64,000 bases of DNA from Maribacter orientalis (GTDB taxonomy: Bacteria > Bacteroidota > Bacteroidia > Flavobacteriales > Flavobacteriaceae), in contig NZ_FNZN01000003.1 of NCBI RefSeq assembly GCF_900109345.1, forward strand, positions 248,001 to 312,000, in the 5' to 3' direction. Both the position numbers and the translations under genes were made by a program. Positions 1 through 64,000 of this stretch are shown piece after piece (the first letter of the stretch is position 1; each line of letters starts with the position of its first letter). Below the pieces are notes generated by a model, which made no database searches, had not been told where the DNA came from, and saw nothing but the letters and a program-made list of their open reading frames with translations.

Positions 1-798
1 ATTTCTGCAGCAGCTTTTGATTTATTCATTTTAGAACGAGAAAACGCAAAAGAATCATACACTAAAGAAGTATATGATGAAACGAAAACTTACTTTAATG
101 GACTTACGGACTTTGGGAAAAGGAAACTAGAAGAATCCATTTTGTCCGGAATGCCAGGCTCTAGAAAGCTAATTGCATTAGAAGATTTTAAAGCCAATCA
201 TGCTACAGTTTTAAAAATCTCTAAAAAACAACTTCAAGATAATTTGTCTTATTTTTTAAATGCCGTTATTCCTGAAGCTGAAAAAATTGGTGTCCGTATG
301 GCTATTCATCCAGATGACCCACCATTTTCTGTATTTGGTGTACCAAGAATTGTTTCTAATTACGAAGAAATTAAATTTTTATTAGAATGTTGCCCATCAC
401 CAAGTAATGGACTTACTTTTTGCTCTGGCTCGTTAGGTGCATCTGCAAATAATGATTTGGTAAAGATAATCGATGATTTTGGTGATAAAATTCATTTTAT
501 TCATTTAAGGAATGTCATGCGAGAAGAAGATGGCAGTTTTTATGAAGCAGATCATCTTAACGGTTCAGTGCCAATTGAAAAAGTGATGAAAGCTATTATA
601 AAGCAACAACAGTTGCGGAAAAAGACTGGCAACGGTATTATTAGTATTCCGATGAGACCGGATCATGGTCATGTTTTATTAGATGACAAAAGGCGCCAAA
701 ATGCATTTTATTCTGGTTATTCCTTAATCGGTAGAGCAATGGGTCTTGCACAATTAACAGGTTTGGAGAAAGGTATACGAGAAGGTCTTCAAGTTTAA
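1..798 (+). CDS. uxuA: Mannonate dehydratase UxuA, 5'-truncated by window edge
   Basis: The frame is open from base 1, so the start lies outside the window; the Met at 142 is internal. It would dehydrate D-mannonate to 2-keto-3-deoxy-D-gluconate in uronate catabolism. The C-terminal two thirds of a TIM-barrel UxuA are visible: a metal-site region [15 protein letters not shown], a FCSGSLG stretch, FIHLRNV and the family end motif MRPDHGHVLLDD. It aligns along its length with the complete paralogue at 4364..5563 and shares nearly all these motifs with it. Two copies so close together suggest duplication or specialised roles in the same uronate pathway. The next gene follows after 58 bases on the same strand. 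Confidence 0.93.
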   Translation: MSAAAFDLFILERENAKESYTKEVYDETKTYFNGLTDFGKRKLEESILSGMPGSRKLIALEDFKANHATVLKISKKQLQDNLSYFLNAVIPEAEKIGVRMAIHPDDPPFSVFGVPRIVSNYEEIKFLLECCPSPSNGLTFCSGSLGASANNDLVKIIDDFGDKIHFIHLRNVMREEDGSFYEADHLNGSVPIEKVMKAIIKQQQLRKKTGNGIISIPMRPDHGHVLLDDKRRQNAFYSGYSLIGRAMGLAQLTGLEKGIREGLQV

Positions 799-856
799 AG
801 TTCCTGAATATTTAGTTTAAATCAGAGTTATATCTCTGTATATTCAGGTCATTATT

Positions 857-3115
857 ATGTTGTCTAAATTTATTTATTTCATGCGTTTTAAGCTTATTTT
901 ATTTTTCACCCTTGGTTATGTTTTATGCTCATGTGAATCCTCTAATAAGAAAATGAGAGTTTCATTAGATTCCTATAAAATTGAAGAAGGGTTTGAATTA
1001 GAAGTTATTGCTGCAGAACCACTTTTGAAAGCACCCGTTGCTATAGATTTTGATGGCAAAGGTAGAATATGGGTGGCCCAAATGCCTGGTTATATGAATG
1101 ATATTCACGGCTCAGGTGAAGAAGACCCAACTGGGAGTATCCTAATTCTAGAAGATTTGGACAAGGATGGAGTAGCCGACCATTCGAAAATTTTCATGGA
1201 TAATTTAGTAATGCCTCGTGCATTGGCACATGTATATGGTGGCTTACTTTATGCCGAACCACCCTATTTATGGTTTGTTGAAATTGAAGATGATCAACCT
1301 GTCAATAAAATTCTGGTAGATTCTGTTTATGCGGTAGAAGGTAATCCTGAACATCAACCAAATGGATTAGAATTAAATATTGATAATTGGATTTATAATG
1401 CCAAATCGAATTTTAGATATAGGCGAACAAATGGTGTTTGGAAAAAAGAACCAACAACCTTTAGAGGACAATGGGGTATTACCCATGATAATTTTGGAAG
1501 GTTATATTACAATGATAATTCAAGAATACTATTGGGCGATTATGTTTTGCCAAATACCGTAATAAATAATAAATACTTTACACCAAAATCTAGTGTTGAT
1601 AAGCTTCTGACAACTGACCAAAGAGTATATCCAGTCCATACCGCTGCAGTAAATAGGGGATATGCGAAAGGTGTTTTAAATGCTGACAGTATATTAGTAA
1701 ATGCAACTGCTGCCTGTAGTCCATTGGTTTATAGAGGAGGTGCGTTTACAGAATCGTATGATCAGAATGTTTTTATATCTATACCAGAAGGTAATTTGGT
1801 GAAAAGAGCGCTTTTGAATTTTACTGGTGATTCAGTCATTGCAAAACAAGCTTGGCAGAATAAAGAATTTTTAACTTCTTCTGATGAAGGCTTCCGTCCG
1901 GTAAGTTTAAAGAATGGTCCAGAAGGCAGTATGTATATTGTTGATATGCATCGTGGTATTATTGGTCATCAAGCATATATGAGTCCTTATCTAAGAGAAA
2001 AAGTAAAAGAGGATAGGTTAGATACGTTGGTCAATTTTGGAAGAATATTAAAAGTAAATCATGTGGATGCTATGGCTGATATCATTCCTGATTTTGATAA
2101 TTTGAACGGAACAGAACTAATTTCTCTGTTATCCAATAAAAACGGATGGATTCGTGACCGAGCACAACATTATTTGATTTTTAAAGGATTAACCCAGACT
2201 ATTGACGCAGTTAAGGATGTAGCACTCAACTCCAAAAATAAATTAAGCCAAATACATGCTTTATATGTTCTAGAAGGTTGGGACGCATTGTCATTTGATT
2301 TCTTAGTGGAGGTTATGAACACCGATAATCTTGAGGCTATTGCTCATGCCCTTGTGCTATCACAACATTTTGTTTCCGAAGAAAATATAGAAAAGGCAGT
2401 TAGTGTTTTTAATTCAATTTTGAAGAAAAATAAACTTGGTTTGGATGTTTATTTGGGTGGTTCAATAGGAAGTTGGATAGCCCTTAATGAAGATAAGTTT
2501 ACTCCAATTATGTTGGAGATTTTAAAAAGAAGAAAACTTAATAGCACTATTACTGAAGCGGTAGTTAGTGGATTGACCGGTGTTGATACCTTAATTTCTA
2601 GTAATAAAGCGATAATGGATACCCTGAAGCATACTGAATTTGTAAATAAGCTTGTCAGGAGTATTTCAGATAAAAAACAGGGTAATCTAAATTCAATTTA
2701 TACTAGAAAAAAAATTAAAGAAGATAACAGAACTAGTGGGTCAAAAATGTTTTTCCAAATTTGTGCATCATGCCATGGGTCCGACGGAAAAGGCATAGAA
2801 GGGCTAGCGCCTCCTTTAATGAATTCTGAGCACGTGAAAAATACAGCACGTTTAGCGCTAATACTACTACATGGCTTAGAAGGTCCTGTACATGTAAACG
2901 GTGAAGAATACAATATGAATTTGGCAATGCCGGGTCTAATAAGAAATGAATCTATTTCAGATAAAGATATTGCCGACATAATATCATATGTTACCAATGC
3001 TTTTTCTGATGTTCCCAAAACATTGCGTAAAGTGCATATTAATAAGCTTAGAAGTATAAAATCTGCTTCTGGGATGGAATTTACTGAAGAGGAATTAAAA
3101 GCTCTTGATAAGTAA
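857..3115 (+). CDS. Lipoprotein dehydrogenase with PVC-type sugar-dehydrogenase domain and C-terminal cytochrome c
   Basis: 752 residues. The N-terminus has a hydrophobic segment ending in LCSC, a lipoprotein signal (possible alternative start at Met9). Residues about 40-400 look like the membrane-bound dehydrogenase/glucose-sorbosone-type beta-propeller family. Residues about 410-600 are helical and HEAT-like. The C-terminus is a c-type cytochrome with heme motif CASCH at residues 636-640 and a plausible Met axial ligand in AMPGLIR. It would oxidise a sugar or sugar acid in the periplasm and pass electrons to the respiratory chain; the substrate is unknown. Lying between two uxuA copies, it probably belongs to the same polysaccharide-utilisation locus. 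The domain call is from family resemblance, not a search. Confidence 0.8.
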   Translation: MLSKFIYFMRFKLILFFTLGYVLCSCESSNKKMRVSLDSYKIEEGFELEVIAAEPLLKAPVAIDFDGKGRIWVAQMPGYMNDIHGSGEEDPTGSILILEDLDKDGVADHSKIFMDNLVMPRALAHVYGGLLYAEPPYLWFVEIEDDQPVNKILVDSVYAVEGNPEHQPNGLELNIDNWIYNAKSNFRYRRTNGVWKKEPTTFRGQWGITHDNFGRLYYNDNSRILLGDYVLPNTVINNKYFTPKSSVDKLLTTDQRVYPVHTAAVNRGYAKGVLNADSILVNATAACSPLVYRGGAFTESYDQNVFISIPEGNLVKRALLNFTGDSVIAKQAWQNKEFLTSSDEGFRPVSLKNGPEGSMYIVDMHRGIIGHQAYMSPYLREKVKEDRLDTLVNFGRILKVNHVDAMADIIPDFDNLNGTELISLLSNKNGWIRDRAQHYLIFKGLTQTIDAVKDVALNSKNKLSQIHALYVLEGWDALSFDFLVEVMNTDNLEAIAHALVLSQHFVSEENIEKAVSVFNSILKKNKLGLDVYLGGSIGSWIALNEDKFTPIMLEILKRRKLNSTITEAVVSGLTGVDTLISSNKAIMDTLKHTEFVNKLVRSISDKKQGNLNSIYTRKKIKEDNRTSGSKMFFQICASCHGSDGKGIEGLAPPLMNSEHVKNTARLALILLHGLEGPVHVNGEEYNMNLAMPGLIRNESISDKDIADIISYVTNAFSDVPKTLRKVHINKLRSIKSASGMEFTEEELKALDK

Positions 3116-3186
3116 ATCTACTTATAAAAGAAAATTAACATCTAAAATATTTTTTTTAATTGATGATTTTAAGTTTTTGAACAGCC

Positions 3187-4350
3187 CTATTGTACTCGTA
3201 CAAGCAATGGATTTTTCAAACCTTCTGAAAAGTGTTGTAAATATTCATTCCACTCATTTTTATTTTGAAATTGACCACTCTTTTTCCACCCAAAACCTGC
3301 ATAGTAGGTTACATTAGTATTTTCACTAGAAATGTGAACGAACAAATTGCTAGCGTCCTGTATATTTGTTACATAATGTTCATGGCCAACCATAGTATTG
3401 TTTGGAACAACAATACCGGTGCCTAATTGAGAATCGTCATGTGGTTCCCAATAACTAACCCATCCGTACTCATCATTCGTTGTTATTTCACCTTCTCGTT
3501 CATGTAATGTTAAACCTGAAGAAATTGTGTCGGTTCCTTTAACTGTTACTTCAAATTTAGAAAGGTTACTTCCATTATCTAAAGAAATTTTCTTTTTCTC
3601 CGATATTTTCTTTCCACCGGCATCCCATGATGCATATTCTAAAATGAAAGAAGTACGTATAGGTCCATTGAACAAAGTTTTCCAAGCGGTAAAATTTTTC
3701 GAAATATAATAGGTGCTATCTACTTTTTTAGCGATACCGCCAACACCTCTGCTTATACCTACATGAAAATTATCTAGACCTTCTCCTGTATCTTCGTGAT
3801 AAGAACCCGTGTTAGAGGTTTCCTTTTTATACCATTTATTGATAATGGGATATTCAACTCTTTTTAACCATGCATCAATACCGCTTGAGAGTGTTCCTCC
3901 GTTGATATTGGATTCAATCATTTCTTGAGCTCTTGGGCCATATGTGCGGAATGCTACCCTATTGTTTTCCCAAGCATAATCGTCTGTTCTTTCTGGTACG
4001 AACCTAGAATAACAGGCTGGTATACTATCCTTTTCTTTAGAAATTGCACCAGTTTTTATATTAAATTTTCTCTCAGAATTGGCGGGCATTTCAGGTTGAA
4101 ACAAAAGCACGTCAAACTTGCCATCGTTATTCTCATCAATTACTTGTGAAATAAGTTTTTCACCCGTTTCAAAATCTTCTATAAAAATAGATTCATTACC
4201 GCCACTAAGTCTTAGTTTTTCTAAGTCTAAAGTGACTGTTTCAAAACTTCTATTTGTATTTAAAGTGTTTTGTACGGTAATAATCGTGTTCGAGTTATTG
4301 TTACATGATAAAATAAGAAGTAAGATTACGAACTGGAACACGATTTTCAT
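3187..4350 (-). CDS. DUF4861-family lipoprotein
   Basis: 387 residues starting with a lipoprotein signal (LLLILSC, Cys16). The body resembles the DUF4861 family, often found in Bacteroidota polysaccharide loci: a beta-rich N-terminal part (PEMPANSERKF) and a C-terminal YYAGFGWKKSGQF stretch. No catalytic residues are established for it here. It starts 13 bases after uxuA (4364..5563) ends, on the same strand, so the two are almost certainly cotranscribed. A role in handling uronate-containing oligosaccharides at the cell surface is inferred from context. The gene is convergent with the dehydrogenase at 857..3115. Confidence 0.7.
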   Translation of the reverse strand: MKIVFQFVILLLILSCNNNSNTIITVQNTLNTNRSFETVTLDLEKLRLSGGNESIFIEDFETGEKLISQVIDENNDGKFDVLLFQPEMPANSERKFNIKTGAISKEKDSIPACYSRFVPERTDDYAWENNRVAFRTYGPRAQEMIESNINGGTLSSGIDAWLKRVEYPIINKWYKKETSNTGSYHEDTGEGLDNFHVGISRGVGGIAKKVDSTYYISKNFTAWKTLFNGPIRTSFILEYASWDAGGKKISEKKKISLDNGSNLSKFEVTVKGTDTISSGLTLHEREGEITTNDEYGWVSYWEPHDDSQLGTGIVVPNNTMVGHEHYVTNIQDASNLFVHISSENTNVTYYAGFGWKKSGQFQNKNEWNEYLQHFSEGLKNPLLVRVQ

Positions 4351-4363
4351 AATGTCATTGTTT

Positions 4364-5563
4364 TTAAATAGAAGTATCTAATTGTTGACTTTTTCGAATC
4401 CCCATTTCCAATCCTCTTAATTCAGCTAAACCTCTTAGCCTACCTATTGCTGAATAACCAGGATTTGTTTTCTTCCTCAAATCGTCTAACATTTTATGGC
4501 CATGATCAGGTCGCATAGGCATTCTAGTATCTTTTCTACCAGCTGATTTTCTTTTTTCCTGTTCATTGATCAACGCCTTCATAACTGAGTACATATCTAC
4601 ATCGCCTTCTAAGTGATTCGCTTCATGAAAATTGCCATCGGCGTCTCTTTGTGTGCTGCGTAAATGAATAAAATGTATGCGATCTCCTAAACGTTCTATC
4701 ATACCAAGTAAATCGTTATCAGGCCGAACTCCAAAAGAACCCGTGCAAAAAGTTAATCCGTTGTTTGGACTATCAACGGCATTGTATAGGTCAATAATAT
4801 CTTGCTCTGTGCTTACGACCCTTGGCAGCCCTAATATTGGAAACGGCGGATCATCAGGATGTATACACATTTTTATACCCGATTTTTCGGCAATCGGAAT
4901 AATTTCAGATAGAAATTGGAATAAGTTTTCTTTTAATTCTTTAGGACCAATAGAATCATAAGTGGCCAAAATAGTATTGAATTCTTCTAAGGTATACCCT
5001 TCTTCTGCACCTGGTAAACCTGCAATAATATTGCTAATTAATTTCTTTTTTCCTTCTTCGGAAATATTCTTAAGAAATTCTTTGGCGGCAGATTTTTGAG
5101 ACTGCGAATACGTTTCTTCAGAACCTGGTCTTTTTAATAAATACATTTCAAAGGCAGCGAAAGCAACTGCTTCAAAACGAAGTGCGGTTGAACCATCTTC
5201 CACCTTATAATCTAAATTCGTTCTTGTCCAATCCAGTACAGGCATGAAGTTATAACAGACCGTATCGATGCCACATTTTCCTAAATTAATAAGTGTCTGT
5301 TTGTAATTTTCATAGTAGACTTTAAAATCACTTTTTTGGGTCTTAATATCTTCATGAATAGGAACGCTTTCTACCACAGACCAAGTAAGACGAGCCGACT
5401 CAATTATTTTTTTACGTTCCGTAATTTCTTCTATTGACCAAACCATTCCATTAGGAATATGGTGTAAAGCACTAACGACACCCGTGGCACCTGCTTGTCT
5501 TATATCTTGTAGTGAAACTGGGTCATTAGGCCCGTACCATCTCCATGTGTTTTCTAAACTCAA
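4364..5563 (-). CDS. uxuA: Mannonate dehydratase UxuA (complete paralogue)
   Basis: 399 residues, the usual length of UxuA. It begins with [12 protein letters not shown], typical of the family. The metal/substrate motifs [29 protein letters not shown] and [12 protein letters not shown] are all present, so it should be active: D-mannonate to 2-keto-3-deoxygluconate, Mn/Fe-dependent. It is the first gene of a two-gene minus-strand unit with the DUF4861 lipoprotein. It is clearly related to, but diverged from, the partial copy at 1..798. The start is fixed by the conserved N-terminus. Confidence 0.95.
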
Positions 5564-5928
5564 TTCTTAACAATTTTAAATTAATTTTCCTAATAACCTC
5601 TTTTTAAGCAAACATTTTATAGTAAAGGAGGCGGAGTCAACATTTCTAATAGGGATGTAAATTAGCCATTAGAGCGTTTGTTCAAGATACTATATCCATT
5701 CATATTTACGATATTTTTTGTATCTAATTATAACAGGGTAAATTTAAAAAGTATGGAGACTGTTTAATTGTTAATAGGGAATGGTCTCCAAAATAAACAG
5801 TGTTGCATAAACCTACAGAATTTTAAAATAAAAGAGTTAATTGAATCCAATAGCATTATAACATTGAGTATAATGGGCGTAAATAATTTATTATTGACCT
5901 ATGAAATAGGTGCATTTTATATTTTTAG
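5564..5928. other. 365-base intergenic region upstream of uxuA
   Basis: No convincing reading frame. It separates the end of the permease gene from uxuA, both on the minus strand, so it must hold the uxuA promoter. A small inverted repeat (ACCTAT, 3-base loop, ATAGGT at 5897..5911) lies just past the permease stop and may be a weak terminator. A second inverted repeat, GGAGAC/GTCTCC, lies about 5754-5791. The TGAY-N4-RTCA box of region B is not seen here. Confidence 0.5.
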
Positions 5929-7338
5929 TTATACTTTCTTTTGAGAATTTTTACTAAAAACTAAGAATAAAACGCCGCATAATAACCAGGCAGGCAATGT
6001 TACAAAAGAAAGAAAAACATCGAATTGAACCGATATAAAATAGAAGAGTCCGAAGCTAATTGCCCAAGCTAATAAAACCGATTTATTGAATTTTATATTT
6101 GCCAATTCAGCATAGTTCTGAGCGATGCCTGCTTGCTTATGGAAAAAATGTTCAAATACGATAACAGCGCCAACAGGAGCTAATATGAATCCGTAAAGCG
6201 CTACAAAATCCAATAATTTCATGGCAAAGGCAGGAAATAAACCTGCAATTGTTGCAATAGAACCTGCTAAAATGGTCACCCAAAAGGTAGATGCTTTTGG
6301 TATAATAGCCTGAAAAGCGAGTCCGGCTCTATAAATAGTTGGGTTAGCGGTTGTCCAGCCTGCCAACACCACTGCAATAATTCCAAAAACACCTATCGCA
6401 TTATAGGCCAATGGACCAGGTGCAACATTAGGTGCTTGACCTTGAGCCAATAAGGCTTGTGCCTCTGGAGATTGTACATAGACGGCATACAATAATGCTG
6501 CTGCAATCCATGCCATATAGTGACCTACATACATACCAGCAGCTGTTGTCCATCCAGAACTCGCTTTTTTTGCAAAACGAAAAACAGAAAGGTCAGACAT
6601 GCCGATATGCATTGCGGCATTGGCAAACCAAGACCAAAAGAACACATGCCAAAACGTATATTTTATTTGCCCAGGGAACGGTTCGCTACCTTCTCCCCAG
6701 ATATTCCAAAAATCTTTAAAACTACCTACGCCCAATTGCTGTAATGCTACTACACCACAGGCAACAAAAGCCAAAACTATTACAGGAGACATCCAATTCG
6801 CTGCTTTAGAAACCGTTTCATATCCTTTGGAAGCTATCAACGAAATGATCGCACCAATAGCCACTACAATAATTATCCATGTAGCACCATTAGGCATTGT
6901 GTCGGTTAGTTTAGGCATTTCCATATCAAACGGAATTCCCACAGCAGTAGCAGAAACCGTAATCATGGCCCCAGCCAAAAAGCAGAATAAGATACCATTA
7001 GCCAAGTTATACCCGATCACTAATTTTTTACCGCATATTTTTTCCAATTGATAATACAGGGTAAGTCTTCTCTTTACAGCAATTTCTGAAGTCAAGAAGC
7101 GCCAGCTAAAAACGGCCATTAAATTCCCTAATAGTAATCCAATAATCAAATCAAAAGCACTAACACCTGTAGTTAAAAACAACGGCCCTATAACAAATTC
7201 TGTGCCTGCAGCATGTTCACCAGCATACATTCCAAGAAAGCTTTTCCAACTTTTAAGGCTTGATTTTGGTACGGGTTGTCTTTCAAATTCACCGCCGGCA
7301 ATTTCCTCTATTTCTTCTTCTATATTGAATTGGCTCAT
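5929..7338 (-). CDS. NCS1-type nucleobase:cation symporter-like permease
   Basis: 469 residues with about twelve predicted membrane segments. A charged cytoplasmic N-terminus precedes a segment reading GEHAAGTEFVIGPLFL, as in purine/cytosine permease-like NCS1 transporters. It is the last gene of the rhamnose operon, 17 bases after the L-lactate dehydrogenase gene. The family normally moves nucleobases or related compounds; in this setting it may carry a sugar-derived substrate or simply be a passenger. Substrate unassigned. Confidence 0.72.
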   Translation of the reverse strand: MSQFNIEEEIEEIAGGEFERQPVPKSSLKSWKSFLGMYAGEHAAGTEFVIGPLFLTTGVSAFDLIIGLLLGNLMAVFSWRFLTSEIAVKRRLTLYYQLEKICGKKLVIGYNLANGILFCFLAGAMITVSATAVGIPFDMEMPKLTDTMPNGATWIIIVVAIGAIISLIASKGYETVSKAANWMSPVIVLAFVACGVVALQQLGVGSFKDFWNIWGEGSEPFPGQIKYTFWHVFFWSWFANAAMHIGMSDLSVFRFAKKASSGWTTAAGMYVGHYMAWIAAALLYAVYVQSPEAQALLAQGQAPNVAPGPLAYNAIGVFGIIAVVLAGWTTANPTIYRAGLAFQAIIPKASTFWVTILAGSIATIAGLFPAFAMKLLDFVALYGFILAPVGAVIVFEHFFHKQAGIAQNYAELANIKFNKSVLLAWAISFGLFYFISVQFDVFLSFVTLPAWLLCGVLFLVFSKNSQKKV

Positions 7339-7355
7339 AATAAACGTATGGTTGG

Positions 7356-8507
7356 TTATTGCTTTATTAGATGCTTATGTAAATCCTCAACACGTTCACA
7401 GCACAGTTGGTCCATGACCTGCTTAAATTGGGTTTTTAACATGCCAATAGTATGGTCTCCACCTTTATTTCCTAAGGCACCGGTACCATAGACAAAAGAA
7501 CGGCCCATAAAAGTAAATTTTGCCCCACTAGCCATGGCACGTGCTATATCTGGGCCTGAACGAAGTCCGCTGTCCATCATAATTTCAATTTGGGCACTAT
7601 ATTTTGCTGTAATTTCCTGAAGTGAGTTTATGGTAGATTGTGCTGCATCTAACTGTCTGCCACCATGGTTGGATACGATGATGCCGTCAAAACCCATTCG
7701 TATCGCATCCTGTGTGTCTTGTTCAGAGGCCACACCTTTCAAAACTAATTTCCCTTTCCATTTATCACGTATTGGCTTAATCTTTTCTTCGTTTAATCGA
7801 CCAGAAAAGGTCTTGTCCATAAATGCGCCTAATTGACGAAGGTTAAGACCTTCAGGTGTATACGGTTTTAATGTTTCAAAAGTAGGTTGGCCATATTTTA
7901 GGGTATTATAGGCCCAAGCTGGTTTTCCTAAAATTTGTAGGATATTGGAAGCGGTCATTTTTGGCGGCAAGGCCAATCCATTTCTAAAATCGCGTGGGCG
8001 GTATCCAAAAGTGGGTACGTCACATAACAATACCAGAACTGGACAACCGGCGGCTGTGGCACGGTCTATAATACTATCACGAATGGCATCGTCTACGGGA
8101 TTATATAATTGAAACCAAGCATTACCTTCAGTTAGTTCACTAGCTTTTTCAATATCCATTGTAGTAACCGTACTCAGTATAAAGGGTATATTATGGTTAT
8201 AGGCCGCTTTGGCCAATATGGCTGGAGTGTTCGGCCACATTAAACCTTGTAATCCAACTGGGGCTATGCCGAACGGAGCATCGAATTCCATTCCCAATAC
8301 CTTGGTCTTTATAGAGCTAGTACCGTAATTTCTTAAATACCGTGGTTGAAGCTGTACCTTTCTTATTTCTGAAGTATTTCGGCCAAGGCTAACATCTTCA
8401 TTACAGCCACCATCTAAATACTCAAAAGCAAATTTGGGTATTCTCTTTTTTGCCTTTAATCGTAAATCATCTACGGATGGATAATCAGAATTGAAACTCA
8501 TTGCCAT
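7356..8507 (-). CDS. lldD: FMN-dependent L-lactate dehydrogenase / alpha-hydroxy-acid oxidase
   Basis: 383 residues, full length for the FMN alpha-hydroxy-acid dehydrogenase family. Visible motifs are the FMN-binding APVGLQGLMWPN, the catalytic-histidine region SNHGGRQLD and the flavin-phosphate region DSGLRSG/GRSFVYG. It would oxidise L-lactate to pyruvate. This fits the operon: cleavage of L-rhamnulose-1-phosphate yields L-lactaldehyde, which the dehydrogenase half of the fused aldolase can oxidise to L-lactate. It starts 10 bases after the kinase gene. Confidence 0.88.
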   Translation of the reverse strand: MAMSFNSDYPSVDDLRLKAKKRIPKFAFEYLDGGCNEDVSLGRNTSEIRKVQLQPRYLRNYGTSSIKTKVLGMEFDAPFGIAPVGLQGLMWPNTPAILAKAAYNHNIPFILSTVTTMDIEKASELTEGNAWFQLYNPVDDAIRDSIIDRATAAGCPVLVLLCDVPTFGYRPRDFRNGLALPPKMTASNILQILGKPAWAYNTLKYGQPTFETLKPYTPEGLNLRQLGAFMDKTFSGRLNEEKIKPIRDKWKGKLVLKGVASEQDTQDAIRMGFDGIIVSNHGGRQLDAAQSTINSLQEITAKYSAQIEIMMDSGLRSGPDIARAMASGAKFTFMGRSFVYGTGALGNKGGDHTIGMLKTQFKQVMDQLCCERVEDLHKHLIKQ

Positions 8508-8517
8508 AGCTACTTTC

Positions 8518-9888
8518 TTATTTTATAATGAACGGTACGTGTTTTTTTAAACTGTAATTTTTTTTCAAAAACTTGGAATTCAACTTACTATCCGAAATCG
8601 CTATGGCCGCTCCTAAAGCTGAACCAAGTGAAGAATCGGTTGTACGTAATTCCATATTTCTCAAATAATGCGTCAATAATTTTATGTATACATCATTATC
8701 ACTGAAACCACCATCAATATAAAGCTTTTCTATATTATCGTCACCTGTTGCTTCTTTTATGCTGTCTACCTGTAACCATACCAACTCAATCATTAAATGA
8801 TGATAGGCATGTACAAAATTATCGTAAATAATCTTCGTTTCTTTGGGCATGGTTTCGGTTACAATACCTTCCCACCTAAAGATAGGTTTCATGTTCTGTA
8901 AAATTTCAAAATAGGTATTGTAATCAAATTTTATGGACTTATGGTAATCTTCAGAAACCTTAAAATAATCGGATAATTTTTTTACCTGAATCGTATACTC
9001 TTTCCCTAAAAATAAGCGTGCCGATTTTACCGGCTTGCCGTTTATGCGCATGTAGTTGATGCAATTGTTTGCGATGTCATCTTTCGTAAGCAAATGGTCT
9101 GAAAAAGGATTTAAGGCAATACTCCATGTACCCGTAGAAACAAGAATAAATTTCTTTTTTATACTTCTTACATAAGGCAAAAGTGCTGCAGAACTATCAT
9201 GAATACCCACGCCTATTTTTATGCGCTTGCCATTATAGTTCATGTTGATGCTGGTCTCGGTCGACACAATTGGAGGTAAAATTTCATGAAAGCCTTCGGC
9301 ATAAACCCAGGTGTGGTAGTCTTTTTTTGAAAAATCCCATAAAGCCGTATGGCAACCGATACTGGTATATTCACTGATAGGTATACCAGTAAATATATAG
9401 CTGATATATTGTGGTAGATGTAGCGAATATCTTATTTTTTTGAACACTTCAGGTTTAGCATGTTTCAGCCAATATAATTGCATACCAGAATTAAGCATGC
9501 CGTCATTTGAGGAACCCGTAGACACTGCCATTTCTTCTTCAGGTCCATATTTATCATAAAACGAACTAGTAATTTTTGAATCTAAAGGTTTGGTATAGTT
9601 GTAAAGTGGAGTTACCACATCGCCGTTATCATCTAGGTGGACAAAACTAGCCCCATAGGTGGAAAAATTGATGGCCTTAATATTGTATTTGTCTGATTTT
9701 AATATCCTATCAAAGACACTTTTTAACCAATTTTGAAGGGATTTTAAATCTTCAGTTGGGTGACCGTCCTCATCGACAATAGTATCGAAAGTAGTATATT
9801 CTCTATACACTTCTTGATAATCAGCATCAAAAAGAAAGAACTTTTTGTTTGTCTTTCCTATATCGAATATGGCGGTTACCTTCTTCAT
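8518..9888 (-). CDS. rhaB: FGGY-family carbohydrate kinase, probable L-rhamnulokinase
   Basis: 456 residues. The N-terminal ATPase motif FDIGKTNKKFFLFD is the FGGY phosphate-1 loop. A second glycine-rich STGTWSIALNPF stretch and the C-terminal LYIDGGFSDNDVY adenosine motif are present. The product would phosphorylate L-rhamnulose. Assignment to rhamnulose rather than fuculose rests on its place directly after the RhaI-type isomerase (3-base gap) and with the rhamnulose-1-P aldolase in the same operon. Confidence 0.85.
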   Translation of the reverse strand: MKKVTAIFDIGKTNKKFFLFDADYQEVYREYTTFDTIVDEDGHPTEDLKSLQNWLKSVFDRILKSDKYNIKAINFSTYGASFVHLDDNGDVVTPLYNYTKPLDSKITSSFYDKYGPEEEMAVSTGSSNDGMLNSGMQLYWLKHAKPEVFKKIRYSLHLPQYISYIFTGIPISEYTSIGCHTALWDFSKKDYHTWVYAEGFHEILPPIVSTETSINMNYNGKRIKIGVGIHDSSAALLPYVRSIKKKFILVSTGTWSIALNPFSDHLLTKDDIANNCINYMRINGKPVKSARLFLGKEYTIQVKKLSDYFKVSEDYHKSIKFDYNTYFEILQNMKPIFRWEGIVTETMPKETKIIYDNFVHAYHHLMIELVWLQVDSIKEATGDDNIEKLYIDGGFSDNDVYIKLLTHYLRNMELRTTDSSLGSALGAAIAISDSKLNSKFLKKNYSLKKHVPFIIK

Positions 9889-9891
9889 TTG

Positions 9892-11172
9892 TTATAAACC
9901 TGTAGCAACAGAATTCATACCTCTTTCTTTAATCAATCCTTCTCGAATTCTTAAGGAGCGATATGATTTTAAAGGGTTTATTACGCCACCTGATAATGCT
10001 CTTGCCTGTGCTAATAGAGGTCGAACATCGGTTCGGTATGCATTCTGCATAATTTCTTGGCACAGTGTCACATCGTTTCTTTCTTGGGCCGCTTTTAATT
10101 CTTCTTGATCTACCAATAGTGCTTTGGCGTAAGCTTCTAGTATTGCCTCCAAAGATTGTAATAAATCTTCCAAAGGATCCTTGATATTGTGACTTGCATC
10201 AATCATCCATGCTAGATCCGGATTCTGAGGATTATTTTCCATTCCGTATACCAATTCGTTGAAAATCAAGAATAGGGCATAGGGTTTTACACTACCAACT
10301 GTACTATCATCATCACCATATTTGCTGTCATTAAAATGGAAACCTCCTAATTTTCCTTTTAGCATTAAGGTAGAAACTATTTGTTCAATATTAGTATTGG
10401 GTAAGTGGTGCCCTAAATCTACTAAGGTGTATGCCTTTTCACCGCAAGCGTTGGCCAACATAAACGAAGTTCCCCAATCTTGTATTACAGTACTATAAAA
10501 ATTAGGTTCATAAGGTTTATACTCGATGAACATTTTCCAATCATCAGGTAATTCTGAATAGATGCTTTTAAGGCTATTTTCTGCATGAATCAATGAAGAT
10601 TGAAAATTGCGTTGACCTGCAAAGTTTGCGCCATCGGCCAACCACACAGTTAAACTTTTAGAGCCCAATTTTTCACCTATATTAATGACGTCAATGTTAT
10701 GTTGAATGGCCTGTTCTCGTGCCGACGCATTTAAATTTGACAATGAACCAAAACGATAACTTTCTTTTGCATCTTTTTGATCTTGAAACGTATTTGAATT
10801 TACCGCGTCAAAAACTAATCCGTTAATTTTTGCTCGTTCTTTTATTGCATCATAATCTTGTGGAATATCCCAAGGAATATGTAATGAAATTGCGCCTGCC
10901 GTTTTGGTAAGTGCATGTAAAACACCTACGTCATCAATTTTTTGTTCCAAAGTAGATGGTTCTCCAAAATAGGAGAATCTACCAAAACGAGTACCACCTG
11001 CACCCAATGCCCAACTGGGTATAGCTACTTGAAAATCGGCCAATTTTCGAAGAATCGCATTCACATCTTTATCTTGCTTATCTAACTGATGGGATAAAAA
11101 GTCGAAACCGTCTTTATGGTTTTCAGATGAATTTTTATTTTCATCCGCTATATGTTGTTTGTTAATTCTCAT
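9892..11172 (-). CDS. rhaI: L-rhamnose isomerase, RhaI type
   Basis: 426 residues of the xylose-isomerase-like TIM-barrel fold, of the Pseudomonas stutzeri-type RhaI family rather than E. coli RhaA. Metal-binding acidic and histidine residues appear in FIEYKPYEPNFY, LVDLGHHLPN and GGFHFNDSKYGDDD. It interconverts L-rhamnose and L-rhamnulose in the cytoplasm. It sits in the middle of the rhamnose operon, with the kinase immediately downstream. Confidence 0.92.
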   Translation of the reverse strand: MRINKQHIADENKNSSENHKDGFDFLSHQLDKQDKDVNAILRKLADFQVAIPSWALGAGGTRFGRFSYFGEPSTLEQKIDDVGVLHALTKTAGAISLHIPWDIPQDYDAIKERAKINGLVFDAVNSNTFQDQKDAKESYRFGSLSNLNASAREQAIQHNIDVINIGEKLGSKSLTVWLADGANFAGQRNFQSSLIHAENSLKSIYSELPDDWKMFIEYKPYEPNFYSTVIQDWGTSFMLANACGEKAYTLVDLGHHLPNTNIEQIVSTLMLKGKLGGFHFNDSKYGDDDSTVGSVKPYALFLIFNELVYGMENNPQNPDLAWMIDASHNIKDPLEDLLQSLEAILEAYAKALLVDQEELKAAQERNDVTLCQEIMQNAYRTDVRPLLAQARALSGGVINPLKSYRSLRIREGLIKERGMNSVATGL

Positions 11173-11216
11173 CTGAATTTAAGTAACAGTAAATTTATAA
11201 GTCAATACGATAGTAA

Positions 11217-12461
11217 TTAATGATGATGTTCTTTCAAATGTTGTTTTAATAAATCCTTTCCATAGTCATTTCCATTTGGCGTTCTCACCACGGTATGAAT
11301 ATGATTTCTAGTAGGGCCGCTATTTTTGTCATGGGGCACCCCTACGGCCTTTTGATGGTCAAATTCTATCAAAACAACAGGACTATGAATTCGGTAATAA
11401 AATACGGCGTCATCTTCAGTAGAGCCCACCCAAGCGAACCAAGTGTTATCAAGATGCGCTTTTATTTCTTCCATTTTAATCTGTTGATGACCTTCCCTGA
11501 TATTATTGATATACTGTGCCGTTAATTGTAAAAGCGCTTCTTTTTGGGATTCGGTTAATTTAGAAATGGGTAATCCTTCATAGTTAATGATCGCATTGTC
11601 CTTGAAAGCCTCCGCTTTTGCCACATCTCTTTCTTTGGTCATGGAAAGCATAGCTTCTTTTTGCTGTGCGGCACTAAAGGATTGCATTAGCGCTAAACCT
11701 AAATTTTGCTCATCTTGAAAAATGGAATTCCCTTTGTATTTGCCAGATGACGTGATAATTGGTTCCCCTCCCATGAATACGGGCGACATGACCACTTGGT
11801 CTCCTAATATAAAATAGTTGATGACCAAATGGTGACCATCTAATTGCCAACCCCAAGGTTCCGTATTTGAAGGTGTTCCCATGAAAGTAAACCAATATAG
11901 TTCTTCATCGTAGGCATCAGACCCGTTGTTAAGTTCTTTCAAAGTCTGGTCCGTTTTCATAATATCCTTGCTCAAGGTAAGCCCTTTGGCACTCAAAGAG
12001 GTTTGCATTAAATTAAAGGCCATACTTTTTTGAAGCGAGTCCATCTCTTTTAAACTTACCCCTTGTCTAATATAAATGCCGTTGTCAACATTACACCATT
12101 TTCGCCATTCATCATCATCAATAGCATACGATGCCCGTTCTTTTTGAGATAAGCTCATCGCTTTCAAAAATTGTTCCGCGGCCTCTTTTATTGGCTGGGT
12201 GCTCACCCCTGTGGTTCGTATCGGGAATAGCCCCGTTTCTTTACCTTTATCCGTAGTAATGCCTTCAAAGGCTTCCTGTATGGCATCGGCCTGTAATTTG
12301 GCAAAATAGGCTGTTGGTCCATCTTGGTCACCTGAAGTATTCGGAGGATTATCAACAACTTTGTCTTGACTAGGAGCTTGTTTGCAACCTATTGCGAAAG
12401 ATAATATAAGTATGAATGTTATTTTTTTCATCTTTTTTGAAGTTAGCTTAAATTGTTTCAA
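11217..12461 (-). CDS. DUF3500-family lipoprotein
   Basis: 414 residues. A hydrophobic stretch followed by AIGC marks a lipoprotein signal; Met11 (MKKITFILIL) is a likely alternative start because the signal begins there. The body matches the DUF3500 family by its ending (histidine-containing HSPVVLIEFDHQ, RNHIHTVVRTPNGNDYG) and the WGWQLDGHHL region. Function is unknown. It lies inside the rhamnose operon, between the fused aldolase (3-base gap) and the isomerase. The His-rich motifs suggest metal binding, but that is inference. Confidence 0.72.
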   Translation of the reverse strand: MKQFKLTSKKMKKITFILILSFAIGCKQAPSQDKVVDNPPNTSGDQDGPTAYFAKLQADAIQEAFEGITTDKGKETGLFPIRTTGVSTQPIKEAAEQFLKAMSLSQKERASYAIDDDEWRKWCNVDNGIYIRQGVSLKEMDSLQKSMAFNLMQTSLSAKGLTLSKDIMKTDQTLKELNNGSDAYDEELYWFTFMGTPSNTEPWGWQLDGHHLVINYFILGDQVVMSPVFMGGEPIITSSGKYKGNSIFQDEQNLGLALMQSFSAAQQKEAMLSMTKERDVAKAEAFKDNAIINYEGLPISKLTESQKEALLQLTAQYINNIREGHQQIKMEEIKAHLDNTWFAWVGSTEDDAVFYYRIHSPVVLIEFDHQKAVGVPHDKNSGPTRNHIHTVVRTPNGNDYGKDLLKQHLKEHHH

Positions 12462-12464
12462 GTA

Positions 12465-14564
12465 TTATCGGACAAAGGCGTTTGCCATGCCGCCATCTAC
12501 ATTGATAATATTACCTGTAGATTTATCCAAAATACCAACCAAGGCAAAAACACCATTGGCAATATCGGCAGGATAAATAATTTCATTCAATAAATTTCTT
12601 TTTGCATAATGTGCCGGTAATTCCTCGACCGTAATACCATAGGCTTTAGCACGACCTTCTGCCCAATCGCCTTCCCAAATTTTACTACCTACGATAACAC
12701 CATCCGGATTTACAGTATTCACACGAATATGATCACCGCCCAATTCAGCTGCTAATAATCTTGTCATGTGTTGCTGTGCTGCTTTTGCAGTTCCGTACGC
12801 TACATTATTTGGCCCAGAAACCAATCCGTTTTTACTGGCTATGTGGATGATATCCCCACCTAAATCCTGCCGACGCATAATCCCAACGGCTTGTTTAGCC
12901 AATTCGAATTGACCTTTTACTAGAACATTCTGTAAAATGTCCCAATCCTTTTCAGTAGTTTCCTCTAAAGGTTTAGAAATTGCTAATCCGGCACTGTGTA
13001 CAACAATGTCAACACCTCCAAAATCTATACATGCTTTTTTATAGGCAGTGGTAATCGATTCAGTTTTTGTAACATCACAGATGGCATAACTTGCCGTATC
13101 CCCAGGATAGGTGGCAAGAGCCTCTTTTAATCTATCTTCTGCAATATCGGTCAATACCACATTCGCCCCTTCTGAAGCCAATTTATCTGCGATAGCCTTA
13201 CCAATGCCGCCTCCAGCTCCCGTGATAAGAGCCACTTTTCTAGACAATGGCTTTTCTTTTGGCATGCGCTGTAATTTTGCCTCTTCCAACAACCAATATT
13301 CAATATCAAAAGCTTCCTGTCTAGGCAAGGAAGTATACTCTGTCATGGCCTCTGCACCGCGCATTACGTTAATGGCGTTTACATAAAATTCATTTGCAAC
13401 TCTGGCAGTCTGCTTGTTTTTTGCAAAACTGAACATACCAACACCCGGATAAATAATGATAACGGGGTTAGGGTCACGCATAGCGGGACTATTGCCTTTT
13501 TTACAGGTTTCATAATAGTCTTTGTATTCTTGACGGTATTGTTCAAACGACGGCTTTACTTTTTTTAGAATGGTTTCGGTATCACTGGCATCTGCATCTG
13601 TACCTAAATTTAATATCAAAGGTTGAATTTTAGTACGTAAAAAGTGATCAGGGCAAGAAGTGCCCATGGGTGCCAATCGTTCCAGATCATTACTATTGAT
13701 GTATTGTAAAACAACATCGCTATCGTTGAAATGACCAATCATTCTATCCTCAGAAGAACATAACCCCCTAAGCATTGGCATTAGCTGTGCAGCTTTTTCC
13801 AAGCGACCTTCCTTTGGTAGGCTCTTTAGTTTTTCTCCACCAAAAACACTGCCGTTATCCTTTATTTTCTTCTCGATATATTCCGAAGCCATTTCAATGA
13901 CTTCCAAACTATTAATATACGATTCGTAAGACGTATCTCCCCAAGTAAAAAGACCGTGACTGCCCAAAACGATTCCTCGAATACCAGGATTATCGTTCAA
14001 ACATTTTTCGAGTTGTAGACCTAGGTCAAAACCTGGGCGTTGCCAAGGTACCCAGCCCATAGTATCTCCCCAAATCTCTTTGGTCACCTTTTCACTATCC
14101 TTGGCCGCTGCAACAGCGATTAAAGCATCTGGATGCAAATGATCAATGTGCTTAAAAGGAAGTAAACCGTGTAATGGTGTATCAATGGATGGCGCTTTGC
14201 TGTCCAAATCATAGATGCAATGGTTAAAAAGACCTACCATACGGTCTTCATTCTGCAGGCCTCCATAGACATTCTTAAGATTACGAAGTCTTTCTGTATA
14301 TAAACCTGCAATTCCTGCTTTGGTCAAGGTGCCAATATCGCCACCTGACCCTTTGATCCACATAACTTCTACATCTTCATTGGTCAAAGGGTCTTTTTCA
14401 ATGGTTTTACAACTTGTGTTTCCGCCACCATAGTTGGTAATCCGTAAATCGGCGCCTAAAATGTTGGATCGATATAGAAAAAGAGCAACCTGATCGTCTC
14501 CCAATGCATCTGCTTTCTTTTCGTCCCAAAGGAAATCTACATGTTTAAAGGTCTTTGTATTCAT
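12465..14564 (-). CDS. Bifunctional rhamnulose-1-phosphate aldolase / short-chain dehydrogenase
   Basis: 699 residues, the usual length of the fused RhaD aldolase/alcohol dehydrogenase family. The N-terminal half (to about 400) is a class II aldolase with zinc-type histidine motifs HPDAL and GSHGLFTWG. The C-terminal half (about 430-695) is a short-chain dehydrogenase with TGAGGGIGKAIA for NAD(P), a YGTAKAA Tyr-x3-Lys active site and a final INVDGG. It splits L-rhamnulose-1-P to DHAP and L-lactaldehyde and oxidises the lactaldehyde. It is first in the minus-strand rhamnose operon. Confidence 0.93.
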   Translation of the reverse strand: MNTKTFKHVDFLWDEKKADALGDDQVALFLYRSNILGADLRITNYGGGNTSCKTIEKDPLTNEDVEVMWIKGSGGDIGTLTKAGIAGLYTERLRNLKNVYGGLQNEDRMVGLFNHCIYDLDSKAPSIDTPLHGLLPFKHIDHLHPDALIAVAAAKDSEKVTKEIWGDTMGWVPWQRPGFDLGLQLEKCLNDNPGIRGIVLGSHGLFTWGDTSYESYINSLEVIEMASEYIEKKIKDNGSVFGGEKLKSLPKEGRLEKAAQLMPMLRGLCSSEDRMIGHFNDSDVVLQYINSNDLERLAPMGTSCPDHFLRTKIQPLILNLGTDADASDTETILKKVKPSFEQYRQEYKDYYETCKKGNSPAMRDPNPVIIIYPGVGMFSFAKNKQTARVANEFYVNAINVMRGAEAMTEYTSLPRQEAFDIEYWLLEEAKLQRMPKEKPLSRKVALITGAGGGIGKAIADKLASEGANVVLTDIAEDRLKEALATYPGDTASYAICDVTKTESITTAYKKACIDFGGVDIVVHSAGLAISKPLEETTEKDWDILQNVLVKGQFELAKQAVGIMRRQDLGGDIIHIASKNGLVSGPNNVAYGTAKAAQQHMTRLLAAELGGDHIRVNTVNPDGVIVGSKIWEGDWAEGRAKAYGITVEELPAHYAKRNLLNEIIYPADIANGVFALVGILDKSTGNIINVDGGMANAFVR

Positions 14565-14594
14565 ATTTCTACTTATTTTCGGATATTATTACCT

Positions 14595-14602
14595 CAAACA
14601 TA
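14595..14602 (-). promoter_or_regulatory. -7 element of the rhamnose operon promoter
   Basis: Read on the minus strand this is TATGTTTG, a full match to the Bacteroidota TAnnTTTG -7 element, 30 bases before the fused aldolase start. The 97-base divergent region 14565..14661 also carries two GTAC tetramers six bases apart (about 14629-14642), a weak candidate operator for the adjacent GntR-family regulator. Confidence 0.45.
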
Positions 14603-14661
14603 TACATTGACAATCAAATAAGTGTTCTGTACTGTTAGGTACTATTACAAATCTTCGTCGT

Positions 14662-15684
14662 ATGCTGAAATTAATTGACATTAATGAACATTCCAAAATT
14701 CCTAAATATAAGCAGATTATAAATTCAATATTGACAGGAATAGAAAATGGACAGATTAAGCTTAATGACAAATTACCATCTGTAAATCAATTGCTTAATC
14801 AATTTGATATTTCAAGGGATACTATTGTACGTGCTTATGATGATTTGAAGACTAGAAAAATAATCGATTCAGTTCCTGGCAAAGGATATTATATTAAGAA
14901 TGATCGATTAAAATTAAAGGCAAGGGTATTTTTATTGTTTAATAAGTTAAGTGCCCATAAAAAGCTTATATACGATTCATTTGCTAAAACTATTGGAGAA
15001 AACGCTACTGTCGATTTTTTTATTTATGAGAATAATTATAGGCATTTCAAAGAATTAATAAAGACTAGTAAATCGAGAGATTATACACATTATGTAATCA
15101 TTCCACATTTTGACGAAGGTGGAGATGATCTGGTTCCCTTTTTGATCAATGAAATTCCATTAAACAAACTTATAGTCTTAGATAAAAAGTTGGATGGTTT
15201 AGATGATTCACTAGCAACAGTTTACCAAGATTTTGAAAATGACATCTACTCTGCATTAATAGAACTCAATCCTTTATTGAAAAAATATAAACAGATTAAG
15301 TTAATTCTTGGTTCTAAAACGTACCAGCCAAAGGAGATAAAAAAGGGTTTTCAAAGATTTTGTGGAGAATACTTATACGATTTTTCCAACGTAAATAATA
15401 TGGAAACTGAAATCATACAGCCCAATACAGCTTATATTAATTTAAAGGAAGACGATTTGGTTATCTTACTTAAAAAAATAAAGATATCAAATTTCGTTTT
15501 GGGGAATGACGTTGGCATTATTTCATATAATGATACTATTCTTAAGGAAGTTTTAGCGGATGGGATAACCGTAATTTCAACAGATTTCCACAATTTAGGT
15601 GCGCAGGCCGCAAATCTAATTTTAGAACATAAAAAACTAGAATTGGCGAATCCATTCTATGTAATTCAACGAAAATCGCTTTAG
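14662..15684 (+). CDS. GntR-family transcriptional regulator with sugar-binding-like C-domain
   Basis: 340 residues. Residues about 10-80 are a GntR winged helix (IENGQIKLNDKLPSVNQLL, then the recognition part ISRDTIVRAYDDL and the wing GKGYYI). The remainder resembles a periplasmic-binding/LacI-like effector domain, ending in TDFHNLGAQAANLIL. It is divergent from the rhamnose operon with only 97 bases between, so it most likely controls that operon and perhaps the GH78 gene downstream. The effector, rhamnose or an early intermediate, is inferred. Confidence 0.85.
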   Translation: MLKLIDINEHSKIPKYKQIINSILTGIENGQIKLNDKLPSVNQLLNQFDISRDTIVRAYDDLKTRKIIDSVPGKGYYIKNDRLKLKARVFLLFNKLSAHKKLIYDSFAKTIGENATVDFFIYENNYRHFKELIKTSKSRDYTHYVIIPHFDEGGDDLVPFLINEIPLNKLIVLDKKLDGLDDSLATVYQDFENDIYSALIELNPLLKKYKQIKLILGSKTYQPKEIKKGFQRFCGEYLYDFSNVNNMETEIIQPNTAYINLKEDDLVILLKKIKISNFVLGNDVGIISYNDTILKEVLADGITVISTDFHNLGAQAANLILEHKKLELANPFYVIQRKSL

Positions 15685-15789
15685 TCTTTTTTTAAACAAC
15701 CATAACAGTTCAGAATAGTATTTTCAAAGTTGTTTCTTATTATTGTTATTGGTTGAAATTAATGCCATCCAAAACAAATGTAATAAGCT

Positions 15790-18700
15790 ATGAAAACCAA
15801 TCTTCTCAATTCTAAATTTTTACAAGTAGTTTGCATTTTATATTTCTCATTTGGCTGGTCGCAGTCAACCATTCAACACCTTCAAACCGAATACCAGATA
15901 CAACCATTAGGTATTGATATTGGTACTCCGCGTTTTAGTTGGCAAATGGAAACCGACCTAAGTAAAAAAGGACAAATGCAGACTGCTTATCAAATTACAG
16001 TGGTAGATGAGTCCAAAACGATTACTTGGGATTCAGGTAAAATAGAAAATGGAAATTCTTTGGCGATAGCCTACGATGGTCAAGATTTAGAACCAACAAC
16101 ACGGTATACTTGGGAAGTGAAGGTTTGGGACGAGGAAGGTAAGCTTAGTTCAAAAAAGTCTTGGTTTGAAACGGGATTAATGGATGCCGACCCTAATTCC
16201 AATCAATGGAATGGTGCTCAGTGGATTGGTGGTTCAGATGAGGATTTGGTATTGTACTCACATTACCTATCTGTATTTAATATGGAATACGGTCTGCGCT
16301 TGGATAAGAAAACAAATAGTGGCAAGGCATCTTTTGTCTTCGGTGCAAACGATACCCGTTTAATGAATCGCAATATGAATATACAAGGGGCTGAGGTAGG
16401 TAAGGACCAAAGCTATATTCGATTTGAATTGGATATCTCTAAAGTTGATGGTACAGAAAATGGTTTGGCGATATTTAATGTATATCGAGTGGGGTATACA
16501 CCAGAAGATAGTAATACCAAAGCTTTCAAAAGTTATGATATTCCTTTAGCGCTTATTAATCAAGGGAATAAATACAACAAACATACTTTTTATACGGAAT
16601 GTAACTTTGGTCTTTTTGAAGTGTTTCTTAATGGCACTTCAAATGAGCATAAAATTTCTGGTAACGATGATTCCCTGCCACCTCCAAGAGGTAAGGTCGG
16701 TTTTAACTTAAATCCTGTAGGTAAAGGAAATGACTATATCAGTTTTCCTATGGTAGCAGATATTGGGTTTTATGTAGCGGCTGGTCAAAAAGCAACTTTT
16801 TCAGATGTTCAAATCAAGAATTTTCGGGAACCATCTAATGCGCTTTTTAATGAAGATTTAAAAAAAAATGAGTACGATGGTATTTTTACTTCAGCGATTA
16901 CATCGCACCCAATTTTTAGTGTCACCGAAAGTGGGTATCAATTATCTGCAAATGAAGCGCCTATTTTTGTAGTGGCAGATCCAAGTAAGAACGCTTCACC
17001 CATTTTGAGAAACGCATTTGCAGCGGAAGATAAAGAAATAGCAAAGGCTAGGGTCTATATAACCGCACGTGGTATTTATGAACTGTATTTAAATGGTAAA
17101 CGGGTGGGGGAAGACTACTTTAATCCCGGACTTACTCAGTACAATAAAACGCAAATGTACCAGACCTATGATGTTACCAGTGAAATTTCTTCTGGTGGAC
17201 AAAATGTATGGGGAGTCTGGTTGGGCGAAGGTTGGTGGAGCGGTAATATTACGTACAGTGGTGAAAATTGGAATTATTTCGGTGATCGTCAATCGCTTTT
17301 GGCACAACTGGTCATTACCTATACTGATGGCTCTGAACAAATAATTAAAACCAATGAAGCAGATTGGAAATTGTTTACGGATGGTCCTGTTCGTTATGGC
17401 AGCTTTTTTCAGGGGGAAGTCTACGATGCTCGAAAAGATATGGAGATCAACGATTGGTCCGCCAAGGGATACAATGATAGTATATGGAAACCCGCAGTGC
17501 AAGTTCCATTGGATGGGAATACATACCAAACACAGGATTTTAACTATAAAGACCTAAAGCTTATTGGTCAAATAGGGGAGAATGCAAGTATTGTAAAAGA
17601 ACTGACCCCGGTAAATGTAGAAGAGGTTAGACCTGGAGTTTTTGTATATGACATGAATCAGAATATGGTGGGTTTCCCTAAAATAGAGCTTCCACCGGGG
17701 CAAGCAGGTGATACCATTACCCTTCGATATGCAGAGGTGAAATACCCCGATTTATCAGAGTACCAGAAAAATACGGGAATGGTCATGTTAGAAAATATAA
17801 GGGCGGCATTGACACAGGACATCTATATTAGAAAAGGTGGGCAAGAAACCATTCAACCCAGGTTTACATTTCACGGGTACAGGTATTTGGAAATTACAGG
17901 AATTGATAAGGCAGTTCCTTTGAAAGATGTTAAAGGATTAGTCGTCAGTTCTATAAAGGAAATTGCTTCAAAGTATGAATCCTCGAATGAATTGGTCAAC
18001 AAATTATGGGAAAACATTACCTGGTCCTTAAGAGGTAATTTTCTTTCCATCCCAACCGATACACCGGCTAGAAACGAACGTATGGGTTGGAGTGGTGATA
18101 TCAATGTTTTTTCAGAAGCCTCAACCTATTTGGCCAATGTAGCTCCATTTCTTGACCGTCATATGTTAGCAATGCGCGATGTGCAGAGAGAAGATGGTCG
18201 TTTTACAGATGTAGCTCCAGTAGGTGGCGGATTTGGAGGTACCCTTTGGGGAAGCGCTGGTATTATCGTAGCGTGGGAGGTATACCAACAGTATGGTGAT
18301 TTGGCGTTACTTGGTGAACATTATGATGCCATGAAGCGGTATGTGGAATTTTTGAACTCAAAAATAGATAGTGAAACCGGCGTTATTAACGAAGGACCAT
18401 TGGGCGATTGGTTAAGTCCGGAAGGCTATAAAAATGAAGATACCATGTTTTGGACAGTCTATCATTTGCGCGATTTGGAAATAATGGCCGAAGCCGCAGA
18501 GCTGTTGAACAAACCTGCAGATGTTGAAAAATTTAGAAATCAATATGAGGAAAGAAAGAAATTCTTAAATGCCACTTATTTTGATGAAACCACGGGAAAA
18601 ACGCTGCATTTGGGAAATCAATCCATGCGTTTTGGCCCCCCATTACCGCCTGAGATGACTAAAAAAGCAGGAGATTTTGTAGATACCCAAGCTTCCTATG

Positions 18701-19422
18701 CGATTCCTTTAAATTTTGATGTGCTAAATGATCAGAATAAGGAAAAGGTTATCACCAATTTAGTGGCTACAATTCAACGTCCTAATAAAGATGAACTTGG
18801 CGCAGAGCGACCTGAATATTCTTTAATGACCGGTTTTATAGGAACAGCATCCCTTAATCATGCCCTTTCTGAAAATGGCGAGCATGAGGTAGCTTATAAA
18901 TTATTGCAACAGACTTCATACCCCTCATGGTTGTATTCCGTAAAAAATGGCGCGACGACTATTTGGGAGCGACTAAATTCCTATACCGTTGAAAATGGAT
19001 TTGGAGGTAATAATAGTATGAATTCTTTTAATCATTACTCATTTGGTGCGGTTGCCGCTTGGATGTATAATTATTCTTTAGGAATTCAACGCGATCCAAA
19101 CACACCTGGATTCAAGCATTTTGTGTTAGAACCTACTCCTGATCCTACTAAGGAAATGACATTTGCAAAGGGATATTATGATAGTATGTACGGGCGTATC
19201 TCAAGTGAATGGCAATGGGAAAATGAAGGATGGAAGTATATGGTTACCGTGCCTGCCAATACAACCGCAACTTTAAGGATGCCTATTGAGAGCATTAACA
19301 AAATTACCGTAGCTGGCAAGAAAATTAAAAAGGCAAAAGGCGTTCGAATTTTACCAATGCAAAACCATAAAGTGGTATTAGAATTGACTTCGGGTAGTTA
19401 CCAATTTGAAATAAAAAAATAG
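15790..19422 (+). CDS. Secreted GH78 alpha-L-rhamnosidase
   Basis: 1210 residues with a signal peptide (cleavage probably after FSFGWSQ). The N-terminus has the Ig-like domain typical of bacterial rhamnosidases (QPLGIDIGTPRFSWQ, WDSGKIENG). An additional beta-rich insert spans about residues 150-350. A carbohydrate-binding beta-sandwich and the (alpha/alpha)6 catalytic barrel follow. The GH78 signature DTPARNERMGWSGD starts at residue 757, with the general-acid Glu/Asp candidates in it (Glu763), and a second conserved region reads GATTIWERLNSY. It removes terminal alpha-L-rhamnose from oligosaccharides in the periplasm or outside and so feeds the rhamnose operon. Confidence 0.93.
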   Translation: MKTNLLNSKFLQVVCILYFSFGWSQSTIQHLQTEYQIQPLGIDIGTPRFSWQMETDLSKKGQMQTAYQITVVDESKTITWDSGKIENGNSLAIAYDGQDLEPTTRYTWEVKVWDEEGKLSSKKSWFETGLMDADPNSNQWNGAQWIGGSDEDLVLYSHYLSVFNMEYGLRLDKKTNSGKASFVFGANDTRLMNRNMNIQGAEVGKDQSYIRFELDISKVDGTENGLAIFNVYRVGYTPEDSNTKAFKSYDIPLALINQGNKYNKHTFYTECNFGLFEVFLNGTSNEHKISGNDDSLPPPRGKVGFNLNPVGKGNDYISFPMVADIGFYVAAGQKATFSDVQIKNFREPSNALFNEDLKKNEYDGIFTSAITSHPIFSVTESGYQLSANEAPIFVVADPSKNASPILRNAFAAEDKEIAKARVYITARGIYELYLNGKRVGEDYFNPGLTQYNKTQMYQTYDVTSEISSGGQNVWGVWLGEGWWSGNITYSGENWNYFGDRQSLLAQLVITYTDGSEQIIKTNEADWKLFTDGPVRYGSFFQGEVYDARKDMEINDWSAKGYNDSIWKPAVQVPLDGNTYQTQDFNYKDLKLIGQIGENASIVKELTPVNVEEVRPGVFVYDMNQNMVGFPKIELPPGQAGDTITLRYAEVKYPDLSEYQKNTGMVMLENIRAALTQDIYIRKGGQETIQPRFTFHGYRYLEITGIDKAVPLKDVKGLVVSSIKEIASKYESSNELVNKLWENITWSLRGNFLSIPTDTPARNERMGWSGDINVFSEASTYLANVAPFLDRHMLAMRDVQREDGRFTDVAPVGGGFGGTLWGSAGIIVAWEVYQQYGDLALLGEHYDAMKRYVEFLNSKIDSETGVINEGPLGDWLSPEGYKNEDTMFWTVYHLRDLEIMAEAAELLNKPADVEKFRNQYEERKKFLNATYFDETTGKTLHLGNQSMRFGPPLPPEMTKKAGDFVDTQASYAIPLNFDVLNDQNKEKVITNLVATIQRPNKDELGAERPEYSLMTGFIGTASLNHALSENGEHEVAYKLLQQTSYPSWLYSVKNGATTIWERLNSYTVENGFGGNNSMNSFNHYSFGAVAAWMYNYSLGIQRDPNTPGFKHFVLEPTPDPTKEMTFAKGYYDSMYGRISSEWQWENEGWKYMVTVPANTTATLRMPIESINKITVAGKKIKKAKGVRILPMQNHKVVLELTSGSYQFEIKK

Positions 19423-19484
19423 CTAAAAAAGGCAAAAAGCGTTCTTATCAAGAGTACTCGTTTAGACCAAGATTAAAGAGTAAA

Positions 19485-19509
19485 AAGAAAGTTTATAAGT
19501 GACTTTCTT
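19485..19509. terminator. Hairpin between convergent genes
   Basis: An 8-base perfect stem AAGAAAGT / ACTTTCTT around a 9-base loop, between the stop of the rhamnosidase and the stop of the convergent D-lactate dehydrogenase. Probably a bidirectional terminator and the boundary between the sugar region and the stress island. Confidence 0.5.
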
Positions 19510-19515
19510 GGACCA

Positions 19516-20523
19516 TTATGAATTAATTAATTCCATACCCAATTCGTTCTTACTGATATGGCCTTGAGACCAACTATCCAAATTGTCAAAAGTTATCTCC
19601 GCTATATTGGTTAAAGCTTCTTTTGTTATAAAAGCTTGATGTGGTGTTAGCAAAACATTCGTGAGAGATAGTAATTTTTTTAAACGTTCGTCTTTTATTC
19701 CATTTTTAGAATGGTCCTTAAAGAAAATACCTTTTTCTTTTTCGTATACATCGGTTGCATACCCGGCAATATTTTTAGCTTCTAAGGCTTCTATTAATGC
19801 TTTAGTATCTACCAATTCACCTCTTGAGGTATTTATGAGAATTGTACTTTTTTTCATTAAAGACAATTTTTCCTTATTGATAAAATAATAGTTTTCATAA
19901 TTCATGGGTATGTGAAGGCTAATGATATCAGATTCTTCACATAACTCGTTCAGTGGGGTATAGGTGACATTGCAAAGCTCAATAAGGTCATAATCAGGTG
20001 CTTGGTCATATGCCAGAATTTTACATCCAAAACCATGCATAATCTTGGCCATAATACTACCTATTCTTCCGGTGCCAATAATACCAACGGTTTTACCGTG
20101 TAAGTTAAAACCTAATAAGCCATCTTGTAAAAAATTATACTTATGAACCTGGGTATTTGCTAAAACAATTTTTCGATTCAACGCCAATAACAGTGCCGTT
20201 GCATGTTCGGCAATAGCATGGGGCGAGTAATCTGATGCATTAGCAACATGAAACCCAAAACGTTTCGCAGTTTTTATATGAAGGTTGTTATAACCACTAG
20301 AACGTAGGGTGATATAACGAACACCGAAATCCCAAAGTTTTTCTAATACAATTGATGAGGCATCGTCTCCTGAAAATATGGAAATAGCATTATAACCAGT
20401 AGCTTGTAATGCCGTTTCACTGTCCAACGCATTTTTGGTATAGGTTACCTCATTACGATTGTTGTTGGCACTTTTTAAAAAAGGAATTTCAAAATCTTTT
20501 GCACTATAAACCAGTAATTTCAT
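19516..20523 (-). CDS. ldhA: D-2-hydroxyacid dehydrogenase, probable fermentative D-lactate dehydrogenase
   Basis: The family normally begins MKxLVYSAKDFE, so the Met with its codon at 20521..20523 is preferred to the upstream in-frame Met at 20553. Visible are the NAD-binding GTGRIG, the Arg motif NTSRGELVD, the Glu in DVYEKE and the catalytic His in LLTPHQAF. It resembles LdhA, which reduces pyruvate to D-lactate with NADH and so regenerates NAD without oxygen. No box lies directly upstream. It may be cotranscribed with the small gene 20637..21113, which has one. A fermentative enzyme fits the anaerobic/dormancy theme of region B. Confidence 0.85.
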   Translation of the reverse strand: MKLLVYSAKDFEIPFLKSANNNRNEVTYTKNALDSETALQATGYNAISIFSGDDASSIVLEKLWDFGVRYITLRSSGYNNLHIKTAKRFGFHVANASDYSPHAIAEHATALLLALNRKIVLANTQVHKYNFLQDGLLGFNLHGKTVGIIGTGRIGSIMAKIMHGFGCKILAYDQAPDYDLIELCNVTYTPLNELCEESDIISLHIPMNYENYYFINKEKLSLMKKSTILINTSRGELVDTKALIEALEAKNIAGYATDVYEKEKGIFFKDHSKNGIKDERLKKLLSLTNVLLTPHQAFITKEALTNIAEITFDNLDSWSQGHISKNELGMELINS

Positions 20524-20636
20524 ATTGTTGTTCTTTTCTAAATATTTAAACATTTTCTATTCATATTGAATAAAATAAGTTTGATATAACTTTTCGCTAA
20601 CTTTACTATATTCTTGAGATATTGTTGAAAGTATTT

Positions 20637-21113
20637 TTAGGAATTAATTTCTTCTTTATTGACGGTTCTAACCTGGTAATCGGGGTTGCCTAAAGCTTTT
20701 TTCTGTTTTGTTGATTTAAGTATGGAAGATAATTTCGCAAAACCTCTTTCTTTTATAGTTCTATAGTCCAAAAGAATTTGGTTCACCTTTTGGAAGAGTT
20801 TTTTGTGTGTCTTCCTATAGGCGTGCTCCATTTCCAACTGATTTACGCCATCTATCATAATCTCTAGCTGGTTCATATGTTTTTGAACTTGTTTTATAAT
20901 AGGATTTAAAATTTTTTGGTTTTCTTCTATATCCTTTCTGAATTCTTCTGTTTTCGAAAATTCCTTTTTGTCTATAGGTTTAATCGCAAAAGATTGAATT
21001 AAGCTAATTAGAAAACGTTGCTCATCTTTAATAAAAGAAAGTTCTGAAAACCACTTTTTAGAATGCTCATGCATATCTTCGGCACTATACGAGTCTATAT
21101 AAGTATATTCCAT
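20637..21113 (-). CDS. Small helical protein, member of a three-copy paralogous family
   Basis: 158 residues, charged, predicted all-helical/coiled coil, no signal peptide. I know no named family. It shares a pattern with 21219..21641 and 53581..53982: near the N-terminus HEHSKKWFSELSFIKDEQRF (His, Trp, Asp-Glu at matching places), and near the C-terminus a Tyr-x2-x-His core (AYRKTHKKLFQKVNQILLDY) followed by a Lys/Phe helix. The start is supported by the box at 21171..21182 and -7 element at 21140..21147, about 23 bases after which the coding frame starts. Presumably a cytoplasmic stress-induced protein; function unknown. Confidence 0.75.
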   Translation of the reverse strand: MEYTYIDSYSAEDMHEHSKKWFSELSFIKDEQRFLISLIQSFAIKPIDKKEFSKTEEFRKDIEENQKILNPIIKQVQKHMNQLEIMIDGVNQLEMEHAYRKTHKKLFQKVNQILLDYRTIKERGFAKLSSILKSTKQKKALGNPDYQVRTVNKEEINS

Positions 21114-21170
21114 TTTCTTTGTTTTTTTAAATTATCATTCTAATTTAAAGAAAGGCATGTAGATTGAAAA

Positions 21171-21182
21171 TGACAAATATCA
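21171..21182 (-). promoter_or_regulatory. CRP/FNR-type box (TGACAAATATCA)
   Basis: Matches TGAY-N4-RTCA. It is followed after 23 bases on the minus strand by TAAATTAG (21140..21147). Promoter of the small helical protein gene starting at 21113, and perhaps of the D-lactate dehydrogenase after it. Confidence 0.8.
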
Positions 21183-21218
21183 GTTTCTATTGGCGTTTAG
21201 CAGAAAATGTTATTTGTA

Positions 21219-21641
21219 TTAAAAGTCGTTCAAGTTTAAAATACCGCCGGTGTAGTTGAAAATTTCTAATTTCAATTTTTGAAAATTTTCTAAACAAGAA
21301 TCTATTTTGGCCTGTAGCTTGTCATGTTTACGATAAAAACTTAATTCATATTTAATATCAGTACAGTCTAATAGACACCCTAAATTATTTTCATGAATAG
21401 AAATATCAATAAGAAGAGTTTTTTTGGTGTTTTTAATTTTCTGGATACGTATTTTGTATTCCTGTAAGCGTTCAAAAAGATTTCGTGTTTTGGGTTGAAA
21501 AATTTGACTATCTAATAGACGTTCGGCTAAGGTCAGTTCATCATCCATGATTTGAAAGCGTGTTTTCCATTGCTGTGTTTTCCAATGAAGGTCTTCTAGT
21601 TTCTTGTTCTTCTGACTTGTTCTTATTTGTTCTTTTCCCAT
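21219..21641 (-). CDS. Small helical protein, second member of the paralogous family
   Basis: 140 residues, strongly charged and helical, no signal peptide. The N-terminal core HWKTQQWKTRFQIMDDELTL lines up with the other two members, and the C-terminal core YELSFYRKHDKLQAKIDSCL keeps the Tyr-x-Lys-His pattern. It has its own box (21691..21702). Function unknown; its expression with USPs and the other paralogues suggests a stress role. Confidence 0.72.
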   Translation of the reverse strand: MGKEQIRTSQKNKKLEDLHWKTQQWKTRFQIMDDELTLAERLLDSQIFQPKTRNLFERLQEYKIRIQKIKNTKKTLLIDISIHENNLGCLLDCTDIKYELSFYRKHDKLQAKIDSCLENFQKLKLEIFNYTGGILNLNDF

Positions 21642-21690
21642 TATTGATAGGTCTACGTATAAAACTACTACCCAATAAAAAAGAAAACAA

Positions 21691-21702
21691 TGATGTAGGT
21701 CA
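21691..21702 (-). promoter_or_regulatory. CRP/FNR-type box (TGATGTAGGTCA)
   Basis: Followed after 23 bases on the minus strand by TAGTTTTA (21660..21667), then the start codon at 21641. Confidence 0.8.
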
Positions 21703-22020
21703 GAAACTAAAATTTAAGTAATAAACCTATGTTTCCTTTAATTGGAGACTAATTAATTACTTAGTAAAAACATTTATAATCTACTCTATATGCGCCAAAA
21801 GAGTAGACTTTGAATGATTAAGAAATTCATTACTAGTAATGGTCCACATATAATTATAATATGGTTCTAATTGGTTTAGAGCTACCTAGACCGGCAAATG
21901 TCACAACTATTATTTTAATTGTCAAATCAGAAAATATTGTAATTGTATTGACTATCAACAAATTCAGAAAGGTCTTAATTCTATTTTTCAAATTCCTTTA
22001 TACTTCATGATTTTTTGTAA
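21703..22020. other. 318-base gap with no gene seen
   Basis: AT-rich, no convincing frame on either strand and no box. It separates the USP gene at 22021..22860 from the promoter of the preceding small gene; it may contain the USP transcript's 3' end. Confidence 0.4.
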
Positions 22021-22860
22021 TTAATGTAAAGCTAAAATAGGAACGATAGCATTATATCCTATTTCCTTGACCATGGGTTTAGAAAAAATGCTACTGAAGA
22101 AAAAGTGCTTACGATTAATAAATGCAATCATATCGCTGTCCCTACTTTCAACAAAACTGGTTAAACCATCTGAAACATCTTTTAGAGAGAGGGTATGAAA
22201 GCTATGGTTTAAGGTACCCAATATATCTCCTAACAATTTCTGGTTGTTCAATTGTTCATCATTCAATTCGACATTTTTTGCAACATATAATACCCGGATT
22301 GCAGTGTCGTGCATTTTTGAAATTTCAATAAGATAACTCAATTCTTTGCGCTTAAAGGCGGACTTATAATCTGTAGGGAATACTATCTCTTTGGGGGACG
22401 AAAATCGAACATTTTCCGGAACGGCCAAAACAGGACATTCCCTAATTTTCTCCATGGTGTTGACCGTATTGCTTCCAAAAATCAGACCTTTGGCACCAGT
22501 AGCTCCTTGGGTGCCCATAACTACTAAATCGATATCTTTTTCAGCAATTATTTGCTTTAAAGCTTCCTCTAAAAAATTGAAGGTAGAAATGGTATGGTAT
22601 GAATGTTTCACATTGTTATGGTGTAGCTTTAGAATATCCAAGAGTTTATTAAACTCTTCTTCTGATCTAGTCTTTGCGGCTTCATATTCCGCACTACCAG
22701 GTTCAGGAATAAATAGGTTGTCGGTACTATAACTATCCAACCTAAAAACGTTTAAAAAGTAAAATTCACATTTAATTTCTTTATAAAGATTAAGCGCATA
22801 CCTGATGGCATTAAGGGCGTTTTTTGAAAAATCTGTAGGTACTAATATTCTCTTGTCCAT
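22021..22860 (-). CDS. Tandem-domain universal stress protein
   Basis: 279 residues, two USP domains (about 1-140 and 145-279). Domain 1 starts MDKRILVPTDFSKNA and keeps the ATP-binding glycine motif GTQGATGAKGLIFGSNT. Domain 2 has lost it, ending instead in a NRKHFFFSSIFSKPMVKEIG stretch. This pattern recurs in most USPs of this window. Probably a nucleotide-dependent stress regulator in the cytoplasm. Its own box lies upstream. Confidence 0.93.
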   Translation of the reverse strand: MDKRILVPTDFSKNALNAIRYALNLYKEIKCEFYFLNVFRLDSYSTDNLFIPEPGSAEYEAAKTRSEEEFNKLLDILKLHHNNVKHSYHTISTFNFLEEALKQIIAEKDIDLVVMGTQGATGAKGLIFGSNTVNTMEKIRECPVLAVPENVRFSSPKEIVFPTDYKSAFKRKELSYLIEISKMHDTAIRVLYVAKNVELNDEQLNNQKLLGDILGTLNHSFHTLSLKDVSDGLTSFVESRDSDMIAFINRKHFFFSSIFSKPMVKEIGYNAIVPILALH

Positions 22861-22917
22861 TTTTTATTTATTTGAGGTTTCCAGAGTAAATATATTTTGT
22901 GGTTAATATTTTTGCTA

Positions 22918-22929
22918 TGATTATAATCA
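22918..22929 (-). promoter_or_regulatory. CRP/FNR-type box (TGATTATAATCA)
   Basis: Perfect palindrome, followed after 23 bases on the minus strand by TATATTTA (22887..22894) and the USP start at 22860. The box overlaps the stop codon (22927..22929) of the upstream USP gene. Confidence 0.85.
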
Positions 22930-23775
22930 GTCTTGAGCGGGAAGAATTAAAAACGGGGTTTCTGAATACATGCTTACATCTTTTATAACAGGTTCACGGG
23001 TCAATTTTTCAAAAAGGTTATGTTTTTGATTAACCATTGAATACAGGTCTACATTCAATTTTTCGAGAAATTCCTGAATGACCTTCGCTTTGTCGTCGAA
23101 CAATTGTCTCCAATGAAACGTATGGTCGACATCCTTTAGGCAGATATCCAACAATTTTTTGTTTGATTCTTGTTCGGTATTTAAAATTTCTTCTTCCGTG
23201 ATATGCAATACTCTAATTTTTGCATTTAAAAGTGAGGCAATAAATAACAAAGGTTCTATGGATTTTTTGGCACACCCTTTCTTGAAATCAGTGACAAAGG
23301 CGATTTCTTTAGGTTCTTTATATTCCATTTCACCAGGAATGGCAAGAATTGGACAATTATTAATTTTGTTCGCTACCTGTATTGTATTGCTACCAAAGAA
23401 AATATCAGCTGCTTCGGTAAGACCTTTATTGCCCATAACAACCAAATCTATATGCCGCTTATCAATTGTTTTGGTGATTATCTTAGATAGAATTCCTTTT
23501 TCTGAGATGGTCTGAAACTGATGATCGGGGTTATCATTGTCCAATACAATTTTGTGCATTGTCTTTGTTAAATTTTCCTCAGATTCAAGTTTTAGTTTTT
23601 CAAGTAGTTTTTTACTAACTAGCAATTTTGGTTTTTTTCCTTGTAAGGGTGTTAATTTGTTGAATACATTCAATAAATAAAAATTGCATGATTTTGATGC
23701 CAATAATTTTGTAACGTAGAAAAGTGCACAGTAGGCGTTGTTAGAAAAATCTGTAGCGACAAGTATATTCTTCAT
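22927..23775 (-). CDS. Tandem-domain universal stress protein
   Basis: 282 residues. Domain 1 begins MKNILVATDFSNNAY, with the ATP motif GNKGLTEAADIFFGSNT. Domain 2 is degenerate (NQKHNLFEKLTREPVIKDVS). It starts only 6 bases after the end of 23782..24618 and has no box of its own, so it should be transcribed from the box at 24673. Its stop codon lies inside the next gene's box. Confidence 0.92.
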   Translation of the reverse strand: MKNILVATDFSNNAYCALFYVTKLLASKSCNFYLLNVFNKLTPLQGKKPKLLVSKKLLEKLKLESEENLTKTMHKIVLDNDNPDHQFQTISEKGILSKIITKTIDKRHIDLVVMGNKGLTEAADIFFGSNTIQVANKINNCPILAIPGEMEYKEPKEIAFVTDFKKGCAKKSIEPLLFIASLLNAKIRVLHITEEEILNTEQESNKKLLDICLKDVDHTFHWRQLFDDKAKVIQEFLEKLNVDLYSMVNQKHNLFEKLTREPVIKDVSMYSETPFLILPAQD

Positions 23776-23781
23776 AATATT

Positions 23782-24618
23782 TTAATTTTGAGGGAGTACC
23801 ATAAAGGGAACGGTAATGTGTAATCCTATTTTTTTAATAATTGGTTCAATAAACAATCGTTCCAAAAAAGTGTGTTTATTCTTCACCATCACCAATAGGT
23901 TTATTTTTTGTTTTATCTGAAATTCATTGATAGCTTCTATGATACCATTATCAGGTAATTCATGAAACAATGCCTGGTTTCCTAATAATTTTTCAAGCGT
24001 TGCTTTGTGCTTTTCTTGAATTGTGGTAAGGTTATACCCTGCTCTTACGTGCATTACATTAATTCTTGATTTATGTTTTGTTGCAATTGCCAACAAAGTC
24101 TCCATATTCCCTTTTTTATATTCAATCTCATAATCGGTAGGGAATAATATTTCTTTGGGAGCTTCATAATCAAAATTTGGTGGAACGGCAATGACGGGGC
24201 ATTTTGCTTTTTTGATTACATGAACCGTATGCGTGCCAAATAAAATTTCAGTGGCACCGGTAACGCCCTTTGTTCCCATTACTATTACATCTATATTTTC
24301 TGCCGCTACAGTTTCTAAAACTTCACTTATTAGTGTATTGAAAGCAGAATGAACAATTATCGTATGGATAGGGTTTGGGTATTGACGTTCTAAGCTATCT
24401 TTCAATTTCTCTAATTGTGTCATACTACTTTCCTGTAAAATATCTCCTAGACCAATTTGACCAGGGCTACCAATAATGTATTCGGTCTGATAAACGGGTG
24501 GGGTATAGGTATGCAACAAATAGAAGGTAGTTTTAACGTCTTTATAGACCTTTAGCGCATAACGAATAGCTTCTTTAGAGTTATCGGAAAAATCAGTAGG
24601 TAAGAGAATTCGTGACAT
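23782..24618 (-). CDS. Tandem-domain universal stress protein
   Basis: 278 residues. Domain 1: MSRILLPTDFSDNSKEA start and the complete ATP motif GTKGVTGATEILFGTHT. Domain 2: degenerate end KNKHTFLERLFIEPIIKKIG. It is the first gene of a two-USP operon and divergent from trxA; both are driven from one shared box at 24673..24684. Confidence 0.93.
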   Translation of the reverse strand: MSRILLPTDFSDNSKEAIRYALKVYKDVKTTFYLLHTYTPPVYQTEYIIGSPGQIGLGDILQESSMTQLEKLKDSLERQYPNPIHTIIVHSAFNTLISEVLETVAAENIDVIVMGTKGVTGATEILFGTHTVHVIKKAKCPVIAVPPNFDYEAPKEILFPTDYEIEYKKGNMETLLAIATKHKSRINVMHVRAGYNLTTIQEKHKATLEKLLGNQALFHELPDNGIIEAINEFQIKQKINLLVMVKNKHTFLERLFIEPIIKKIGLHITVPFMVLPQN

Positions 24619-24672
24619 AAATATATAAGGTATGATTTACATAAAATTAAGGCAATGAAATTTGAATAACCA

Positions 24673-24684
24673 TGACCTTGGTCA
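24673..24684. promoter_or_regulatory. Bidirectional CRP/FNR-type box (TGACCTTGGTCA)
   Basis: Perfect palindrome almost exactly midway between divergent starts (24618 minus, 24735 plus). 23 bases away on the minus side is TAATTTTA (24642..24649), and 23 bases away on the plus side TATTTTTA (24708..24715). One site therefore seems to activate both the USP pair and thioredoxin. Confidence 0.85.
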
Positions 24685-24734
24685 GTTCAATAAATTATGC
24701 TTTAAACTATTTTTAGCATTTAAATGATAAATGA

Positions 24735-25034
24735 ATGAAAAGTAGTTTTTCTAAAATTATAGAATCTGAAATTCCAGTTCTTGTAGATTTTTATGCAGAT
24801 TGGTGTGGACCATGTAAAATGCTGGCCCCTATTTTAAAACAAGTAAAAGTTGAAATGGGTGAAGCCATTAAAATTGTCAAAATTGATGTGGATAAGAACC
24901 AATCGATAGCTGCTAAATATCAAGTGCGAGGAGTGCCTACCATGTTATTATTCAAAAAAGGGAAACAGCTTTGGCGACAGTCAGGGGTATTGCAAAAGAA
25001 CGATTTAATTCAAATCGTAAAATCCCATGCCTAA
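24735..25034 (+). CDS. trxA: Thioredoxin
   Basis: 99 residues, a standard thioredoxin. The active site WCGPCK has Cys24 and Cys27, and the cis-proline is in RGVPTML. It reduces protein disulfides in the cytoplasm. It has no signal peptide. It is coregulated with the divergent USP pair through the shared box. It could supply electrons to the class II ribonucleotide reductase encoded in the same island; that link is inference. Confidence 0.95.
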   Translation: MKSSFSKIIESEIPVLVDFYADWCGPCKMLAPILKQVKVEMGEAIKIVKIDVDKNQSIAAKYQVRGVPTMLLFKKGKQLWRQSGVLQKNDLIQIVKSHA

Positions 25035-25140
25035 ATTATATTTTAGAATTTATAGTTCATCTACAATTTTAGTAGACATTCTATTAGTCCAATAATATGG
25101 TAAATGGTCAAAAATTTAATCCTTTTAAGTTTTGCAAGCT

Positions 25141-25980
25141 TTATTCATGAATTACCAGAAATGGAACAGTTAAGTGGTAACTAATTCTCTCAACTTTTGG
25201 TCTAAACAGAATACGCTCTATGAAATTGAGGTTTTTTGTAACCATTACGATCATATCTAAATTGCAACTTTCTACAAAATGTTGAACGGCTATGTCAATT
25301 TTTTTTGCCGTTAGGGTATGAAATGAATAGGCTATGTCTGTAAAAAAATCTTTTAAAAATTCACGATTTTTTAATTGGTCTAGACTAAGTCCATTTCCTT
25401 TAGAAGCCACGTATAAAAATCGTATAGCAGAATTATGCATCATAACAAGCTCTTTTATCTTTTTCATGACCGTTGCATCATACCCTAAAAGAAAATCTGT
25501 TGGAAAACCTATTTCTTTTGGGTCGCTATATTTTGCCTTTTCTGGTACTGCTAATACAGCACACGGTACTTTGGTGATAACATTGCCAGTATTGCTGCCT
25601 AAAGAAACAGCTTTTATGCCCGAGGCCCCTTTGGTGCCCATAATAATTAATTCAATGTTTTTATCTATTACTTCTTGTTTTATATAATCGGTAAAAAAAC
25701 CATACATAGCTTTGGTTTCATATGTATGCTTCATATTTAGCGGTAATTTTTGAATCTTTTCTATTAAAGATTTTAATTTTCCCCTGCTCTCCTTTAAAAT
25801 ACTTTCTTCACGTATTTCTGGAGGTACGAACATGGTGCTTTCACTACCCGAATATGGTTGAATAGGATGTACATGGATCAAATAAAAAGTGCACTTAATA
25901 TTTTTAAATAATGATGTACCGTAAATAATGGCATTCCATGCATTGTCAGAGAAATCTGTTGGAATCAGTATGTTTTTCAT
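25141..25980 (-). CDS. Tandem-domain universal stress protein
   Basis: About 279 residues from Met at 25980 (MKNILIPTDFSDNAW). An in-frame Met at 26001 lies within the promoter -7 element and would precede the transcription start, so it is rejected. Domain 1 has GTKGASGIKAVSLGSNT. Domain 2 ends with the degenerate TKNLNFIERILFRPKVERIS pattern shared with its paralogues. Convergent with trxA. Confidence 0.93.
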   Translation of the reverse strand: MKNILIPTDFSDNAWNAIIYGTSLFKNIKCTFYLIHVHPIQPYSGSESTMFVPPEIREESILKESRGKLKSLIEKIQKLPLNMKHTYETKAMYGFFTDYIKQEVIDKNIELIIMGTKGASGIKAVSLGSNTGNVITKVPCAVLAVPEKAKYSDPKEIGFPTDFLLGYDATVMKKIKELVMMHNSAIRFLYVASKGNGLSLDQLKNREFLKDFFTDIAYSFHTLTAKKIDIAVQHFVESCNLDMIVMVTKNLNFIERILFRPKVERISYHLTVPFLVIHE

Positions 25981-26031
25981 AGTACCTATTGATTTAGCCA
26001 TAAATGTAGCCGCACTTAATGTGATTATAAA

Positions 26032-26043
26032 TGATTATAATCA
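26032..26043 (-). promoter_or_regulatory. CRP/FNR-type box (TGATTATAATCA)
   Basis: Perfect palindrome, identical to the box at 22918. TACATTTA follows after 23 bases (26001..26008, minus strand). It serves the USP gene starting at 25980. Confidence 0.85.
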
Positions 26044-26058
26044 TGCAAGTAATGTATC

Positions 26059-27012
26059 TTATAATTCTAACCAGCCCAATGCAGCAGGGCCTAATACGGC
26101 ATCGCTACTTGTAGCGGTTGATAATAGTACCTTAATTTTGCCTTTGTAGGCATTAAAAAGATATTTGTCCATATGGGTTTTTATCGGTTGTAGAAGAATA
26201 TCGCCTGCCTTGCTTAGACCGCCGGATAGTATAAATGCCTCTGGATCTAAATGGGCAACTGTATCTGCCATTTTGCTTCCAAGAACTTCACCTGTTTTTT
26301 CAAAAGCGGTAATCGCTATTAAATCTCCTTTTAGAGCCGCATTTGAAATATCTGTTCCGGTCATATCTTCAAAACTAATACTGCGTAAAGGGGAATCTTC
26401 TGTCATATCTGCCATTAACTCAAAGACTGTTCTTTTGATACCGGTTACCGATGCGTAGGTTTCCAGACAGCCCTGTAATCCGCAATTACACTCTCTTCCA
26501 TTTGGATCCACATTAACATGGCCAATTTCTCCTGCAGCACCGTGTTCCCCAATTAATAGTTTGCCATCTACAATGATTCCGCTTCCAAGGCCGGTACCTA
26601 AAGTCAATGCCACAAAATTCTTCATTCCTTTCGCAGCACCAAAAACCATCTCACCTAATGCGGCGGCATTCGCATCGTTGGCTAGAGATACAGGCAGCAT
26701 AAAAGTTTGATTGATAATCTTTGATATTGGAGTTATCTTGCCCCATTTCAGATTCGGAGGATTTTCAATTTGACCTGTGTATGGGTTGGCATTGGGAGCG
26801 CCAACACCTATAGAAAGTATTTGTATTTCTCCATCCCATTTTTGAATAAGGGTTTCCACTTCCAATTTTAGTTTTTCCATAAAACTTGGAAACGGATTTT
26901 GAGCATTGGTTTTGAAAACGGTCTTGTCCAAAATATTTCCTTCTCTAGTAACGAGGCCAACCTTAGTAAGGCTACCACCAATGTCAATTCCTAAAACGAC
27001 CTCTTTTGCCAT
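26059..27012 (-). CDS. ROK-family sugar kinase, probable glucokinase
   Basis: 317 residues. The N-terminal ATP motif is LGIDIGGSLTKVGLV, with a sugar-binding ANDANAAALGE region. The ROK zinc motif is GHVNVDPNGRECNCGLQGC followed by LETYAS. It would phosphorylate glucose, or another hexose, with ATP. With the two PfkB kinases and the D-lactate dehydrogenase it completes a glycolytic, fermentative theme in the island. It has its own box and -7 element. Confidence 0.88.
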   Translation of the reverse strand: MAKEVVLGIDIGGSLTKVGLVTREGNILDKTVFKTNAQNPFPSFMEKLKLEVETLIQKWDGEIQILSIGVGAPNANPYTGQIENPPNLKWGKITPISKIINQTFMLPVSLANDANAAALGEMVFGAAKGMKNFVALTLGTGLGSGIIVDGKLLIGEHGAAGEIGHVNVDPNGRECNCGLQGCLETYASVTGIKRTVFELMADMTEDSPLRSISFEDMTGTDISNAALKGDLIAITAFEKTGEVLGSKMADTVAHLDPEAFILSGGLSKAGDILLQPIKTHMDKYLFNAYKGKIKVLLSTATSSDAVLGPAALGWLEL

Positions 27013-27060
27013 ACCATTTAATTTTTGTTCAAATTAAAATATTCTTATGTCGATTTCAAC

Positions 27061-27072
27061 TGATATTTGTCA
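27061..27072 (-). promoter_or_regulatory. CRP/FNR-type box (TGATATTTGTCA)
   Basis: On the minus strand a -7-like TTAATTTG (27030..27037) follows after 23 bases; the TTTG is aligned, the TA is shifted by one. Start of the ROK kinase at 27012. Confidence 0.75.
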
Positions 27073-27245
27073 TCATATTTCAATAAGATATAGTGTTAAG
27101 TGACTTATTTTAATACCATAAATGCATGACTATATTGTTATCATTACCACCACCAATGAATTAAATAAGAGCTTGTATTGTTAGTCAATTAGAATTTCTA
27201 CACGTTGGGTAAAAATTCTATTAAAAATCTATTTCTAGTAAAGTG

Positions 27246-28091
27246 TTACTCTGAAGTTTGTGGTATAACCAAAAAGGGAATTGTAGTATGGTATCCAATA
27301 AAGTCTACGTTAGATTTCACTGTTAACCTTTCTAAAAAGGAATGTTTTCTGCTCATCATTACCAAAAGTCCAGATTGGTGTTCTTCAATATATGTTCGGA
27401 TTGCCTCGGGCATCAATTTACCTCTTTCCTCTACGAAATCGGGATTAATATTTATAAAATAATCCATTAGCGCCTTTTTATTCACCTTCTGTTCATCGAC
27501 CAAATCATACTCTTCTTTTACGTGTAATATGGTTAATTTTGCTTTGTGGGTATTTGAGAGGTTAATTAAGAGTTTTAAGTCTTTATCGTGGTATAATTGT
27601 TCATAATCGGTAGGAAAAATAATAGAATTTATTTCTTTAAACTCATAACCAACAGGCACAACCAAAATTGGAATCTTTGATTTTCTAATGACGTGAACGG
27701 TATTTGTTCCCAGAAAAATTTCCTTGGCACCAGTTGCCCCTTGCGTTCCCATTACGATCAAATCAAAATCTTTGGTTTCTGAAAGTTCCAAGATCTCATT
27801 GGTCAAGGTGTTAAATGCAGAAAGCGTCTTAAATGTATGTTTGGGGTTATTAAATTTTAGTTTTATATCCACTAAAGTTTTATCTAGACCTGCCTGTGCA
27901 ATTTCTACTCCCTTATCGGGTATTGCACTAAAGGTTGGCCCACCCATCAAATAATCCATGCGATAAAAAGTTGGGGTATACGTGTGTAGTATTTGAAATT
28001 CGCATTTCTCAGTTTTAAAAAATTCAAGGGCATAACAAATGGCGTTCCATGCGTTATTTGAGAAATCTGTAGGCAAGAGTATATGTTTCAT
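27246..28091 (-). CDS. Tandem-domain universal stress protein
   Basis: 281 residues. Domain 1 begins MKHILLPTDFSNNAW with ATP motif GTQGATGAKEIFLGTNT. Domain 2 has the degenerate SRKHSFLERLTVKSNVDFIG end. It starts 17 bases after the stop of 28109..28954 with no box between, so it is the second gene of a two-USP operon driven from 29008. Confidence 0.93.
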   Translation of the reverse strand: MKHILLPTDFSNNAWNAICYALEFFKTEKCEFQILHTYTPTFYRMDYLMGGPTFSAIPDKGVEIAQAGLDKTLVDIKLKFNNPKHTFKTLSAFNTLTNEILELSETKDFDLIVMGTQGATGAKEIFLGTNTVHVIRKSKIPILVVPVGYEFKEINSIIFPTDYEQLYHDKDLKLLINLSNTHKAKLTILHVKEEYDLVDEQKVNKKALMDYFININPDFVEERGKLMPEAIRTYIEEHQSGLLVMMSRKHSFLERLTVKSNVDFIGYHTTIPFLVIPQTSE

Positions 28092-28108
28092 AGTACAGGA
28101 GTTAAATA

Positions 28109-28954
28109 TTATCTGGGTAAGTTCTGCATGACCATAAATGGAATTTTAGGATGTAACCCAATATCAACAACAGTAGACCGATATAACAGATCTTCTAAAT
28201 AGGAATGCCGAGCATTGACCATGACCAATAGATTAATATCCTTTTCTAAAATATATTCCATAATTGCCTCGCCTTTATTTTTAACTGGCGTACGTTCATC
28301 AAACAGGTAGGCATTAGGTAAAGATTCTTGTAAGAACTGCTTGTTGTCAATTTGTCGATGGCTTAACTCTTCAAAATCAGAAATATAAAGACAGTGTACT
28401 TCAGATTTAAACTCAGCGGCCAAAGTATTCAATAGTTTTAGTTCTCTACGTTTATATGGCAACATGTAGTCGGTAGGAAATAGGATTTTTTTAGGTTGTC
28501 GATATTCGTAGTTTTCAGGAATGGCCAGAACGGGACAAGAGACATATTTGAATACTTGTACCGTATGGCTGCCAAACGTAATTTTTTTGTCGGCAGTCTT
28601 ACCTTGGGTTCCCATAATTACAAGATCTACATTGATTTGGTTGGCTAAATCATTGACCGCATCGACCAAAGACTCAAAAGTAGATACGGTTTTAAAACTG
28701 TGTTTAGGATTGTGGTATTTTTCGGTAAGTTCGGTTATTGTATTTTTTAGTGACTGATCTACATTTTTTCTGGTGATTTCTTTTTGCTCTTCTATCGACT
28801 TGCCCCCATTCTCTTTAAAAGGTCCGTATATCTCATCGGCATAGGCATGTAAAAAATAGAAATTAGTGCGTTCGCATTTGTATAGCTGTATGGCATATTT
28901 TATTGCATGCATGGCATTTTTCGAAAAATCGGTAGGAATCAAAATAGTGGTCAT
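28109..28954 (-). CDS. Tandem-domain universal stress protein
   Basis: 281 residues. Domain 1 begins MTTILIPTDFSKNAM; its ATP motif GTQGKTADKKITFGSHT has lost the second glycine, so nucleotide binding is less certain than in its siblings. Domain 2 is degenerate (NARHSYLEDLLYRSTVVDIG). First gene of a two-USP operon. Confidence 0.92.
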   Translation of the reverse strand: MTTILIPTDFSKNAMHAIKYAIQLYKCERTNFYFLHAYADEIYGPFKENGGKSIEEQKEITRKNVDQSLKNTITELTEKYHNPKHSFKTVSTFESLVDAVNDLANQINVDLVIMGTQGKTADKKITFGSHTVQVFKYVSCPVLAIPENYEYRQPKKILFPTDYMLPYKRRELKLLNTLAAEFKSEVHCLYISDFEELSHRQIDNKQFLQESLPNAYLFDERTPVKNKGEAIMEYILEKDINLLVMVNARHSYLEDLLYRSTVVDIGLHPKIPFMVMQNLPR

Positions 28955-29007
28955 AGCATTTTTTTTTATGATTATTTAAAAATATTCCTATCATAACTTA
29001 ATACCTA

Positions 29008-29019
29008 TGATATATGTCA
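29008..29019 (-). promoter_or_regulatory. CRP/FNR-type box (TGATATATGTCA)
   Basis: Followed after 23 bases on the minus strand by TATTTTTA (28977..28984), then the USP start at 28954. Confidence 0.82.
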
Positions 29020-29055
29020 TTACGGGTATATGTGGTAAAAGAGGAATAGGTATTA

Positions 29056-29907
29056 TTATCCCTGAAGCGACAAAAGTGGTATACTCGTATTAAAGCTTAC
29101 CTCTTCTACTGTGGTGTCTAAGAATGACCTTTGAATTAGGCCATAATCCTTTGAAATCATAATAATTAGATCGGCATTCATACTTTCTGCAAAAATTTGA
29201 ATGCCATCTTCTATCTGTTTAGATACAACCCTATGAAAACTAATCGGATTCGGTAATTTTTCAGAGAGCCGCTGCACCAATTGTTCTTGTTGTAGTTCTA
29301 TTTCCTCAAAAAGTGGCATCTGTGACTTTGTAACATAAAGCAATTTAATTTGTGCTTTCTCTGAGTTAAGGTTATTTGCTATTTTCCTTAAAATAGAATC
29401 GTCAAAATCAACTTCAAAATCAATAGGAATAACCACTTGTTTGAAATTCTTGAACTTTGCTTTGTCAGGTACCACGAGTACATCACATTCTACTTTTGTA
29501 ATTACATCTCCCGAACGGGTGCCGATAAAAAATTCCTTAAGTTCAGAGGCACCTCGAGTACCCATTATAATAAGATCGATTTCTTTTTCTTGAATATGCT
29601 TGCGGATAGTTGTCAGAAAATAGCCCTGTTCGCGCATCGTAGTAAAATGATGATGTTCTTTTTTTGAGGATAGCGACGCTATAAATTTCTCCAAGTCCTT
29701 TAGCTTATGACTGATGGCCTTGGGCTCAATTTCTACCAGAACATTCGTACCAAACTCATAAACGGGCTTTTCTGTAATGTTCGAACCTTCTATATTGATA
29801 TAAAGAATAAAAAATTGACAAGGATTTTCTTTGAATAAGTCCACCGCATAACGAATGGAATTCTTTGAGTTCTTGGAAAAATCAGTAGGAATTAAAATCT
29901 TTTTCAA
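29056..29907 (-). CDS. Tandem-domain universal stress protein
   Basis: 283 residues. Domain 1 begins MKKILIPTDFSKNSK. Its glycine motif GTRGASELKEFFIGTRS is somewhat altered (second glycine missing). Domain 2 ends SKDYGLIQRSFLDTTVEEVS, the degenerate pattern. It has its own box at 29963. Confidence 0.92.
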   Translation of the reverse strand: MKKILIPTDFSKNSKNSIRYAVDLFKENPCQFFILYINIEGSNITEKPVYEFGTNVLVEIEPKAISHKLKDLEKFIASLSSKKEHHHFTTMREQGYFLTTIRKHIQEKEIDLIIMGTRGASELKEFFIGTRSGDVITKVECDVLVVPDKAKFKNFKQVVIPIDFEVDFDDSILRKIANNLNSEKAQIKLLYVTKSQMPLFEEIELQQEQLVQRLSEKLPNPISFHRVVSKQIEDGIQIFAESMNADLIIMISKDYGLIQRSFLDTTVEEVSFNTSIPLLSLQG

Positions 29908-29962
29908 CGGTCTTTCTTTTTTATATTTTAAGAAAAATAGTGTCGATAATGTCTAAAAACTA

Positions 29963-29974
29963 TGATTTTGGTCA
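29963..29974 (-). promoter_or_regulatory. CRP/FNR-type box (TGATTTTGGTCA)
   Basis: Followed after 23 bases on the minus strand by TATTTTTC (29932..29939), then the USP start at 29907. Confidence 0.82.
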
Positions 29975-29992
29975 GGTCAAGAATTTTGTAAC

Positions 29993-30829
29993 CTACTCAT
30001 GAAGTACAAATATCGGTATCGTAGTGTGAAAACTTAACTTTTCAATAGTCGTATCGAATAATAGTTGCTGAAAAAAGTTAAGGTTTTTGGCTACCATCGT
30101 TAGCATTTCTATTTGATTTTCGCCAACAAAATTTAAAATGGCTTCCTTGATGTTTTTATTGGTCACATTATGAAAATTATGTGTACCCACGAATATTTCT
30201 TCTAAATAATCTTGTAAATATTCTTTATTTTTTTCTTGAGTGCATGTAAGTATCCCATTGGCTTGTGATACGTTTAAAACATTAAAATTGGCCTTCGAGA
30301 TTCGTAGCTGATCTGAAAGCGTATTTAATATGGGGTGGGTATAAAAGATATTATAATCGGTTGCGAATGCGATTTTCTTTGGTTTTGTAAGCGGTGCATT
30401 TTCTGGTATTACCAATACGTTACAGATTACTTTGGTAATTACATCGCCTGTATTGCTACCAACAACAGCTGTTCGTAAGCCCGATGTCCCTTTTGTGCCC
30501 ATAACAATAAGGTCAATTTTTTTTTCATAGACCGTTTTTCGTATGATATCTATAAAATTACCATATTCTTGAAGTACAATTAGATGATGTTTTTGGTGAA
30601 CCAGTAACCGCTCGACGCGCATAGAAAATAAATCGATATTTTTTTTAATTGTAGCTAATATTTTTTTGCTAGGAAAAGCAAAGGAATTGCTATTTACACC
30701 AGAGTATTTTAACTCGCCAATGTGTAAAATGTAGAAAGTGCAGCTCTCGTTTTTAAAGAACCGTAGAGCATATTCTAAAGCATTCCAAGAATTGGCCGAA
30801 AAATCTGTGGGTAATAAAATGTGCTTCAT
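29993..30829 (-). CDS. Tandem-domain universal stress protein
   Basis: 278 residues. Domain 1 begins MKHILLPTDFSANSW and holds the full ATP motif GTKGTSGLRTAVVGSNT. Domain 2 has the degenerate KNLNFFQQLLFDTTIEKLS end. The strong promoter just upstream has a perfect -7 element. Confidence 0.93.
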   Translation of the reverse strand: MKHILLPTDFSANSWNALEYALRFFKNESCTFYILHIGELKYSGVNSNSFAFPSKKILATIKKNIDLFSMRVERLLVHQKHHLIVLQEYGNFIDIIRKTVYEKKIDLIVMGTKGTSGLRTAVVGSNTGDVITKVICNVLVIPENAPLTKPKKIAFATDYNIFYTHPILNTLSDQLRISKANFNVLNVSQANGILTCTQEKNKEYLQDYLEEIFVGTHNFHNVTNKNIKEAILNFVGENQIEMLTMVAKNLNFFQQLLFDTTIEKLSFHTTIPIFVLHE

Positions 30830-30877
30830 TCACTATAGTTGCACTTCAAATGTAAGCTATCGAAAGAAATGAATATA

Positions 30878-30889
30878 TGATATTAATCA
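30878..30889 (-). promoter_or_regulatory. CRP/FNR-type box (TGATATTAATCA)
   Basis: Followed after 23 bases on the minus strand by TACATTTG (30847..30854), an exact TAnnTTTG, then the USP start at 30829. Confidence 0.87.
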
Positions 30890-30946
30890 GTTAATACAAT
30901 TTTCTGATTTGCCAACTTACCTTATCTAATTTATATTTTACAATGC

Positions 30947-31519
30947 TTACATTTCCCCTATTCGATTATTGCGGCCTTCATTTGCTATGATTCCTTCTTT
31001 CTTAAAACCCAAAAGTTTACATATAAGGCATTCACGGGTAATATCGGCAACACTTGCCAAATGGCTAAGAGATATTTTTATGGTTTCTTTTGTTTTTATG
31101 TTCATGATATTGGTGAATTGCAAAAAGGTTTGTGCCTTTTTCTTGAGCACCGAACTATAGGCTATTTGTAGTAACTATATCTTAAAAACGGTAATGTTCT
31201 TCGTCAAAATCTTTAACAATTCGAAAGAAATTGTATTGTTTTATGGCTAAAATATTCGTGGGACTTTCTTTAGAAGTTCCCGAAAGTTCTAACGGTTCAC
31301 TAGCCGTAACCGATTCTTGATATGATATATTGTTCAAAAAACAAGTTAAACCCAAAAAGCCATTGGCACAATATAAAGAAGTCATTAATTCCTAATTATC
31401 GGCTTCTGAACTATGGCATTTGACAATCCCTTTTAAGATTTATTAGATCGAGAACTTTCTTCATAAATACTTTCACCTTGGCCGAAAAAGACCAGTTCAC
31501 TATTACCGTCAAAAAAAAT
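30947..31519 (-). pseudogene. Decayed CRP/FNR half of a response regulator
   Basis: The frame of the regulator at 31520..31969 ends at a TAG, but the same frame continues as a CRP-like stretch (NSELVFFGQGESIYEESSRS) before a second stop. Shifted frames then give KGIVKCHSSEADN, GFLGLTCFLNNISYQESV and PLELSGTSKES (31182..31385), and finally IAYSSVLKKKAQTFLQF and LASVADITRECLICKLLGF with KKEGIIANEGRN (30947..31162). These are, in order, the cNMP-binding barrel and the helix-turn-helix of a CRP/FNR protein, and they line up with the intact fusion at 50478..51551. At least two stops and two frame changes are present, so the DNA-binding part is dead. Confidence 0.85.
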
Positions 31520-31969
31520 CTAAAGTTCGTTCAAAGTTTGTAATTCATCCTTTGAAATATCATGGCCGTTTGATGTTTTGTTGTGCATACCGTTCATGAG
31601 TTCGACTTTAGCTAACTGGCTTTCAATGGCGCTAATGAGTTCTTCTTCTTCAAACGGTTTGGTCAGATAATCGTCTGCGCCAAGATCCAAGCCTTTTCTA
31701 ATTTCTTTATGTTCTGTTTTAGCCGATAGAAAGATAAAAGGAATCTGTTTGGTTTTTTCATTATTAGAAATCTTTTCCAAAACACCAAAGCCATCAATGA
31801 CTGGCATCATAATATCACAAATGATTATATCGGGTATTTTCTCATTGGCTAATTCGATGCCTAATTTTCCATTGGGTGCGGTCATCACTGAATACCCAGA
31901 AAGCTCTAAAAGTTCTTCGGTGTTTTCGCGTAAAGCTCTGTCATCCTCAATAAGTAGAATAGTCTTCAT
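31520..31969 (-). CDS. Receiver-only remnant of a REC-CRP response regulator
   Basis: 149 residues: a complete receiver domain with acidic pocket IEDD, phospho-acceptor Asp in IICDIMMP, FLSAKT and the TKPFEE lysine. A short tail ends where the fused CRP domain has been cut off by a TAG. It directly follows the kinase gene (5-base gap). The receiver may still be phosphorylated and act as a phosphate sink or single-domain regulator, or the whole gene may be decaying. Confidence 0.88.
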   Translation of the reverse strand: MKTILLIEDDRALRENTEELLELSGYSVMTAPNGKLGIELANEKIPDIIICDIMMPVIDGFGVLEKISNNEKTKQIPFIFLSAKTEHKEIRKGLDLGADDYLTKPFEEEELISAIESQLAKVELMNGMHNKTSNGHDISKDELQTLNEL

Positions 31970-31974
31970 TTTTT

Positions 31975-33486
31975 CTAGTTTTTATGTTCTAGTGGTATGC
32001 TTACCGTAAAAATTGAACCTTTATTTAACTCACTTGAAAATTCTAGGCCACCACCTAAGTTTTCTAGATGCTGTTTTGCAATATTGAGACCTATTCCGGT
32101 ACCTTGTGTCAAAAGGGCATTTTCTGCTCTAAAATAACGGTTAAAAATATATTTTTGTTCTTCTTCTGGAATTCCAATTCCCTTATCGATAATTTTTAAG
32201 AACAACTTGTTTTCTTCGATTGCGACCTGTACATCTATAACAGAATCTTCAGGGGAATATTTTATGGCATTATGCACAAGATTCGATAATGCCAACTCTA
32301 ATGTTTTTTCGTCGAATTGTATGATAATATCATCAAAATTTTCAGGATATTGAATTTTTTGGCCCGCTTTGAGTAACATGTTGGCATCATAAATTACTTC
32401 GTTAACTATTTTACTTAGCGCAAAGGTTTCAATTTTATAATTAACCTTACCGGAATCCAATCGTTCTACGGAAAGAAAATCGTTAAGAATGGTATCAAGA
32501 TATTTTACCTTTTTTTTAATCGTGTTCACATGCTTGTCACGCTTTTCTTGTTGTTCGGTCTGAGTGTATTTTCCCAACAGCGTAATTGAGGTCAATATAC
32601 TGCTCAAAGGTGTTTTGAATTCGTGTGACACCAAGGATAAAAAACGTGTCTTTAATTCATTCAGTTCCTTTTCTACAGCTAGCGCCTCTGTCAGTTGTTT
32701 TGTGCGTTCATCTACTGTTTTCTCGAGTTTTTCCGTATAGTTTTTTCGCTCGGTAATATCTAGTATCATGGCTACAAAAACCTTGTTATCTCCTATGGCT
32801 GATAGTTGTAGATGTACTTCTACGGGATAGGAAGAACCATTTTTTCTTCCGTGAACGGTTTCAAACTTGAGCTTTTCCATTTTGCCTTTCAATAAAGGCT
32901 GTATCAATTCTCTAAATTTAGGTTGACTTAATTCTGGTTTAATATTTACCGGAGTCATCTTGACCAGCTCCTCAATGGTATACCCTAAGTTTCGCTGTGC
33001 TTCTTTATTAACATTGATGAATTTGAAAGTAATAGCATCAAAAACATAGATTTCGCTTAGCGATTCGTTAAAAATACGTGCCCAGTGACTAAGTTCTATT
33101 TCTTTTTGCTTTCGTTCCGTAATATCAATAATTAAAGCCATTACATAAGTGACGCCATCAAGCTCAAAAGGATTTAGACCTGCCTCGACCGGAAATTCAT
33201 TACCGTCTTTGCAAATGCCAAATAAATCGCGGCCTTGTCCCATTTGACGTTTTCCGCTTTTTGCTATAAAGTGTTCAACATGAGTATCATGGTTATGATG
33301 GTATCTTTTAGGAATAAGTATATCGAGCGGTTTTCCAATCAGTTCATCTTTTTCATAACCGAACATTTCCATTGCTGAAGAATTGGTTGCAACGATGACC
33401 TGCTCAGTATTTACAACAATTATACCTTCCGAAATCCCTTCTGAAAGAAGATTGAAAATATTACTGTTTTTTTGAAAAATATGCAT
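31975..33486 (-). CDS. PAS-PAS histidine kinase with FixL-like first PAS domain
   Basis: 503 residues, no membrane segment, hence cytoplasmic. PAS1 is about 12-125, PAS2 about 135-250, then a coiled linker, HisKA with His288 in SHEFKTPLSS, and HATPase (NAIKYSPED, DKGIGIP, GTGIGLNIAKQHLE). In PAS1, His66 (in HHNHD) and Arg86 (in GQGR) are 20 residues apart, as are the heme ligand His200 and Arg220 of Bradyrhizobium FixL. Oxygen or heme sensing is therefore possible, but many non-heme PAS domains share this motif. It pairs with the damaged regulator next to it. Confidence 0.88.
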   Translation of the reverse strand: MHIFQKNSNIFNLLSEGISEGIIVVNTEQVIVATNSSAMEMFGYEKDELIGKPLDILIPKRYHHNHDTHVEHFIAKSGKRQMGQGRDLFGICKDGNEFPVEAGLNPFELDGVTYVMALIIDITERKQKEIELSHWARIFNESLSEIYVFDAITFKFINVNKEAQRNLGYTIEELVKMTPVNIKPELSQPKFRELIQPLLKGKMEKLKFETVHGRKNGSSYPVEVHLQLSAIGDNKVFVAMILDITERKNYTEKLEKTVDERTKQLTEALAVEKELNELKTRFLSLVSHEFKTPLSSILTSITLLGKYTQTEQQEKRDKHVNTIKKKVKYLDTILNDFLSVERLDSGKVNYKIETFALSKIVNEVIYDANMLLKAGQKIQYPENFDDIIIQFDEKTLELALSNLVHNAIKYSPEDSVIDVQVAIEENKLFLKIIDKGIGIPEEEQKYIFNRYFRAENALLTQGTGIGLNIAKQHLENLGGGLEFSSELNKGSIFTVSIPLEHKN

Positions 33487-33510
33487 ATATCAAATATAAA
33501 AGATTACAAC

Positions 33511-33522
33511 TGATTCTTATCA
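33511..33522 (+). promoter_or_regulatory. CRP/FNR-type box (TGATTCTTATCA)
   Basis: On the plus strand TATTTTTA (33546..33553) follows after 23 bases, leading to the TerB-like gene start at 33580. On the minus side a TATATTTG (33491..33498) lies only 12 bases away and probably belongs to the kinase promoter, so the box may act differently there. Confidence 0.78.
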
Positions 33523-33579
33523 TTGAATTCCTAGCTTATGAATCATATTTTTAAAATATACAACTTAAAGCCATTGAAA

Positions 33580-33981
33580 ATGAGAAATACAGATAAGACG
33601 ATGAACGAACTCTATAAAAGCTTGGGTAAATTGTTTTATGCAGTTGCCATTTGCGATGGTAGTGTACATATAAAAGAATGGGATAAAGTTGAGGAAATTG
33701 TAAAAGAAAAATGGTTATATGTCGATGATTTTACCGATAGATACGGTGCCGATGCCGCAAACCAAATTGAAATTGTTTTTGACTGGCTTTTAGAATATGA
33801 AAAGACAAGCGAAGAGTGTTTTCAAGAGTTTAAAGAATTCTATGAAGAACATCCGCAAGCTTTCTCTGAAGAAATCAAATCATTGACGAAGGAGACCACT
33901 AATGCAATAGCCAATTCCTTTTCAAAAAAAAATAAGTCAGAACTTGACCTTTTGGCACAGATTGATTTATTGTTGCAATAG
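33580..33981 (+). CDS. TerB-like protein
   Basis: 133 residues from Met at 33580 (MRNTDKTMNEL). An in-frame Met at 33538 lies upstream of the deduced transcription start and is rejected. The region KLFYAVAICDGSVHIKEWDK is typical of TerB-like helical domains. Such domains occur in tellurite-resistance and DnaJ-related proteins; the biochemical role is unknown. It is controlled by the box at 33511. Confidence 0.65.
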   Translation: MRNTDKTMNELYKSLGKLFYAVAICDGSVHIKEWDKVEEIVKEKWLYVDDFTDRYGADAANQIEIVFDWLLEYEKTSEECFQEFKEFYEEHPQAFSEEIKSLTKETTNAIANSFSKKNKSELDLLAQIDLLLQ

Positions 33982-34029
33982 ACATATGAATTAAAGAAAT
34001 TCGAAACTTTACGATGTTTCTTATTCTAC

Positions 34030-34860
34030 TTATATTTTAAATGTCAATACAGGTAAATTTGCATGGTTGGCCACATCTTCACCAATGCTTCTACTACCTA
34101 ATAGAAAATGTATTATAGGCTTTCTACCTCGCGTGGGTATAGCAAGTATATCATAATTTCCCTTTTTTGAAAAGTTCATAAGACCATGCTCTACACTATA
34201 ATCATTATAGATTGTTACCTCTTGTTCAATTGTACCTGCCTTATAGAAAAATTTTGAAATACGCTCTTCTATTTCGGTATTACTGTTAAAATCGTAATAT
34301 GGCGTATTAATATAAACAAGGTTCAACTTCGCAGAAAAATTAGCCGCAAATTCCCTAACATTTTTGAAGGCTAAAATCGAATCTTCGGTAAAATCGCATG
34401 CGAATACTATATTTTCAATCTTAAAATCTGGATTTGGCATTTTAACGACAAGAACTGGCACATCTGATGACCGTACCACTTTTTCGGTGTTGGAACCCAC
34501 GAATACATCACCTAAGCCACTGGTTCCATGTGAACCCATTACAATCAAATCAATATGCTGTTCTTGAGCAACTTTGTTCAATTCTTTAAAATCTTTATAG
34601 TTTTGAACTATTTCTCTGACTTTAATATCCTCTAAATATGGTTGGTTCAAAAAAGGTTTGAATCGTTTTTTAGCAAGGTTCATATAATATTTTGCTTCTT
34701 CATATTCTTGGGCTTCATCTTTTGTAAGTACTGCTTCTGAAATACCCATCATATGAAGTACTATAATTTCGGCATTTAGCTGTTTTGCAATTCTAGCTGC
34801 AATATGTAATGCATGTACAGAGGGCTTGGAAAAATCTACGGGAACTAATATTTTTTTCAT
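34030..34860 (-). CDS. Tandem-domain universal stress protein
   Basis: About 276 residues from Met at 34860 (MKKILVPVDFSKPS). An in-frame Met at 34887 would overlap the upstream gene. Domain 1 has GSHGTSGLGDVFVGSNT. Domain 2 differs from the other USPs here in keeping a glycine/serine loop (RGRKPIIHFLLGSRSIGED), so it may also bind nucleotide. It follows the HPF-like gene directly and shares its promoter at 35230: a hibernation-plus-USP operon. Confidence 0.92.
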   Translation of the reverse strand: MKKILVPVDFSKPSVHALHIAARIAKQLNAEIIVLHMMGISEAVLTKDEAQEYEEAKYYMNLAKKRFKPFLNQPYLEDIKVREIVQNYKDFKELNKVAQEQHIDLIVMGSHGTSGLGDVFVGSNTEKVVRSSDVPVLVVKMPNPDFKIENIVFACDFTEDSILAFKNVREFAANFSAKLNLVYINTPYYDFNSNTEIEERISKFFYKAGTIEQEVTIYNDYSVEHGLMNFSKKGNYDILAIPTRGRKPIIHFLLGSRSIGEDVANHANLPVLTFKI

Positions 34861-34861
34861 T

Positions 34862-35173
34862 TTAAATGGCTTTTCTACTTTGTTCAAATTTTTCTTTGCG
34901 TTTACTTAATTGCCTTTCTAGGTCACTAATAGTATTTGCAGCAGATTTTTCAAAATTATTTTCGCTGGATTCGGCAAATATTCTAGGTCCGGGGGCGCTG
35001 AGTTGAATTTCACAGATTTTATCGTTTCCATCACTGCCGTTTCCTAATTTGAAAAAAACCTCGGCACGAATGATAAACTGATATTTGTTACCTAATTTTT
35101 GAAGATTACGAGTTACGATTTCACTTAACGAATTACTTTCGGGCATGTGTAAGTATTGAAAATTGATTGTCAT
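34862..35173 (-). CDS. Ribosome-hibernation HPF/RaiA-like protein
   Basis: 103 residues, the size of short HPF/YfiA proteins. It begins MTINFQYLHMPESNSLSEIV and has the family pattern of a first strand, a long helix and KYQFIIRAEVFF. Short HPFs bind the 30S decoding region and inactivate ribosomes in stasis. The acidic Gly-Asn insertion is unusual, so the assignment is by fold pattern. First gene of an operon with a USP; divergent from the DUF2267 gene, sharing one box. Confidence 0.82.
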   Translation of the reverse strand: MTINFQYLHMPESNSLSEIVTRNLQKLGNKYQFIIRAEVFFKLGNGSDGNDKICEIQLSAPGPRIFAESSENNFEKSAANTISDLERQLSKRKEKFEQSRKAI

Positions 35174-35229
35174 AATGTGTTTGGTCTTAGTTTCTTTTCA
35201 AAAATATCACTGCTATTCTTTTTATAAAA

Positions 35230-35241
35230 TGACCTGTGTCA
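35230..35241. promoter_or_regulatory. Bidirectional CRP/FNR-type box (TGACCTGTGTCA)
   Basis: It lies exactly equidistant (about 62 bases from its centre) from divergent starts at 35173 and 35298. The minus side has TATTTTTG (35200..35207, 22-base spacing). The plus side has the weaker AAAATTTA (35265..35272, 23-base spacing). Confidence 0.83.
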
Positions 35242-35297
35242 TTTCAAGAGTTGACTTAAATTTTAAAATTTATACCTCATTGTAAAACCAAAATATT

Positions 35298-35750
35298 ATG
35301 GCACTTAATTTTAATCAATATGCAACAGAGGGTAATGCCTTTTTAAAGGATTATGCCAAAGAAATGAATATGCCCAATGATCGTAATAAGGCAGGTCGAG
35401 TTTTCACTTCTATTATGCATGCACTTAGAGATATAATTCCGACAGAAGAATCATTACAGCTAATTTCTCAACTACCCATGTTTCTTAAAGCTATTTATGT
35501 TAATGGATGGTCGATTAAGAAGGAAAAGCCTAAGGTCAAAAATATGGCTGAATTTTTAGATTTGGTTCGTGCACATGACTGGCCAGCTGCGATTAATGAT
35601 TTCGAATATAGCGATGAGGTAGCTGAACAGTATGTAGACACCACTTTTATTTACCTTAGAAAATATATCTCCCTGGGCGAAATGGAGGATATACGAGACA
35701 GTTTACCTAAAGATCTTAAAAGTATGATTTACTCAAATTTGATGTTTTAA
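35298..35750 (+). CDS. DUF2267-family protein
   Basis: 150 residues, soluble and helical. The pattern of two repeats of about 65 residues (AGRVFTSIMHALRDIIPTEE, then QYVDTTFIYLRKYISLGEME) with acidic ends is that of DUF2267. Function unknown, though members often occur beside USP and BON genes in stress operons. It shares its box with the HPF-like gene. Confidence 0.8.
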   Translation: MALNFNQYATEGNAFLKDYAKEMNMPNDRNKAGRVFTSIMHALRDIIPTEESLQLISQLPMFLKAIYVNGWSIKKEKPKVKNMAEFLDLVRAHDWPAAINDFEYSDEVAEQYVDTTFIYLRKYISLGEMEDIRDSLPKDLKSMIYSNLMF

Positions 35751-36009
35751 ATTAGTAGATGGTTAGCAATATAGGTAAGTATTTAAAAGAAATAGCGGAA
35801 CTTTTTCAGATATTATCGGCTATTTTTTTAAAATAAAACTGAACTTGTCCAATCAGTACTTGGCTTAAATAGAATATTATTTTTCAACTCAATCATTTGT
35901 CTGCGGTAATATGTAGACGACTACCAGACTGAAAAGATTTACCGCTTAAGGGATTTATACATGTTATAGATGTGTTTGTGCTAATACCCGAATTTTAAAA
36001 TCAAGTTGT

Positions 36010-36681
36010 ATGAAAACTAAAATTATATTTTTACTAGTTGGTCTATTATTTTGGAACTGCAAACAAAAATCGGGTACTGAAAAATCAAAAGAGGTAGAAA
36101 TCTTAAAGGAACAAAAAGCAATAGTTCTTGTTCCACCTTCAATGATTGAACTTTGTAGTTTTGCCGATATTTCTCTTTCGAACAAATCTGACATAAATCA
36201 ATATCTCGACTTCAAACAAATTGATGCAAATCAATCGGTCTCTGCTATTGATATGAATTCAGCTATAGCGCTTTACAAAAAAATGATGAAGCGTGAAAAA
36301 GCTACTTCTTTACCAATTTTTGAAATCAAAAACACTGACAATGTAATTCTCCTAATCCAAGGTGTAGGCTTTGGAGGTCCTATTTGGGCCAAGGTTTTAG
36401 TGAATAGAAATTCACTGGAAATTAAAAATATAGCTTTCGAACATTTTGCGGAAACCGATGGGTATGGGGCAGCTATGACCCAATCTCCTTTTGTTAATGA
36501 GTTTATAGGGACAAAAATAAATTTAGATAAAAATACTTTTGCGCTTCAAAAAAACATGGAAAAAAGAATAGATGATGGGGTTATGGTCGATGGTATTTCT
36601 GGCGCAACCATGACTAGTGAAGCGGCAATAGAAATGGTCAACGAAGGATTAAAAAAATATAAGGGATATTTAAGGCCTTAA
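36010..36681 (+). CDS. FMN-binding (NqrC/RnfG-like) lipoprotein
   Basis: 223 residues with a lipoprotein signal (FWNC). The C-terminal half is an FMN_bind domain with the covalent flavinylation motif SGATMTS (predicted flavin-linked Thr200). GVGFGGPIWAKVLV resembles the NqrC core. It is a stand-alone copy: no Na+-NQR genes adjoin it. An extracytoplasmic electron carrier is the likely role, and it needs an ApbE flavin transferase encoded elsewhere. No TGAY-N4-RTCA box was seen in the 259 bases upstream, so it may not belong to the regulon. Confidence 0.82.
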   Translation: MKTKIIFLLVGLLFWNCKQKSGTEKSKEVEILKEQKAIVLVPPSMIELCSFADISLSNKSDINQYLDFKQIDANQSVSAIDMNSAIALYKKMMKREKATSLPIFEIKNTDNVILLIQGVGFGGPIWAKVLVNRNSLEIKNIAFEHFAETDGYGAAMTQSPFVNEFIGTKINLDKNTFALQKNMEKRIDDGVMVDGISGATMTSEAAIEMVNEGLKKYKGYLRP

Positions 36682-36830
36682 AAGATGAAAATATAATCAC
36701 AATTATTGCTTGAACTTTAGGCTAAGCTTTTGGGCGAATCTTGTCACATGCCACTCATAATGTTTTATAAGCGTCAAATTGTTTTCATATGAAACTTGAT
36801 TTGGAATCTTAGGAGGCATGACTTTGACCG

Positions 36831-37109
36831 CTAATCTAAAGGTTTTAGACCCTTCCACCTTCTAAGATTGGGAAGGGTGCTGTGGGCCAAGATTGTTGCT
36901 TCTTCCCTGGGCATTCCCCTTTTCTCCGAAAAGGCGATATTATTTTCGATTTTCTGTTCTAAGGTTATTCCATGGTCTACAAATGCCCCTTTTACATAGC
37001 AAAAATGACAATAATCGGTATTGACAGTACCATCTTTATTGGTGCCGAAATCTGATAAATGGTGCATGGGCATACCACAACTTTGACAAATATTTAATGA
37101 AGGTTTCAT
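36831..37109 (-). CDS. Small zinc-ribbon protein
   Basis: 92 residues. The N-terminal CQSCGMPM and CHFC pairs form a putative four-cysteine zinc ribbon, as in the PF12674-type family. The C-terminus (GMPREEATILAHSTLPNLRR) is helical. Role unknown. A box with TACCTTAG as -7 element lies upstream, so it is a regulon member. Confidence 0.8.
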   Translation of the reverse strand: MKPSLNICQSCGMPMHHLSDFGTNKDGTVNTDYCHFCYVKGAFVDHGITLEQKIENNIAFSEKRGMPREEATILAHSTLPNLRRWKGLKPLD

Positions 37110-37175
37110 TTGTTTGAATTTTAGAATTCTAAAGCTATTATGTCCTAAGGTAGAGTTCTATTGAAAAAATTAAAA

Positions 37176-37187
37176 TGATTTTGGTCA
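37176..37187 (-). promoter_or_regulatory. CRP/FNR-type box (TGATTTTGGTCA)
   Basis: Followed after 23 bases on the minus strand by TACCTTAG (37145..37152), then the zinc-ribbon gene at 37109. It overlaps the old stop codon (37185..37187) of the decayed gene upstream. Confidence 0.82.
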
Positions 37188-37809
37188 GTTGTACTTTTTT
37201 CCTCGAAACAGCACTGTAGCAAATATTCCTAATCCATCAAAAGAAGGATTTTGGGGATGTGTATACCCCCTTGCCCGTTAGACAAGTGAAATCGGTTTAT
37301 ACCTACTGATAATTGTATAGTACTATTCAGTTTTGCTGCCAATTCCACTACTGGACGGGCGGTAAGATTAAGGTTGGATCCTTGAGGAGGAAAACTCTAA
37401 AAAGTATAAAGGATTCCCCACTTAAATCAATAAATAGTCTAACATCAGCTATGTAAATACAATGCTATCTTATTTATACTATAGAAAGCCTGTACCAAAA
37501 CTCTCTGCTTATATTTTTTGTGTGTCGGTATCTATGTTCAGAACCCGAAATCCATTGGTTGTAGAGAGATTCAAAAGGCCATAAAAATCGAGGTTTTTTT
37601 GAAAGTATTGAACCGTATTCTGATTTAAGGGAGTAGGTTTCCATCGATGTATCAAAACCAGAGACATACTCCAATTCAACGGAATAGAGTTTTCCACCTT
37701 TTTGGTAGAAACTATCATTGGTTTTATTTTGAGCAATCAAACTTGAAATTGTAAGTAGAACACAACATCCTAAAAGAAATGATAACCGTATTCTTTTTAA
37801 ATATATCAT
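37185..37809 (-). pseudogene. Decayed acyloxyacyl hydrolase / PagL-like lipid A deacylase
   Basis: An intact signal peptide (MIYLKRIRLSFLLGCCVLL... to SLIAQ) starts at 37809. Its own frame runs to 37474 but becomes implausible after about residue 72. Plausible sequence continues in other frames: NLDFYGLLNLSTTNGFRVL, then ESFGTGFL after a stop, then FPPQGSNLNLTARPVVELAA, LSVGINRFHLSNGQGG and finally YTHPQNPSFDGLGIFATVLF before a stop at 37185. The HLSNGQGG and final region match the His/Ser motif and C-terminus of PagL-like outer-membrane barrels. Several frameshifts and stops separate the parts, so it is non-functional. It lies 32 bases after nrdJ. Confidence 0.65.
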
Positions 37810-37841
37810 GTCTAATTATTGTTAGTATAACTATTCATATT

Positions 37842-39545
37842 TTAACTGCATTTATCTTCTAAATTTACTCCACAGGGGTGTAATAGTTGAATGGCTCGGC
37901 TACCGTTTCGGTATATGGTTATCCCTTTTAAACCATACTTCCAGGCAGTGTTGTAGATTTTAGAAACTTCTTTGGCTGTAGTGTTGCTTGCAAGGTTTAC
38001 AGTTTTAGAAACTGCATTGTCCGTGTACTTTTGAAAAGCCCTTTGATGTAACAAGTGATATTTCCACGGAATTTCTAAACTTGTCTCAAACAGTTTTTTT
38101 ATTTCTTTTGGAATGTATTTTATATTTTGAATGCTTCCATTGGCAATTACTTCATCTTGTATTTCCTTAGACCATAATCCTAAGGATTTCATTTTTTCAA
38201 CGAAAATGGAATTGATTTCTATTTGGGTCTTCTCATCTAAAATACCGGTTCTTTTATACGCAAGAGCGTAAAGTGGTTCAATCGAATAGGAAGTATCGGC
38301 AATGACCGAAATACTTCCGGTAGGTGCAATGCTATTACAAGTGGCATTACGTAATAAAGTATTGGGAGCATATCGACTATCGTTCCAAGAAGGAAAACAC
38401 CCTCTTGTCTTTGCCAAATTGCCCGATGCCTTATGGCTTTTTTCTTGTATGAATTTCATGAGTACTTCAGCAAGCTCCACGGCTTTTTCTGAGGCATAGG
38501 GTATGCCTAATATAATCAACAGTTCGGCCCAGCCCATAACACCTAACCCTATTTTACGATTGGCCAATGTTATCTGCTTGATATTGGGTAATAAGTAGTG
38601 ATTAGAACTGATAACGTTGTCTAAAAACCGAATTGCTATCGAAATAGTTTTGCCGAGTTTTTTCCAATCTATATCATTTCTTTTTCCATCATGCACTAGC
38701 ATTTTTGTCAAGTTGATGGAACCTAGATTGCAACTTTCAAAATCGAAAAGCGGTACTTCTCCGCAGGGATTGGTACACTCAATTTTCCCTTGTTTTGGTA
38801 ATGGATTGTCATGGTTAATGGTATCTAAAAAAATAAGTCCTGGTTCTCCGGTTTTTTGGGCCTGTTCTGCAATCAGATTCCAAAGCTTTTTGGCCTGTAT
38901 CGTTTTCGATACTTTTTTTGTTCTTGGGTTGACCAATTGCCAGTTCTTGTTCTTTTCTACGGCGTCCATAAATGCATTGGTAATGCCTACAGAAATATTA
39001 AAATTTCGCAAACTTTTTCCATCAGATTTTGAGGTGATGAAAGCTTCAACATCCGAATGTGTTACATTCAGAATTCCCATGTTAGCACCTCGACGTTTGC
39101 CTGCTTGTTTAACATACTCGGTGGCGGTATCATATATTTTCATAAAGGCGATTGCCCCTGCCGAGGAACCTTCAGATGAGGTAATGATATCATCTTTGGG
39201 GCGAAGTTTTGAGAAATTATAGCCTGTGCCACCACCACTATTATGAATAAGTGCTGCATTTTTAAGCGTCGTAAAAATGGCCTCAAGATTATCTTCAACA
39301 GGAAGTACGAAACAGGCACTTAGTTGGCCATTCGGTAAACCGGCATTCATAAGGGTAGGACTATTGGGTAGAAATTCAAGTCTACGCATGACCCCATAAA
39401 AACTGTCGAACCACAAATCGTGGTTATTATCCTCTACGGTAACGAGATGCTTTGACACCCGTTGAAAAAGGTCATCGGGGGTTTCTTTTTTGTGTAAGTA
39501 ACGGGCTTGAAGAATTTGCAGCCCATTGGGGCTTAGATTCGTCAT
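37842..39545 (-). CDS. nrdJ: Class II (adenosylcobalamin-dependent) ribonucleotide reductase
   Basis: 567 residues, a compact NrdJ without an N-terminal ATP-cone. It has the radical-site motif NPCGEVP (thiyl Cys261), an N-terminal redox Cys in GQLSACFVLP, IAPTGSISVIADTSYSIEP and a C-terminal Cys pair (CGVNLEDKC) that would be re-reduced by thioredoxin. Class II enzymes need neither oxygen nor glycyl-radical activation, so they make dNTPs under both oxic and anoxic conditions. Its start overlaps the DUF302 stop by 4 bases (ATGA): pfkB, DUF302 and nrdJ form one operon from the box at 40990. Confidence 0.92.
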   Translation of the reverse strand: MTNLSPNGLQILQARYLHKKETPDDLFQRVSKHLVTVEDNNHDLWFDSFYGVMRRLEFLPNSPTLMNAGLPNGQLSACFVLPVEDNLEAIFTTLKNAALIHNSGGGTGYNFSKLRPKDDIITSSEGSSAGAIAFMKIYDTATEYVKQAGKRRGANMGILNVTHSDVEAFITSKSDGKSLRNFNISVGITNAFMDAVEKNKNWQLVNPRTKKVSKTIQAKKLWNLIAEQAQKTGEPGLIFLDTINHDNPLPKQGKIECTNPCGEVPLFDFESCNLGSINLTKMLVHDGKRNDIDWKKLGKTISIAIRFLDNVISSNHYLLPNIKQITLANRKIGLGVMGWAELLIILGIPYASEKAVELAEVLMKFIQEKSHKASGNLAKTRGCFPSWNDSRYAPNTLLRNATCNSIAPTGSISVIADTSYSIEPLYALAYKRTGILDEKTQIEINSIFVEKMKSLGLWSKEIQDEVIANGSIQNIKYIPKEIKKLFETSLEIPWKYHLLHQRAFQKYTDNAVSKTVNLASNTTAKEVSKIYNTAWKYGLKGITIYRNGSRAIQLLHPCGVNLEDKCS

Positions 39546-39937
39546 TTAGTTATATTCTGAATTACTTTTCTCAGTTTTTCTCTAACCGTTTCGGCTACCG
39601 TGATCAAAGCTTCATTTTTTACGGCCTGCATTGAGGCTGCGGGATCTACTGCAGCGATTTCAATGGTATTTTTTTCTTTTTCTTGAAGAATAACGTTACA
39701 AGGAAGCATCGTACCAATTTTGTCTTCAGCCTCAAGTGCCTTATGCGCTAATGATGGATTACAGGCTCCTAAAATTGTATAATTGTAGAAGTCTATATCC
39801 AATTTTTTTTTCAAGGTTGCTTTTATATCTATTTCTGTAAGCACTCCAAAACCTTCTAATTTTAAAGCCTCTTTAGTTTTTGATACTGCATCATTGAACG
39901 TTGAATTTTTTAGTTGTGTTGAAAAATAGTAGTCCAT
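39542..39937 (-). CDS. DUF302-family protein
   Basis: 131 residues, soluble. YTILGACNPSLAHKAL and GTMLPCNVIL are the typical DUF302 core. Members are linked to heme/thiol stress in some bacteria, but no activity is established. It is translationally coupled to nrdJ by a 4-base overlap and follows pfkB by 25 bases. Confidence 0.88.
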   Translation of the reverse strand: MDYYFSTQLKNSTFNDAVSKTKEALKLEGFGVLTEIDIKATLKKKLDIDFYNYTILGACNPSLAHKALEAEDKIGTMLPCNVILQEKEKNTIEIAAVDPAASMQAVKNEALITVAETVREKLRKVIQNITK

Positions 39938-39962
39938 GATAAAAGTGTTTTATAGGTTGATA

Positions 39963-40928
39963 TTATGCTTTTATTTTCATTTTTGTAGTGGCATCTGTAT
40001 TGGAAACTATCCATTCATTCAATTCTTCCACATCCTTCTTTTTGCAGAGTTGAGTGCCTTCCGTCATGGTAGCGGCGGTGCCACAAGCCACACCATATTT
40101 TACCATATCTGTCATCGATTTTCCGTGGGCCAGGGCAAATACCATTCCTGCAACCATACTATCACCGGCACCAATAGTGCTTTTCTGGTAAACAATGGGC
40201 GCAGCAACATACTCGAACACTTCATTCGTGACTAGAAGGGCTCCCTGAGATCCTAATGAAATCACTAATACCTCACACGGATTGTTTCTTATGAAATCTT
40301 TAGCAACAGATTCCACATCTAAAAAAGAGATGGTCTTTACACCGCAGAGTGTTGCCAGTTCACCTAAATTTGGTTTTAATAAATAGACACCAGCTTGTGC
40401 TCCTTTTATTAAGGCTTTACCAGATGTGTCTAGAATTAATTTTGCTTTTTCTTTTTTGGCAATTTTTGAAACTTGAGCAAAAAAATCAACAGGCATACCT
40501 GGGCATAGACTACCACTAGCTACCAATAAATCGCCTTCAGATAGTACCGATTCCAATTGTCTTAAAGTGTTTTTCCATTCGTATTCATTGACTAGGGGCC
40601 CCGGCATACCAAATCGGTATTGTTGGTTGTTTACGGTATCGGTGACTGCGAGGTTTTCTCTTACCCATCCTGCTATGGGAATAACCTGTTGTAGTATTTC
40701 TAAATCGACGAGCATATCGCGTAAATGATTTCCAGCAGGTCCTCCGGCCATATACATGCATAAAGAAATTCCCCCCAATTCATTGATTACCCGTGAAACA
40801 TTAATACCCCCACCACCTGGTTCATAAATAGGAACTTCACAACGTAACTTACTGTTTGGTTGTATTCCTGCCACAGAGGTGCTTTTATCAATAGCTGGGT
40901 TAACCGTTAGTGTGATAATCTTTTTCAT
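39963..40928 (-). CDS. pfkB: PfkB-family sugar-phosphate kinase (minor phosphofructokinase type)
   Basis: 321 residues. It starts MKKIITLTVNPAIDKSTSV as E. coli PfkB does. The GGGGINVSRV substrate loop and the C-terminal anion-hole/catalytic IGAGDSMVAGM are present. It would phosphorylate fructose-6-phosphate, or another sugar phosphate such as tagatose-6-P or fructose-1-P. First gene of the pfkB-DUF302-nrdJ operon. It is paralogous to 56101..57045. Confidence 0.9.
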   Translation of the reverse strand: MKKIITLTVNPAIDKSTSVAGIQPNSKLRCEVPIYEPGGGGINVSRVINELGGISLCMYMAGGPAGNHLRDMLVDLEILQQVIPIAGWVRENLAVTDTVNNQQYRFGMPGPLVNEYEWKNTLRQLESVLSEGDLLVASGSLCPGMPVDFFAQVSKIAKKEKAKLILDTSGKALIKGAQAGVYLLKPNLGELATLCGVKTISFLDVESVAKDFIRNNPCEVLVISLGSQGALLVTNEVFEYVAAPIVYQKSTIGAGDSMVAGMVFALAHGKSMTDMVKYGVACGTAATMTEGTQLCKKKDVEELNEWIVSNTDATTKMKIKA

Positions 40929-40989
40929 ATTCAGTTCTTTTAATTACTTGTATAGAATCAAATGTAATGGTTCGCCTAAAGGTCTCATA

Positions 40990-41001
40990 TGACCAAAGTC
41001 A
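40990..41001 (-). promoter_or_regulatory. CRP/FNR-type box (TGACCAAAGTCA)
   Basis: Followed after 23 bases on the minus strand by TACATTTG (40959..40966), an exact -7 match, then pfkB at 40928. Confidence 0.87.
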
Positions 41002-41222
41002 TTGTTGAAAAAGCACTTAAAAAATACCCTAGTTAAAATTTCTAGAATGAAAAGGTTTTATGATTGGGTAAAGTAGCAGGTGGTGAAATATAGGTGCATT
41101 AGACGTTAGGCTTGCTGTAATTATGGATAGCATTTGTGGAATTCCAAAATTGTAGTAGTGTCGAAAAGGTGATTATAGCCTAGGTCTGATATTTGCACTT
41201 ATGGTTTATAATACTTCACGAT

Positions 41223-42452
41223 TTAGGTCATGTCCTTAGAGGAAGAAAGTTCAATAAACGTAATTTCGGGTCTCATGCCTAACCTGCCAGGAAATCCCAT
41301 CCAGCCTAAGCCTCGGGTCACATATAGGTATTGACTACCTTCTTTGTATAAACCAGCCCAATGTTTGTATTTATATTTTATGGGACTCCATTTTTTATCT
41401 CTAAAACTAATTCCGGCCTGCATACCATGGGTATGACCCGAAAGGGTCAATGCAATATCGGTGTGGTGCGCCACCTCTTGAGGCCAATGCGAAGGGTCGT
41501 GTGATAATAAAATTTTGAAATCGGAGTCATCCACTTTTTCCATAGCCTTCTGTAAATCTCCATATTTTTTGAAGGCAGGATTTCCCCAGTTTTCTACACC
41601 GATGATGGCAATCTGTGAATTGGTATTTTTAAAAATTTCTGCTTCGTTCATCAGCAGTTTAAAATTAATTTTTTTATAGAATTCTTGAATACTCTTAAAA
41701 TTGATTTCTTTTTCGAGTGGCGTAGGCCATTGACTGTAATCTCCGTAATCGTGGTTTCCCAATACGGCAAATTTTCCTTGTTTAGCCGATAATTGTTTTA
41801 AAACAGAATCCCAACCTCGTAGTTCCCAAGCAAAATTATTCACCAAATCTCCTGTAAAGAAAATAAAATCAGGCTTTAGGTAATTTATTTTTTTAATGGC
41901 CTTTTGCAGATTATGATACTTGAAATTAAAACTGCCCAAATGAAGGTCTGAAATGTGTACGATGCGCAAGCCATTAAACCTCATTGGCATGGCTTCGAAA
42001 TTTAAATTAATGTGATGCACCTTAAAACGATAAACCGCACTAAAGATGGCATAAAGTATCACGAAAAAAGGCAGAAATCCAGAAAAAACACCGACCAAAG
42101 GTATGACGATAAGGGACTCCTGTTCAGAAAAAATGAAATTAGAAAAGTACAGAATGCTGATGACCACAACAAAAATAAATTTGGGGATAAATGACGATAC
42201 TGTTAACCCGTATAATCTAGATATAATAAGCTGTTGTTGTTCAGGCGCTACTAATTCTAATTTTATTTTTAGAAGTAATATTGAGGTAATTAGGCCAATA
42301 GTGAAAACCCAAAAGGCGATATAGATACTATTTTTTAGTAGTATCGACGTAATGGGCCGGGTTATGGAAAATAACCAATAAAAAGCCAAAGCATCAATTA
42401 ACAATATGGCTAGACATAAAAGTACAATGGTGAAAAAAGAATAGGAGCGCAT
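41223..42452 (-). CDS. Membrane-anchored metallophosphoesterase
   Basis: 409 residues. Four hydrophobic segments occupy about residues 1-145. The calcineurin-like domain has all five blocks: HISDLHLG, FTGDLVNN, GNHDYG, LLSHDPSHW and SGHTHG. It resembles YkuE/YaeI-type phosphodiesterases, acting at the membrane on an unknown lipid-linked or nucleotide substrate. It is 8 bases downstream of a CDP-alcohol phosphatidyltransferase gene, which hints at phospholipid metabolism. Confidence 0.88.
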   Translation of the reverse strand: MRSYSFFTIVLLCLAILLIDALAFYWLFSITRPITSILLKNSIYIAFWVFTIGLITSILLLKIKLELVAPEQQQLIISRLYGLTVSSFIPKFIFVVVISILYFSNFIFSEQESLIVIPLVGVFSGFLPFFVILYAIFSAVYRFKVHHINLNFEAMPMRFNGLRIVHISDLHLGSFNFKYHNLQKAIKKINYLKPDFIFFTGDLVNNFAWELRGWDSVLKQLSAKQGKFAVLGNHDYGDYSQWPTPLEKEINFKSIQEFYKKINFKLLMNEAEIFKNTNSQIAIIGVENWGNPAFKKYGDLQKAMEKVDDSDFKILLSHDPSHWPQEVAHHTDIALTLSGHTHGMQAGISFRDKKWSPIKYKYKHWAGLYKEGSQYLYVTRGLGWMGFPGRLGMRPEITFIELSSSKDMT

Positions 42453-42460
42453 GCTAACGT

Positions 42461-43075
42461 TTATTGCTTTGAGGCATTAGTGCCATGTAATCTTCTTTTA
42501 TCCTTAAGGGCGAAAAGTAAACCTTTAACATCCGCTACCCAAGAATCGTACATAAAGATGAGTATAATTTCTTCTAGTGTTTCTAAAAGTCCTATTATAA
42601 TCATAAAATAAAATAACCAATAAACTGGACCAAAAAATAGCAGCCATAGTATAAAAACCCCTTGAACAACAGCAGATACTTTGGCCAAATAGGTATGAAA
42701 AGATGTTGCCTTACCATATTTAACGAAGGCTATTACCATCTGAAGCAAATAAGGCACAAATGCAATTAAGATGAGTATTATATTCGTTTTAATGAAGGCG
42801 GTCTCGAAAACTACAAGACCGATGAGCGCCATGGTAAATGTCAATTGATCGCCGATCGAATCTAATTGAGACCCTCGGGCACTGGTCATTTTTAATTTTC
42901 GTGCTAAATACCCATCAATTGCATCGGTACTGTAACTAACGAGTAAAAACCAAGTAAACAGTTCTCGTTCTCCAAACCATAAGAGTATTGATAGTAAAGG
43001 TACTGCTGCAATCCGATAAAATGAAAACCAATCGGCGATATTAAAGTTTTTGAATGTCCACATAGATTTTCTCAA
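42461..43075 (-). CDS. CDP-alcohol phosphatidyltransferase family protein
   Basis: 204 residues with about five membrane segments. The family signature is complete: DAIDGYLARK, then GSQLDSIGD. It would make a phospholipid headgroup bond (phosphatidylglycerol phosphate or cardiolipin-like). The start may be Met5 (MWTFKNFN). The promoter box 43165 is about 95 bases upstream, giving a leader of 55-67 bases, longer than elsewhere. The paired metallophosphoesterase could remove the phosphate, but that is inference. Confidence 0.88.
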   Translation of the reverse strand: MRKSMWTFKNFNIADWFSFYRIAAVPLLSILLWFGERELFTWFLLVSYSTDAIDGYLARKLKMTSARGSQLDSIGDQLTFTMALIGLVVFETAFIKTNIILILIAFVPYLLQMVIAFVKYGKATSFHTYLAKVSAVVQGVFILWLLFFGPVYWLFYFMIIIGLLETLEEIILIFMYDSWVADVKGLLFALKDKRRLHGTNASKQ

Positions 43076-43164
43076 GCTTTTTAAATAGGTGTCATTAATT
43101 TTCTTTGAAGAAAAAAGAATAAATGCTTAAGGCTAAAACTAGGGGATTATAAGGATTTTCTAAA

Positions 43165-43176
43165 TGATATTTATCA
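43165..43176 (-). promoter_or_regulatory. CRP/FNR-type box (TGATATTTATCA)
   Basis: Followed after 23 bases on the minus strand by TAGTTTTA (43134..43141). It serves the phosphatidyltransferase operon. Confidence 0.8.
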
Positions 43177-43273
43177 TAGTTGAACGCGTAGTAAACCAGA
43201 ATGGATAGCTAAATAAGTCCTATTGTAAGCTATTGGCATCCTTTTTTAAATAATAGCAAAAAAAAATCTGTAC

Positions 43274-43285
43274 TGACCTGCGTCA
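43274..43285 (+). promoter_or_regulatory. CRP/FNR-type box (TGACCTGCGTCA)
   Basis: Followed after 23 bases on the plus strand by TAATTTTG (43309..43316), an exact -7 match, then hsp20 at 43354. Confidence 0.87.
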
Positions 43286-43353
43286 TTTTATACGCTTTAA
43301 GATGAATGTAATTTTGAGGTATAATTAAATGTATAACCTTAAAATAAAATAAT

Positions 43354-43818
43354 ATGTCACTAGTAAAATTTAAAAGACAACCGTTCGGAAACTTGATTAC
43401 ACAAGATTTTTTTGACATGGACGATTTCTTCGAAAATCGTGGATGGGTCAGAAATATGGTGCCAGAAAATTTCTGGAACGGTAAAAGATCAGAACCTGCT
43501 TTGAACATTAAGGAAACGGATGATAATTTCGAAATCGAGCTTGCCGCTCCTGGTTTTGGTAAAAAGGATTTTGAGGTAACCATTGAAGATGGTTGCCTGA
43601 ACATTAAGGCAGAAAAGTCGTCCTCTGAAGAAGAGACCGATGATAACTACACACGTAGAGAGTTTAGTTATAATGCCTTCGAGCGTTCTTTGCAACTACC
43701 TGAAAGTGTAAAACAGGAAGCGATTAAAGCTAAATACAACGATGGTATTTTAAGTTTTAATCTAGCGAAAAAGGAAGAGGCAAAAAAACTACCACCTAAG
43801 AAGGTTCAGATTGCCTAG
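43354..43818 (+). CDS. Hsp20 / alpha-crystallin small heat-shock protein
   Basis: 154 residues. The alpha-crystallin core runs about 48-140 (EPALNIKETDDNFEIELAAP, GCLNIKAEKS, then NDGILSFNLAKKEE, a variant of the A-x-x-x-n-GvL motif). An ATP-independent holdase. The C-terminus lacks a clear I-x-I tail. In M. tuberculosis the equivalent (HspX) is a hallmark of the DosR dormancy regulon. Upstream of the P-type ATPase. Confidence 0.95.
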   Translation: MSLVKFKRQPFGNLITQDFFDMDDFFENRGWVRNMVPENFWNGKRSEPALNIKETDDNFEIELAAPGFGKKDFEVTIEDGCLNIKAEKSSSEEETDDNYTRREFSYNAFERSLQLPESVKQEAIKAKYNDGILSFNLAKKEEAKKLPPKKVQIA

Positions 43819-43833
43819 TGTTTAAGACACTAG
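43815..43833. terminator. Hairpin at the hsp20 stop codon
   Basis: A perfect 7-base stem CTAGTGT / ACACTAG with a 5-base loop; it includes the hsp20 TAG stop. No strong T-run follows, so it may attenuate or stabilise the mRNA rather than fully terminate it. Confidence 0.4.
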
Positions 43834-43855
43834 TTAATTTAACCCTACTTTTTAC

Positions 43856-43915
43856 AATACCCTCCGGCCAAAGCCTAAATACGTAAATGTTGATAGGTAA
43901 GGTTCGGAGGGTATT
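43856..43915. repeat. 11-base inverted repeat between hsp20 and the ATPase gene
   Basis: AATACCCTCCG at 43856..43866 and CGGAGGGTATT at 43905..43915 are exact reverse complements around a 38-base spacer. It is GC-richer than its surroundings. It could form a long hairpin in a hsp20-ATPase transcript or be a protein site. No TGAY-N4-RTCA box precedes the ATPase gene. Confidence 0.6.
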
Positions 43916-43942
43916 AATGTATACCCTTAACACATCATATAA

Positions 43943-46612
43943 ATGGCCATAATTGTCGAAAAACCGTTTGCAATTCCTATTGACAAAGTTGTAGCCAGTT
44001 TGGATAGTCATTCCCAATTGGGATTAGATAGGGAGGTAATACAACAACGTTTGAACAAATATGGTACTAACGAAATACCACAATATGCACCCAAAAAAAG
44101 ATGGCGCATTCTTGTTGATCAGTTATTGAATCCTATACTGTATATTCTTATAGCCGCTTCCATACTCGCATTTATTTTTAATGATGTTTTAGAGGGTATT
44201 GCTATTATCATCGTTATTTTAATTTCCGCTGGTATTGGGTTTTTTATGGAACTACAAGCAGTGCGTTCGTTAGAAGCACTTCGTAAAATGGGTCAGTCAA
44301 AAATATTCGTCACCAGGTCGGGGAAAAGTGAACAGATTAAGGCATTTGAAGTTGTGCCTGGCGATATTATTATATTGAGAACGGGTGATATGGTTCCTGC
44401 CGATGCTCGTTTAATACTAGTAGACAATCTATTGGTAAAAGAATCGGCCTTAACCGGTGAAAGTGCCCCGGTCATAAAGCAAACAGGAATTTTACCCAAG
44501 CATACGTCGATAACCGACCAACATAATATGGTATTTAGGGGCACCATGATAATAGCAGGTTCAGGAAAGGCGATTGTTACCGCCACGGCCAAGCATACAC
44601 AATTGGGGCACATACAACAACTCGGTATCGAAGCCGTTGAAGAGCGAACCCCTTTAGAAAAAAAGTTGAACCAATTGAGTAAATGGCTGATTTGGTTGAC
44701 TTTGTTTTTTGCAATAACCGTAATCGTGGCAGGATATATTAGGGGAAACGATTTTTTATTAATGGTAGAAACAGGAGTAGCATTGGCCGTTGCTGCCATA
44801 CCAGAAGGCCTACCTATCGTGGCGACCATTGCTTTGGCACAAGGTATGTTACGGTTATCGAAACGCCAAGTCATTATAAAAGAACTGGAAGCGGTTCAAA
44901 CCCTTGGGGCAACTGATATTATTTGTACGGATAAGACGGGTACCTTGACCGAAGACCGTATGAAAGTACATGCTATACTTTATGGTAACGAATCGGTAGA
45001 TATTGCATATACCACAGAAATTTCTTCTTCAATTAAAGAAAATCTAGTTTTTGATACAATAATTCGCGCAAGTGTTCTTTGTAATAATGTAGATACGAAT
45101 GCTAATGATGCTCAAGGTGATTCTATTGAAATGGCATTATTGGAATTTGCCAAATATTTAGGATACGACCCGCTTTCTATAAAAGGAGATAATCCAGAAG
45201 TATTGGAATTGCCTTTTGAAGCGGCTCGCAAATTTATGGCAACCGCCCATAATCATGGAGAACATATTCATGTGTATGCCAAAGGGGCTTTTGAAAGCCT
45301 TATTACACATTGCGATTTTATCATGAATGCCACCGGTATTATACCTTTTGATACTAAAAGCGAATGGCATGAGAAGGTGAACATTCTGGCCGGTCAGGGA
45401 TTACGAACCTTAGCGTTTGCTTTTAAAGAAACGCAAAAAATGCCAACTTCTAAAACGATAATGGATGGTCTTACTTTCTTAGGTATTATAGGATTTCTTG
45501 ATCCGGCACGTAAAGATGTAAAGGCGACCATAGATATTTATAAAAAAGCAGGAATAAAAGTAGTTATGGTTACTGGAGATCACCCTCGTACATCGAAAAA
45601 AATAGCGCAGGAAGTAGGTCTGTTAGAAATGAATGCTTCTCCAGATAAAGTACTGATAGCCAAAGACCTTGTTATAGGGAAAAATCCTAATACGACTTTA
45701 GTGAAAAGGTTATTGAATGCTACTGTTTTTGCGCGCGTTACCCCAGAGCAAAAGCTGGATCTTGTCAAATTCTATCAAAATAATAACCACATTGTAGGTA
45801 TGATCGGTGATGGTATAAATGATGTTCCCGCTTTGAAAAAAGCTAATATTGGTATCGCAATGGGTATTCGGGGTACTGAGGCCGCCCGTGAAGCAGCAGA
45901 TGTTATCTTGAAGAACGATGAGTTTACTGCTATAGAACTAGCAATAAGACAGGGTAGGGTGATTTTCGAGAATATCCGTCAGTTCGTGGTATATCTACTA
46001 TCATGTAATTTGGCAGAGATACTTTCAGTTGGAATCGCCGCATCTTTGAACCTTCCGTCGCCCTTGTTACCTATGCAAATTTTGTTCTTGAACTTGATAA
46101 CCGATGTCTTTCCTTCGCTAGCACTAGGGCTGGGAAAAGGGGAGATAGATATTATGGAGCGACCGCCTAAAAACCCTAAGGCACCCATTATTAATAAAAG
46201 GGATTGGTACACAATAATTTTGTACGGACTTTGTATCAGCCTTGCAGTTTTAGGTATTGTTGCCTATTCACATCTAGTGTTGGAACTACCGACTGAAACT
46301 ATCAATAACATGGCTTTTTATACGTTGGTAATGGCACAATTATTCAATATTTTCAATTTGCCACGACATACAGAATCTTTTTGGATTAATGAGGTAACTA
46401 CTAACATTTGGGTGTGGGGGGCAATAGTTTTATCTCTAGTAATAACGTTTGGTGTGTATCTAATAACTCCTGTTGCCAAAGCATTATCCTTAGAACCTAT
46501 TTTTATGCAACAATTGATATTGATTGTGCTATTTGCCTTGGGTTCTTTGGTTCTAGCGCAATTGATAAAACGTTCGACACTATATTTCTTTGATAAAACA
46601 CGAATTGGTTAA
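43943..46612 (+). CDS. P2-type cation-transporting ATPase (Ca2+-ATPase-like)
   Basis: 889 residues. A cation-ATPase N domain is at about 8-75, and TGES is in the actuator domain. The ion-binding helix carries AAIPEGLP, as in Ca2+ pumps. The phosphorylation motif DKTGTLT has Asp330; MVTGDHP and GDGINDVPAL are present, and the C-terminal membrane half has NLITDVFPSLALG. It would export a cation, probably Ca2+, across the inner membrane. The CtpF pump of the DosR regulon is the same class. It probably depends on the hsp20 promoter. Confidence 0.92.
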   Translation: MAIIVEKPFAIPIDKVVASLDSHSQLGLDREVIQQRLNKYGTNEIPQYAPKKRWRILVDQLLNPILYILIAASILAFIFNDVLEGIAIIIVILISAGIGFFMELQAVRSLEALRKMGQSKIFVTRSGKSEQIKAFEVVPGDIIILRTGDMVPADARLILVDNLLVKESALTGESAPVIKQTGILPKHTSITDQHNMVFRGTMIIAGSGKAIVTATAKHTQLGHIQQLGIEAVEERTPLEKKLNQLSKWLIWLTLFFAITVIVAGYIRGNDFLLMVETGVALAVAAIPEGLPIVATIALAQGMLRLSKRQVIIKELEAVQTLGATDIICTDKTGTLTEDRMKVHAILYGNESVDIAYTTEISSSIKENLVFDTIIRASVLCNNVDTNANDAQGDSIEMALLEFAKYLGYDPLSIKGDNPEVLELPFEAARKFMATAHNHGEHIHVYAKGAFESLITHCDFIMNATGIIPFDTKSEWHEKVNILAGQGLRTLAFAFKETQKMPTSKTIMDGLTFLGIIGFLDPARKDVKATIDIYKKAGIKVVMVTGDHPRTSKKIAQEVGLLEMNASPDKVLIAKDLVIGKNPNTTLVKRLLNATVFARVTPEQKLDLVKFYQNNNHIVGMIGDGINDVPALKKANIGIAMGIRGTEAAREAADVILKNDEFTAIELAIRQGRVIFENIRQFVVYLLSCNLAEILSVGIAASLNLPSPLLPMQILFLNLITDVFPSLALGLGKGEIDIMERPPKNPKAPIINKRDWYTIILYGLCISLAVLGIVAYSHLVLELPTETINNMAFYTLVMAQLFNIFNLPRHTESFWINEVTTNIWVWGAIVLSLVITFGVYLITPVAKALSLEPIFMQQLILIVLFALGSLVLAQLIKRSTLYFFDKTRIG

Positions 46613-46760
46613 TGTAATTGTACATCAATTCAAAGCGAGGTTTTAAAACCAAGTCAACATGAGGCAAAAGTTTTATAATCTTATTTGAGACCATACGTAA
46701 TTCATATCATTCTTGATTTAAAACATTATGGCTTTTTTACAATAGGTAATCTTCATTTTT

Positions 46761-46958
46761 TCAAAAGGCATTACATAAATCTTCCATTATCTGTTCGCAA
46801 TACAAAATAATCAGATTTTTAGTTGAATTGGTGATAGTACCGCCAACCATATAATAACCTTCGCTTAATGATAAAGGCGTATAAATCTTGGGTACTGTGT
46901 CGAAGCCAAAACAATTTTCATGAGTTTTTTTGGGCGAAAAACGTTTAAGCTGCCATTC
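46761..46958 (-). pseudogene. Possible gene remnant without a start codon
   Basis: On the minus strand a 65-codon frame without start reads like protein (HENCFGFDTVPKIYTPLSLS, GYYMVGGTITNSTKNLIILY, then CEQIMEDLCNAF and stop). A TAA lies just upstream in the same frame. It sits directly after the minus-side -7 element of the box at 46991, so a short transcript may still cross it. I do not recognise the family. It could be a dead regulon gene or chance. Confidence 0.3.
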
Positions 46959-46990
46959 AAAAAATTATTTTCTTTTTCGAACTTGATTGA

Positions 46991-47002
46991 TGACTAATAT
47001 CA
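46991..47002. promoter_or_regulatory. CRP/FNR-type box (TGACTAATATCA) of the kinase/REC-CRP operon
   Basis: On the plus strand TACATTTG (47026..47033), an exact -7 element, follows after 23 bases and points to the LOV kinase operon. On the minus strand TAATTTTT (46960..46967) follows at the same spacing and points to the remnant at 46761..46958. The plus transcript would have a leader of about 330 bases before 47369. Confidence 0.82.
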
Positions 47003-47368
47003 TTTTTATCCTTGTGTAGCAATGATACATTTGAAGAAATGCAATACATGGAAATATGTATTTCGGAAATAGTCAAAAAAACTCTTTGTTGAATTTTTCT
47101 TTGGACTTTACATTATTTTAAAAGCCTGTTGTTGAATTTTTCTTTCCGGAGAAGTGTTTAGAGTTAAGGTATACTACCGGATTTAGGATGTAAAATAGAT
47201 GTGAAAGCTCATTTTTAGAATGAGTATCGTCATTTAGGCTACTTAATAGATTTTACTACAAAATCTGATAAGAATTTATTGGTATGGTTAAAACAACTAT
47301 CCAGATACAATGCCAAAAATGCAAAATGAAGAATACGAAATGTAAGAAGTATAAATTGATGTAACGCC
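47003..47368 (+). other. Long leader of the kinase operon with direct repeats and hairpins
   Basis: No gene seen. A 17-base direct repeat TTGTTGAATTTTTCTTT occurs at 47086..47102 and 47129..47145. Small hairpins include CTCATT/AATGAG (about 47208-47224) and AGATTTT/AAAATCT (about 47248-47266). An 11-codon frame (MPKMQNEEYEM) starts near 47310. The region could be a regulatory 5' UTR or carry a small RNA. Confidence 0.45.
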
Positions 47369-50300
47369 ATGAACCGATTAAAAGAAAAAGATAATAGGAA
47401 ACAAAAAGTAACTGAAGCTTCCATATATCAAGCCATTTTTGACTCTTCTTTAGCAGGTTTGTTCGTGCTTGATGCAGAGGGTAACATTCTTAAAGTAAAT
47501 GCTAAGAGTGAGCGTATGTTCGGTTATAAAAAAGGAGCATTACTAAATAAAAATATCGAGATCATCTTTCCAAAGAGATTTAAAAAAGAGATAGAATTCT
47601 TCATAAAAAATCCGCCCTCAGACCCAATACAGATTTTAGGTTTAGATAAAAATGGGGTAGAATTTGCAATTGATTTTAGAATGGTTAGAACAGTTGTCGA
47701 AGACCAAACAATTTCAGCTGTTTATTGTAAGAACGCCGATCTTGCCGTTTTTGAAAGCGACAGAAAACTCAGAACACTAGTCGCAAACGCACCTGGTATT
47801 GTATACCGATGCAAAACGGATAAACTCTGGACAATGGAATTCCTTAGCAACGCCTGTGAATCGATCAGTGGGTATGTACCAGAACAATTTTATGAACGAG
47901 GTAATTTAAGTTGGGGTACACTCATTCATACCAATGATAGGGGAGAGGTCAATAATGAAAGGAGAAAAGCCATATCAAAGAAAGAATCGTATCAAATTTG
48001 CTATCGAATTACAACAGCCACCAACAAATTAAAATGGATATTGGAAATTGGGTCTTGTGTAGAAAATCAATTAGGAAAGGTTGATTTTCTAGAGGGCTTT
48101 ATGCAAGATGTTACCAACCAAAAAGAAGCTGAAATTTCACTTACCAAAGAGAAGGAATTGCTTTATAAATATTTAGAAACTGCCGCATCGATTTTTCTGG
48201 TTATTAATATTGACCATAAAATCACCATGGTAAACCGTAAAGCGTGCGAGGTACTTGGTTATGAGGCTAAGGAGATGGTAGGTAAGAATTGGTTTAACCA
48301 CTATATTCCCAAAAGTCAAAGAAAAGATTTGGCCCAATTTTTCGACCTTATGACTAAAGGCAAGTTAGAACCACCTGATTTCAAAGAGAATTGGGTGATT
48401 GCCAAAGGAAATATAAGAAAGTTAATTCGTTGGCGAAATGCTTTATTGAAAGATGAAAATGGTATGGTGACCGGTTTGATCAGTTCAGGTATCGACGTTA
48501 CGGAACAAGTAAATGCGGAAAGGGAATTGCGCGCTAGTGTGAATAAAAATAAAGCTATTATTGAGGCTTTGCCCGATGTTTTGACTGTTCACGATAAAAA
48601 AGGAACAGTTTTGGAAATACATGTTCCCGACGAATCATATCTCGTTGCCCCAATAGCGGAAATCGAAGGCAAAAATATAAAAGACCTTCTTCCTAAAGAA
48701 TTGGGGGACCAGCTGAAAAATATAACACAAACAGTACTCCGTAACCAAAAAATGGAAACATTGGAAGTAACGGCACCAGTTGCTAACGGAACGGTCGATT
48801 ATGAATGTCGGTTCGTGCCATTCAACAAAAATCAAGTGTTGACGATTGCTCGAAATATTTCAAAAACAAAGGAAATTCAAAAGATGTTACATCTAAGAAA
48901 CAAAGCACTGGATGCAGCAGGAAATGGTATCATCATCGTTGATGCACAACAACCAGATATGCCCATAATTTATTGTAACAATGCATTTACTGAAATAACG
49001 GGTTATAATCGCGAAGAAGTTCTTGGTGTCAATTGTAAGTTTTTACAGAACGACGATAGAGACCAAGAGGCTATTGTTACCATGGTAAAAGCGATTCAAA
49101 AAGGGGAAGCAAGTCGGGTGTTTTTACGAAATTATCGCAAAGATGGCTCCCTGTTTTGGAACGATTTAAGTATAACCCCCTTATTTAATGAAAATCAAAT
49201 ATTAACCCATTTTATTGGGGTACAGAATGATGTTACCGAAATACATAATGCAAAAAATCAGTTAGAACAATATGCGAATAAACTTGAGGAGAAAGTAGCA
49301 AATCGTACCAAAGAAATTGAAGCTACCGTGCAAAAATTGGTCGAGAACAATCTCATTCTTGAAGATCAAATTCAAGAGACTAAACTAGCAGAAAGTGAGG
49401 CACAAAGAAGCCAAGCTCAATTTAACGCCATTGCCGAAAATTTTCCTAATGGGTTTATTGTGGTCTTCAATGCCGATTGTGAACTCGTTTACCTAGAAGG
49501 GGAAGAATTGAAAAGGATGAACCTTAATAAAGCTGATTTTGAAGGAAAACATATTGATGAAATTTCAATTTTTTCAAAAAGACAGATTGAGCAGGTTAAA
49601 CAAGATCTAATTAAAACTATAGCTGGTAATAGTATTTCCTTTGAGGTAGAGTTCGGTGACTTTTGTTATGCCGTAAATACCACACCATTAAAGTCCGAAG
49701 AAAATATCGTCTGGGCGCTTTTTGTGTATAACAACATCACAGAACAAAAGAACGTTCAAGAAAAATTAGCCAAGGCACTAAAGGAAGAACAAGAACTTAA
49801 TGAATTAAAATCGCGCTTTATATCAATGGCCTCTCATGAGTTTCGAACGCCACTAAGTGCTATTCTTTCTTCAGCAATTTTAATTGGAAAGCAAAACGAA
49901 CCCGGTATGGAAGAACGACGTGAAAAACATGTTTCCCGTATTCGTAATCATGTAAAACATTTGGTCGTTATATTAAATGATTTTCTTTCGTTGAGTAAAT
50001 TGGAAGAAGGTAAGGTAGATGCAAAGCCACAGTATTTTGATTTAATTGAGTACTGCAAAATTGTTATTGATGAAATGGAGTCAACAAAAAAGAAAGGTCA
50101 GGTTATTAAATTTAATCATACATCTGCGGAAATACCTGTTTTTTTAGACCCAAAACTATTGAGCCATATTTTAATCAATCTCTTGTCAAATGCTTTAAAA
50201 TATTCAGAAGAAGGTAACGATGTGGTTATGGAAATTCAACAGGCAGATGAAGCTGTATTATTTAAGATTATAGACAATGGAATAGGCATACCTGAAAAGG

Positions 50301-50506
50301 ACCAAAAGAATTTGTTTGATCGTTTTTTTCGTGCCGAGAACGCAACAAATATTAGTGGTACAGGCCTTGGGCTTCATATAGTTAAACACTATGCAGAGTT
50401 GATGCGAGGCACTGTAAAATTCAAAAGTAAAACCGGTAACGGAAGCACCTTTACCGTTCAACTTCCCCAAAAATTATATGAACATGAAAAAAATATTATT
50501 AATTGA
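47369..50506 (+). CDS. Multi-PAS/LOV hybrid-sensor histidine kinase
   Basis: 1045 residues, cytoplasmic, no membrane segment. PAS-type domains lie at about 18-130, 135-255, 265-380, 385-500, 510-635 and 680-790, then a coiled coil, HisKA with His823 (ASHEFRTPLS) and HATPase (NALKYSEEG, DNGIGIP, GTGLGLHIVKHY). The fifth PAS is a LOV domain: GVNCKFLQNDDRDQ has the photoactive cysteine (Cys556), and the flavin contacts lie in RNYRKDGSLFWND and GVQNDVTE. Blue-light sensing is therefore likely. The other PAS domains could add redox or ligand signals. Its end overlaps the REC-CRP gene by 29 bases, so the two are coupled. Confidence 0.93.
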   Translation: MNRLKEKDNRKQKVTEASIYQAIFDSSLAGLFVLDAEGNILKVNAKSERMFGYKKGALLNKNIEIIFPKRFKKEIEFFIKNPPSDPIQILGLDKNGVEFAIDFRMVRTVVEDQTISAVYCKNADLAVFESDRKLRTLVANAPGIVYRCKTDKLWTMEFLSNACESISGYVPEQFYERGNLSWGTLIHTNDRGEVNNERRKAISKKESYQICYRITTATNKLKWILEIGSCVENQLGKVDFLEGFMQDVTNQKEAEISLTKEKELLYKYLETAASIFLVINIDHKITMVNRKACEVLGYEAKEMVGKNWFNHYIPKSQRKDLAQFFDLMTKGKLEPPDFKENWVIAKGNIRKLIRWRNALLKDENGMVTGLISSGIDVTEQVNAERELRASVNKNKAIIEALPDVLTVHDKKGTVLEIHVPDESYLVAPIAEIEGKNIKDLLPKELGDQLKNITQTVLRNQKMETLEVTAPVANGTVDYECRFVPFNKNQVLTIARNISKTKEIQKMLHLRNKALDAAGNGIIIVDAQQPDMPIIYCNNAFTEITGYNREEVLGVNCKFLQNDDRDQEAIVTMVKAIQKGEASRVFLRNYRKDGSLFWNDLSITPLFNENQILTHFIGVQNDVTEIHNAKNQLEQYANKLEEKVANRTKEIEATVQKLVENNLILEDQIQETKLAESEAQRSQAQFNAIAENFPNGFIVVFNADCELVYLEGEELKRMNLNKADFEGKHIDEISIFSKRQIEQVKQDLIKTIAGNSISFEVEFGDFCYAVNTTPLKSEENIVWALFVYNNITEQKNVQEKLAKALKEEQELNELKSRFISMASHEFRTPLSAILSSAILIGKQNEPGMEERREKHVSRIRNHVKHLVVILNDFLSLSKLEEGKVDAKPQYFDLIEYCKIVIDEMESTKKKGQVIKFNHTSAEIPVFLDPKLLSHILINLLSNALKYSEEGNDVVMEIQQADEAVLFKIIDNGIGIPEKDQKNLFDRFFRAENATNISGTGLGLHIVKHYAELMRGTVKFKSKTGNGSTFTVQLPQKLYEHEKNIIN

Positions 50507-51551
50507 GGACAACGAAGATGTTCGTGAAAATACAGCAGAAATATTAGAACTAGCCAATTACCACGTAGTTACTGCTGAAAATGGTAAAATAGGAATAGAA
50601 AAAACGAAGGAATTCATACCCGATTTAGTGCTTTGTGATATCATGATGCCACTAATGGATGGGTTTGAAGTACTACGAGCTTTTGAAAAAGATAGTAGTA
50701 TGGCCAGTACACCCTTTATTTTTCTAACGGCAAAGACAGATAGGTCAGATATGCGCATGGGTATGAACCTAGGTGCCGATGACTATCTAACAAAACCATT
50801 TGAGGAACATGAATTGTTGGAAGCAATTTCCTGTCGCCTAAATAAGCACGAAAACTTAAAAAAAGAAATCATTAAAAATTTGGAAGGTATCAATACCTTT
50901 TTGGATGAGGTTTCTGAATATGAAGATATGCAAGGCCTTTCTAAAAGCCATAGTCTGAAGTCTTATGACAAAAAAGAGATTATCTTTTGGGAAGGGGAAA
51001 ATGCACATTCACTTTTTTTCATTGAAAGTGGAAACGTAAAAACCTATAAAGGTACCGAGTCTGGTAAAGAATTGGTTACAGGGTTATATGGACCTGGCGA
51101 TTTTGTCGGACAATTATCACTATTACACGCTGCAGGTACATACGTAGAAAATGCGGTTATTTTGCAAGATGCACAACTTTGTGCCATACCTAAGGCCGAT
51201 TTTATAAAATTACTTTATGCTAACCCAATGGTCTCTCAGAAGTTTATTTCTCTAATTTCTAATAACTTAATCAACGTTCAGTCGCATTTAGTAGATATGG
51301 CCTTTGCTACGGTACGACAACGTGTGGCCAAAGCACTATTGGAACTATACGAGAAAGGACTTATTAAAGATAAACCGAATGAAGGTATGTCAATTCCTCG
51401 TGAAGATTTTGCAGGTATGATCGGCACGGCCACTGAAACTGCCATTCGCACACTTTCCGATTTTAAAGATGAAGGTTTGATTACTACAGATCGAGGTCGA
51501 AGAATTATTATTCTAGATAAAGAAGAATTACTACATATTGCAGATTTTTAA
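50478..51551 (+). CDS. Response regulator fused to a CRP/FNR-type DNA-binding protein
   Basis: 357 residues. The receiver is at 1-125 (IEDNEDVREN, phospho-acceptor Asp54 in LCDIMMP, FLTAKT, TKPFEE). A linker precedes the cNMP-type beta barrel at about 155-265 (KEIIFWEGENAHSLFFIESG, GDFVGQLSLL) and the winged HTH at about 285-350, with recognition helix GTATETAIRTLSDFKDEG. No N-terminal cysteine cluster as in oxygen-sensing FNR is visible. It should bind FNR/CRP-like palindromes when phosphorylated and is the best candidate for binding the 26 boxes. The internal Met3 is an alternative start. Confidence 0.92.
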   Translation: MNMKKILLIEDNEDVRENTAEILELANYHVVTAENGKIGIEKTKEFIPDLVLCDIMMPLMDGFEVLRAFEKDSSMASTPFIFLTAKTDRSDMRMGMNLGADDYLTKPFEEHELLEAISCRLNKHENLKKEIIKNLEGINTFLDEVSEYEDMQGLSKSHSLKSYDKKEIIFWEGENAHSLFFIESGNVKTYKGTESGKELVTGLYGPGDFVGQLSLLHAAGTYVENAVILQDAQLCAIPKADFIKLLYANPMVSQKFISLISNNLINVQSHLVDMAFATVRQRVAKALLELYEKGLIKDKPNEGMSIPREDFAGMIGTATETAIRTLSDFKDEGLITTDRGRRIIILDKEELLHIADF

Positions 51552-51623
51552 ATAGTAGGTAATAATAGTACTTTATCATTTTTAAATTCTACTCAAAAAC
51601 AACTTTGGAAAATGCTTTTGAAA

Positions 51624-51635
51624 TGACTTGAATCA
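51624..51635 (+). promoter_or_regulatory. CRP/FNR-type box (TGACTTGAATCA)
   Basis: Followed after 23 bases on the plus strand by TAAATTAG (51659..51666), then the gene at 51715 after a leader of about 45 bases. Confidence 0.75.
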
Positions 51636-51714
51636 TAACTAAAAGGTTTGGACTTGTTTAAATTAGCCATAGTGGAACGTGTTTATCTACATCTATTACA
51701 AACCTTCCTAAGTC

Positions 51715-52197
51715 ATGAAAACAATACAGTTAAAACAGGATTCACGGCACTTTTTGATTAAAAGTTATCGAAAGCTGCCACAGCTTAAAGAGGAAATTCT
51801 AGAATTAAGTAATACTACATCGGTGAAACTACAGATGTCCATTTTAGGAAAATTAGGACAAGATTGGGTATTGAACAATAAACAAACCAAATTAGCCCAA
51901 ATAGAATTAACTTACTATTTGAAAGGTGTGTTGGAAGCAAAATCTGATTTTGCAATTTTTTGTAACCCTGAAATAGGTACGCTATTCATAACAGGATTTC
52001 TACTTCCCCAGTTTTTGCTCAACATGAATGGAACATTGTTAGGAGAAATGTCTTCTGGGCCATATGGTATTCTAAGGGGTCTTGGCATCACCGAAAATAA
52101 AGCAGCCAAATATTTAAAAGATTTGAACGAGAAGGGTTTTCTTCTGATCTTAAGAGTTTATGATCATGAATTGAAAATCATAAAAGAGTTACTTTAG
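51715..52197 (+). CDS. Hypothetical protein with a YflT/DUF1269-like glycine-rich segment
   Basis: 160 residues, no signal peptide. The first 100 residues are helical and lysine-rich. The C-terminal part (GEMSSGPYGILRGLGITENK, then the AAKYLKDLNEKGFLLIL helix) resembles the end of stress proteins of the YflT/DUF1269 group, with a glycine-rich turn before an amphipathic helix. Family assignment is tentative. It has its own box and lies just after the REC-CRP gene. Confidence 0.6.
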   Translation: MKTIQLKQDSRHFLIKSYRKLPQLKEEILELSNTTSVKLQMSILGKLGQDWVLNNKQTKLAQIELTYYLKGVLEAKSDFAIFCNPEIGTLFITGFLLPQFLLNMNGTLLGEMSSGPYGILRGLGITENKAAKYLKDLNEKGFLLILRVYDHELKIIKELL

Positions 52198-52265
52198 TAA
52201 TTAAAACAACAGCTTAATACATTTTACGATAAGTTTTTTAAAGCTCATATTTTATATAGTAAAAA

Positions 52266-52291
52266 AAACAGGAAACCGAGGTCTCCTGTTT
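52266..52291 (-). terminator. Minus-strand terminator-like hairpin
   Basis: AAACAGGA / TCCTGTTT stem around a short loop. On the minus strand it is followed by at least five T's. It lies 69 bases after the plus-strand gene 51715..52197 but has no T-run on that strand. It shares the GAAACCGAGGT core with the terminator at 52452. Confidence 0.6.
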
Positions 52292-52449
52292 CACACGAAA
52301 CGTATGAATTCGTTTATGATGTCAATCGAACTTTTATATCTTTTTATCTCTAAATCGATTCAAAAGTTGATTTTCACACTTACGGTATCATCCGAAACGC
52401 TATGGTTTCTTTTTCCTTACAGAACTAAAAACCAATTTCGTATTTTAAA

Positions 52450-52665
52450 AAGAAACCGAAGTACCAAAGGTACCTCGGTTTCCTAGAAGATGTTCTTCAA
52501 CCCAATCGCCTACTTGTTATGATCCTACTAGAATATATTGCTATAACCGTTCGAGATACAAAAGGTATTGAATTGGTTTTCGTAACCTCTTCTTTTCTTA
52601 CATTTTAGTACGCTTCGCGAATACTAAATCTATATGTTATTTTTTTAAATCAATTTTTAATGATA
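52450..52665 (-). ncRNA. Candidate small RNA under the regulon box
   Basis: The box at 52700 and its -7 element TAACTTAG (52669..52676) point along the minus strand, where no reading frame follows: the first ATG is stopped at once. The deduced RNA starts near 52665. It has a perfect 7-base hairpin, TTTAGTA/TACTAAA (52604..52628), with a self-complementary loop, and ends at a strong terminator (52452..52482), making it about 215 nt. Target and function are unknown. It would be an RNA output of the same regulon. Confidence 0.6.
52452..52482 (-). terminator. Rho-independent terminator of the candidate small RNA
   Basis: A 14-base stem (GAAACCGAGGTACC on the minus strand, with one G-U pair) and 3-base loop, followed on the minus strand by TTTTT. 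On the plus strand no T-run follows, so the direction is minus. Confidence 0.75.
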
Positions 52666-52731
52666 CAGCTAAGTTATATGGTTGTTCTTATAGCTAAAAT
52701 GACCTTGGTCAGTTAGGCTGTTTTTTTATAA
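52492..52731. promoter_or_regulatory. CRP/FNR-type box (TGACCTTGGTCA at 52700..52711) and flanks
   Basis: The box itself is 52700..52711 and is identical to the one at 24673. It lies between two gene ends (plus-strand 52197 and minus-strand 52732) and has no protein gene to serve. Only the minus side has a correctly placed -7 element (52669..52676). Apart from the candidate small RNA, the 534-base gap 52198..52731 holds no gene that I can support. Confidence 0.75.
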
Positions 52732-53400
52732 TTAAACGAACTCAGGGTAAGATTGTACTACAATATCATTTTGTACATGTCGAACACCATTAGCTTTATA
52801 GGCTGTTTTTTCAATCAAATCCCGTTCTTTTAAAGAATGTACTCTACCCTTAAGCTGTACAGTATCGCCATCAACCTGAACTCGAATACCTTTGGCCATT
52901 AAATTGGTAGAACGCTCTAAGGCCTGGGTAATTTGTTCTTCAATATTCTTGGCTTTTGCCACTGGTATTATCTCGATGTTGTTGACGACCCCCTTTACTC
53001 CTAATAAGTTTTGTAAACTGTGTTCGGCCTCTTTTCGTTGATAGTCCCAAGCTACATTGCCTGATAGATATATATAACCATCTTCAACAAAAACCATGAT
53101 GTTTTCTTTGGGTATTTTGGCGTTCCATTCCAAAGCATGTACTGCTGCTTTTGCAATTTCCTTATCGGTCTTTTTAAAATCTTCACCATATTTTACCTCA
53201 ATATCTTCAGCAACCGCTTTGACGCCAATGACCCGCTTCGCAACTTTATTGGCCACGGCTTTTTTGTGGTATTCATTTACAACGCCACTTAGCGTTACAA
53301 CACCATCTTCAACTATGACCCCGATTTGGGTCTCGTCTATGTTGGGCTCAAATACGAGTTCATCTAATATATCTTGTTTTATTTGTGCATCTGATTTCAT
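52732..53400 (-). CDS. Triple-BON-domain protein
   Basis: 222 residues made of three BON domains at about 3-70, 78-147 and 152-220. Each has the glycine pattern of GVVTLSGVV, GYIYLSGNV and DTVQLKGRV. No signal peptide is visible, unlike E. coli OsmY, so it is probably cytoplasmic. BON domains bind phospholipids or other hydrophobic ligands and occur in osmotic-shock proteins. It is closely related to 54885..55553. It has its own box. Confidence 0.92.
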   Translation of the reverse strand: MKSDAQIKQDILDELVFEPNIDETQIGVIVEDGVVTLSGVVNEYHKKAVANKVAKRVIGVKAVAEDIEVKYGEDFKKTDKEIAKAAVHALEWNAKIPKENIMVFVEDGYIYLSGNVAWDYQRKEAEHSLQNLLGVKGVVNNIEIIPVAKAKNIEEQITQALERSTNLMAKGIRVQVDGDTVQLKGRVHSLKERDLIEKTAYKANGVRHVQNDIVVQSYPEFV

Positions 53401-53448
53401 GTAATCTTGATTTTACATAAAATTACTTTAATCAAAAGGCGTTAAAAA

Positions 53449-53460
53449 TGATGCTCGTCA
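53449..53460 (-). promoter_or_regulatory. CRP/FNR-type box (TGATGCTCGTCA)
   Basis: Followed after 23 bases on the minus strand by TAATTTTA (53418..53425), then the BON gene at 53400. Confidence 0.82.
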
Positions 53461-53508
53461 GTTTTAGCACTAATTTATTTCTCTTATTTTTTTAGTGAGA
53501 ATTGATAC

Positions 53509-53520
53509 TGATCTAAATCA
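53509..53520 (+). promoter_or_regulatory. CRP/FNR-type box (TGATCTAAATCA)
   Basis: On the plus strand AACTTTTG (53544..53551) lies at the standard spacing; only the first T of TAnnTTTG is missing. Serves 53581. It is 48 bases from the minus-facing box at 53449, so two separate sites drive two divergent genes here. Confidence 0.75.
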
Positions 53521-53580
53521 TTTGGTGCTTTAAAACTATTTTGAACTTTTGAAGAGTAATAAAATCAAAATAAAATTCAA

Positions 53581-53982
53581 ATGAAAACAGCAACTTCAAA
53601 TACCAAAGCAGCATTATTGTTATTGGGTGCGAGCCTTGATGTTCTACATCAAGAAAGTAGAGAGTGGTTAGAAACTATTGCCTTCTGGAAAGACGAAACC
53701 AAATTCTTCGCAAATTTATTGAATAAAAATAAAAATAAGACATCTGAGTATGCAGATATGTTGAAGAATTTAGACAAAATACATGAAAATCTTTTTGATT
53801 ATTTAGAAGACGATATTAAACAGCATGAGCGCCTTTTATCACATTTAATTAAAGGCCAAAAAGGATTATCTGATATGGACTACCGTGAAAAACACAGAAG
53901 CCTTGGTAAGCGAATGGATTTATTTACGAATGATTTCAGGGAATTCAAAAAAATGGTGTTCGGGTATGTAAAGAAACTCTAA
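53581..53982 (+). CDS. Small helical protein, third member of the paralogous family
   Basis: 133 residues, all-helical, charged, no signal. N-terminal core HQESREWLETIAFWKDETKF and C-terminal core MDYREKHRSLGKRMDLFTND match the two copies at 20637 and 21219 in key His, Trp, Asp-Glu, Tyr and His positions. Function unknown. Likely cotranscribed with 54002..54361 (19-base gap). Confidence 0.75.
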   Translation: MKTATSNTKAALLLLGASLDVLHQESREWLETIAFWKDETKFFANLLNKNKNKTSEYADMLKNLDKIHENLFDYLEDDIKQHERLLSHLIKGQKGLSDMDYREKHRSLGKRMDLFTNDFREFKKMVFGYVKKL

Positions 53983-54001
53983 ATGTTAAAAAACTAAAGC
54001 T

Positions 54002-54361
54002 ATGGAACTGACCGTTTTTATAAAGGATTTTAGACCTGTGGATAACATTGCCCGTTTTATGGATTTTTACTATAGCTTACACATGACGTATTTAGCTAGT
54101 GATCTATTGGAACACGGTCTGTCACCCAAGCAGATTTCAGATGCGGTTATTAAGGCGATAAGTATAGGCAAGGCTTCGGGATTGGAATTGAACCAACATT
54201 TTAGGCCAGTTTTTAGTGGGATCGAAAGACAAATTATAAACGACTGTAAGCTATCTCACTTAGCTTATGGCCTAGTGATGATTAATGCAGATGTAGAACT
54301 TTCGGTCGTAGGCGATTTTCAGGTAAGTTTGCTACAGTCATATTTAATTAATCATAGTTGA
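54002..54361 (+). CDS. Hypothetical protein
   Basis: 119 residues, no signal peptide, mixed alpha helix with a hydrophobic C-terminal part (AYGLVMINADVELSVVGDFQ). I do not recognise the family. It is 19 bases downstream of the small helical protein gene, in the same direction, so it should be coexpressed with it from the box at 53509. Confidence 0.6.
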   Translation: MELTVFIKDFRPVDNIARFMDFYYSLHMTYLASDLLEHGLSPKQISDAVIKAISIGKASGLELNQHFRPVFSGIERQIINDCKLSHLAYGLVMINADVELSVVGDFQVSLLQSYLINHS

Positions 54362-54817
54362 TTAAATATCGATTTCCAAGCCTATTGGGCCATAGTCAGA
54401 ACCAAGTAATTGCGAATATATAGTAACTACTTTTACGTATTCTACTATTGAATTACTAATTAAAAAAAGGTCGTTTCAACAGTCGGTATTGCGTGCCTAA
54501 ACTTGAAAGTGACAGCTTCAATATGGTATGCCAAGATTTACATGTCATAAGCATTATTAAAAGGTGGTCTTCTGCTCAATAGCGTGGTTTATGAGCCCTC
54601 TTTTTTTATTTTCAGAATTAGAATCGATTTGCTATTCGAGCAAATAAGATAGCGTTTTGAGCCCTCTTTTTGTTTGGCCTTTGCTTCTTGTACACATAGC
54701 AATTCAGTATTAAAATTTTCAAGTGATTTAAATGTTTTTAATAACGACCCTAAGACCCAATTTATATTTCATAGAATAATCTTCATACTTTAAATCTTAT
54801 AGAATTTGACACATGCG
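54362..54817. other. Gap with a duplicated segment
   Basis: No convincing gene. An imperfect direct repeat occurs at about 54579-54607 and 54649-54672: both copies have ATAGCG, then a few T/G-rich bases, then GAGCCCTCTTTTT. Origin and function unknown. Confidence 0.45.
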
Positions 54818-54853
54818 AAAAGCCCTTACTTTAGATATAAAGTAAGGGCTTTT
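54818..54853. terminator. Strong bidirectional terminator
   Basis: A perfect 15-base stem (AAAAGCCCTTACTTT and its complement) around a 6-base loop, with T-runs at both ends. It lies 31 bases beyond the stop of the minus-strand BON gene at 54885. It can end that transcript and stop read-through from the plus-strand genes. Confidence 0.88.
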
Positions 54854-54884
54854 TCATCGATATAATACTAAGCTTCCTTAAAGA

Positions 54885-55553
54885 TCATGCATATGTGGGA
54901 TAGTATTGAACTTTAAGTTTGTTAACAACATGAAGTACTCCTGGAGCTCTAAATGCCGCTTTTTCCGCTTCCTCTTTTTCTTTGATTGAGTTTACTTTTC
55001 CACTAAGGGTTACCGTATTACCATCGGTAGAGACCATAATTCCCTTTGCATCAATTCGCGCAGATCTCTCAAAAGCTTCCTCGATGGTGTCTTTTACCAA
55101 TATGGGTTTTACATCTTGTTTAATCGAAATACTATTGGAAACGCCTTTAACACCCACCAAATCTTTTACGGCATTTGTAGCTGAATATTTTTGGTAAGCC
55201 CATTTAACAGCTCCCGAAAGGGACACCCAACCATTTTCTACTTTTACAATAACAGAGTCATTGGGTACCGAAGAATGCCATTCTAAGGCGTCAACAGCGG
55301 CCTTGGCAATTTCTGTATCTGATTTATCCAAACTTGACGGATATTTCACGACGATATCTTCTGCGACCGCTTTTACACCACTCACCCGTTTGGCCGCTTT
55401 TTCAGCTGCTAGTTTTTTAGAATGGCTATCCACTTCGCCGCTTAAGGTAACGACACCTTCGTCAACTGCGACGCCGATTTTGGTTTCATCTATACTAGGT
55501 TCCCATGCCAGTTCGTCTTGTACATCTAGTTTAATTTTCGCATCTGTTTTCAT
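54885..55553 (-). CDS. Triple-BON-domain protein (second copy)
   Basis: 222 residues, the same length and architecture as 52732..53400. The three BON domains are at about 3-70, 78-147 and 152-220, with GVVTLSGEV, GWVSLSGAV and NTVTLSGKV. No signal peptide. The box and -7 element lie far upstream, giving a leader of about 117 bases, unlike most regulon genes. It is ended by the strong terminator at 54818. Confidence 0.92.
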   Translation of the reverse strand: MKTDAKIKLDVQDELAWEPSIDETKIGVAVDEGVVTLSGEVDSHSKKLAAEKAAKRVSGVKAVAEDIVVKYPSSLDKSDTEIAKAAVDALEWHSSVPNDSVIVKVENGWVSLSGAVKWAYQKYSATNAVKDLVGVKGVSNSISIKQDVKPILVKDTIEEAFERSARIDAKGIMVSTDGNTVTLSGKVNSIKEKEEAEKAAFRAPGVLHVVNKLKVQYYPTYA

Positions 55554-56100
55554 CTGTAAATTATTTAATTGTTAAAATCTTTTTATCTGTAATTGGCCAA
55601 AAATTGTATAGGTTAAATGAATATCTGTTTGGATCTATTCAAAGTATTTAGATTTGGTTCATACAATTATGAGTAAATGTATACTGATACTAAGCGGCTT
55701 AAAATGATGTATATCAGTATAGAATATTTTAACAAATTTGATTAGTTGTTCTAATGGGTAAATAATTAGACTAGGCTATACGGCAATTCAAATATATTCT
55801 TAACCTAGTAAGAGAAATAAAAAATGTTAGGTTCTACGATAGCATGCTAGTTTTACAGGTAATTAAGACATTAAAGTTGAGTGTTTTTTACTGGTGACCG
55901 ATGTACTTACTAATTCAAGGGTGTTGTAATTGTTCATTAAAGGTTTTGAGAATGTTTTCAGTTATGTATTTCTTGCAAATCAATAGAACCTATAGGCTAA
56001 ACAGGTAAAATTTTTTAAATACGAAGGATCTTATTTTAAGATATGAGAATAAGATAGTCATCTCTTCTTATCTCAAATATCGTATTGGTCAGTTAACTAT
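55554..56100. other. 547-base gap holding a long leader and promoter
   Basis: The right part has no convincing gene. The left part (55554..55670) is the untranslated leader of the BON gene. A gapped inverted repeat near 56047-56077 (GAGAATAAGA... TCTTATCTC) just past the stop of the PfkB gene at 56101 may end that transcript. Confidence 0.45.
55705..55716 (-). promoter_or_regulatory. CRP/FNR-type box (TGATGTATATCA)
   Basis: Followed after 23 bases on the minus strand by TACATTTA (55674..55681). It serves the BON gene at 55553 through a leader of about 117 bases. Confidence 0.8.
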
Positions 56101-57045
56101 TTATTTGACAGGAACATTTAATTTCAACCAATGATATATTTTTTCAACATCTTCTTTTTGACAAAGTTGGGTTCCACGTTTTAAGGTAGCAGCTGCTCCA
56201 GAGGCGACTCCATATTGTATCATAGTTTTAGGAGTATGCCCTGCTTGCGCTTTCAAAAGCATACCAGCTAACATACTGTCGCCAGCACCGATCGTATTTT
56301 TTTCATGTACAATAGGCGCCGGTATATATTCAAGAATATCTGCAGTAACCAATAAAGCACCACGGCGCCCTAATGATACGGCCATGATTTCGCAATTATG
56401 GGTTGCCATAAAATCTTTAGCAGATTCTTCTAGCATCTTGTTTGATAACATCTTATTTCCATAAAGACTTGCGAGTTCAGCTAAATTCGGTTTAAATAAA
56501 AAAATGTCCGTTTTTATGGCGTGCTTTAAGGCTTCTCCTTTAGTATCTAAAATAAATTTCGCTTTTTTGCGCTTGGCAATCTCGCCTACCATCATATAAT
56601 ATTCATCAGGGATACCTGAAGTTAATTTTCCGCTGGCAACCAAAAAGTCGTTTTTGTTTAAAGACCTTTCGATAAGGTTCAAACCTTTTTGCCATTCATT
56701 TTCGTTTACGATTGGCCCTGGGAGTCCGAAACGATAGTATAAATCTGTAGCAGTATCAAATACTGAAAGGTTCTCACGCGTTGTTCCCATTAAGTCAATA
56801 ACATAGTGTTCAATTTCTTGGTTGGACAATAACTCTTGAAGATGTATTCCTGTACGCCCACCAGAGAAATGAATAGCGATTGATTTGCCTCCCAAATTAT
56901 TTATGGCCCTAGAAACGTTGATGCCACCTCCACCAGAATAATATACTGGTTCAGTACATCCTATCTTTTTGTGAGGTACCAAACCTGGTATGGTCGTGTT
57001 TTTATCGACCACTGGGTTTACGGTAAGGGTGAAGATTCGGTTCAA
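56101..57045 (-). CDS. PfkB-family sugar-phosphate kinase (second copy)
   Basis: 314 residues, with start MNRIFTLTVNPVVDKNTTI, GGGGINVSRA and the catalytic IGAGDSMLAGM. It is clearly paralogous to 39963..40928 and probably also a 6-phosphofructokinase-type enzyme. It follows the PNPOx-like gene by 49 bases with no box between, so the two form an operon from the box at 57572. In the DosR regulon a pfkB gene lies similarly among USP genes. Confidence 0.88.
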   Translation of the reverse strand: MNRIFTLTVNPVVDKNTTIPGLVPHKKIGCTEPVYYSGGGGINVSRAINNLGGKSIAIHFSGGRTGIHLQELLSNQEIEHYVIDLMGTTRENLSVFDTATDLYYRFGLPGPIVNENEWQKGLNLIERSLNKNDFLVASGKLTSGIPDEYYMMVGEIAKRKKAKFILDTKGEALKHAIKTDIFLFKPNLAELASLYGNKMLSNKMLEESAKDFMATHNCEIMAVSLGRRGALLVTADILEYIPAPIVHEKNTIGAGDSMLAGMLLKAQAGHTPKTMIQYGVASGAAATLKRGTQLCQKEDVEKIYHWLKLNVPVK

Positions 57046-57094
57046 TGGGTTCTGTTTATTTAGAATAAATTTGTAGTTACTGCTTTCTGCTAGC

Positions 57095-57514
57095 CTAGAG
57101 GTTGTTCATTTTTTTCACCTTTGTTGTTGTTCTTGGTACCTTGTAAAAGTCATCGGGGTTAAATGAAATACTGTCAATTGCCTCATCAACCAAAAAATTC
57201 GACAAATTCAGGAAGATCGCTAGGTTCTTGTTCACATAATCTGATTTTTGTGATGGACGCTTTAGCTGATTTGTTTGCCATGTATCTACCGAAATACTAC
57301 CATTAACACATAACGAGACTATTAAATTTTTACGCATAGCAATTATTTTGTGCCATTTAGATGAATAACTGGTAATTGTATTGGTAGCATCATCATCATA
57401 GTCGTATGTAATGAGCACTATATGGGGGTAAGAGTTTGAAATATATCCCAAACGACCAATGTCATTGTTAGTCCATAGTTCAATAGACTCCGTTTCATTT
57501 AAATTCCTTCTCAT
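57095..57514 (-). CDS. PNPOx-like / nitroimidazole-resistance-type FMN-binding protein
   Basis: 139 residues with the split-barrel core: NDIGRLGYISNSYPHIVLI, then SSKWHKIIAMRKN and VSLCVNG. This resembles the NimA/pyridoxamine-phosphate-oxidase-like group that binds flavin, and is likely a small oxidoreductase. The C-terminus is lysine-rich. First gene of an operon with the PfkB kinase. Confidence 0.75.
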   Translation of the reverse strand: MRRNLNETESIELWTNNDIGRLGYISNSYPHIVLITYDYDDDATNTITSYSSKWHKIIAMRKNLIVSLCVNGSISVDTWQTNQLKRPSQKSDYVNKNLAIFLNLSNFLVDEAIDSISFNPDDFYKVPRTTTKVKKMNNL

Positions 57515-57571
57515 AATCTCCCTTATTTCTTAGCTTTTCTTAAAACTAAGACTTACACGTTGTACAACATA

Positions 57572-57583
57572 TGATTTTGGTCA
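57572..57583 (-). promoter_or_regulatory. CRP/FNR-type box (TGATTTTGGTCA)
   Basis: Followed after 23 bases on the minus strand by TAGTTTTA (57541..57548), then the PNPOx-like gene at 57514. Confidence 0.83.
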
Positions 57584-57628
57584 GTACCTATAAAATAAAA
57601 ATTAGTCGATTTATATATTTTTTTCAAC

Positions 57629-57640
57629 TGATACAGGTCA
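57629..57640 (+). promoter_or_regulatory. CRP/FNR-type box (TGATACAGGTCA)
   Basis: Followed after 23 bases on the plus strand by TAATTTAG (57664..57671), then the secreted protein gene at 57737 after a leader of about 60 bases. Confidence 0.78.
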
Positions 57641-57736
57641 TTGTAGACAACGGCATTCCTCAATAATTTAGCAATAATAATAAGTGAAAAATCACGTAAA
57701 CACGAACATTAAAGTATTAACTAAAAATTAAAAATC

Positions 57737-58246
57737 ATGAAAAAAGTAGTATTAGGTTTATTAGCAATTGGGTTAAGCTATCAAGCTTATTCTCAAGTTA
57801 TTAAGACAGAACAGTTATCTGAAGTGTCTGTGTATGCAACGAACTATAAGTATTTAAACGAATTAAATACGAGTGAAGAAGCTTCGGTTCCTGTAGAATT
57901 ATTGCATCGTAAAGTAGCTGCGTTCAACGTAAAGGAATCTGATTTTTATCAAGATGACTATGATCTGTACCAAGTTAATTTTTTCATTCCCGAAGGTACT
58001 ATTTTAGCCGCCTATGATGGGGATGGAAAACTTATACGTACCGCAGAAAGGTTTAAAAACATCAACCTTCCTAATGCGGTAAAGAAATCGGTTTACGATC
58101 GTTTTCCAGAATGGACAATCTCTAAAGATATCTATTTGGTGAATTATCAAGATACTAAAGGAGCTAGTAAAACATATAAGTTGAAACTTGAAAACGGCGA
58201 TAAAGTCTTAAGGGTGAAAGTAGATGATATGGGAAATTTTCTTTAG
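57737..58246 (+). CDS. Secreted PepSY-like protein
   Basis: 169 residues with signal peptide (KKVVLGLLAIGLSYQAYSQ). The mature part has the two-strand/helix units of the PepSY-like, putative beta-lactamase-inhibitor-like families (YDLYQVNFFIPEGTILAAYD, YLVNYQDTKGASKTYKLKL). Probably periplasmic; function unknown. It is driven by its own box. Confidence 0.72.
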   Translation: MKKVVLGLLAIGLSYQAYSQVIKTEQLSEVSVYATNYKYLNELNTSEEASVPVELLHRKVAAFNVKESDFYQDDYDLYQVNFFIPEGTILAAYDGDGKLIRTAERFKNINLPNAVKKSVYDRFPEWTISKDIYLVNYQDTKGASKTYKLKLENGDKVLRVKVDDMGNFL

Positions 58247-58374
58247 AAATATCAACTTTTGATTATAAAATTGGGAGCGTTGTTTTATAAACATTTATTC
58301 AAATTCTAGATGTTAAAGACAACCTCTCATTTTGCAACTAATTTTTTTAAGTAGAGAACAAAAAAAATAATGCT

Positions 58375-58845
58375 ATGGAAACTCAAATTTTAAATAAACA
58401 GCACCGGCATCTTACTAAGAATATGGATAGGATTGCCACAGTTAAACCGCAAGTGACTATTCAAATAGAAGCGAACAGTTTACATGAACTTTTTAAAAAG
58501 AGCTTAAGAAGCTTAGCTAATAAGTTGAAATATAAAATTTATAATCCTACGCGACATACTGATTGTACAATGAAAATAGAGGTTGATGCAACAAATAGTA
58601 AGAAATTATTGAAGAAATTCTTAAACCAAGTCTTAGAATTGACCCATACACATCATACCATTTTTTGCACTATGTACATCGAAGAACTTAATGAGAATAG
58701 ATTGAATGCACAATTATTTGGTAATTGGTTCGATAAGTTTGATAATAAGATAAAATATGTTCCCGAAAATGGTATTCTTATGAGTAGTGAAACAGATTCG
58801 TTAAACCCTTTTACTAGCTCAATCATTTTTGAGTGTGAAGAGTAA
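58375..58845 (+). CDS. Archease-like protein (tentative)
   Basis: 156 residues, no signal. The order of elements resembles archease-type proteins: IEANSLHELFKKSLRSLANK, a middle VDATNSKKLLKKFLNQVLEL and a following strand pair EELNENRLNAQLFGNWFDKF. The archease catalytic acidic residues are not all evident, so a distinct family is possible. It follows the secreted protein gene by 128 bases and may share its promoter; no box is directly upstream. Confidence 0.5.
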   Translation: METQILNKQHRHLTKNMDRIATVKPQVTIQIEANSLHELFKKSLRSLANKLKYKIYNPTRHTDCTMKIEVDATNSKKLLKKFLNQVLELTHTHHTIFCTMYIEELNENRLNAQLFGNWFDKFDNKIKYVPENGILMSSETDSLNPFTSSIIFECEE

Positions 58846-59174
58846 TTCTAACGGTATAGTTGAACAATATTTTCAAATACTAAGCTTGCTCAACAAAATG
58901 GTAATTAGCTGCCTCATAAATAATTAATAGGGTTATTCTATAAATTATTTATCGAGATAGAATAATATTTTTTTCTTCAAAACAGTTAAGGGCATCCTCA
59001 ATTGTAATATTATAAAGCTTTAACCTTCATAATTAGATTTGAAAATAAGTATATTTTTTATTCAAATTGATATTCAATAGTATTGAATATTAGTTCAAGC
59101 TATTAATCCACATCGCATGAACTGATGTCAAATCTTCTCTAATGGACATCAAATAAAGTGCCCATACGTTCATA
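58846..59174. other. Gap between convergent genes with a perfect 21-base palindrome
   Basis: No gene seen. ATATTCAATA-G-TATTGAATAT at 59070..59090 is a perfect palindrome of 10-base arms. Another inverted repeat, TGATGTC/GACATCA, lies about 59123-59151. These probably end the two convergent transcripts (stops at 58845 and 59175), although the palindrome is long for that. Confidence 0.5.
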
Positions 59175-60356
59175 TCAATTTTCAAACTTCAAGGCAGCAT
59201 TTTTCTGGAGTAGAGTATAGATGATTAATCCATATGCCATTGCGATAACGACAAACGATAATAAGGTGCCTAAGAAGGGTATAAAGGTCAGCAAACGTAT
59301 GACTGACGCAATACCTAAAGCCAAAAGTGCTAAGGACCAAAAATTCCATTGTTTATCGGCTTTTTTGCCTAAGTAGTATGCAATTAACAAGGCCGTTATC
59401 AAATGCCCAAATAATAAGCTGAACACATAAAAGCCCCCTAAAAATAAACCAATAGGAATACCGATGATAATGACAATCAATGCTATAACTAGAAAAGGTA
59501 CTCCGATGAGATATATTGCCCCGTAGCCTAAGCTCTTGAATAAGGTATTATTTAGGTAGGAGGCAGCGGTTGAAAAAAAGTTGCCGAATGCCCAATTTAA
59601 AAGAACGATAACCAAAAATGCCGAGAAAAGATAGAACAACCAAAAACCTAAAGCGGCGATACCAAAACCTTTCCATGAAAATTCTTCTCGGTCGCCCATT
59701 AACGTTTCATCAAAATTGGCCGTTGCACCGATAAGGGAATTCTTAAAATCTACTTTGTTTTCTTCTGACCAATAGTGTACATTCTCATGAAACTTGGCAT
59801 TTTCACCAATGGTAATCGATGAAGCTGCTAATTTAGAAGTTCCTTTGATTTCTCCATTAATGAGTATTTCTTCACCAAATAACTCAGCTTCTTTGTTAAT
59901 AATTCCATTTATTATAAGTTTTCCCGAATACGATTTAATAGTTCCCATAACTTCACCATTCATTTCAATATCACCAGAAAAATTGATGAGGTTACCGTGA
60001 ATGATGGCATTTTTGGTAATAAAAACTTCACCACCGGCCACGATAACATCGTCACCAACTTCAGAGTCAATGGTCAATTTTCCTCCTGCTGCTCGTATAT
60101 CATCGGCCACATAGCCTTTGACAATGACTTCACCACCTGCGACGATTAAATCTTGATAAATGGTATCTCGAATCGTAATTTTGCTCCCTGCCAAAACCAT
60201 ATCGCCATGTACTACAGCATTAATATCTATGTTTTCTCCTGCCAGATAGATGTCATCTTTTTGATGTTCGGATATCATTATGTCCTTTCCCCGTTCATGT
60301 TGTGCAATGGTTACTATTGTAAAGAGTAATGTAAAGCGTAGTAGTAGTGTTCTCAT
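59175..60356 (-). CDS. Bactofilin-like surface protein with C-terminal membrane domain
   Basis: About 393 residues from Met at 60356 (MRTLLLRFTLL). An in-frame Met at 60383 lies upstream of the deduced transcription start. Signal peptide, then about 160 residues of a short-repeat beta-helix with gly-x-asp/val patterns (IYLAGENIDINAVVHGDMVL) as in polymer-forming cytoskeletal proteins. About four to five membrane segments occupy residues 215-390. It may be an envelope structural or shape factor. Confidence 0.78.
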   Translation of the reverse strand: MRTLLLRFTLLFTIVTIAQHERGKDIMISEHQKDDIYLAGENIDINAVVHGDMVLAGSKITIRDTIYQDLIVAGGEVIVKGYVADDIRAAGGKLTIDSEVGDDVIVAGGEVFITKNAIIHGNLINFSGDIEMNGEVMGTIKSYSGKLIINGIINKEAELFGEEILINGEIKGTSKLAASSITIGENAKFHENVHYWSEENKVDFKNSLIGATANFDETLMGDREEFSWKGFGIAALGFWLFYLFSAFLVIVLLNWAFGNFFSTAASYLNNTLFKSLGYGAIYLIGVPFLVIALIVIIIGIPIGLFLGGFYVFSLLFGHLITALLIAYYLGKKADKQWNFWSLALLALGIASVIRLLTFIPFLGTLLSFVVIAMAYGLIIYTLLQKNAALKFEN

Positions 60357-60411
60357 AACGCAAGTTTTAAAAAATATAATCAAAGTAATTGTAAACTAGA
60401 GTTTTATGAAA

Positions 60412-60423
60412 TGATTTGAATCA
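60412..60423 (-). promoter_or_regulatory. CRP/FNR-type box (TGATTTGAATCA)
   Basis: On the minus strand TTACTTTG (60381..60388) lies at the standard spacing; the TTTG is aligned and only the second base differs from TAnnTTTG. It serves the bactofilin-like gene at 60356. Confidence 0.75.
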
Positions 60424-60434
60424 GGCGGCATATC

Positions 60435-60456
60435 TTTTTGCCAAACGTGGCAAAAA
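60435..60456. repeat. Perfect 9-base inverted repeat next to a box
   Basis: TTTTTGCCA and TGGCAAAAA around AACG, 11 bases upstream of the box 60412..60423. It lacks a 3' T-run, so it is not a typical terminator; a protein-binding site is possible. The rest of 60457..60745 holds no gene I can support. Confidence 0.5.
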
Positions 60457-60745
60457 CATATATTTCATTCAATTCTTAGAAATTACTTACGGCAATCCAA
60501 AAGACATTCTTGTATAACCAATACGAAAAGGTTTTCCTCAAAAGAACAATGCCGATAGAATAGGTGTATATATGCGCCGTTATGCCAGGCCTTATGGTCA
60601 ACGTGTAGTTTAAATATTTATCTACATATAGGTAATGTCTTAGCCTTGGTAGAGTTCTGGTTTGCTAAGGTCTTATTGATTAAGAACGGATTTATTTTTC
60701 TATACTAAAAAAACTATTTTACTATAAACTAGCCTTTTAGGGAGA

Positions 60746-60961
60746 TTATTTAACGTTTTTATGGGTTTCTAGATGGTGTTTCAATAATTGCTTTAAACTT
60801 TCCAGATATTCCTGCATGGCTACCTTATCAATATGTGGATGCTGTTCTGAAGGAATGGTCAATGGATTTTCATCCAAAGAACGATAAAGTTCTGGATAAT
60901 TTGTCTCGATATTCGTTGTAAGCTTTTCGATTTCGACTACTACCTTTCTTAAATCCTTCAT
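60746..60961 (-). CDS. Small hypothetical protein
   Basis: 71 residues, charged, amphipathic helix, no signal. PHIDKVAMQEYLESLKQLLK and an end rich in His/Lys. I do not recognise a family. A real gene is supported by its own box and -7 element and a coding-like composition. Confidence 0.7.
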   Translation of the reverse strand: MKDLRKVVVEIEKLTTNIETNYPELYRSLDENPLTIPSEQHPHIDKVAMQEYLESLKQLLKHHLETHKNVK

Positions 60962-61018
60962 TCCACTAGTGCATTAGTTGAGAGGTATAAATATATTCTA
61001 CATTTTAAATGAAGTGCA

Positions 61019-61030
61019 TGATATAGGTCA
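61019..61030. promoter_or_regulatory. Bidirectional CRP/FNR-type box (TGATATAGGTCA)
   Basis: Minus side: TATATTTA (60988..60995) for the small gene at 60961. Plus side: TAGTTTTG (61054..61061), an exact match, for the USP gene. Both spacings are 23 bases. Confidence 0.85.
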
Positions 61031-61084
61031 TTTTAAAGTATGTTAATGGTTAATAGTTTTGAACTCAAATTAAAAGAGATCAAA

Positions 61085-61945
61085 TTGAAAACAATTTTAT
61101 ACGCCACAGATTATTCTCAGAATTCAGCAGCAGCTTTGAAATATGCCTTTGCTTTGAACAAACAGTTAGGCACTCGTTTGGTAATAACACATGTGTTCGA
61201 TTACCCGACTGTACTAGGCACTGAGGTGCTTTCAGAACCTTTTCCGAATCTAGAGAAAGATAATTTTAAAATGCACCGTTCTAACTTAGAGAAATTTTGC
61301 GACGAACAATTGGGCAAAGATTGGAATGCCCCGAACATACATTTAGAGATTGTAGAGAACAAATCTGTTATACAAGGTCTTTTTGAAATAGCCAACGAAT
61401 GGCATGCCAATATGATTATTGTTGGTATGAAAGGCGGTAGTGGTGTACGAGAATTGATTATGGGCAGCACAACTAAACAACTCATAGAAAATGCACCTTG
61501 CCCAATATTGGCAATACCAGCTGATATGAGCCATGTGGAGATAAAAACTATTGTATATGCAACAGATTTTGAGGAAGAGGATATTCATACGATCAAGAGC
61601 TTGGTCGAAATTGCAAAACCTTTAGATGCGAAGATCAATGTCGTACATATTTCCACAAAGAAAGAATATAAAGGTGATATGCAGATGGAGTGGTTCAAAG
61701 ACGCGCTTAAAGAACAGGTAACGTATAAAAACATTGAATTTAAGCTGTTTATTTCTGATGATATTTTTGATTCGCTTCGAGTTTATTTAGGAGATGTCGG
61801 CGCCGATTTGGTGGTTATGCTTGAAAGGGAAAAGAAAGGCTTGAAAAAATGGCTTCATCAGGACCTGGTCAAAAAAATGGAGTCTTACGGCAGGGTTCCC
61901 CTAATGAGTTTTAATGAACGTAATCATCAAACCTTCAATTATTAA
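61085..61945 (+). CDS. Tandem-domain universal stress protein with TTG start
   Basis: About 287 residues. In-frame ATG codons at 61040 and 61046 lie before the -7 element (61054..61061) and so before the deduced transcription start near 61065. The first usable codon is TTG at 61085, giving LKTILYATDYSQNS, the normal USP N-terminus. Domain 1 has the full ATP motif GMKGGSGVRELIMGSTT. Domain 2 is degenerate (REKKGLKKWLHQDLVKKMES). Followed by a small membrane protein. Confidence 0.85.
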   Translation: MKTILYATDYSQNSAAALKYAFALNKQLGTRLVITHVFDYPTVLGTEVLSEPFPNLEKDNFKMHRSNLEKFCDEQLGKDWNAPNIHLEIVENKSVIQGLFEIANEWHANMIIVGMKGGSGVRELIMGSTTKQLIENAPCPILAIPADMSHVEIKTIVYATDFEEEDIHTIKSLVEIAKPLDAKINVVHISTKKEYKGDMQMEWFKDALKEQVTYKNIEFKLFISDDIFDSLRVYLGDVGADLVVMLEREKKGLKKWLHQDLVKKMESYGRVPLMSFNERNHQTFNY

Positions 61946-61972
61946 TTATACCACTTAAAATAACCACCTATT

Positions 61973-62266
61973 ATGGCCAGAAGAATATTTAGAATAGTAA
62001 TAGTAATTTCAATTGCATTGGCAATTTATCTATTTGCCTTAAAAGATAATCATACGAAAAGTTTTCTTATAGTTGCTTCTAGTCTAACATTTCTGATGTT
62101 TAGTTTTGGAATACATGGACTTATAGCACACTCACTACAACCTAATTCCAAAGGGAATTTAATTGTATATCCTATATTGATGTGGGCACTTTGGGCTGTT
62201 CTATTTTTACTATTTGTATTTTTTGTAATACCTATTTACTGCCCCGACTTTTTAATTGATTTCTAG
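61973..62266 (+). CDS. Small membrane protein
   Basis: 97 residues with three predicted membrane helices (IVIVISIALAIYLFAL, FLIVASSLTFLMFSFGI and YPILMWALWAVLFLLF). No known family. It is 27 bases downstream of the USP gene and likely in its operon. Confidence 0.7.
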   Translation: MARRIFRIVIVISIALAIYLFALKDNHTKSFLIVASSLTFLMFSFGIHGLIAHSLQPNSKGNLIVYPILMWALWAVLFLLFVFFVIPIYCPDFLIDF

Positions 62267-62267
62267 T

Positions 62268-63077
62268 TTATTGAAAACGGTAAACAATCTTTGTCTTTTT
62301 ATTTAAATTGATGGTATCAATTTGCTTCGGATTTCCGGTAACGTAAATCTTACCACTGCCTTGACCATTTATTTTAAGACGGTCTTCGGCAAATACCTGA
62401 ATATCTTCAGAGTTTGATGAGAAAAGATATACGTCTTTAGCTAAGAGTGCCCAAGCATATAATTGTGCTTTGTTGCCTACTGTTGCACTTAACGATTGTG
62501 TCTTTCCATTCAAACTTACTATACTCTTGTCTGATTGTTTCACCATTACTTTGTTAGATTTTAGTTTCATTGAGGTGTTCGAGGCTCCTTTGGCATCGAT
62601 ATGTACATTTTTTGAGTCTACAGATATATTTCCTGTACTCGCACCATCCATAATCAAATTAAAATTCTGACAATCGACAAGTAAGTTGTAATAGGATTCA
62701 TCTAAAGAATACAGTGTAAAGCTGTCTGCAACTAATTTTTCATTGGTATCTATTGAAGCCGTATCTGACAATTTCACTTCTTTCAGATCACTTATATAAA
62801 GAATAATTTCGGCATTACTGGCCAAAGTGTTTTCTTGAATAGTATAAAGAATAAGCGTTGAATTTTCAAATTTCCATTTTATAATGTCCTTTAGACTTCT
62901 ATCTCCATTAATCTGTACACCATAAAAATAGGTAGGGTATAGATTAACACAAAGATTGTTATGTATTTCAATGGTCTTAACACCCTCAAGGGTTGCGTAA
63001 GAACTGAATGTTTTGTCTTCTTGCGCGAATAGGTAATTGAAAGATAAGACTACGATAATACACCAGGCTATTTTCAT
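62268..63077 (-). CDS. DUF2807 (GIN-domain) putative adhesin
   Basis: 269 residues with a signal peptide (IVVLSFNYLFAQ). The mature part is a right-handed beta-helix-like repeat (the 'head GIN domain', DUF2807): GVKTIEIHNNLCVNLYP, ASNTSMKLKSNKVMV. Secreted or surface-located, function unknown. It shares the box at 63135 with the divergent quinone oxidoreductase gene. Confidence 0.78.
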   Translation of the reverse strand: MKIAWCIIVVLSFNYLFAQEDKTFSSYATLEGVKTIEIHNNLCVNLYPTYFYGVQINGDRSLKDIIKWKFENSTLILYTIQENTLASNAEIILYISDLKEVKLSDTASIDTNEKLVADSFTLYSLDESYYNLLVDCQNFNLIMDGASTGNISVDSKNVHIDAKGASNTSMKLKSNKVMVKQSDKSIVSLNGKTQSLSATVGNKAQLYAWALLAKDVYLFSSNSEDIQVFAEDRLKINGQGSGKIYVTGNPKQIDTINLNKKTKIVYRFQ

Positions 63078-63134
63078 AATTGAGATATAGACAATTTAAG
63101 TGTGAAATTTATTTACTAATAGGTGATTTAAAAA

Positions 63135-63146
63135 TGACAACGGTCA
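63135..63146. promoter_or_regulatory. Bidirectional CRP/FNR-type box (TGACAACGGTCA)
   Basis: Minus side: TAAATTTC (63104..63111) for the DUF2807 gene. Plus side: TACCTTAC (63170..63177) for the quinone oxidoreductase. Both spacings are 23 bases. Confidence 0.82.
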
Positions 63147-63197
63147 TTACACGTAATAACAAACGGTTATACCTTACCATCTTAAACAAATTATTTT

Positions 63198-64000
63198 ATG
63201 AATGCTGCATATCTTATAAAGTACGGAAATGCCGAGAAGGCTTTTGAAATAAGGGAAGCAGATAAACCCCGGCCCAATGCAAATCAGGTTTTGATAAAGG
63301 TTGAAGCCTTTGGGTTGAATTTTGCCGATGTTATGGCGCGATTGGGACTTTATAAAGCGGCTCCGCCATTGCCTGCAATTTTGGGTTATGATGTAGTAGG
63401 TGAAATAGAGGCGATAGGCACCAATGTAAATCATGTGAAATTAGGAGATAGAGTTATTGCATTGACGAAGTTCGGTGGCTATGCCGAATTTGCTTTGGCA
63501 GATAAGGAGGTAGTTTATAAAATACCGAATTCATTCTCTGCAGGTGTTGCCGTTGCTTTGGCAACTCAATACAGTACTGCCTATTTTTTAAGTCATCATA
63601 TGGCCAATTTACAAGAAAATGATACTGTTCTTATACATGCTGCAGCTGGGGGAGTGGGTACAGCTTTAGTTCAGATGGCATTACATAAAAAGTGTATCGT
63701 TTTCGGTACTTGCGGTTCTGAAGAAAAGGTAGCCTATCTAAATAAGAATGGCGTGCATTACCCAATAAACTACAGAAAAAATGATTTTGAAGAAGCTGTG
63801 CGAAAAGTTATTGGAAAAAAGGGCTTGGATGCGGTTTTTGATCCGGTTGGCGGAAAATCGGTTAAAAAAGACTACCGGTTGCTCGGGGCAGGAGGAAGAG
63901 TTTTTTCTTTTGGGGTTTCGAGTATGAACCAGGCCAAAAACATATTTGGAAAAATACGGGTGCTTTGGCAGTTTGGGCTATATCACCCATTACAGTTTTT
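63198..64000 (+). CDS. NADPH:quinone oxidoreductase-like zinc-less alcohol dehydrogenase (3'-truncated)
   Basis: Open frame to the window end, 267 codons visible. It is a quinone oxidoreductase (Qor/VAT1-like) of the medium-chain family: GLNFADVMARLG at the N-terminus, ILGYDVVGEIEAIG, then the NADP-binding HAAAGGVGTALVQMA and the DPVGG stretch. There is no zinc-ligand cysteine set. It reduces quinones or enals with NADPH, a typical detoxifying or redox-balancing role. It uses the divergent box at 63135. Confidence 0.9.
   Translation, partial: MNAAYLIKYGNAEKAFEIREADKPRPNANQVLIKVEAFGLNFADVMARLGLYKAAPPLPAILGYDVVGEIEAIGTNVNHVKLGDRVIALTKFGGYAEFALADKEVVYKIPNSFSAGVAVALATQYSTAYFLSHHMANLQENDTVLIHAAAGGVGTALVQMALHKKCIVFGTCGSEEKVAYLNKNGVHYPINYRKNDFEEAVRKVIGKKGLDAVFDPVGGKSVKKDYRLLGAGGRVFSFGVSSMNQAKNIFGKIRVLWQFGLYHPLQF

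Follow-up and report, generated by a model that had tools for sequence, protein, structure and literature searches.

A palindromic TGAY-N4-RTCA box followed after exactly 23 bases (N23) by a TAnnTTTG-like element recurs upstream of genes across a 42-kb island (positions 21171 to 63146) of the 64,000-nucleotide stretch of Maribacter orientalis DNA analyzed here (the window), and the same module is found elsewhere in the genome and in most sampled genomes of the family. Together, the spacing statistics, the conservation, and the published position of the flavobacterial sigma-A element strongly support a predicted CRP/FNR-type regulon with class II promoter geometry. As a whole, the arrangement is quite probably best explained by a CRP/FNR-fold dimer at −41.5, with the REC-CRP transcription factor encoded in the island as main user and a survival program as output.

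The window contains 32 TGAY-N4-RTCA boxes, 30 within 21001-64000 and 2 within 1-21000. Judged from the list of open reading frames, four of the former (31798, 36189, 36222, and 57940) and both of the latter (10190 and 17649) lie inside genes; the latter two are the boxes of the sugar region, in whose intergenic parts an earlier note on this DNA had noted none. Removal of the gene-internal boxes leaves the 26 intergenic boxes that the note had reported between 21171 and 63146; they lie at 21171, 21691, 22918, 24673, 26032, 27061, 29008, 29963, 30878, 33511, 35230, 37176, 40990, 43165, 43274, 46991, 51624, 52700, 53449, 53509, 55705, 57572, 57629, 60412, 61019, and 63135. All 26 have, on one strand or both, an element with at least five of the six fixed bases at exactly N23, compared with 0 to 2 of the 26 at any other offset from 8 to 44 and with none of the six boxes in coding sequence. 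Three boxes (24673, 46991, and 61019) have a good N23 element on both strands. The note had placed the element at position 24 after the box in almost every case and at 22 in one; the exception is unneeded, as N23 fits every box, although one box scores at N22 too. The five exact TAnnTTTG copies that it listed (30847, 40959, 43309, 47026, and 61054) are all correct, and there is a sixth at box 35230 on the minus strand.

Markov sequences of order 1 to 3 modeled on the island (60 of each) held a mean of 2.2 to 2.7 boxes (maximum, 10), versus 30 real palindromes with TGA and TCA arms, and 0.00 to 0.05 box-N23-element pairs, versus 27 when counted per strand. Together with reversed-pattern controls, these sequences rule out a chance origin of the boxes and their spacing; the note had rightly expected chance matches not to keep this spacing, and the recurrence of the motif in shuffled DNA, which it had named as a reason to abandon the regulon, was not seen, the Markov sequences having 2-3 boxes and almost no N23 pairs. 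In the account given for Flavobacterium psychrophilum (PMC9723704), the sigma-A element TAnnTTTG occupies −12 to −5. With N23, this position, taken from another flavobacterium, would center the boxes at −41.5, the class II CRP/FNR geometry and close to the −41 previously proposed. Start codons follow the deduced transcription start by a median of 22 nt (range, −1 to 147) at 59 of 76 sites in the organism's own genome, much as the 20-30 bases suggested earlier; at the remaining 17, no open reading frame of at least 70 amino acids fitted under the start-codon rule used.

A good part of the genes behind these promoters belong to stress-survival families. Usp genes (PF00582) form a run on the minus strand (22021..30829), with thioredoxin and ROK kinase genes in between; they start at 22021, 22927, 23782, 25141, 27246, 28109, 29056, and 29993, and the boxes of the run lie at 22918, 24673, 26032, 27061, 29008, 29963, and 30878. 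One palindrome (24642..24715, both strands) has an element on each side, facing a Usp gene on the minus strand and a thioredoxin gene on the plus strand, and another (30847..30889, minus strand) precedes a Usp gene with TACATTTG at N23. Also on the minus strand, a box with TATTTTTG (35199..35241) precedes Usp and ribosome hibernation factor genes, the latter (HPF/S30AE, 34862..35173) scoring over the cutoff for PF02482 and below it for TIGR00741, and a box with TACATTTG (40959..41001) precedes a PfkB-type hexose kinase gene (39963..40928; TIGR03168 over cutoff). Genes for a DUF302 protein and an adenosylcobalamin-dependent class II ribonucleotide reductase (37842..39545; NCBIfam TIGR02504 NrdJ_Z, 647 bits versus a cutoff of 400) follow PfkB on the same strand and would form one operon with it. 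On the plus strand, a box with TAATTTTG (43274..43316) lies before the gene for an Hsp20/alpha-crystallin chaperone (43354..43818; PF00011), which is followed on the same strand by a P-type cation-transporting ATPase gene (43943..46612; PF00122 and PF00689, over TIGR01494) that lacks its own box within 250 bases. Two three-BON-domain proteins (52732..53400 and 54885..55553, minus strand; PF04972) are also encoded, and a further Usp gene follows a plus-strand box with TAGTTTTG (61019..61061), the opposite strand of which carries TATATTTA at N23. Not every gene behind a module has an evident survival role; the exceptions are genes for MFS and amino acid transporters, a glycosyltransferase, and efflux parts.

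The island also encodes a candidate regulator. A REC-CRP protein (50478..51551, plus strand), here termed type A, combines a receiver, a cyclic nucleotide-binding fold, and a Crp-type helix-turn-helix (PF00072, PF00027, and PF13545). Its recognition helix reads TATETAIR, in which E320, T321, A322, I323, and R324 are invariant among 11 aligned orthologs, as are E10, D11, D54, T84, and K106. Winogradskyella thalassocola also carries a type A gene, in locus L093. The start of its gene is overlapped by that of a multi-PAS histidine kinase (47369..50506, plus strand; PAS/HisKA/HATPase) with a LOV domain (GVNCKFLQ). The LOV stretch matches PDB entries for blue-light photoreceptor, phototropin, and aureochrome LOV domains, the named ones from an E value of 1.2e-28, and the kinase scores under the cutoffs of the NCBIfam blue-light models (for the YtvA-type model, 155.6 bits versus 250). 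The kinase adjoins the type A gene at all 11 type A loci, and a module lies within 600 bases upstream of it in 9 of the 11 genomes, including this one, where a box with TACATTTG at N23 (46991..47033, plus strand) precedes the operon 378 bases from the kinase ATG. The operon may thus be autoregulated through its own box.

The window REC-CRP is one of three regulators in its genome with nearly the same recognition helix. The second is another REC-CRP paired with a kinase, and the third is P0003 (C17:315182-315874), whose gene has a module at its own promoter. PF00027 and PF13545 score over cutoff in both P0001 and P0003, which thus have the cyclic nucleotide-binding fold and Crp-type helix-turn-helix of CRP/FNR superfamily regulators. 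Against the NCBIfam Fnr model, P0003 reaches 111.6 bits, under the cutoff of 228, and it is therefore called only FNR-like; by eye, it has a CENC near its N-terminal start. The proposal that REC-CRP binds the boxes is thus supported as far as a CRP/FNR-type regulon is concerned, and REC-CRP cannot be named the sole regulator because its paralogs are nearly identical in the helix and the module persists in genomes that lack type A.

The earlier description of the boxes as a feature of a 42-kb island was correct for the island and too narrow. A motif scan of the genome and its relatives, which the note had proposed, found the N23 peak in both. At least 67 copies of the module occur genome-wide; of 100 box and element matches, 67 lie at N23, and no other spacing from 10 to 38 accounts for more than 3. 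The sites continue along contig C11 to 326068, with clusters also on C10 and C17. Near the orthologous regulator of ten type A relatives, 120 pairs lie at N23, and every other spacing from 8 to 44 has 6 or fewer; among 80 named Bacteroidota loci, the 28 that we grouped as Flavobacteriia have 90 at N23 and at most 3 elsewhere from 15 to 31, and the Sphingobacteria have no clear N23 peak (TAnnTT: 5 at N22, 2 at N23). Modules are present in 137 of 149 family genomes; the exact modules number 2,182, and the control with the pattern reversed gives 79. With so little noise, the pattern can serve as a sequence rule for locating CRP/FNR-type promoters in the family; the counts are not independent, because the relatives are phylogenetically linked. 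In a phylum-wide search for TAnnTTTG at N23, 84 of 198 genomes had a match: 182 matches fell in 19 family genomes (control, 4), 16 in 2 genomes of the same order (0), 91 in 28 of the same class (7), and 58 in 149 others (7), with the control sums added by hand. Beyond the class, little signal is left. The own-genome, 149-genome, and 80-locus scans rule out the module as a property of the island alone.

Across the 149 family genomes, module number tracks regulator content. Genomes with type A (n = 11) average 35.7 modules, those with a type B REC-CRP and an FNR-like gene (n = 30) 25.4, those with type B only (n = 25) 14.7, those with an FNR-like gene only (n = 55) 10.7, and those with no regulator by the thresholds used (n = 28) 2.7. 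Per megabase, type A genomes do not differ significantly from those with type B and an FNR-like gene (P = 0.11). The regulator-rich genomes are also larger. Among the 28 genomes in which no regulator was detected, three are still module rich (G048, 29; G147, 16; G138, 10, with 3 in the control), and two of these three are 82% and 73% complete.

The main alternative is that the FNR-like protein or the second REC-CRP governs most of the island, leaving other targets or fine-tuning to the window REC-CRP. The nearly identical helices, the module at the FNR-like promoter, and the module averages in genomes with only an FNR-like gene or with type B as well are what this reading would predict. The Hsp20 promoters bear on it from both sides. 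Among the 30 best-matching Hsp20 loci, out of 114 genomes with a match, 28 have the module, including 18 of 20 in genomes without type A, which rules out the window REC-CRP as necessary for the module and makes the module nondiagnostic of it. However, the Hsp20 box center starts with CTA in 6 of 10 type A genomes versus 1 of 18 others, and the same-genus genome G075, with type B and without type A, has 14 modules versus 67 and Hsp20 matches that are only 46-48% identical, suggesting that the island and type A travel together. A central TA is more frequent near type A (54 of 154 sites) than near type B (18 of 121; Fisher P = 0.0002), a tendency and not a code, because its share varies from 0.12 to 1.00 among type A genomes and is low in the island itself (7 of 34). 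Control by the paralogs is a serious possibility, to which we give somewhat less than even weight.

Repression is unlikely. A dimer centered at −41.5 would extend over the −33 region and could block RNA polymerase, and the sequence logos show the box ending at −36, followed by T-rich bases at the would-be −33 element. However, a single fixed spacing is the pattern of class II activation, and repressor sites usually tolerate varied positions. We regard as very improbable a composite promoter for an alternative sigma factor that involves no CRP/FNR protein: the geometry is as fixed as that of a two-part promoter, but the box forms a palindrome with TGA at its core, elements flank it on both sides in three cases, module number follows the CRP/FNR-type genes, and the downstream element matches the ordinary sigma-A consensus in the F. 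psychrophilum account (PMC9723704).

We therefore favor class II activation, in which the box is the predicted binding site of a CRP/FNR-fold dimer just before a Bacteroidota sigma-A promoter. The main user of the island boxes is most likely the window REC-CRP, which would be switched on through phosphorylation by the adjacent multi-PAS/LOV kinase, with the kinase/REC-CRP operon probably activating itself; some sites are probably shared with the second kinase/REC-CRP pair and the FNR-like protein. Much of the program (Usp, Hsp20, ribosome hibernation, class II ribonucleotide reductase, PfkB, and BON) would fit survival under energy or oxygen limitation. With the module in most sampled relatives, a dormancy-like program is probably switched on in concert by a few regulators. 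From gene content, the one basis for naming it, the signal may be low oxygen; the LOV domain of the kinase makes blue light or the redox state of a flavin possible as well.

The output domain of DosR (DevR), the dormancy regulator of mycobacteria, is of the LuxR/NarL type; the window regulator differs in having a Crp-type helix-turn-helix and other boxes and is not of the DosR type. Nevertheless, the Usp, Hsp20 (hspX), PfkB, class II ribonucleotide reductase (nrdZ), and P-type cation ATPase (ctpF) genes described for the DosR regulon, which is under two-component control (PMC3095998, PMC8044303, PMC6127331), all have counterparts here. The lxa locus of Burkholderia cenocepacia, described as comprising six Usp genes with Hsp20, BON, phosphofructokinase, and cytochrome c genes and as raised at low oxygen (PMC6127331, PMC9104464), shares the Usp, Hsp20, BON, and PfkB cluster but belongs to another phylum; here, the cluster encloses a kinase/REC-CRP operon, and most intergenic starts have a box at the fixed spacing. 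Many of the targets (Usp, Hsp20, PfkB, class II ribonucleotide reductase, BON, and the hibernation factor) have parallels in the DosR regulon and the lxa locus; others do not. Genes of the dormancy-like kind described in mycobacteria and Burkholderia are thus seen in another phylum, under what would be a regulator of different construction.

Class II CRP/FNR promoters share the palindromic TGA..TCA site near −41.5 before a sigma element, whereas here the downstream part is the Bacteroidota TAnnTTTG and one spacing holds at dozens of promoters per genome. The site resembles the TTGA-N6-TCAA anaerobox of the FNR, Anr, and FixK/FnrN regulons, which include a rhizobial Hsp20 gene reported as FnrN driven at low oxygen (PMC11784457), but here TGA is mostly preceded by A or C, and the window regulator carries a receiver domain and is paired with a kinase. 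Our literature search, with most subscription journals outside its scope, found no description of such a regulator-promoter pair in flavobacteria or of the promoter rule itself.

The kinase shares the NC(R/K)FLQ motif with LOV histidine kinases and YtvA-type LOV proteins, but it lies beside a REC-CRP gene, and the motif is found in the type A-linked kinases of 8 of 11 family genomes, not all. With three further named loci, the count is 8 of 14 (L095 was left out, as it coincides with G054). By the filter used, none of 39 kinases beside other REC-CRP genes has the motif (Fisher P = 3e-6 for 8 of 14 and 3e-7 for 8 of 11), six other REC-CRP genes having no adjacent kinase and those with a nonfitting helix being uncounted; locus L168, which the filter missed, has it, making 1 of 40. 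Kinases beside type A are longer (673-1109 versus 301-576 amino acids), which leaves more room for a LOV-like domain. A more speculative extension, which we hold only tentatively, is light-gated dormancy: a DosR- or lxa-like regulon run by a phosphorylation-controlled CRP that would answer blue light or flavin redox as well as energy or oxygen, with the grammar TGAY-N4-RTCA-N23-TAnnTTTG common to three paralogs across much of the Bacteroidota and REC-CRP having drifted to its own site, TGACCTAGGTCAT. The findings as a whole point to a connection, open to testing, between the sensing of light or flavin redox and the dormancy-like program.

Of the 32 TGAY-N4-RTCA boxes in the window (G000:C11:248001-312000, from a 4.16-Mb genome of 26 contigs), 30 fell in the stretch from 21001 to 64000, and once boxes judged intragenic were set aside, the number matched the 26 intergenic island boxes counted previously. 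All 26 had five or six of the six fixed bases of the sigma-A element TAnnTTTG at exactly N23, meaning 23 bases past the box, on at least one strand, as expected from the constant spacing described in the earlier note; at offsets of 8 to 44 other than N23, the element occurred at 0 to 2 of these boxes, and none of the six coding boxes of the window qualified at N23. Chance, which the note had considered insufficient, accounts for little of this: first- to third-order Markov sequences contained a mean of 2.2 to 2.7 boxes versus 30 observed and 0.00 to 0.05 box-N23-element pairs versus 27 observed. The boxes at 36189 and 36222, which lie 33 bases apart within the gene for an FMN-binding protein and lack the N23 element, are probably chance occurrences. 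The palindromes at 24673, 46991, and 61019 each have a good promoter element on either side, so that a single site could drive two divergent genes.

The proposed class II position near −41 is supported by this geometry. In the Flavobacterium psychrophilum data as given in PMC9723704, TAnnTTTG occupies −12 to −5, so that with N23 the box would span −47 to −36, with its center at −41.5. The median distance from deduced start to start codon was 22 bases (59 of 76 sites). Around genes for type A, the REC-CRP regulator of the window (50478-51551; receiver, cNMP-binding, and Crp-HTH domains), the base preceding TGA was A or C in 149 of 154 sites and the base following TCA was T in 143.

The module was not restricted to the island, and its spacing held genome-wide. 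A scan for TGAYNNNNRTCA followed 10 to 38 bases on by TANNTTTR gave 100 matches in the genome, 67 at exactly N23 and three or fewer at any other spacing; the reversed-pattern control gave 30. These 67 were distributed over contigs C17 (27), C11 (24), C10 (10), and four others (6). The genome has at least this many modules, because the strict pattern missed the box of a second, 78% identical Hsp20 gene (C10:410179-410722), where by eye TACCTTCA stands at N23. In ten relatives, regions of 40 to 80 kb around the orthologous REC-CRP gene held 120 matches at N23 and six or fewer at any other spacing. For 80 named loci surrounding REC-CRP genes in Bacteroidota, which were assigned to taxonomic groups by name, the 28 of Flavobacteriia type had 90 at N23 and three or fewer at each other spacing from 15 to 31; the peak recurred in Cytophagia-type (5), Chitinophagia/Saprospiria-type (8), and unplaced (12) loci, and Sphingobacteria-type loci had no peak at N23. 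Exact modules were present in 137 of 149 sampled family genomes (2,182 versus 79 for the reversed control), and a scan of 198 phylum genomes showed the module fading quickly outside the class.

Of the 148 other family genomes, 10 have a type-A ortholog (55 to 73% identity). Besides type A, the M. orientalis genome encodes three Crp-type HTH proteins: another REC-CRP, termed type B, and the FNR-like P0003, both on C17, and a fourth regulator considered below. The recognition helix reads TATETAIR in type A, IATESLIR in type B, and AATESLIR in the FNR-like protein; all have TE-x-x-IR in common, and a box shared by all three would therefore be expected; the type-A ortholog of genome G054 has KE instead of TE. 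The fourth regulator (210 amino acids; in the region C17:300330-303518) has a different helix, SSRVVISR; it adjoins a membrane protein that by eye looks TSUP-like, and rhodanese and radical SAM genes that carry modules lie nearby.

The number of modules per genome tracks the type-A, type-B, and FNR-like genes, with regulator presence in the 149 genomes called by E-value thresholds. Means were 35.7 with type A (n=11), 25.4 with type B plus FNR-like (n=30), 14.7 with type B only (n=25), and 10.7 with FNR-like only (n=55); the first two did not differ significantly in modules per Mb (p = 0.11). The 28 genomes without a detected regulator had a mean of 2.7 and a median of 1, with outliers G048 (29 modules), G147 (16), and G138 (10), two of which are 82% and 73% complete (G138, 99%). 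The congeneric genome G075, in which type B is present and type A absent, carries 14 modules.

Island genes with a module or in the same unit encode Usp proteins, Hsp20, thioredoxin, a hibernation factor, PfkB, class II ribonucleotide reductase, DUF302, a CDP-alcohol transferase, and BON proteins. Elsewhere in the genome, module genes encode an FtsH-type protease, E1 dehydrogenase, small cytochrome c, beta-CASP RNase, ferritin-like protein, MlaE, a radical SAM protein (HemN_C stretch below cutoff), and the FNR-like protein itself. Behind the C17 site at 116888, an F1 beta-type subunit of 490 amino acids, N-ATPase-like as read from its sequence, has its start codon 21 bases past the deduced start. 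Less obviously survival related are MFS and amino acid transporters, a glycosyltransferase, HlyD and OEP efflux parts, YkuD, and an ABC1 kinase; several module-gene proteins had no Pfam match. Hsp20 is the clearest footprint: a match was present in 114 genomes, and in 28 of the 30 best-matching loci drawn from these a module lay no more than 350 bases upstream (all 10 in type-A genomes; 18 of 20 in others). The box center began with CTA in 6 of these 10 type-A genomes versus 1 of 18 others (p = 0.003, for related and hence not independent genomes). In G119 and G061, which belong to these six, high GC is ruled out as the cause because their regions have 29 and 31% GC.

The gene list matches those of the DosR regulon, which as described in PMC3095998 includes nrdZ, ctpF, pfkB, and hspX, and of the Burkholderia cenocepacia lxa locus, listed in PMC6127331 with six Usp genes, Hsp20, BON, phosphofructokinase, and cytochrome c; the latter paper itself draws the parallel with DosR. 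The M. orientalis regulator is of another build, and the system is therefore classed outside the DosR regulon. Low oxygen is a candidate signal suggested by this gene content.

A large histidine kinase lies directly upstream of the type-A gene in all 11 family genomes that have it, and in 9 of them the 600 bases preceding the kinase contain a module, which suggests that the operon may activate itself. In the kinase of the window, several PAS domains are accompanied by a LOV stretch matching blue-light photoreceptor domains in the PDB, a domain from which light would be a candidate signal. Within the family sample, 8 of the 11 kinases adjoining type A carry a LOV motif; three additional named type-A loci lack it, and among the kinases observed beside other REC-CRP genes it occurred in 1 of 40. 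A second kinase and receiver pair, of the type-B kind, lies at 31520-33486 on the minus strand of the window; its receiver reading frame ends at 31520, and the frame behind resembles a Crp-type HTH with many stops, suggesting a REC-CRP that has decayed beside a kinase that is still intact.
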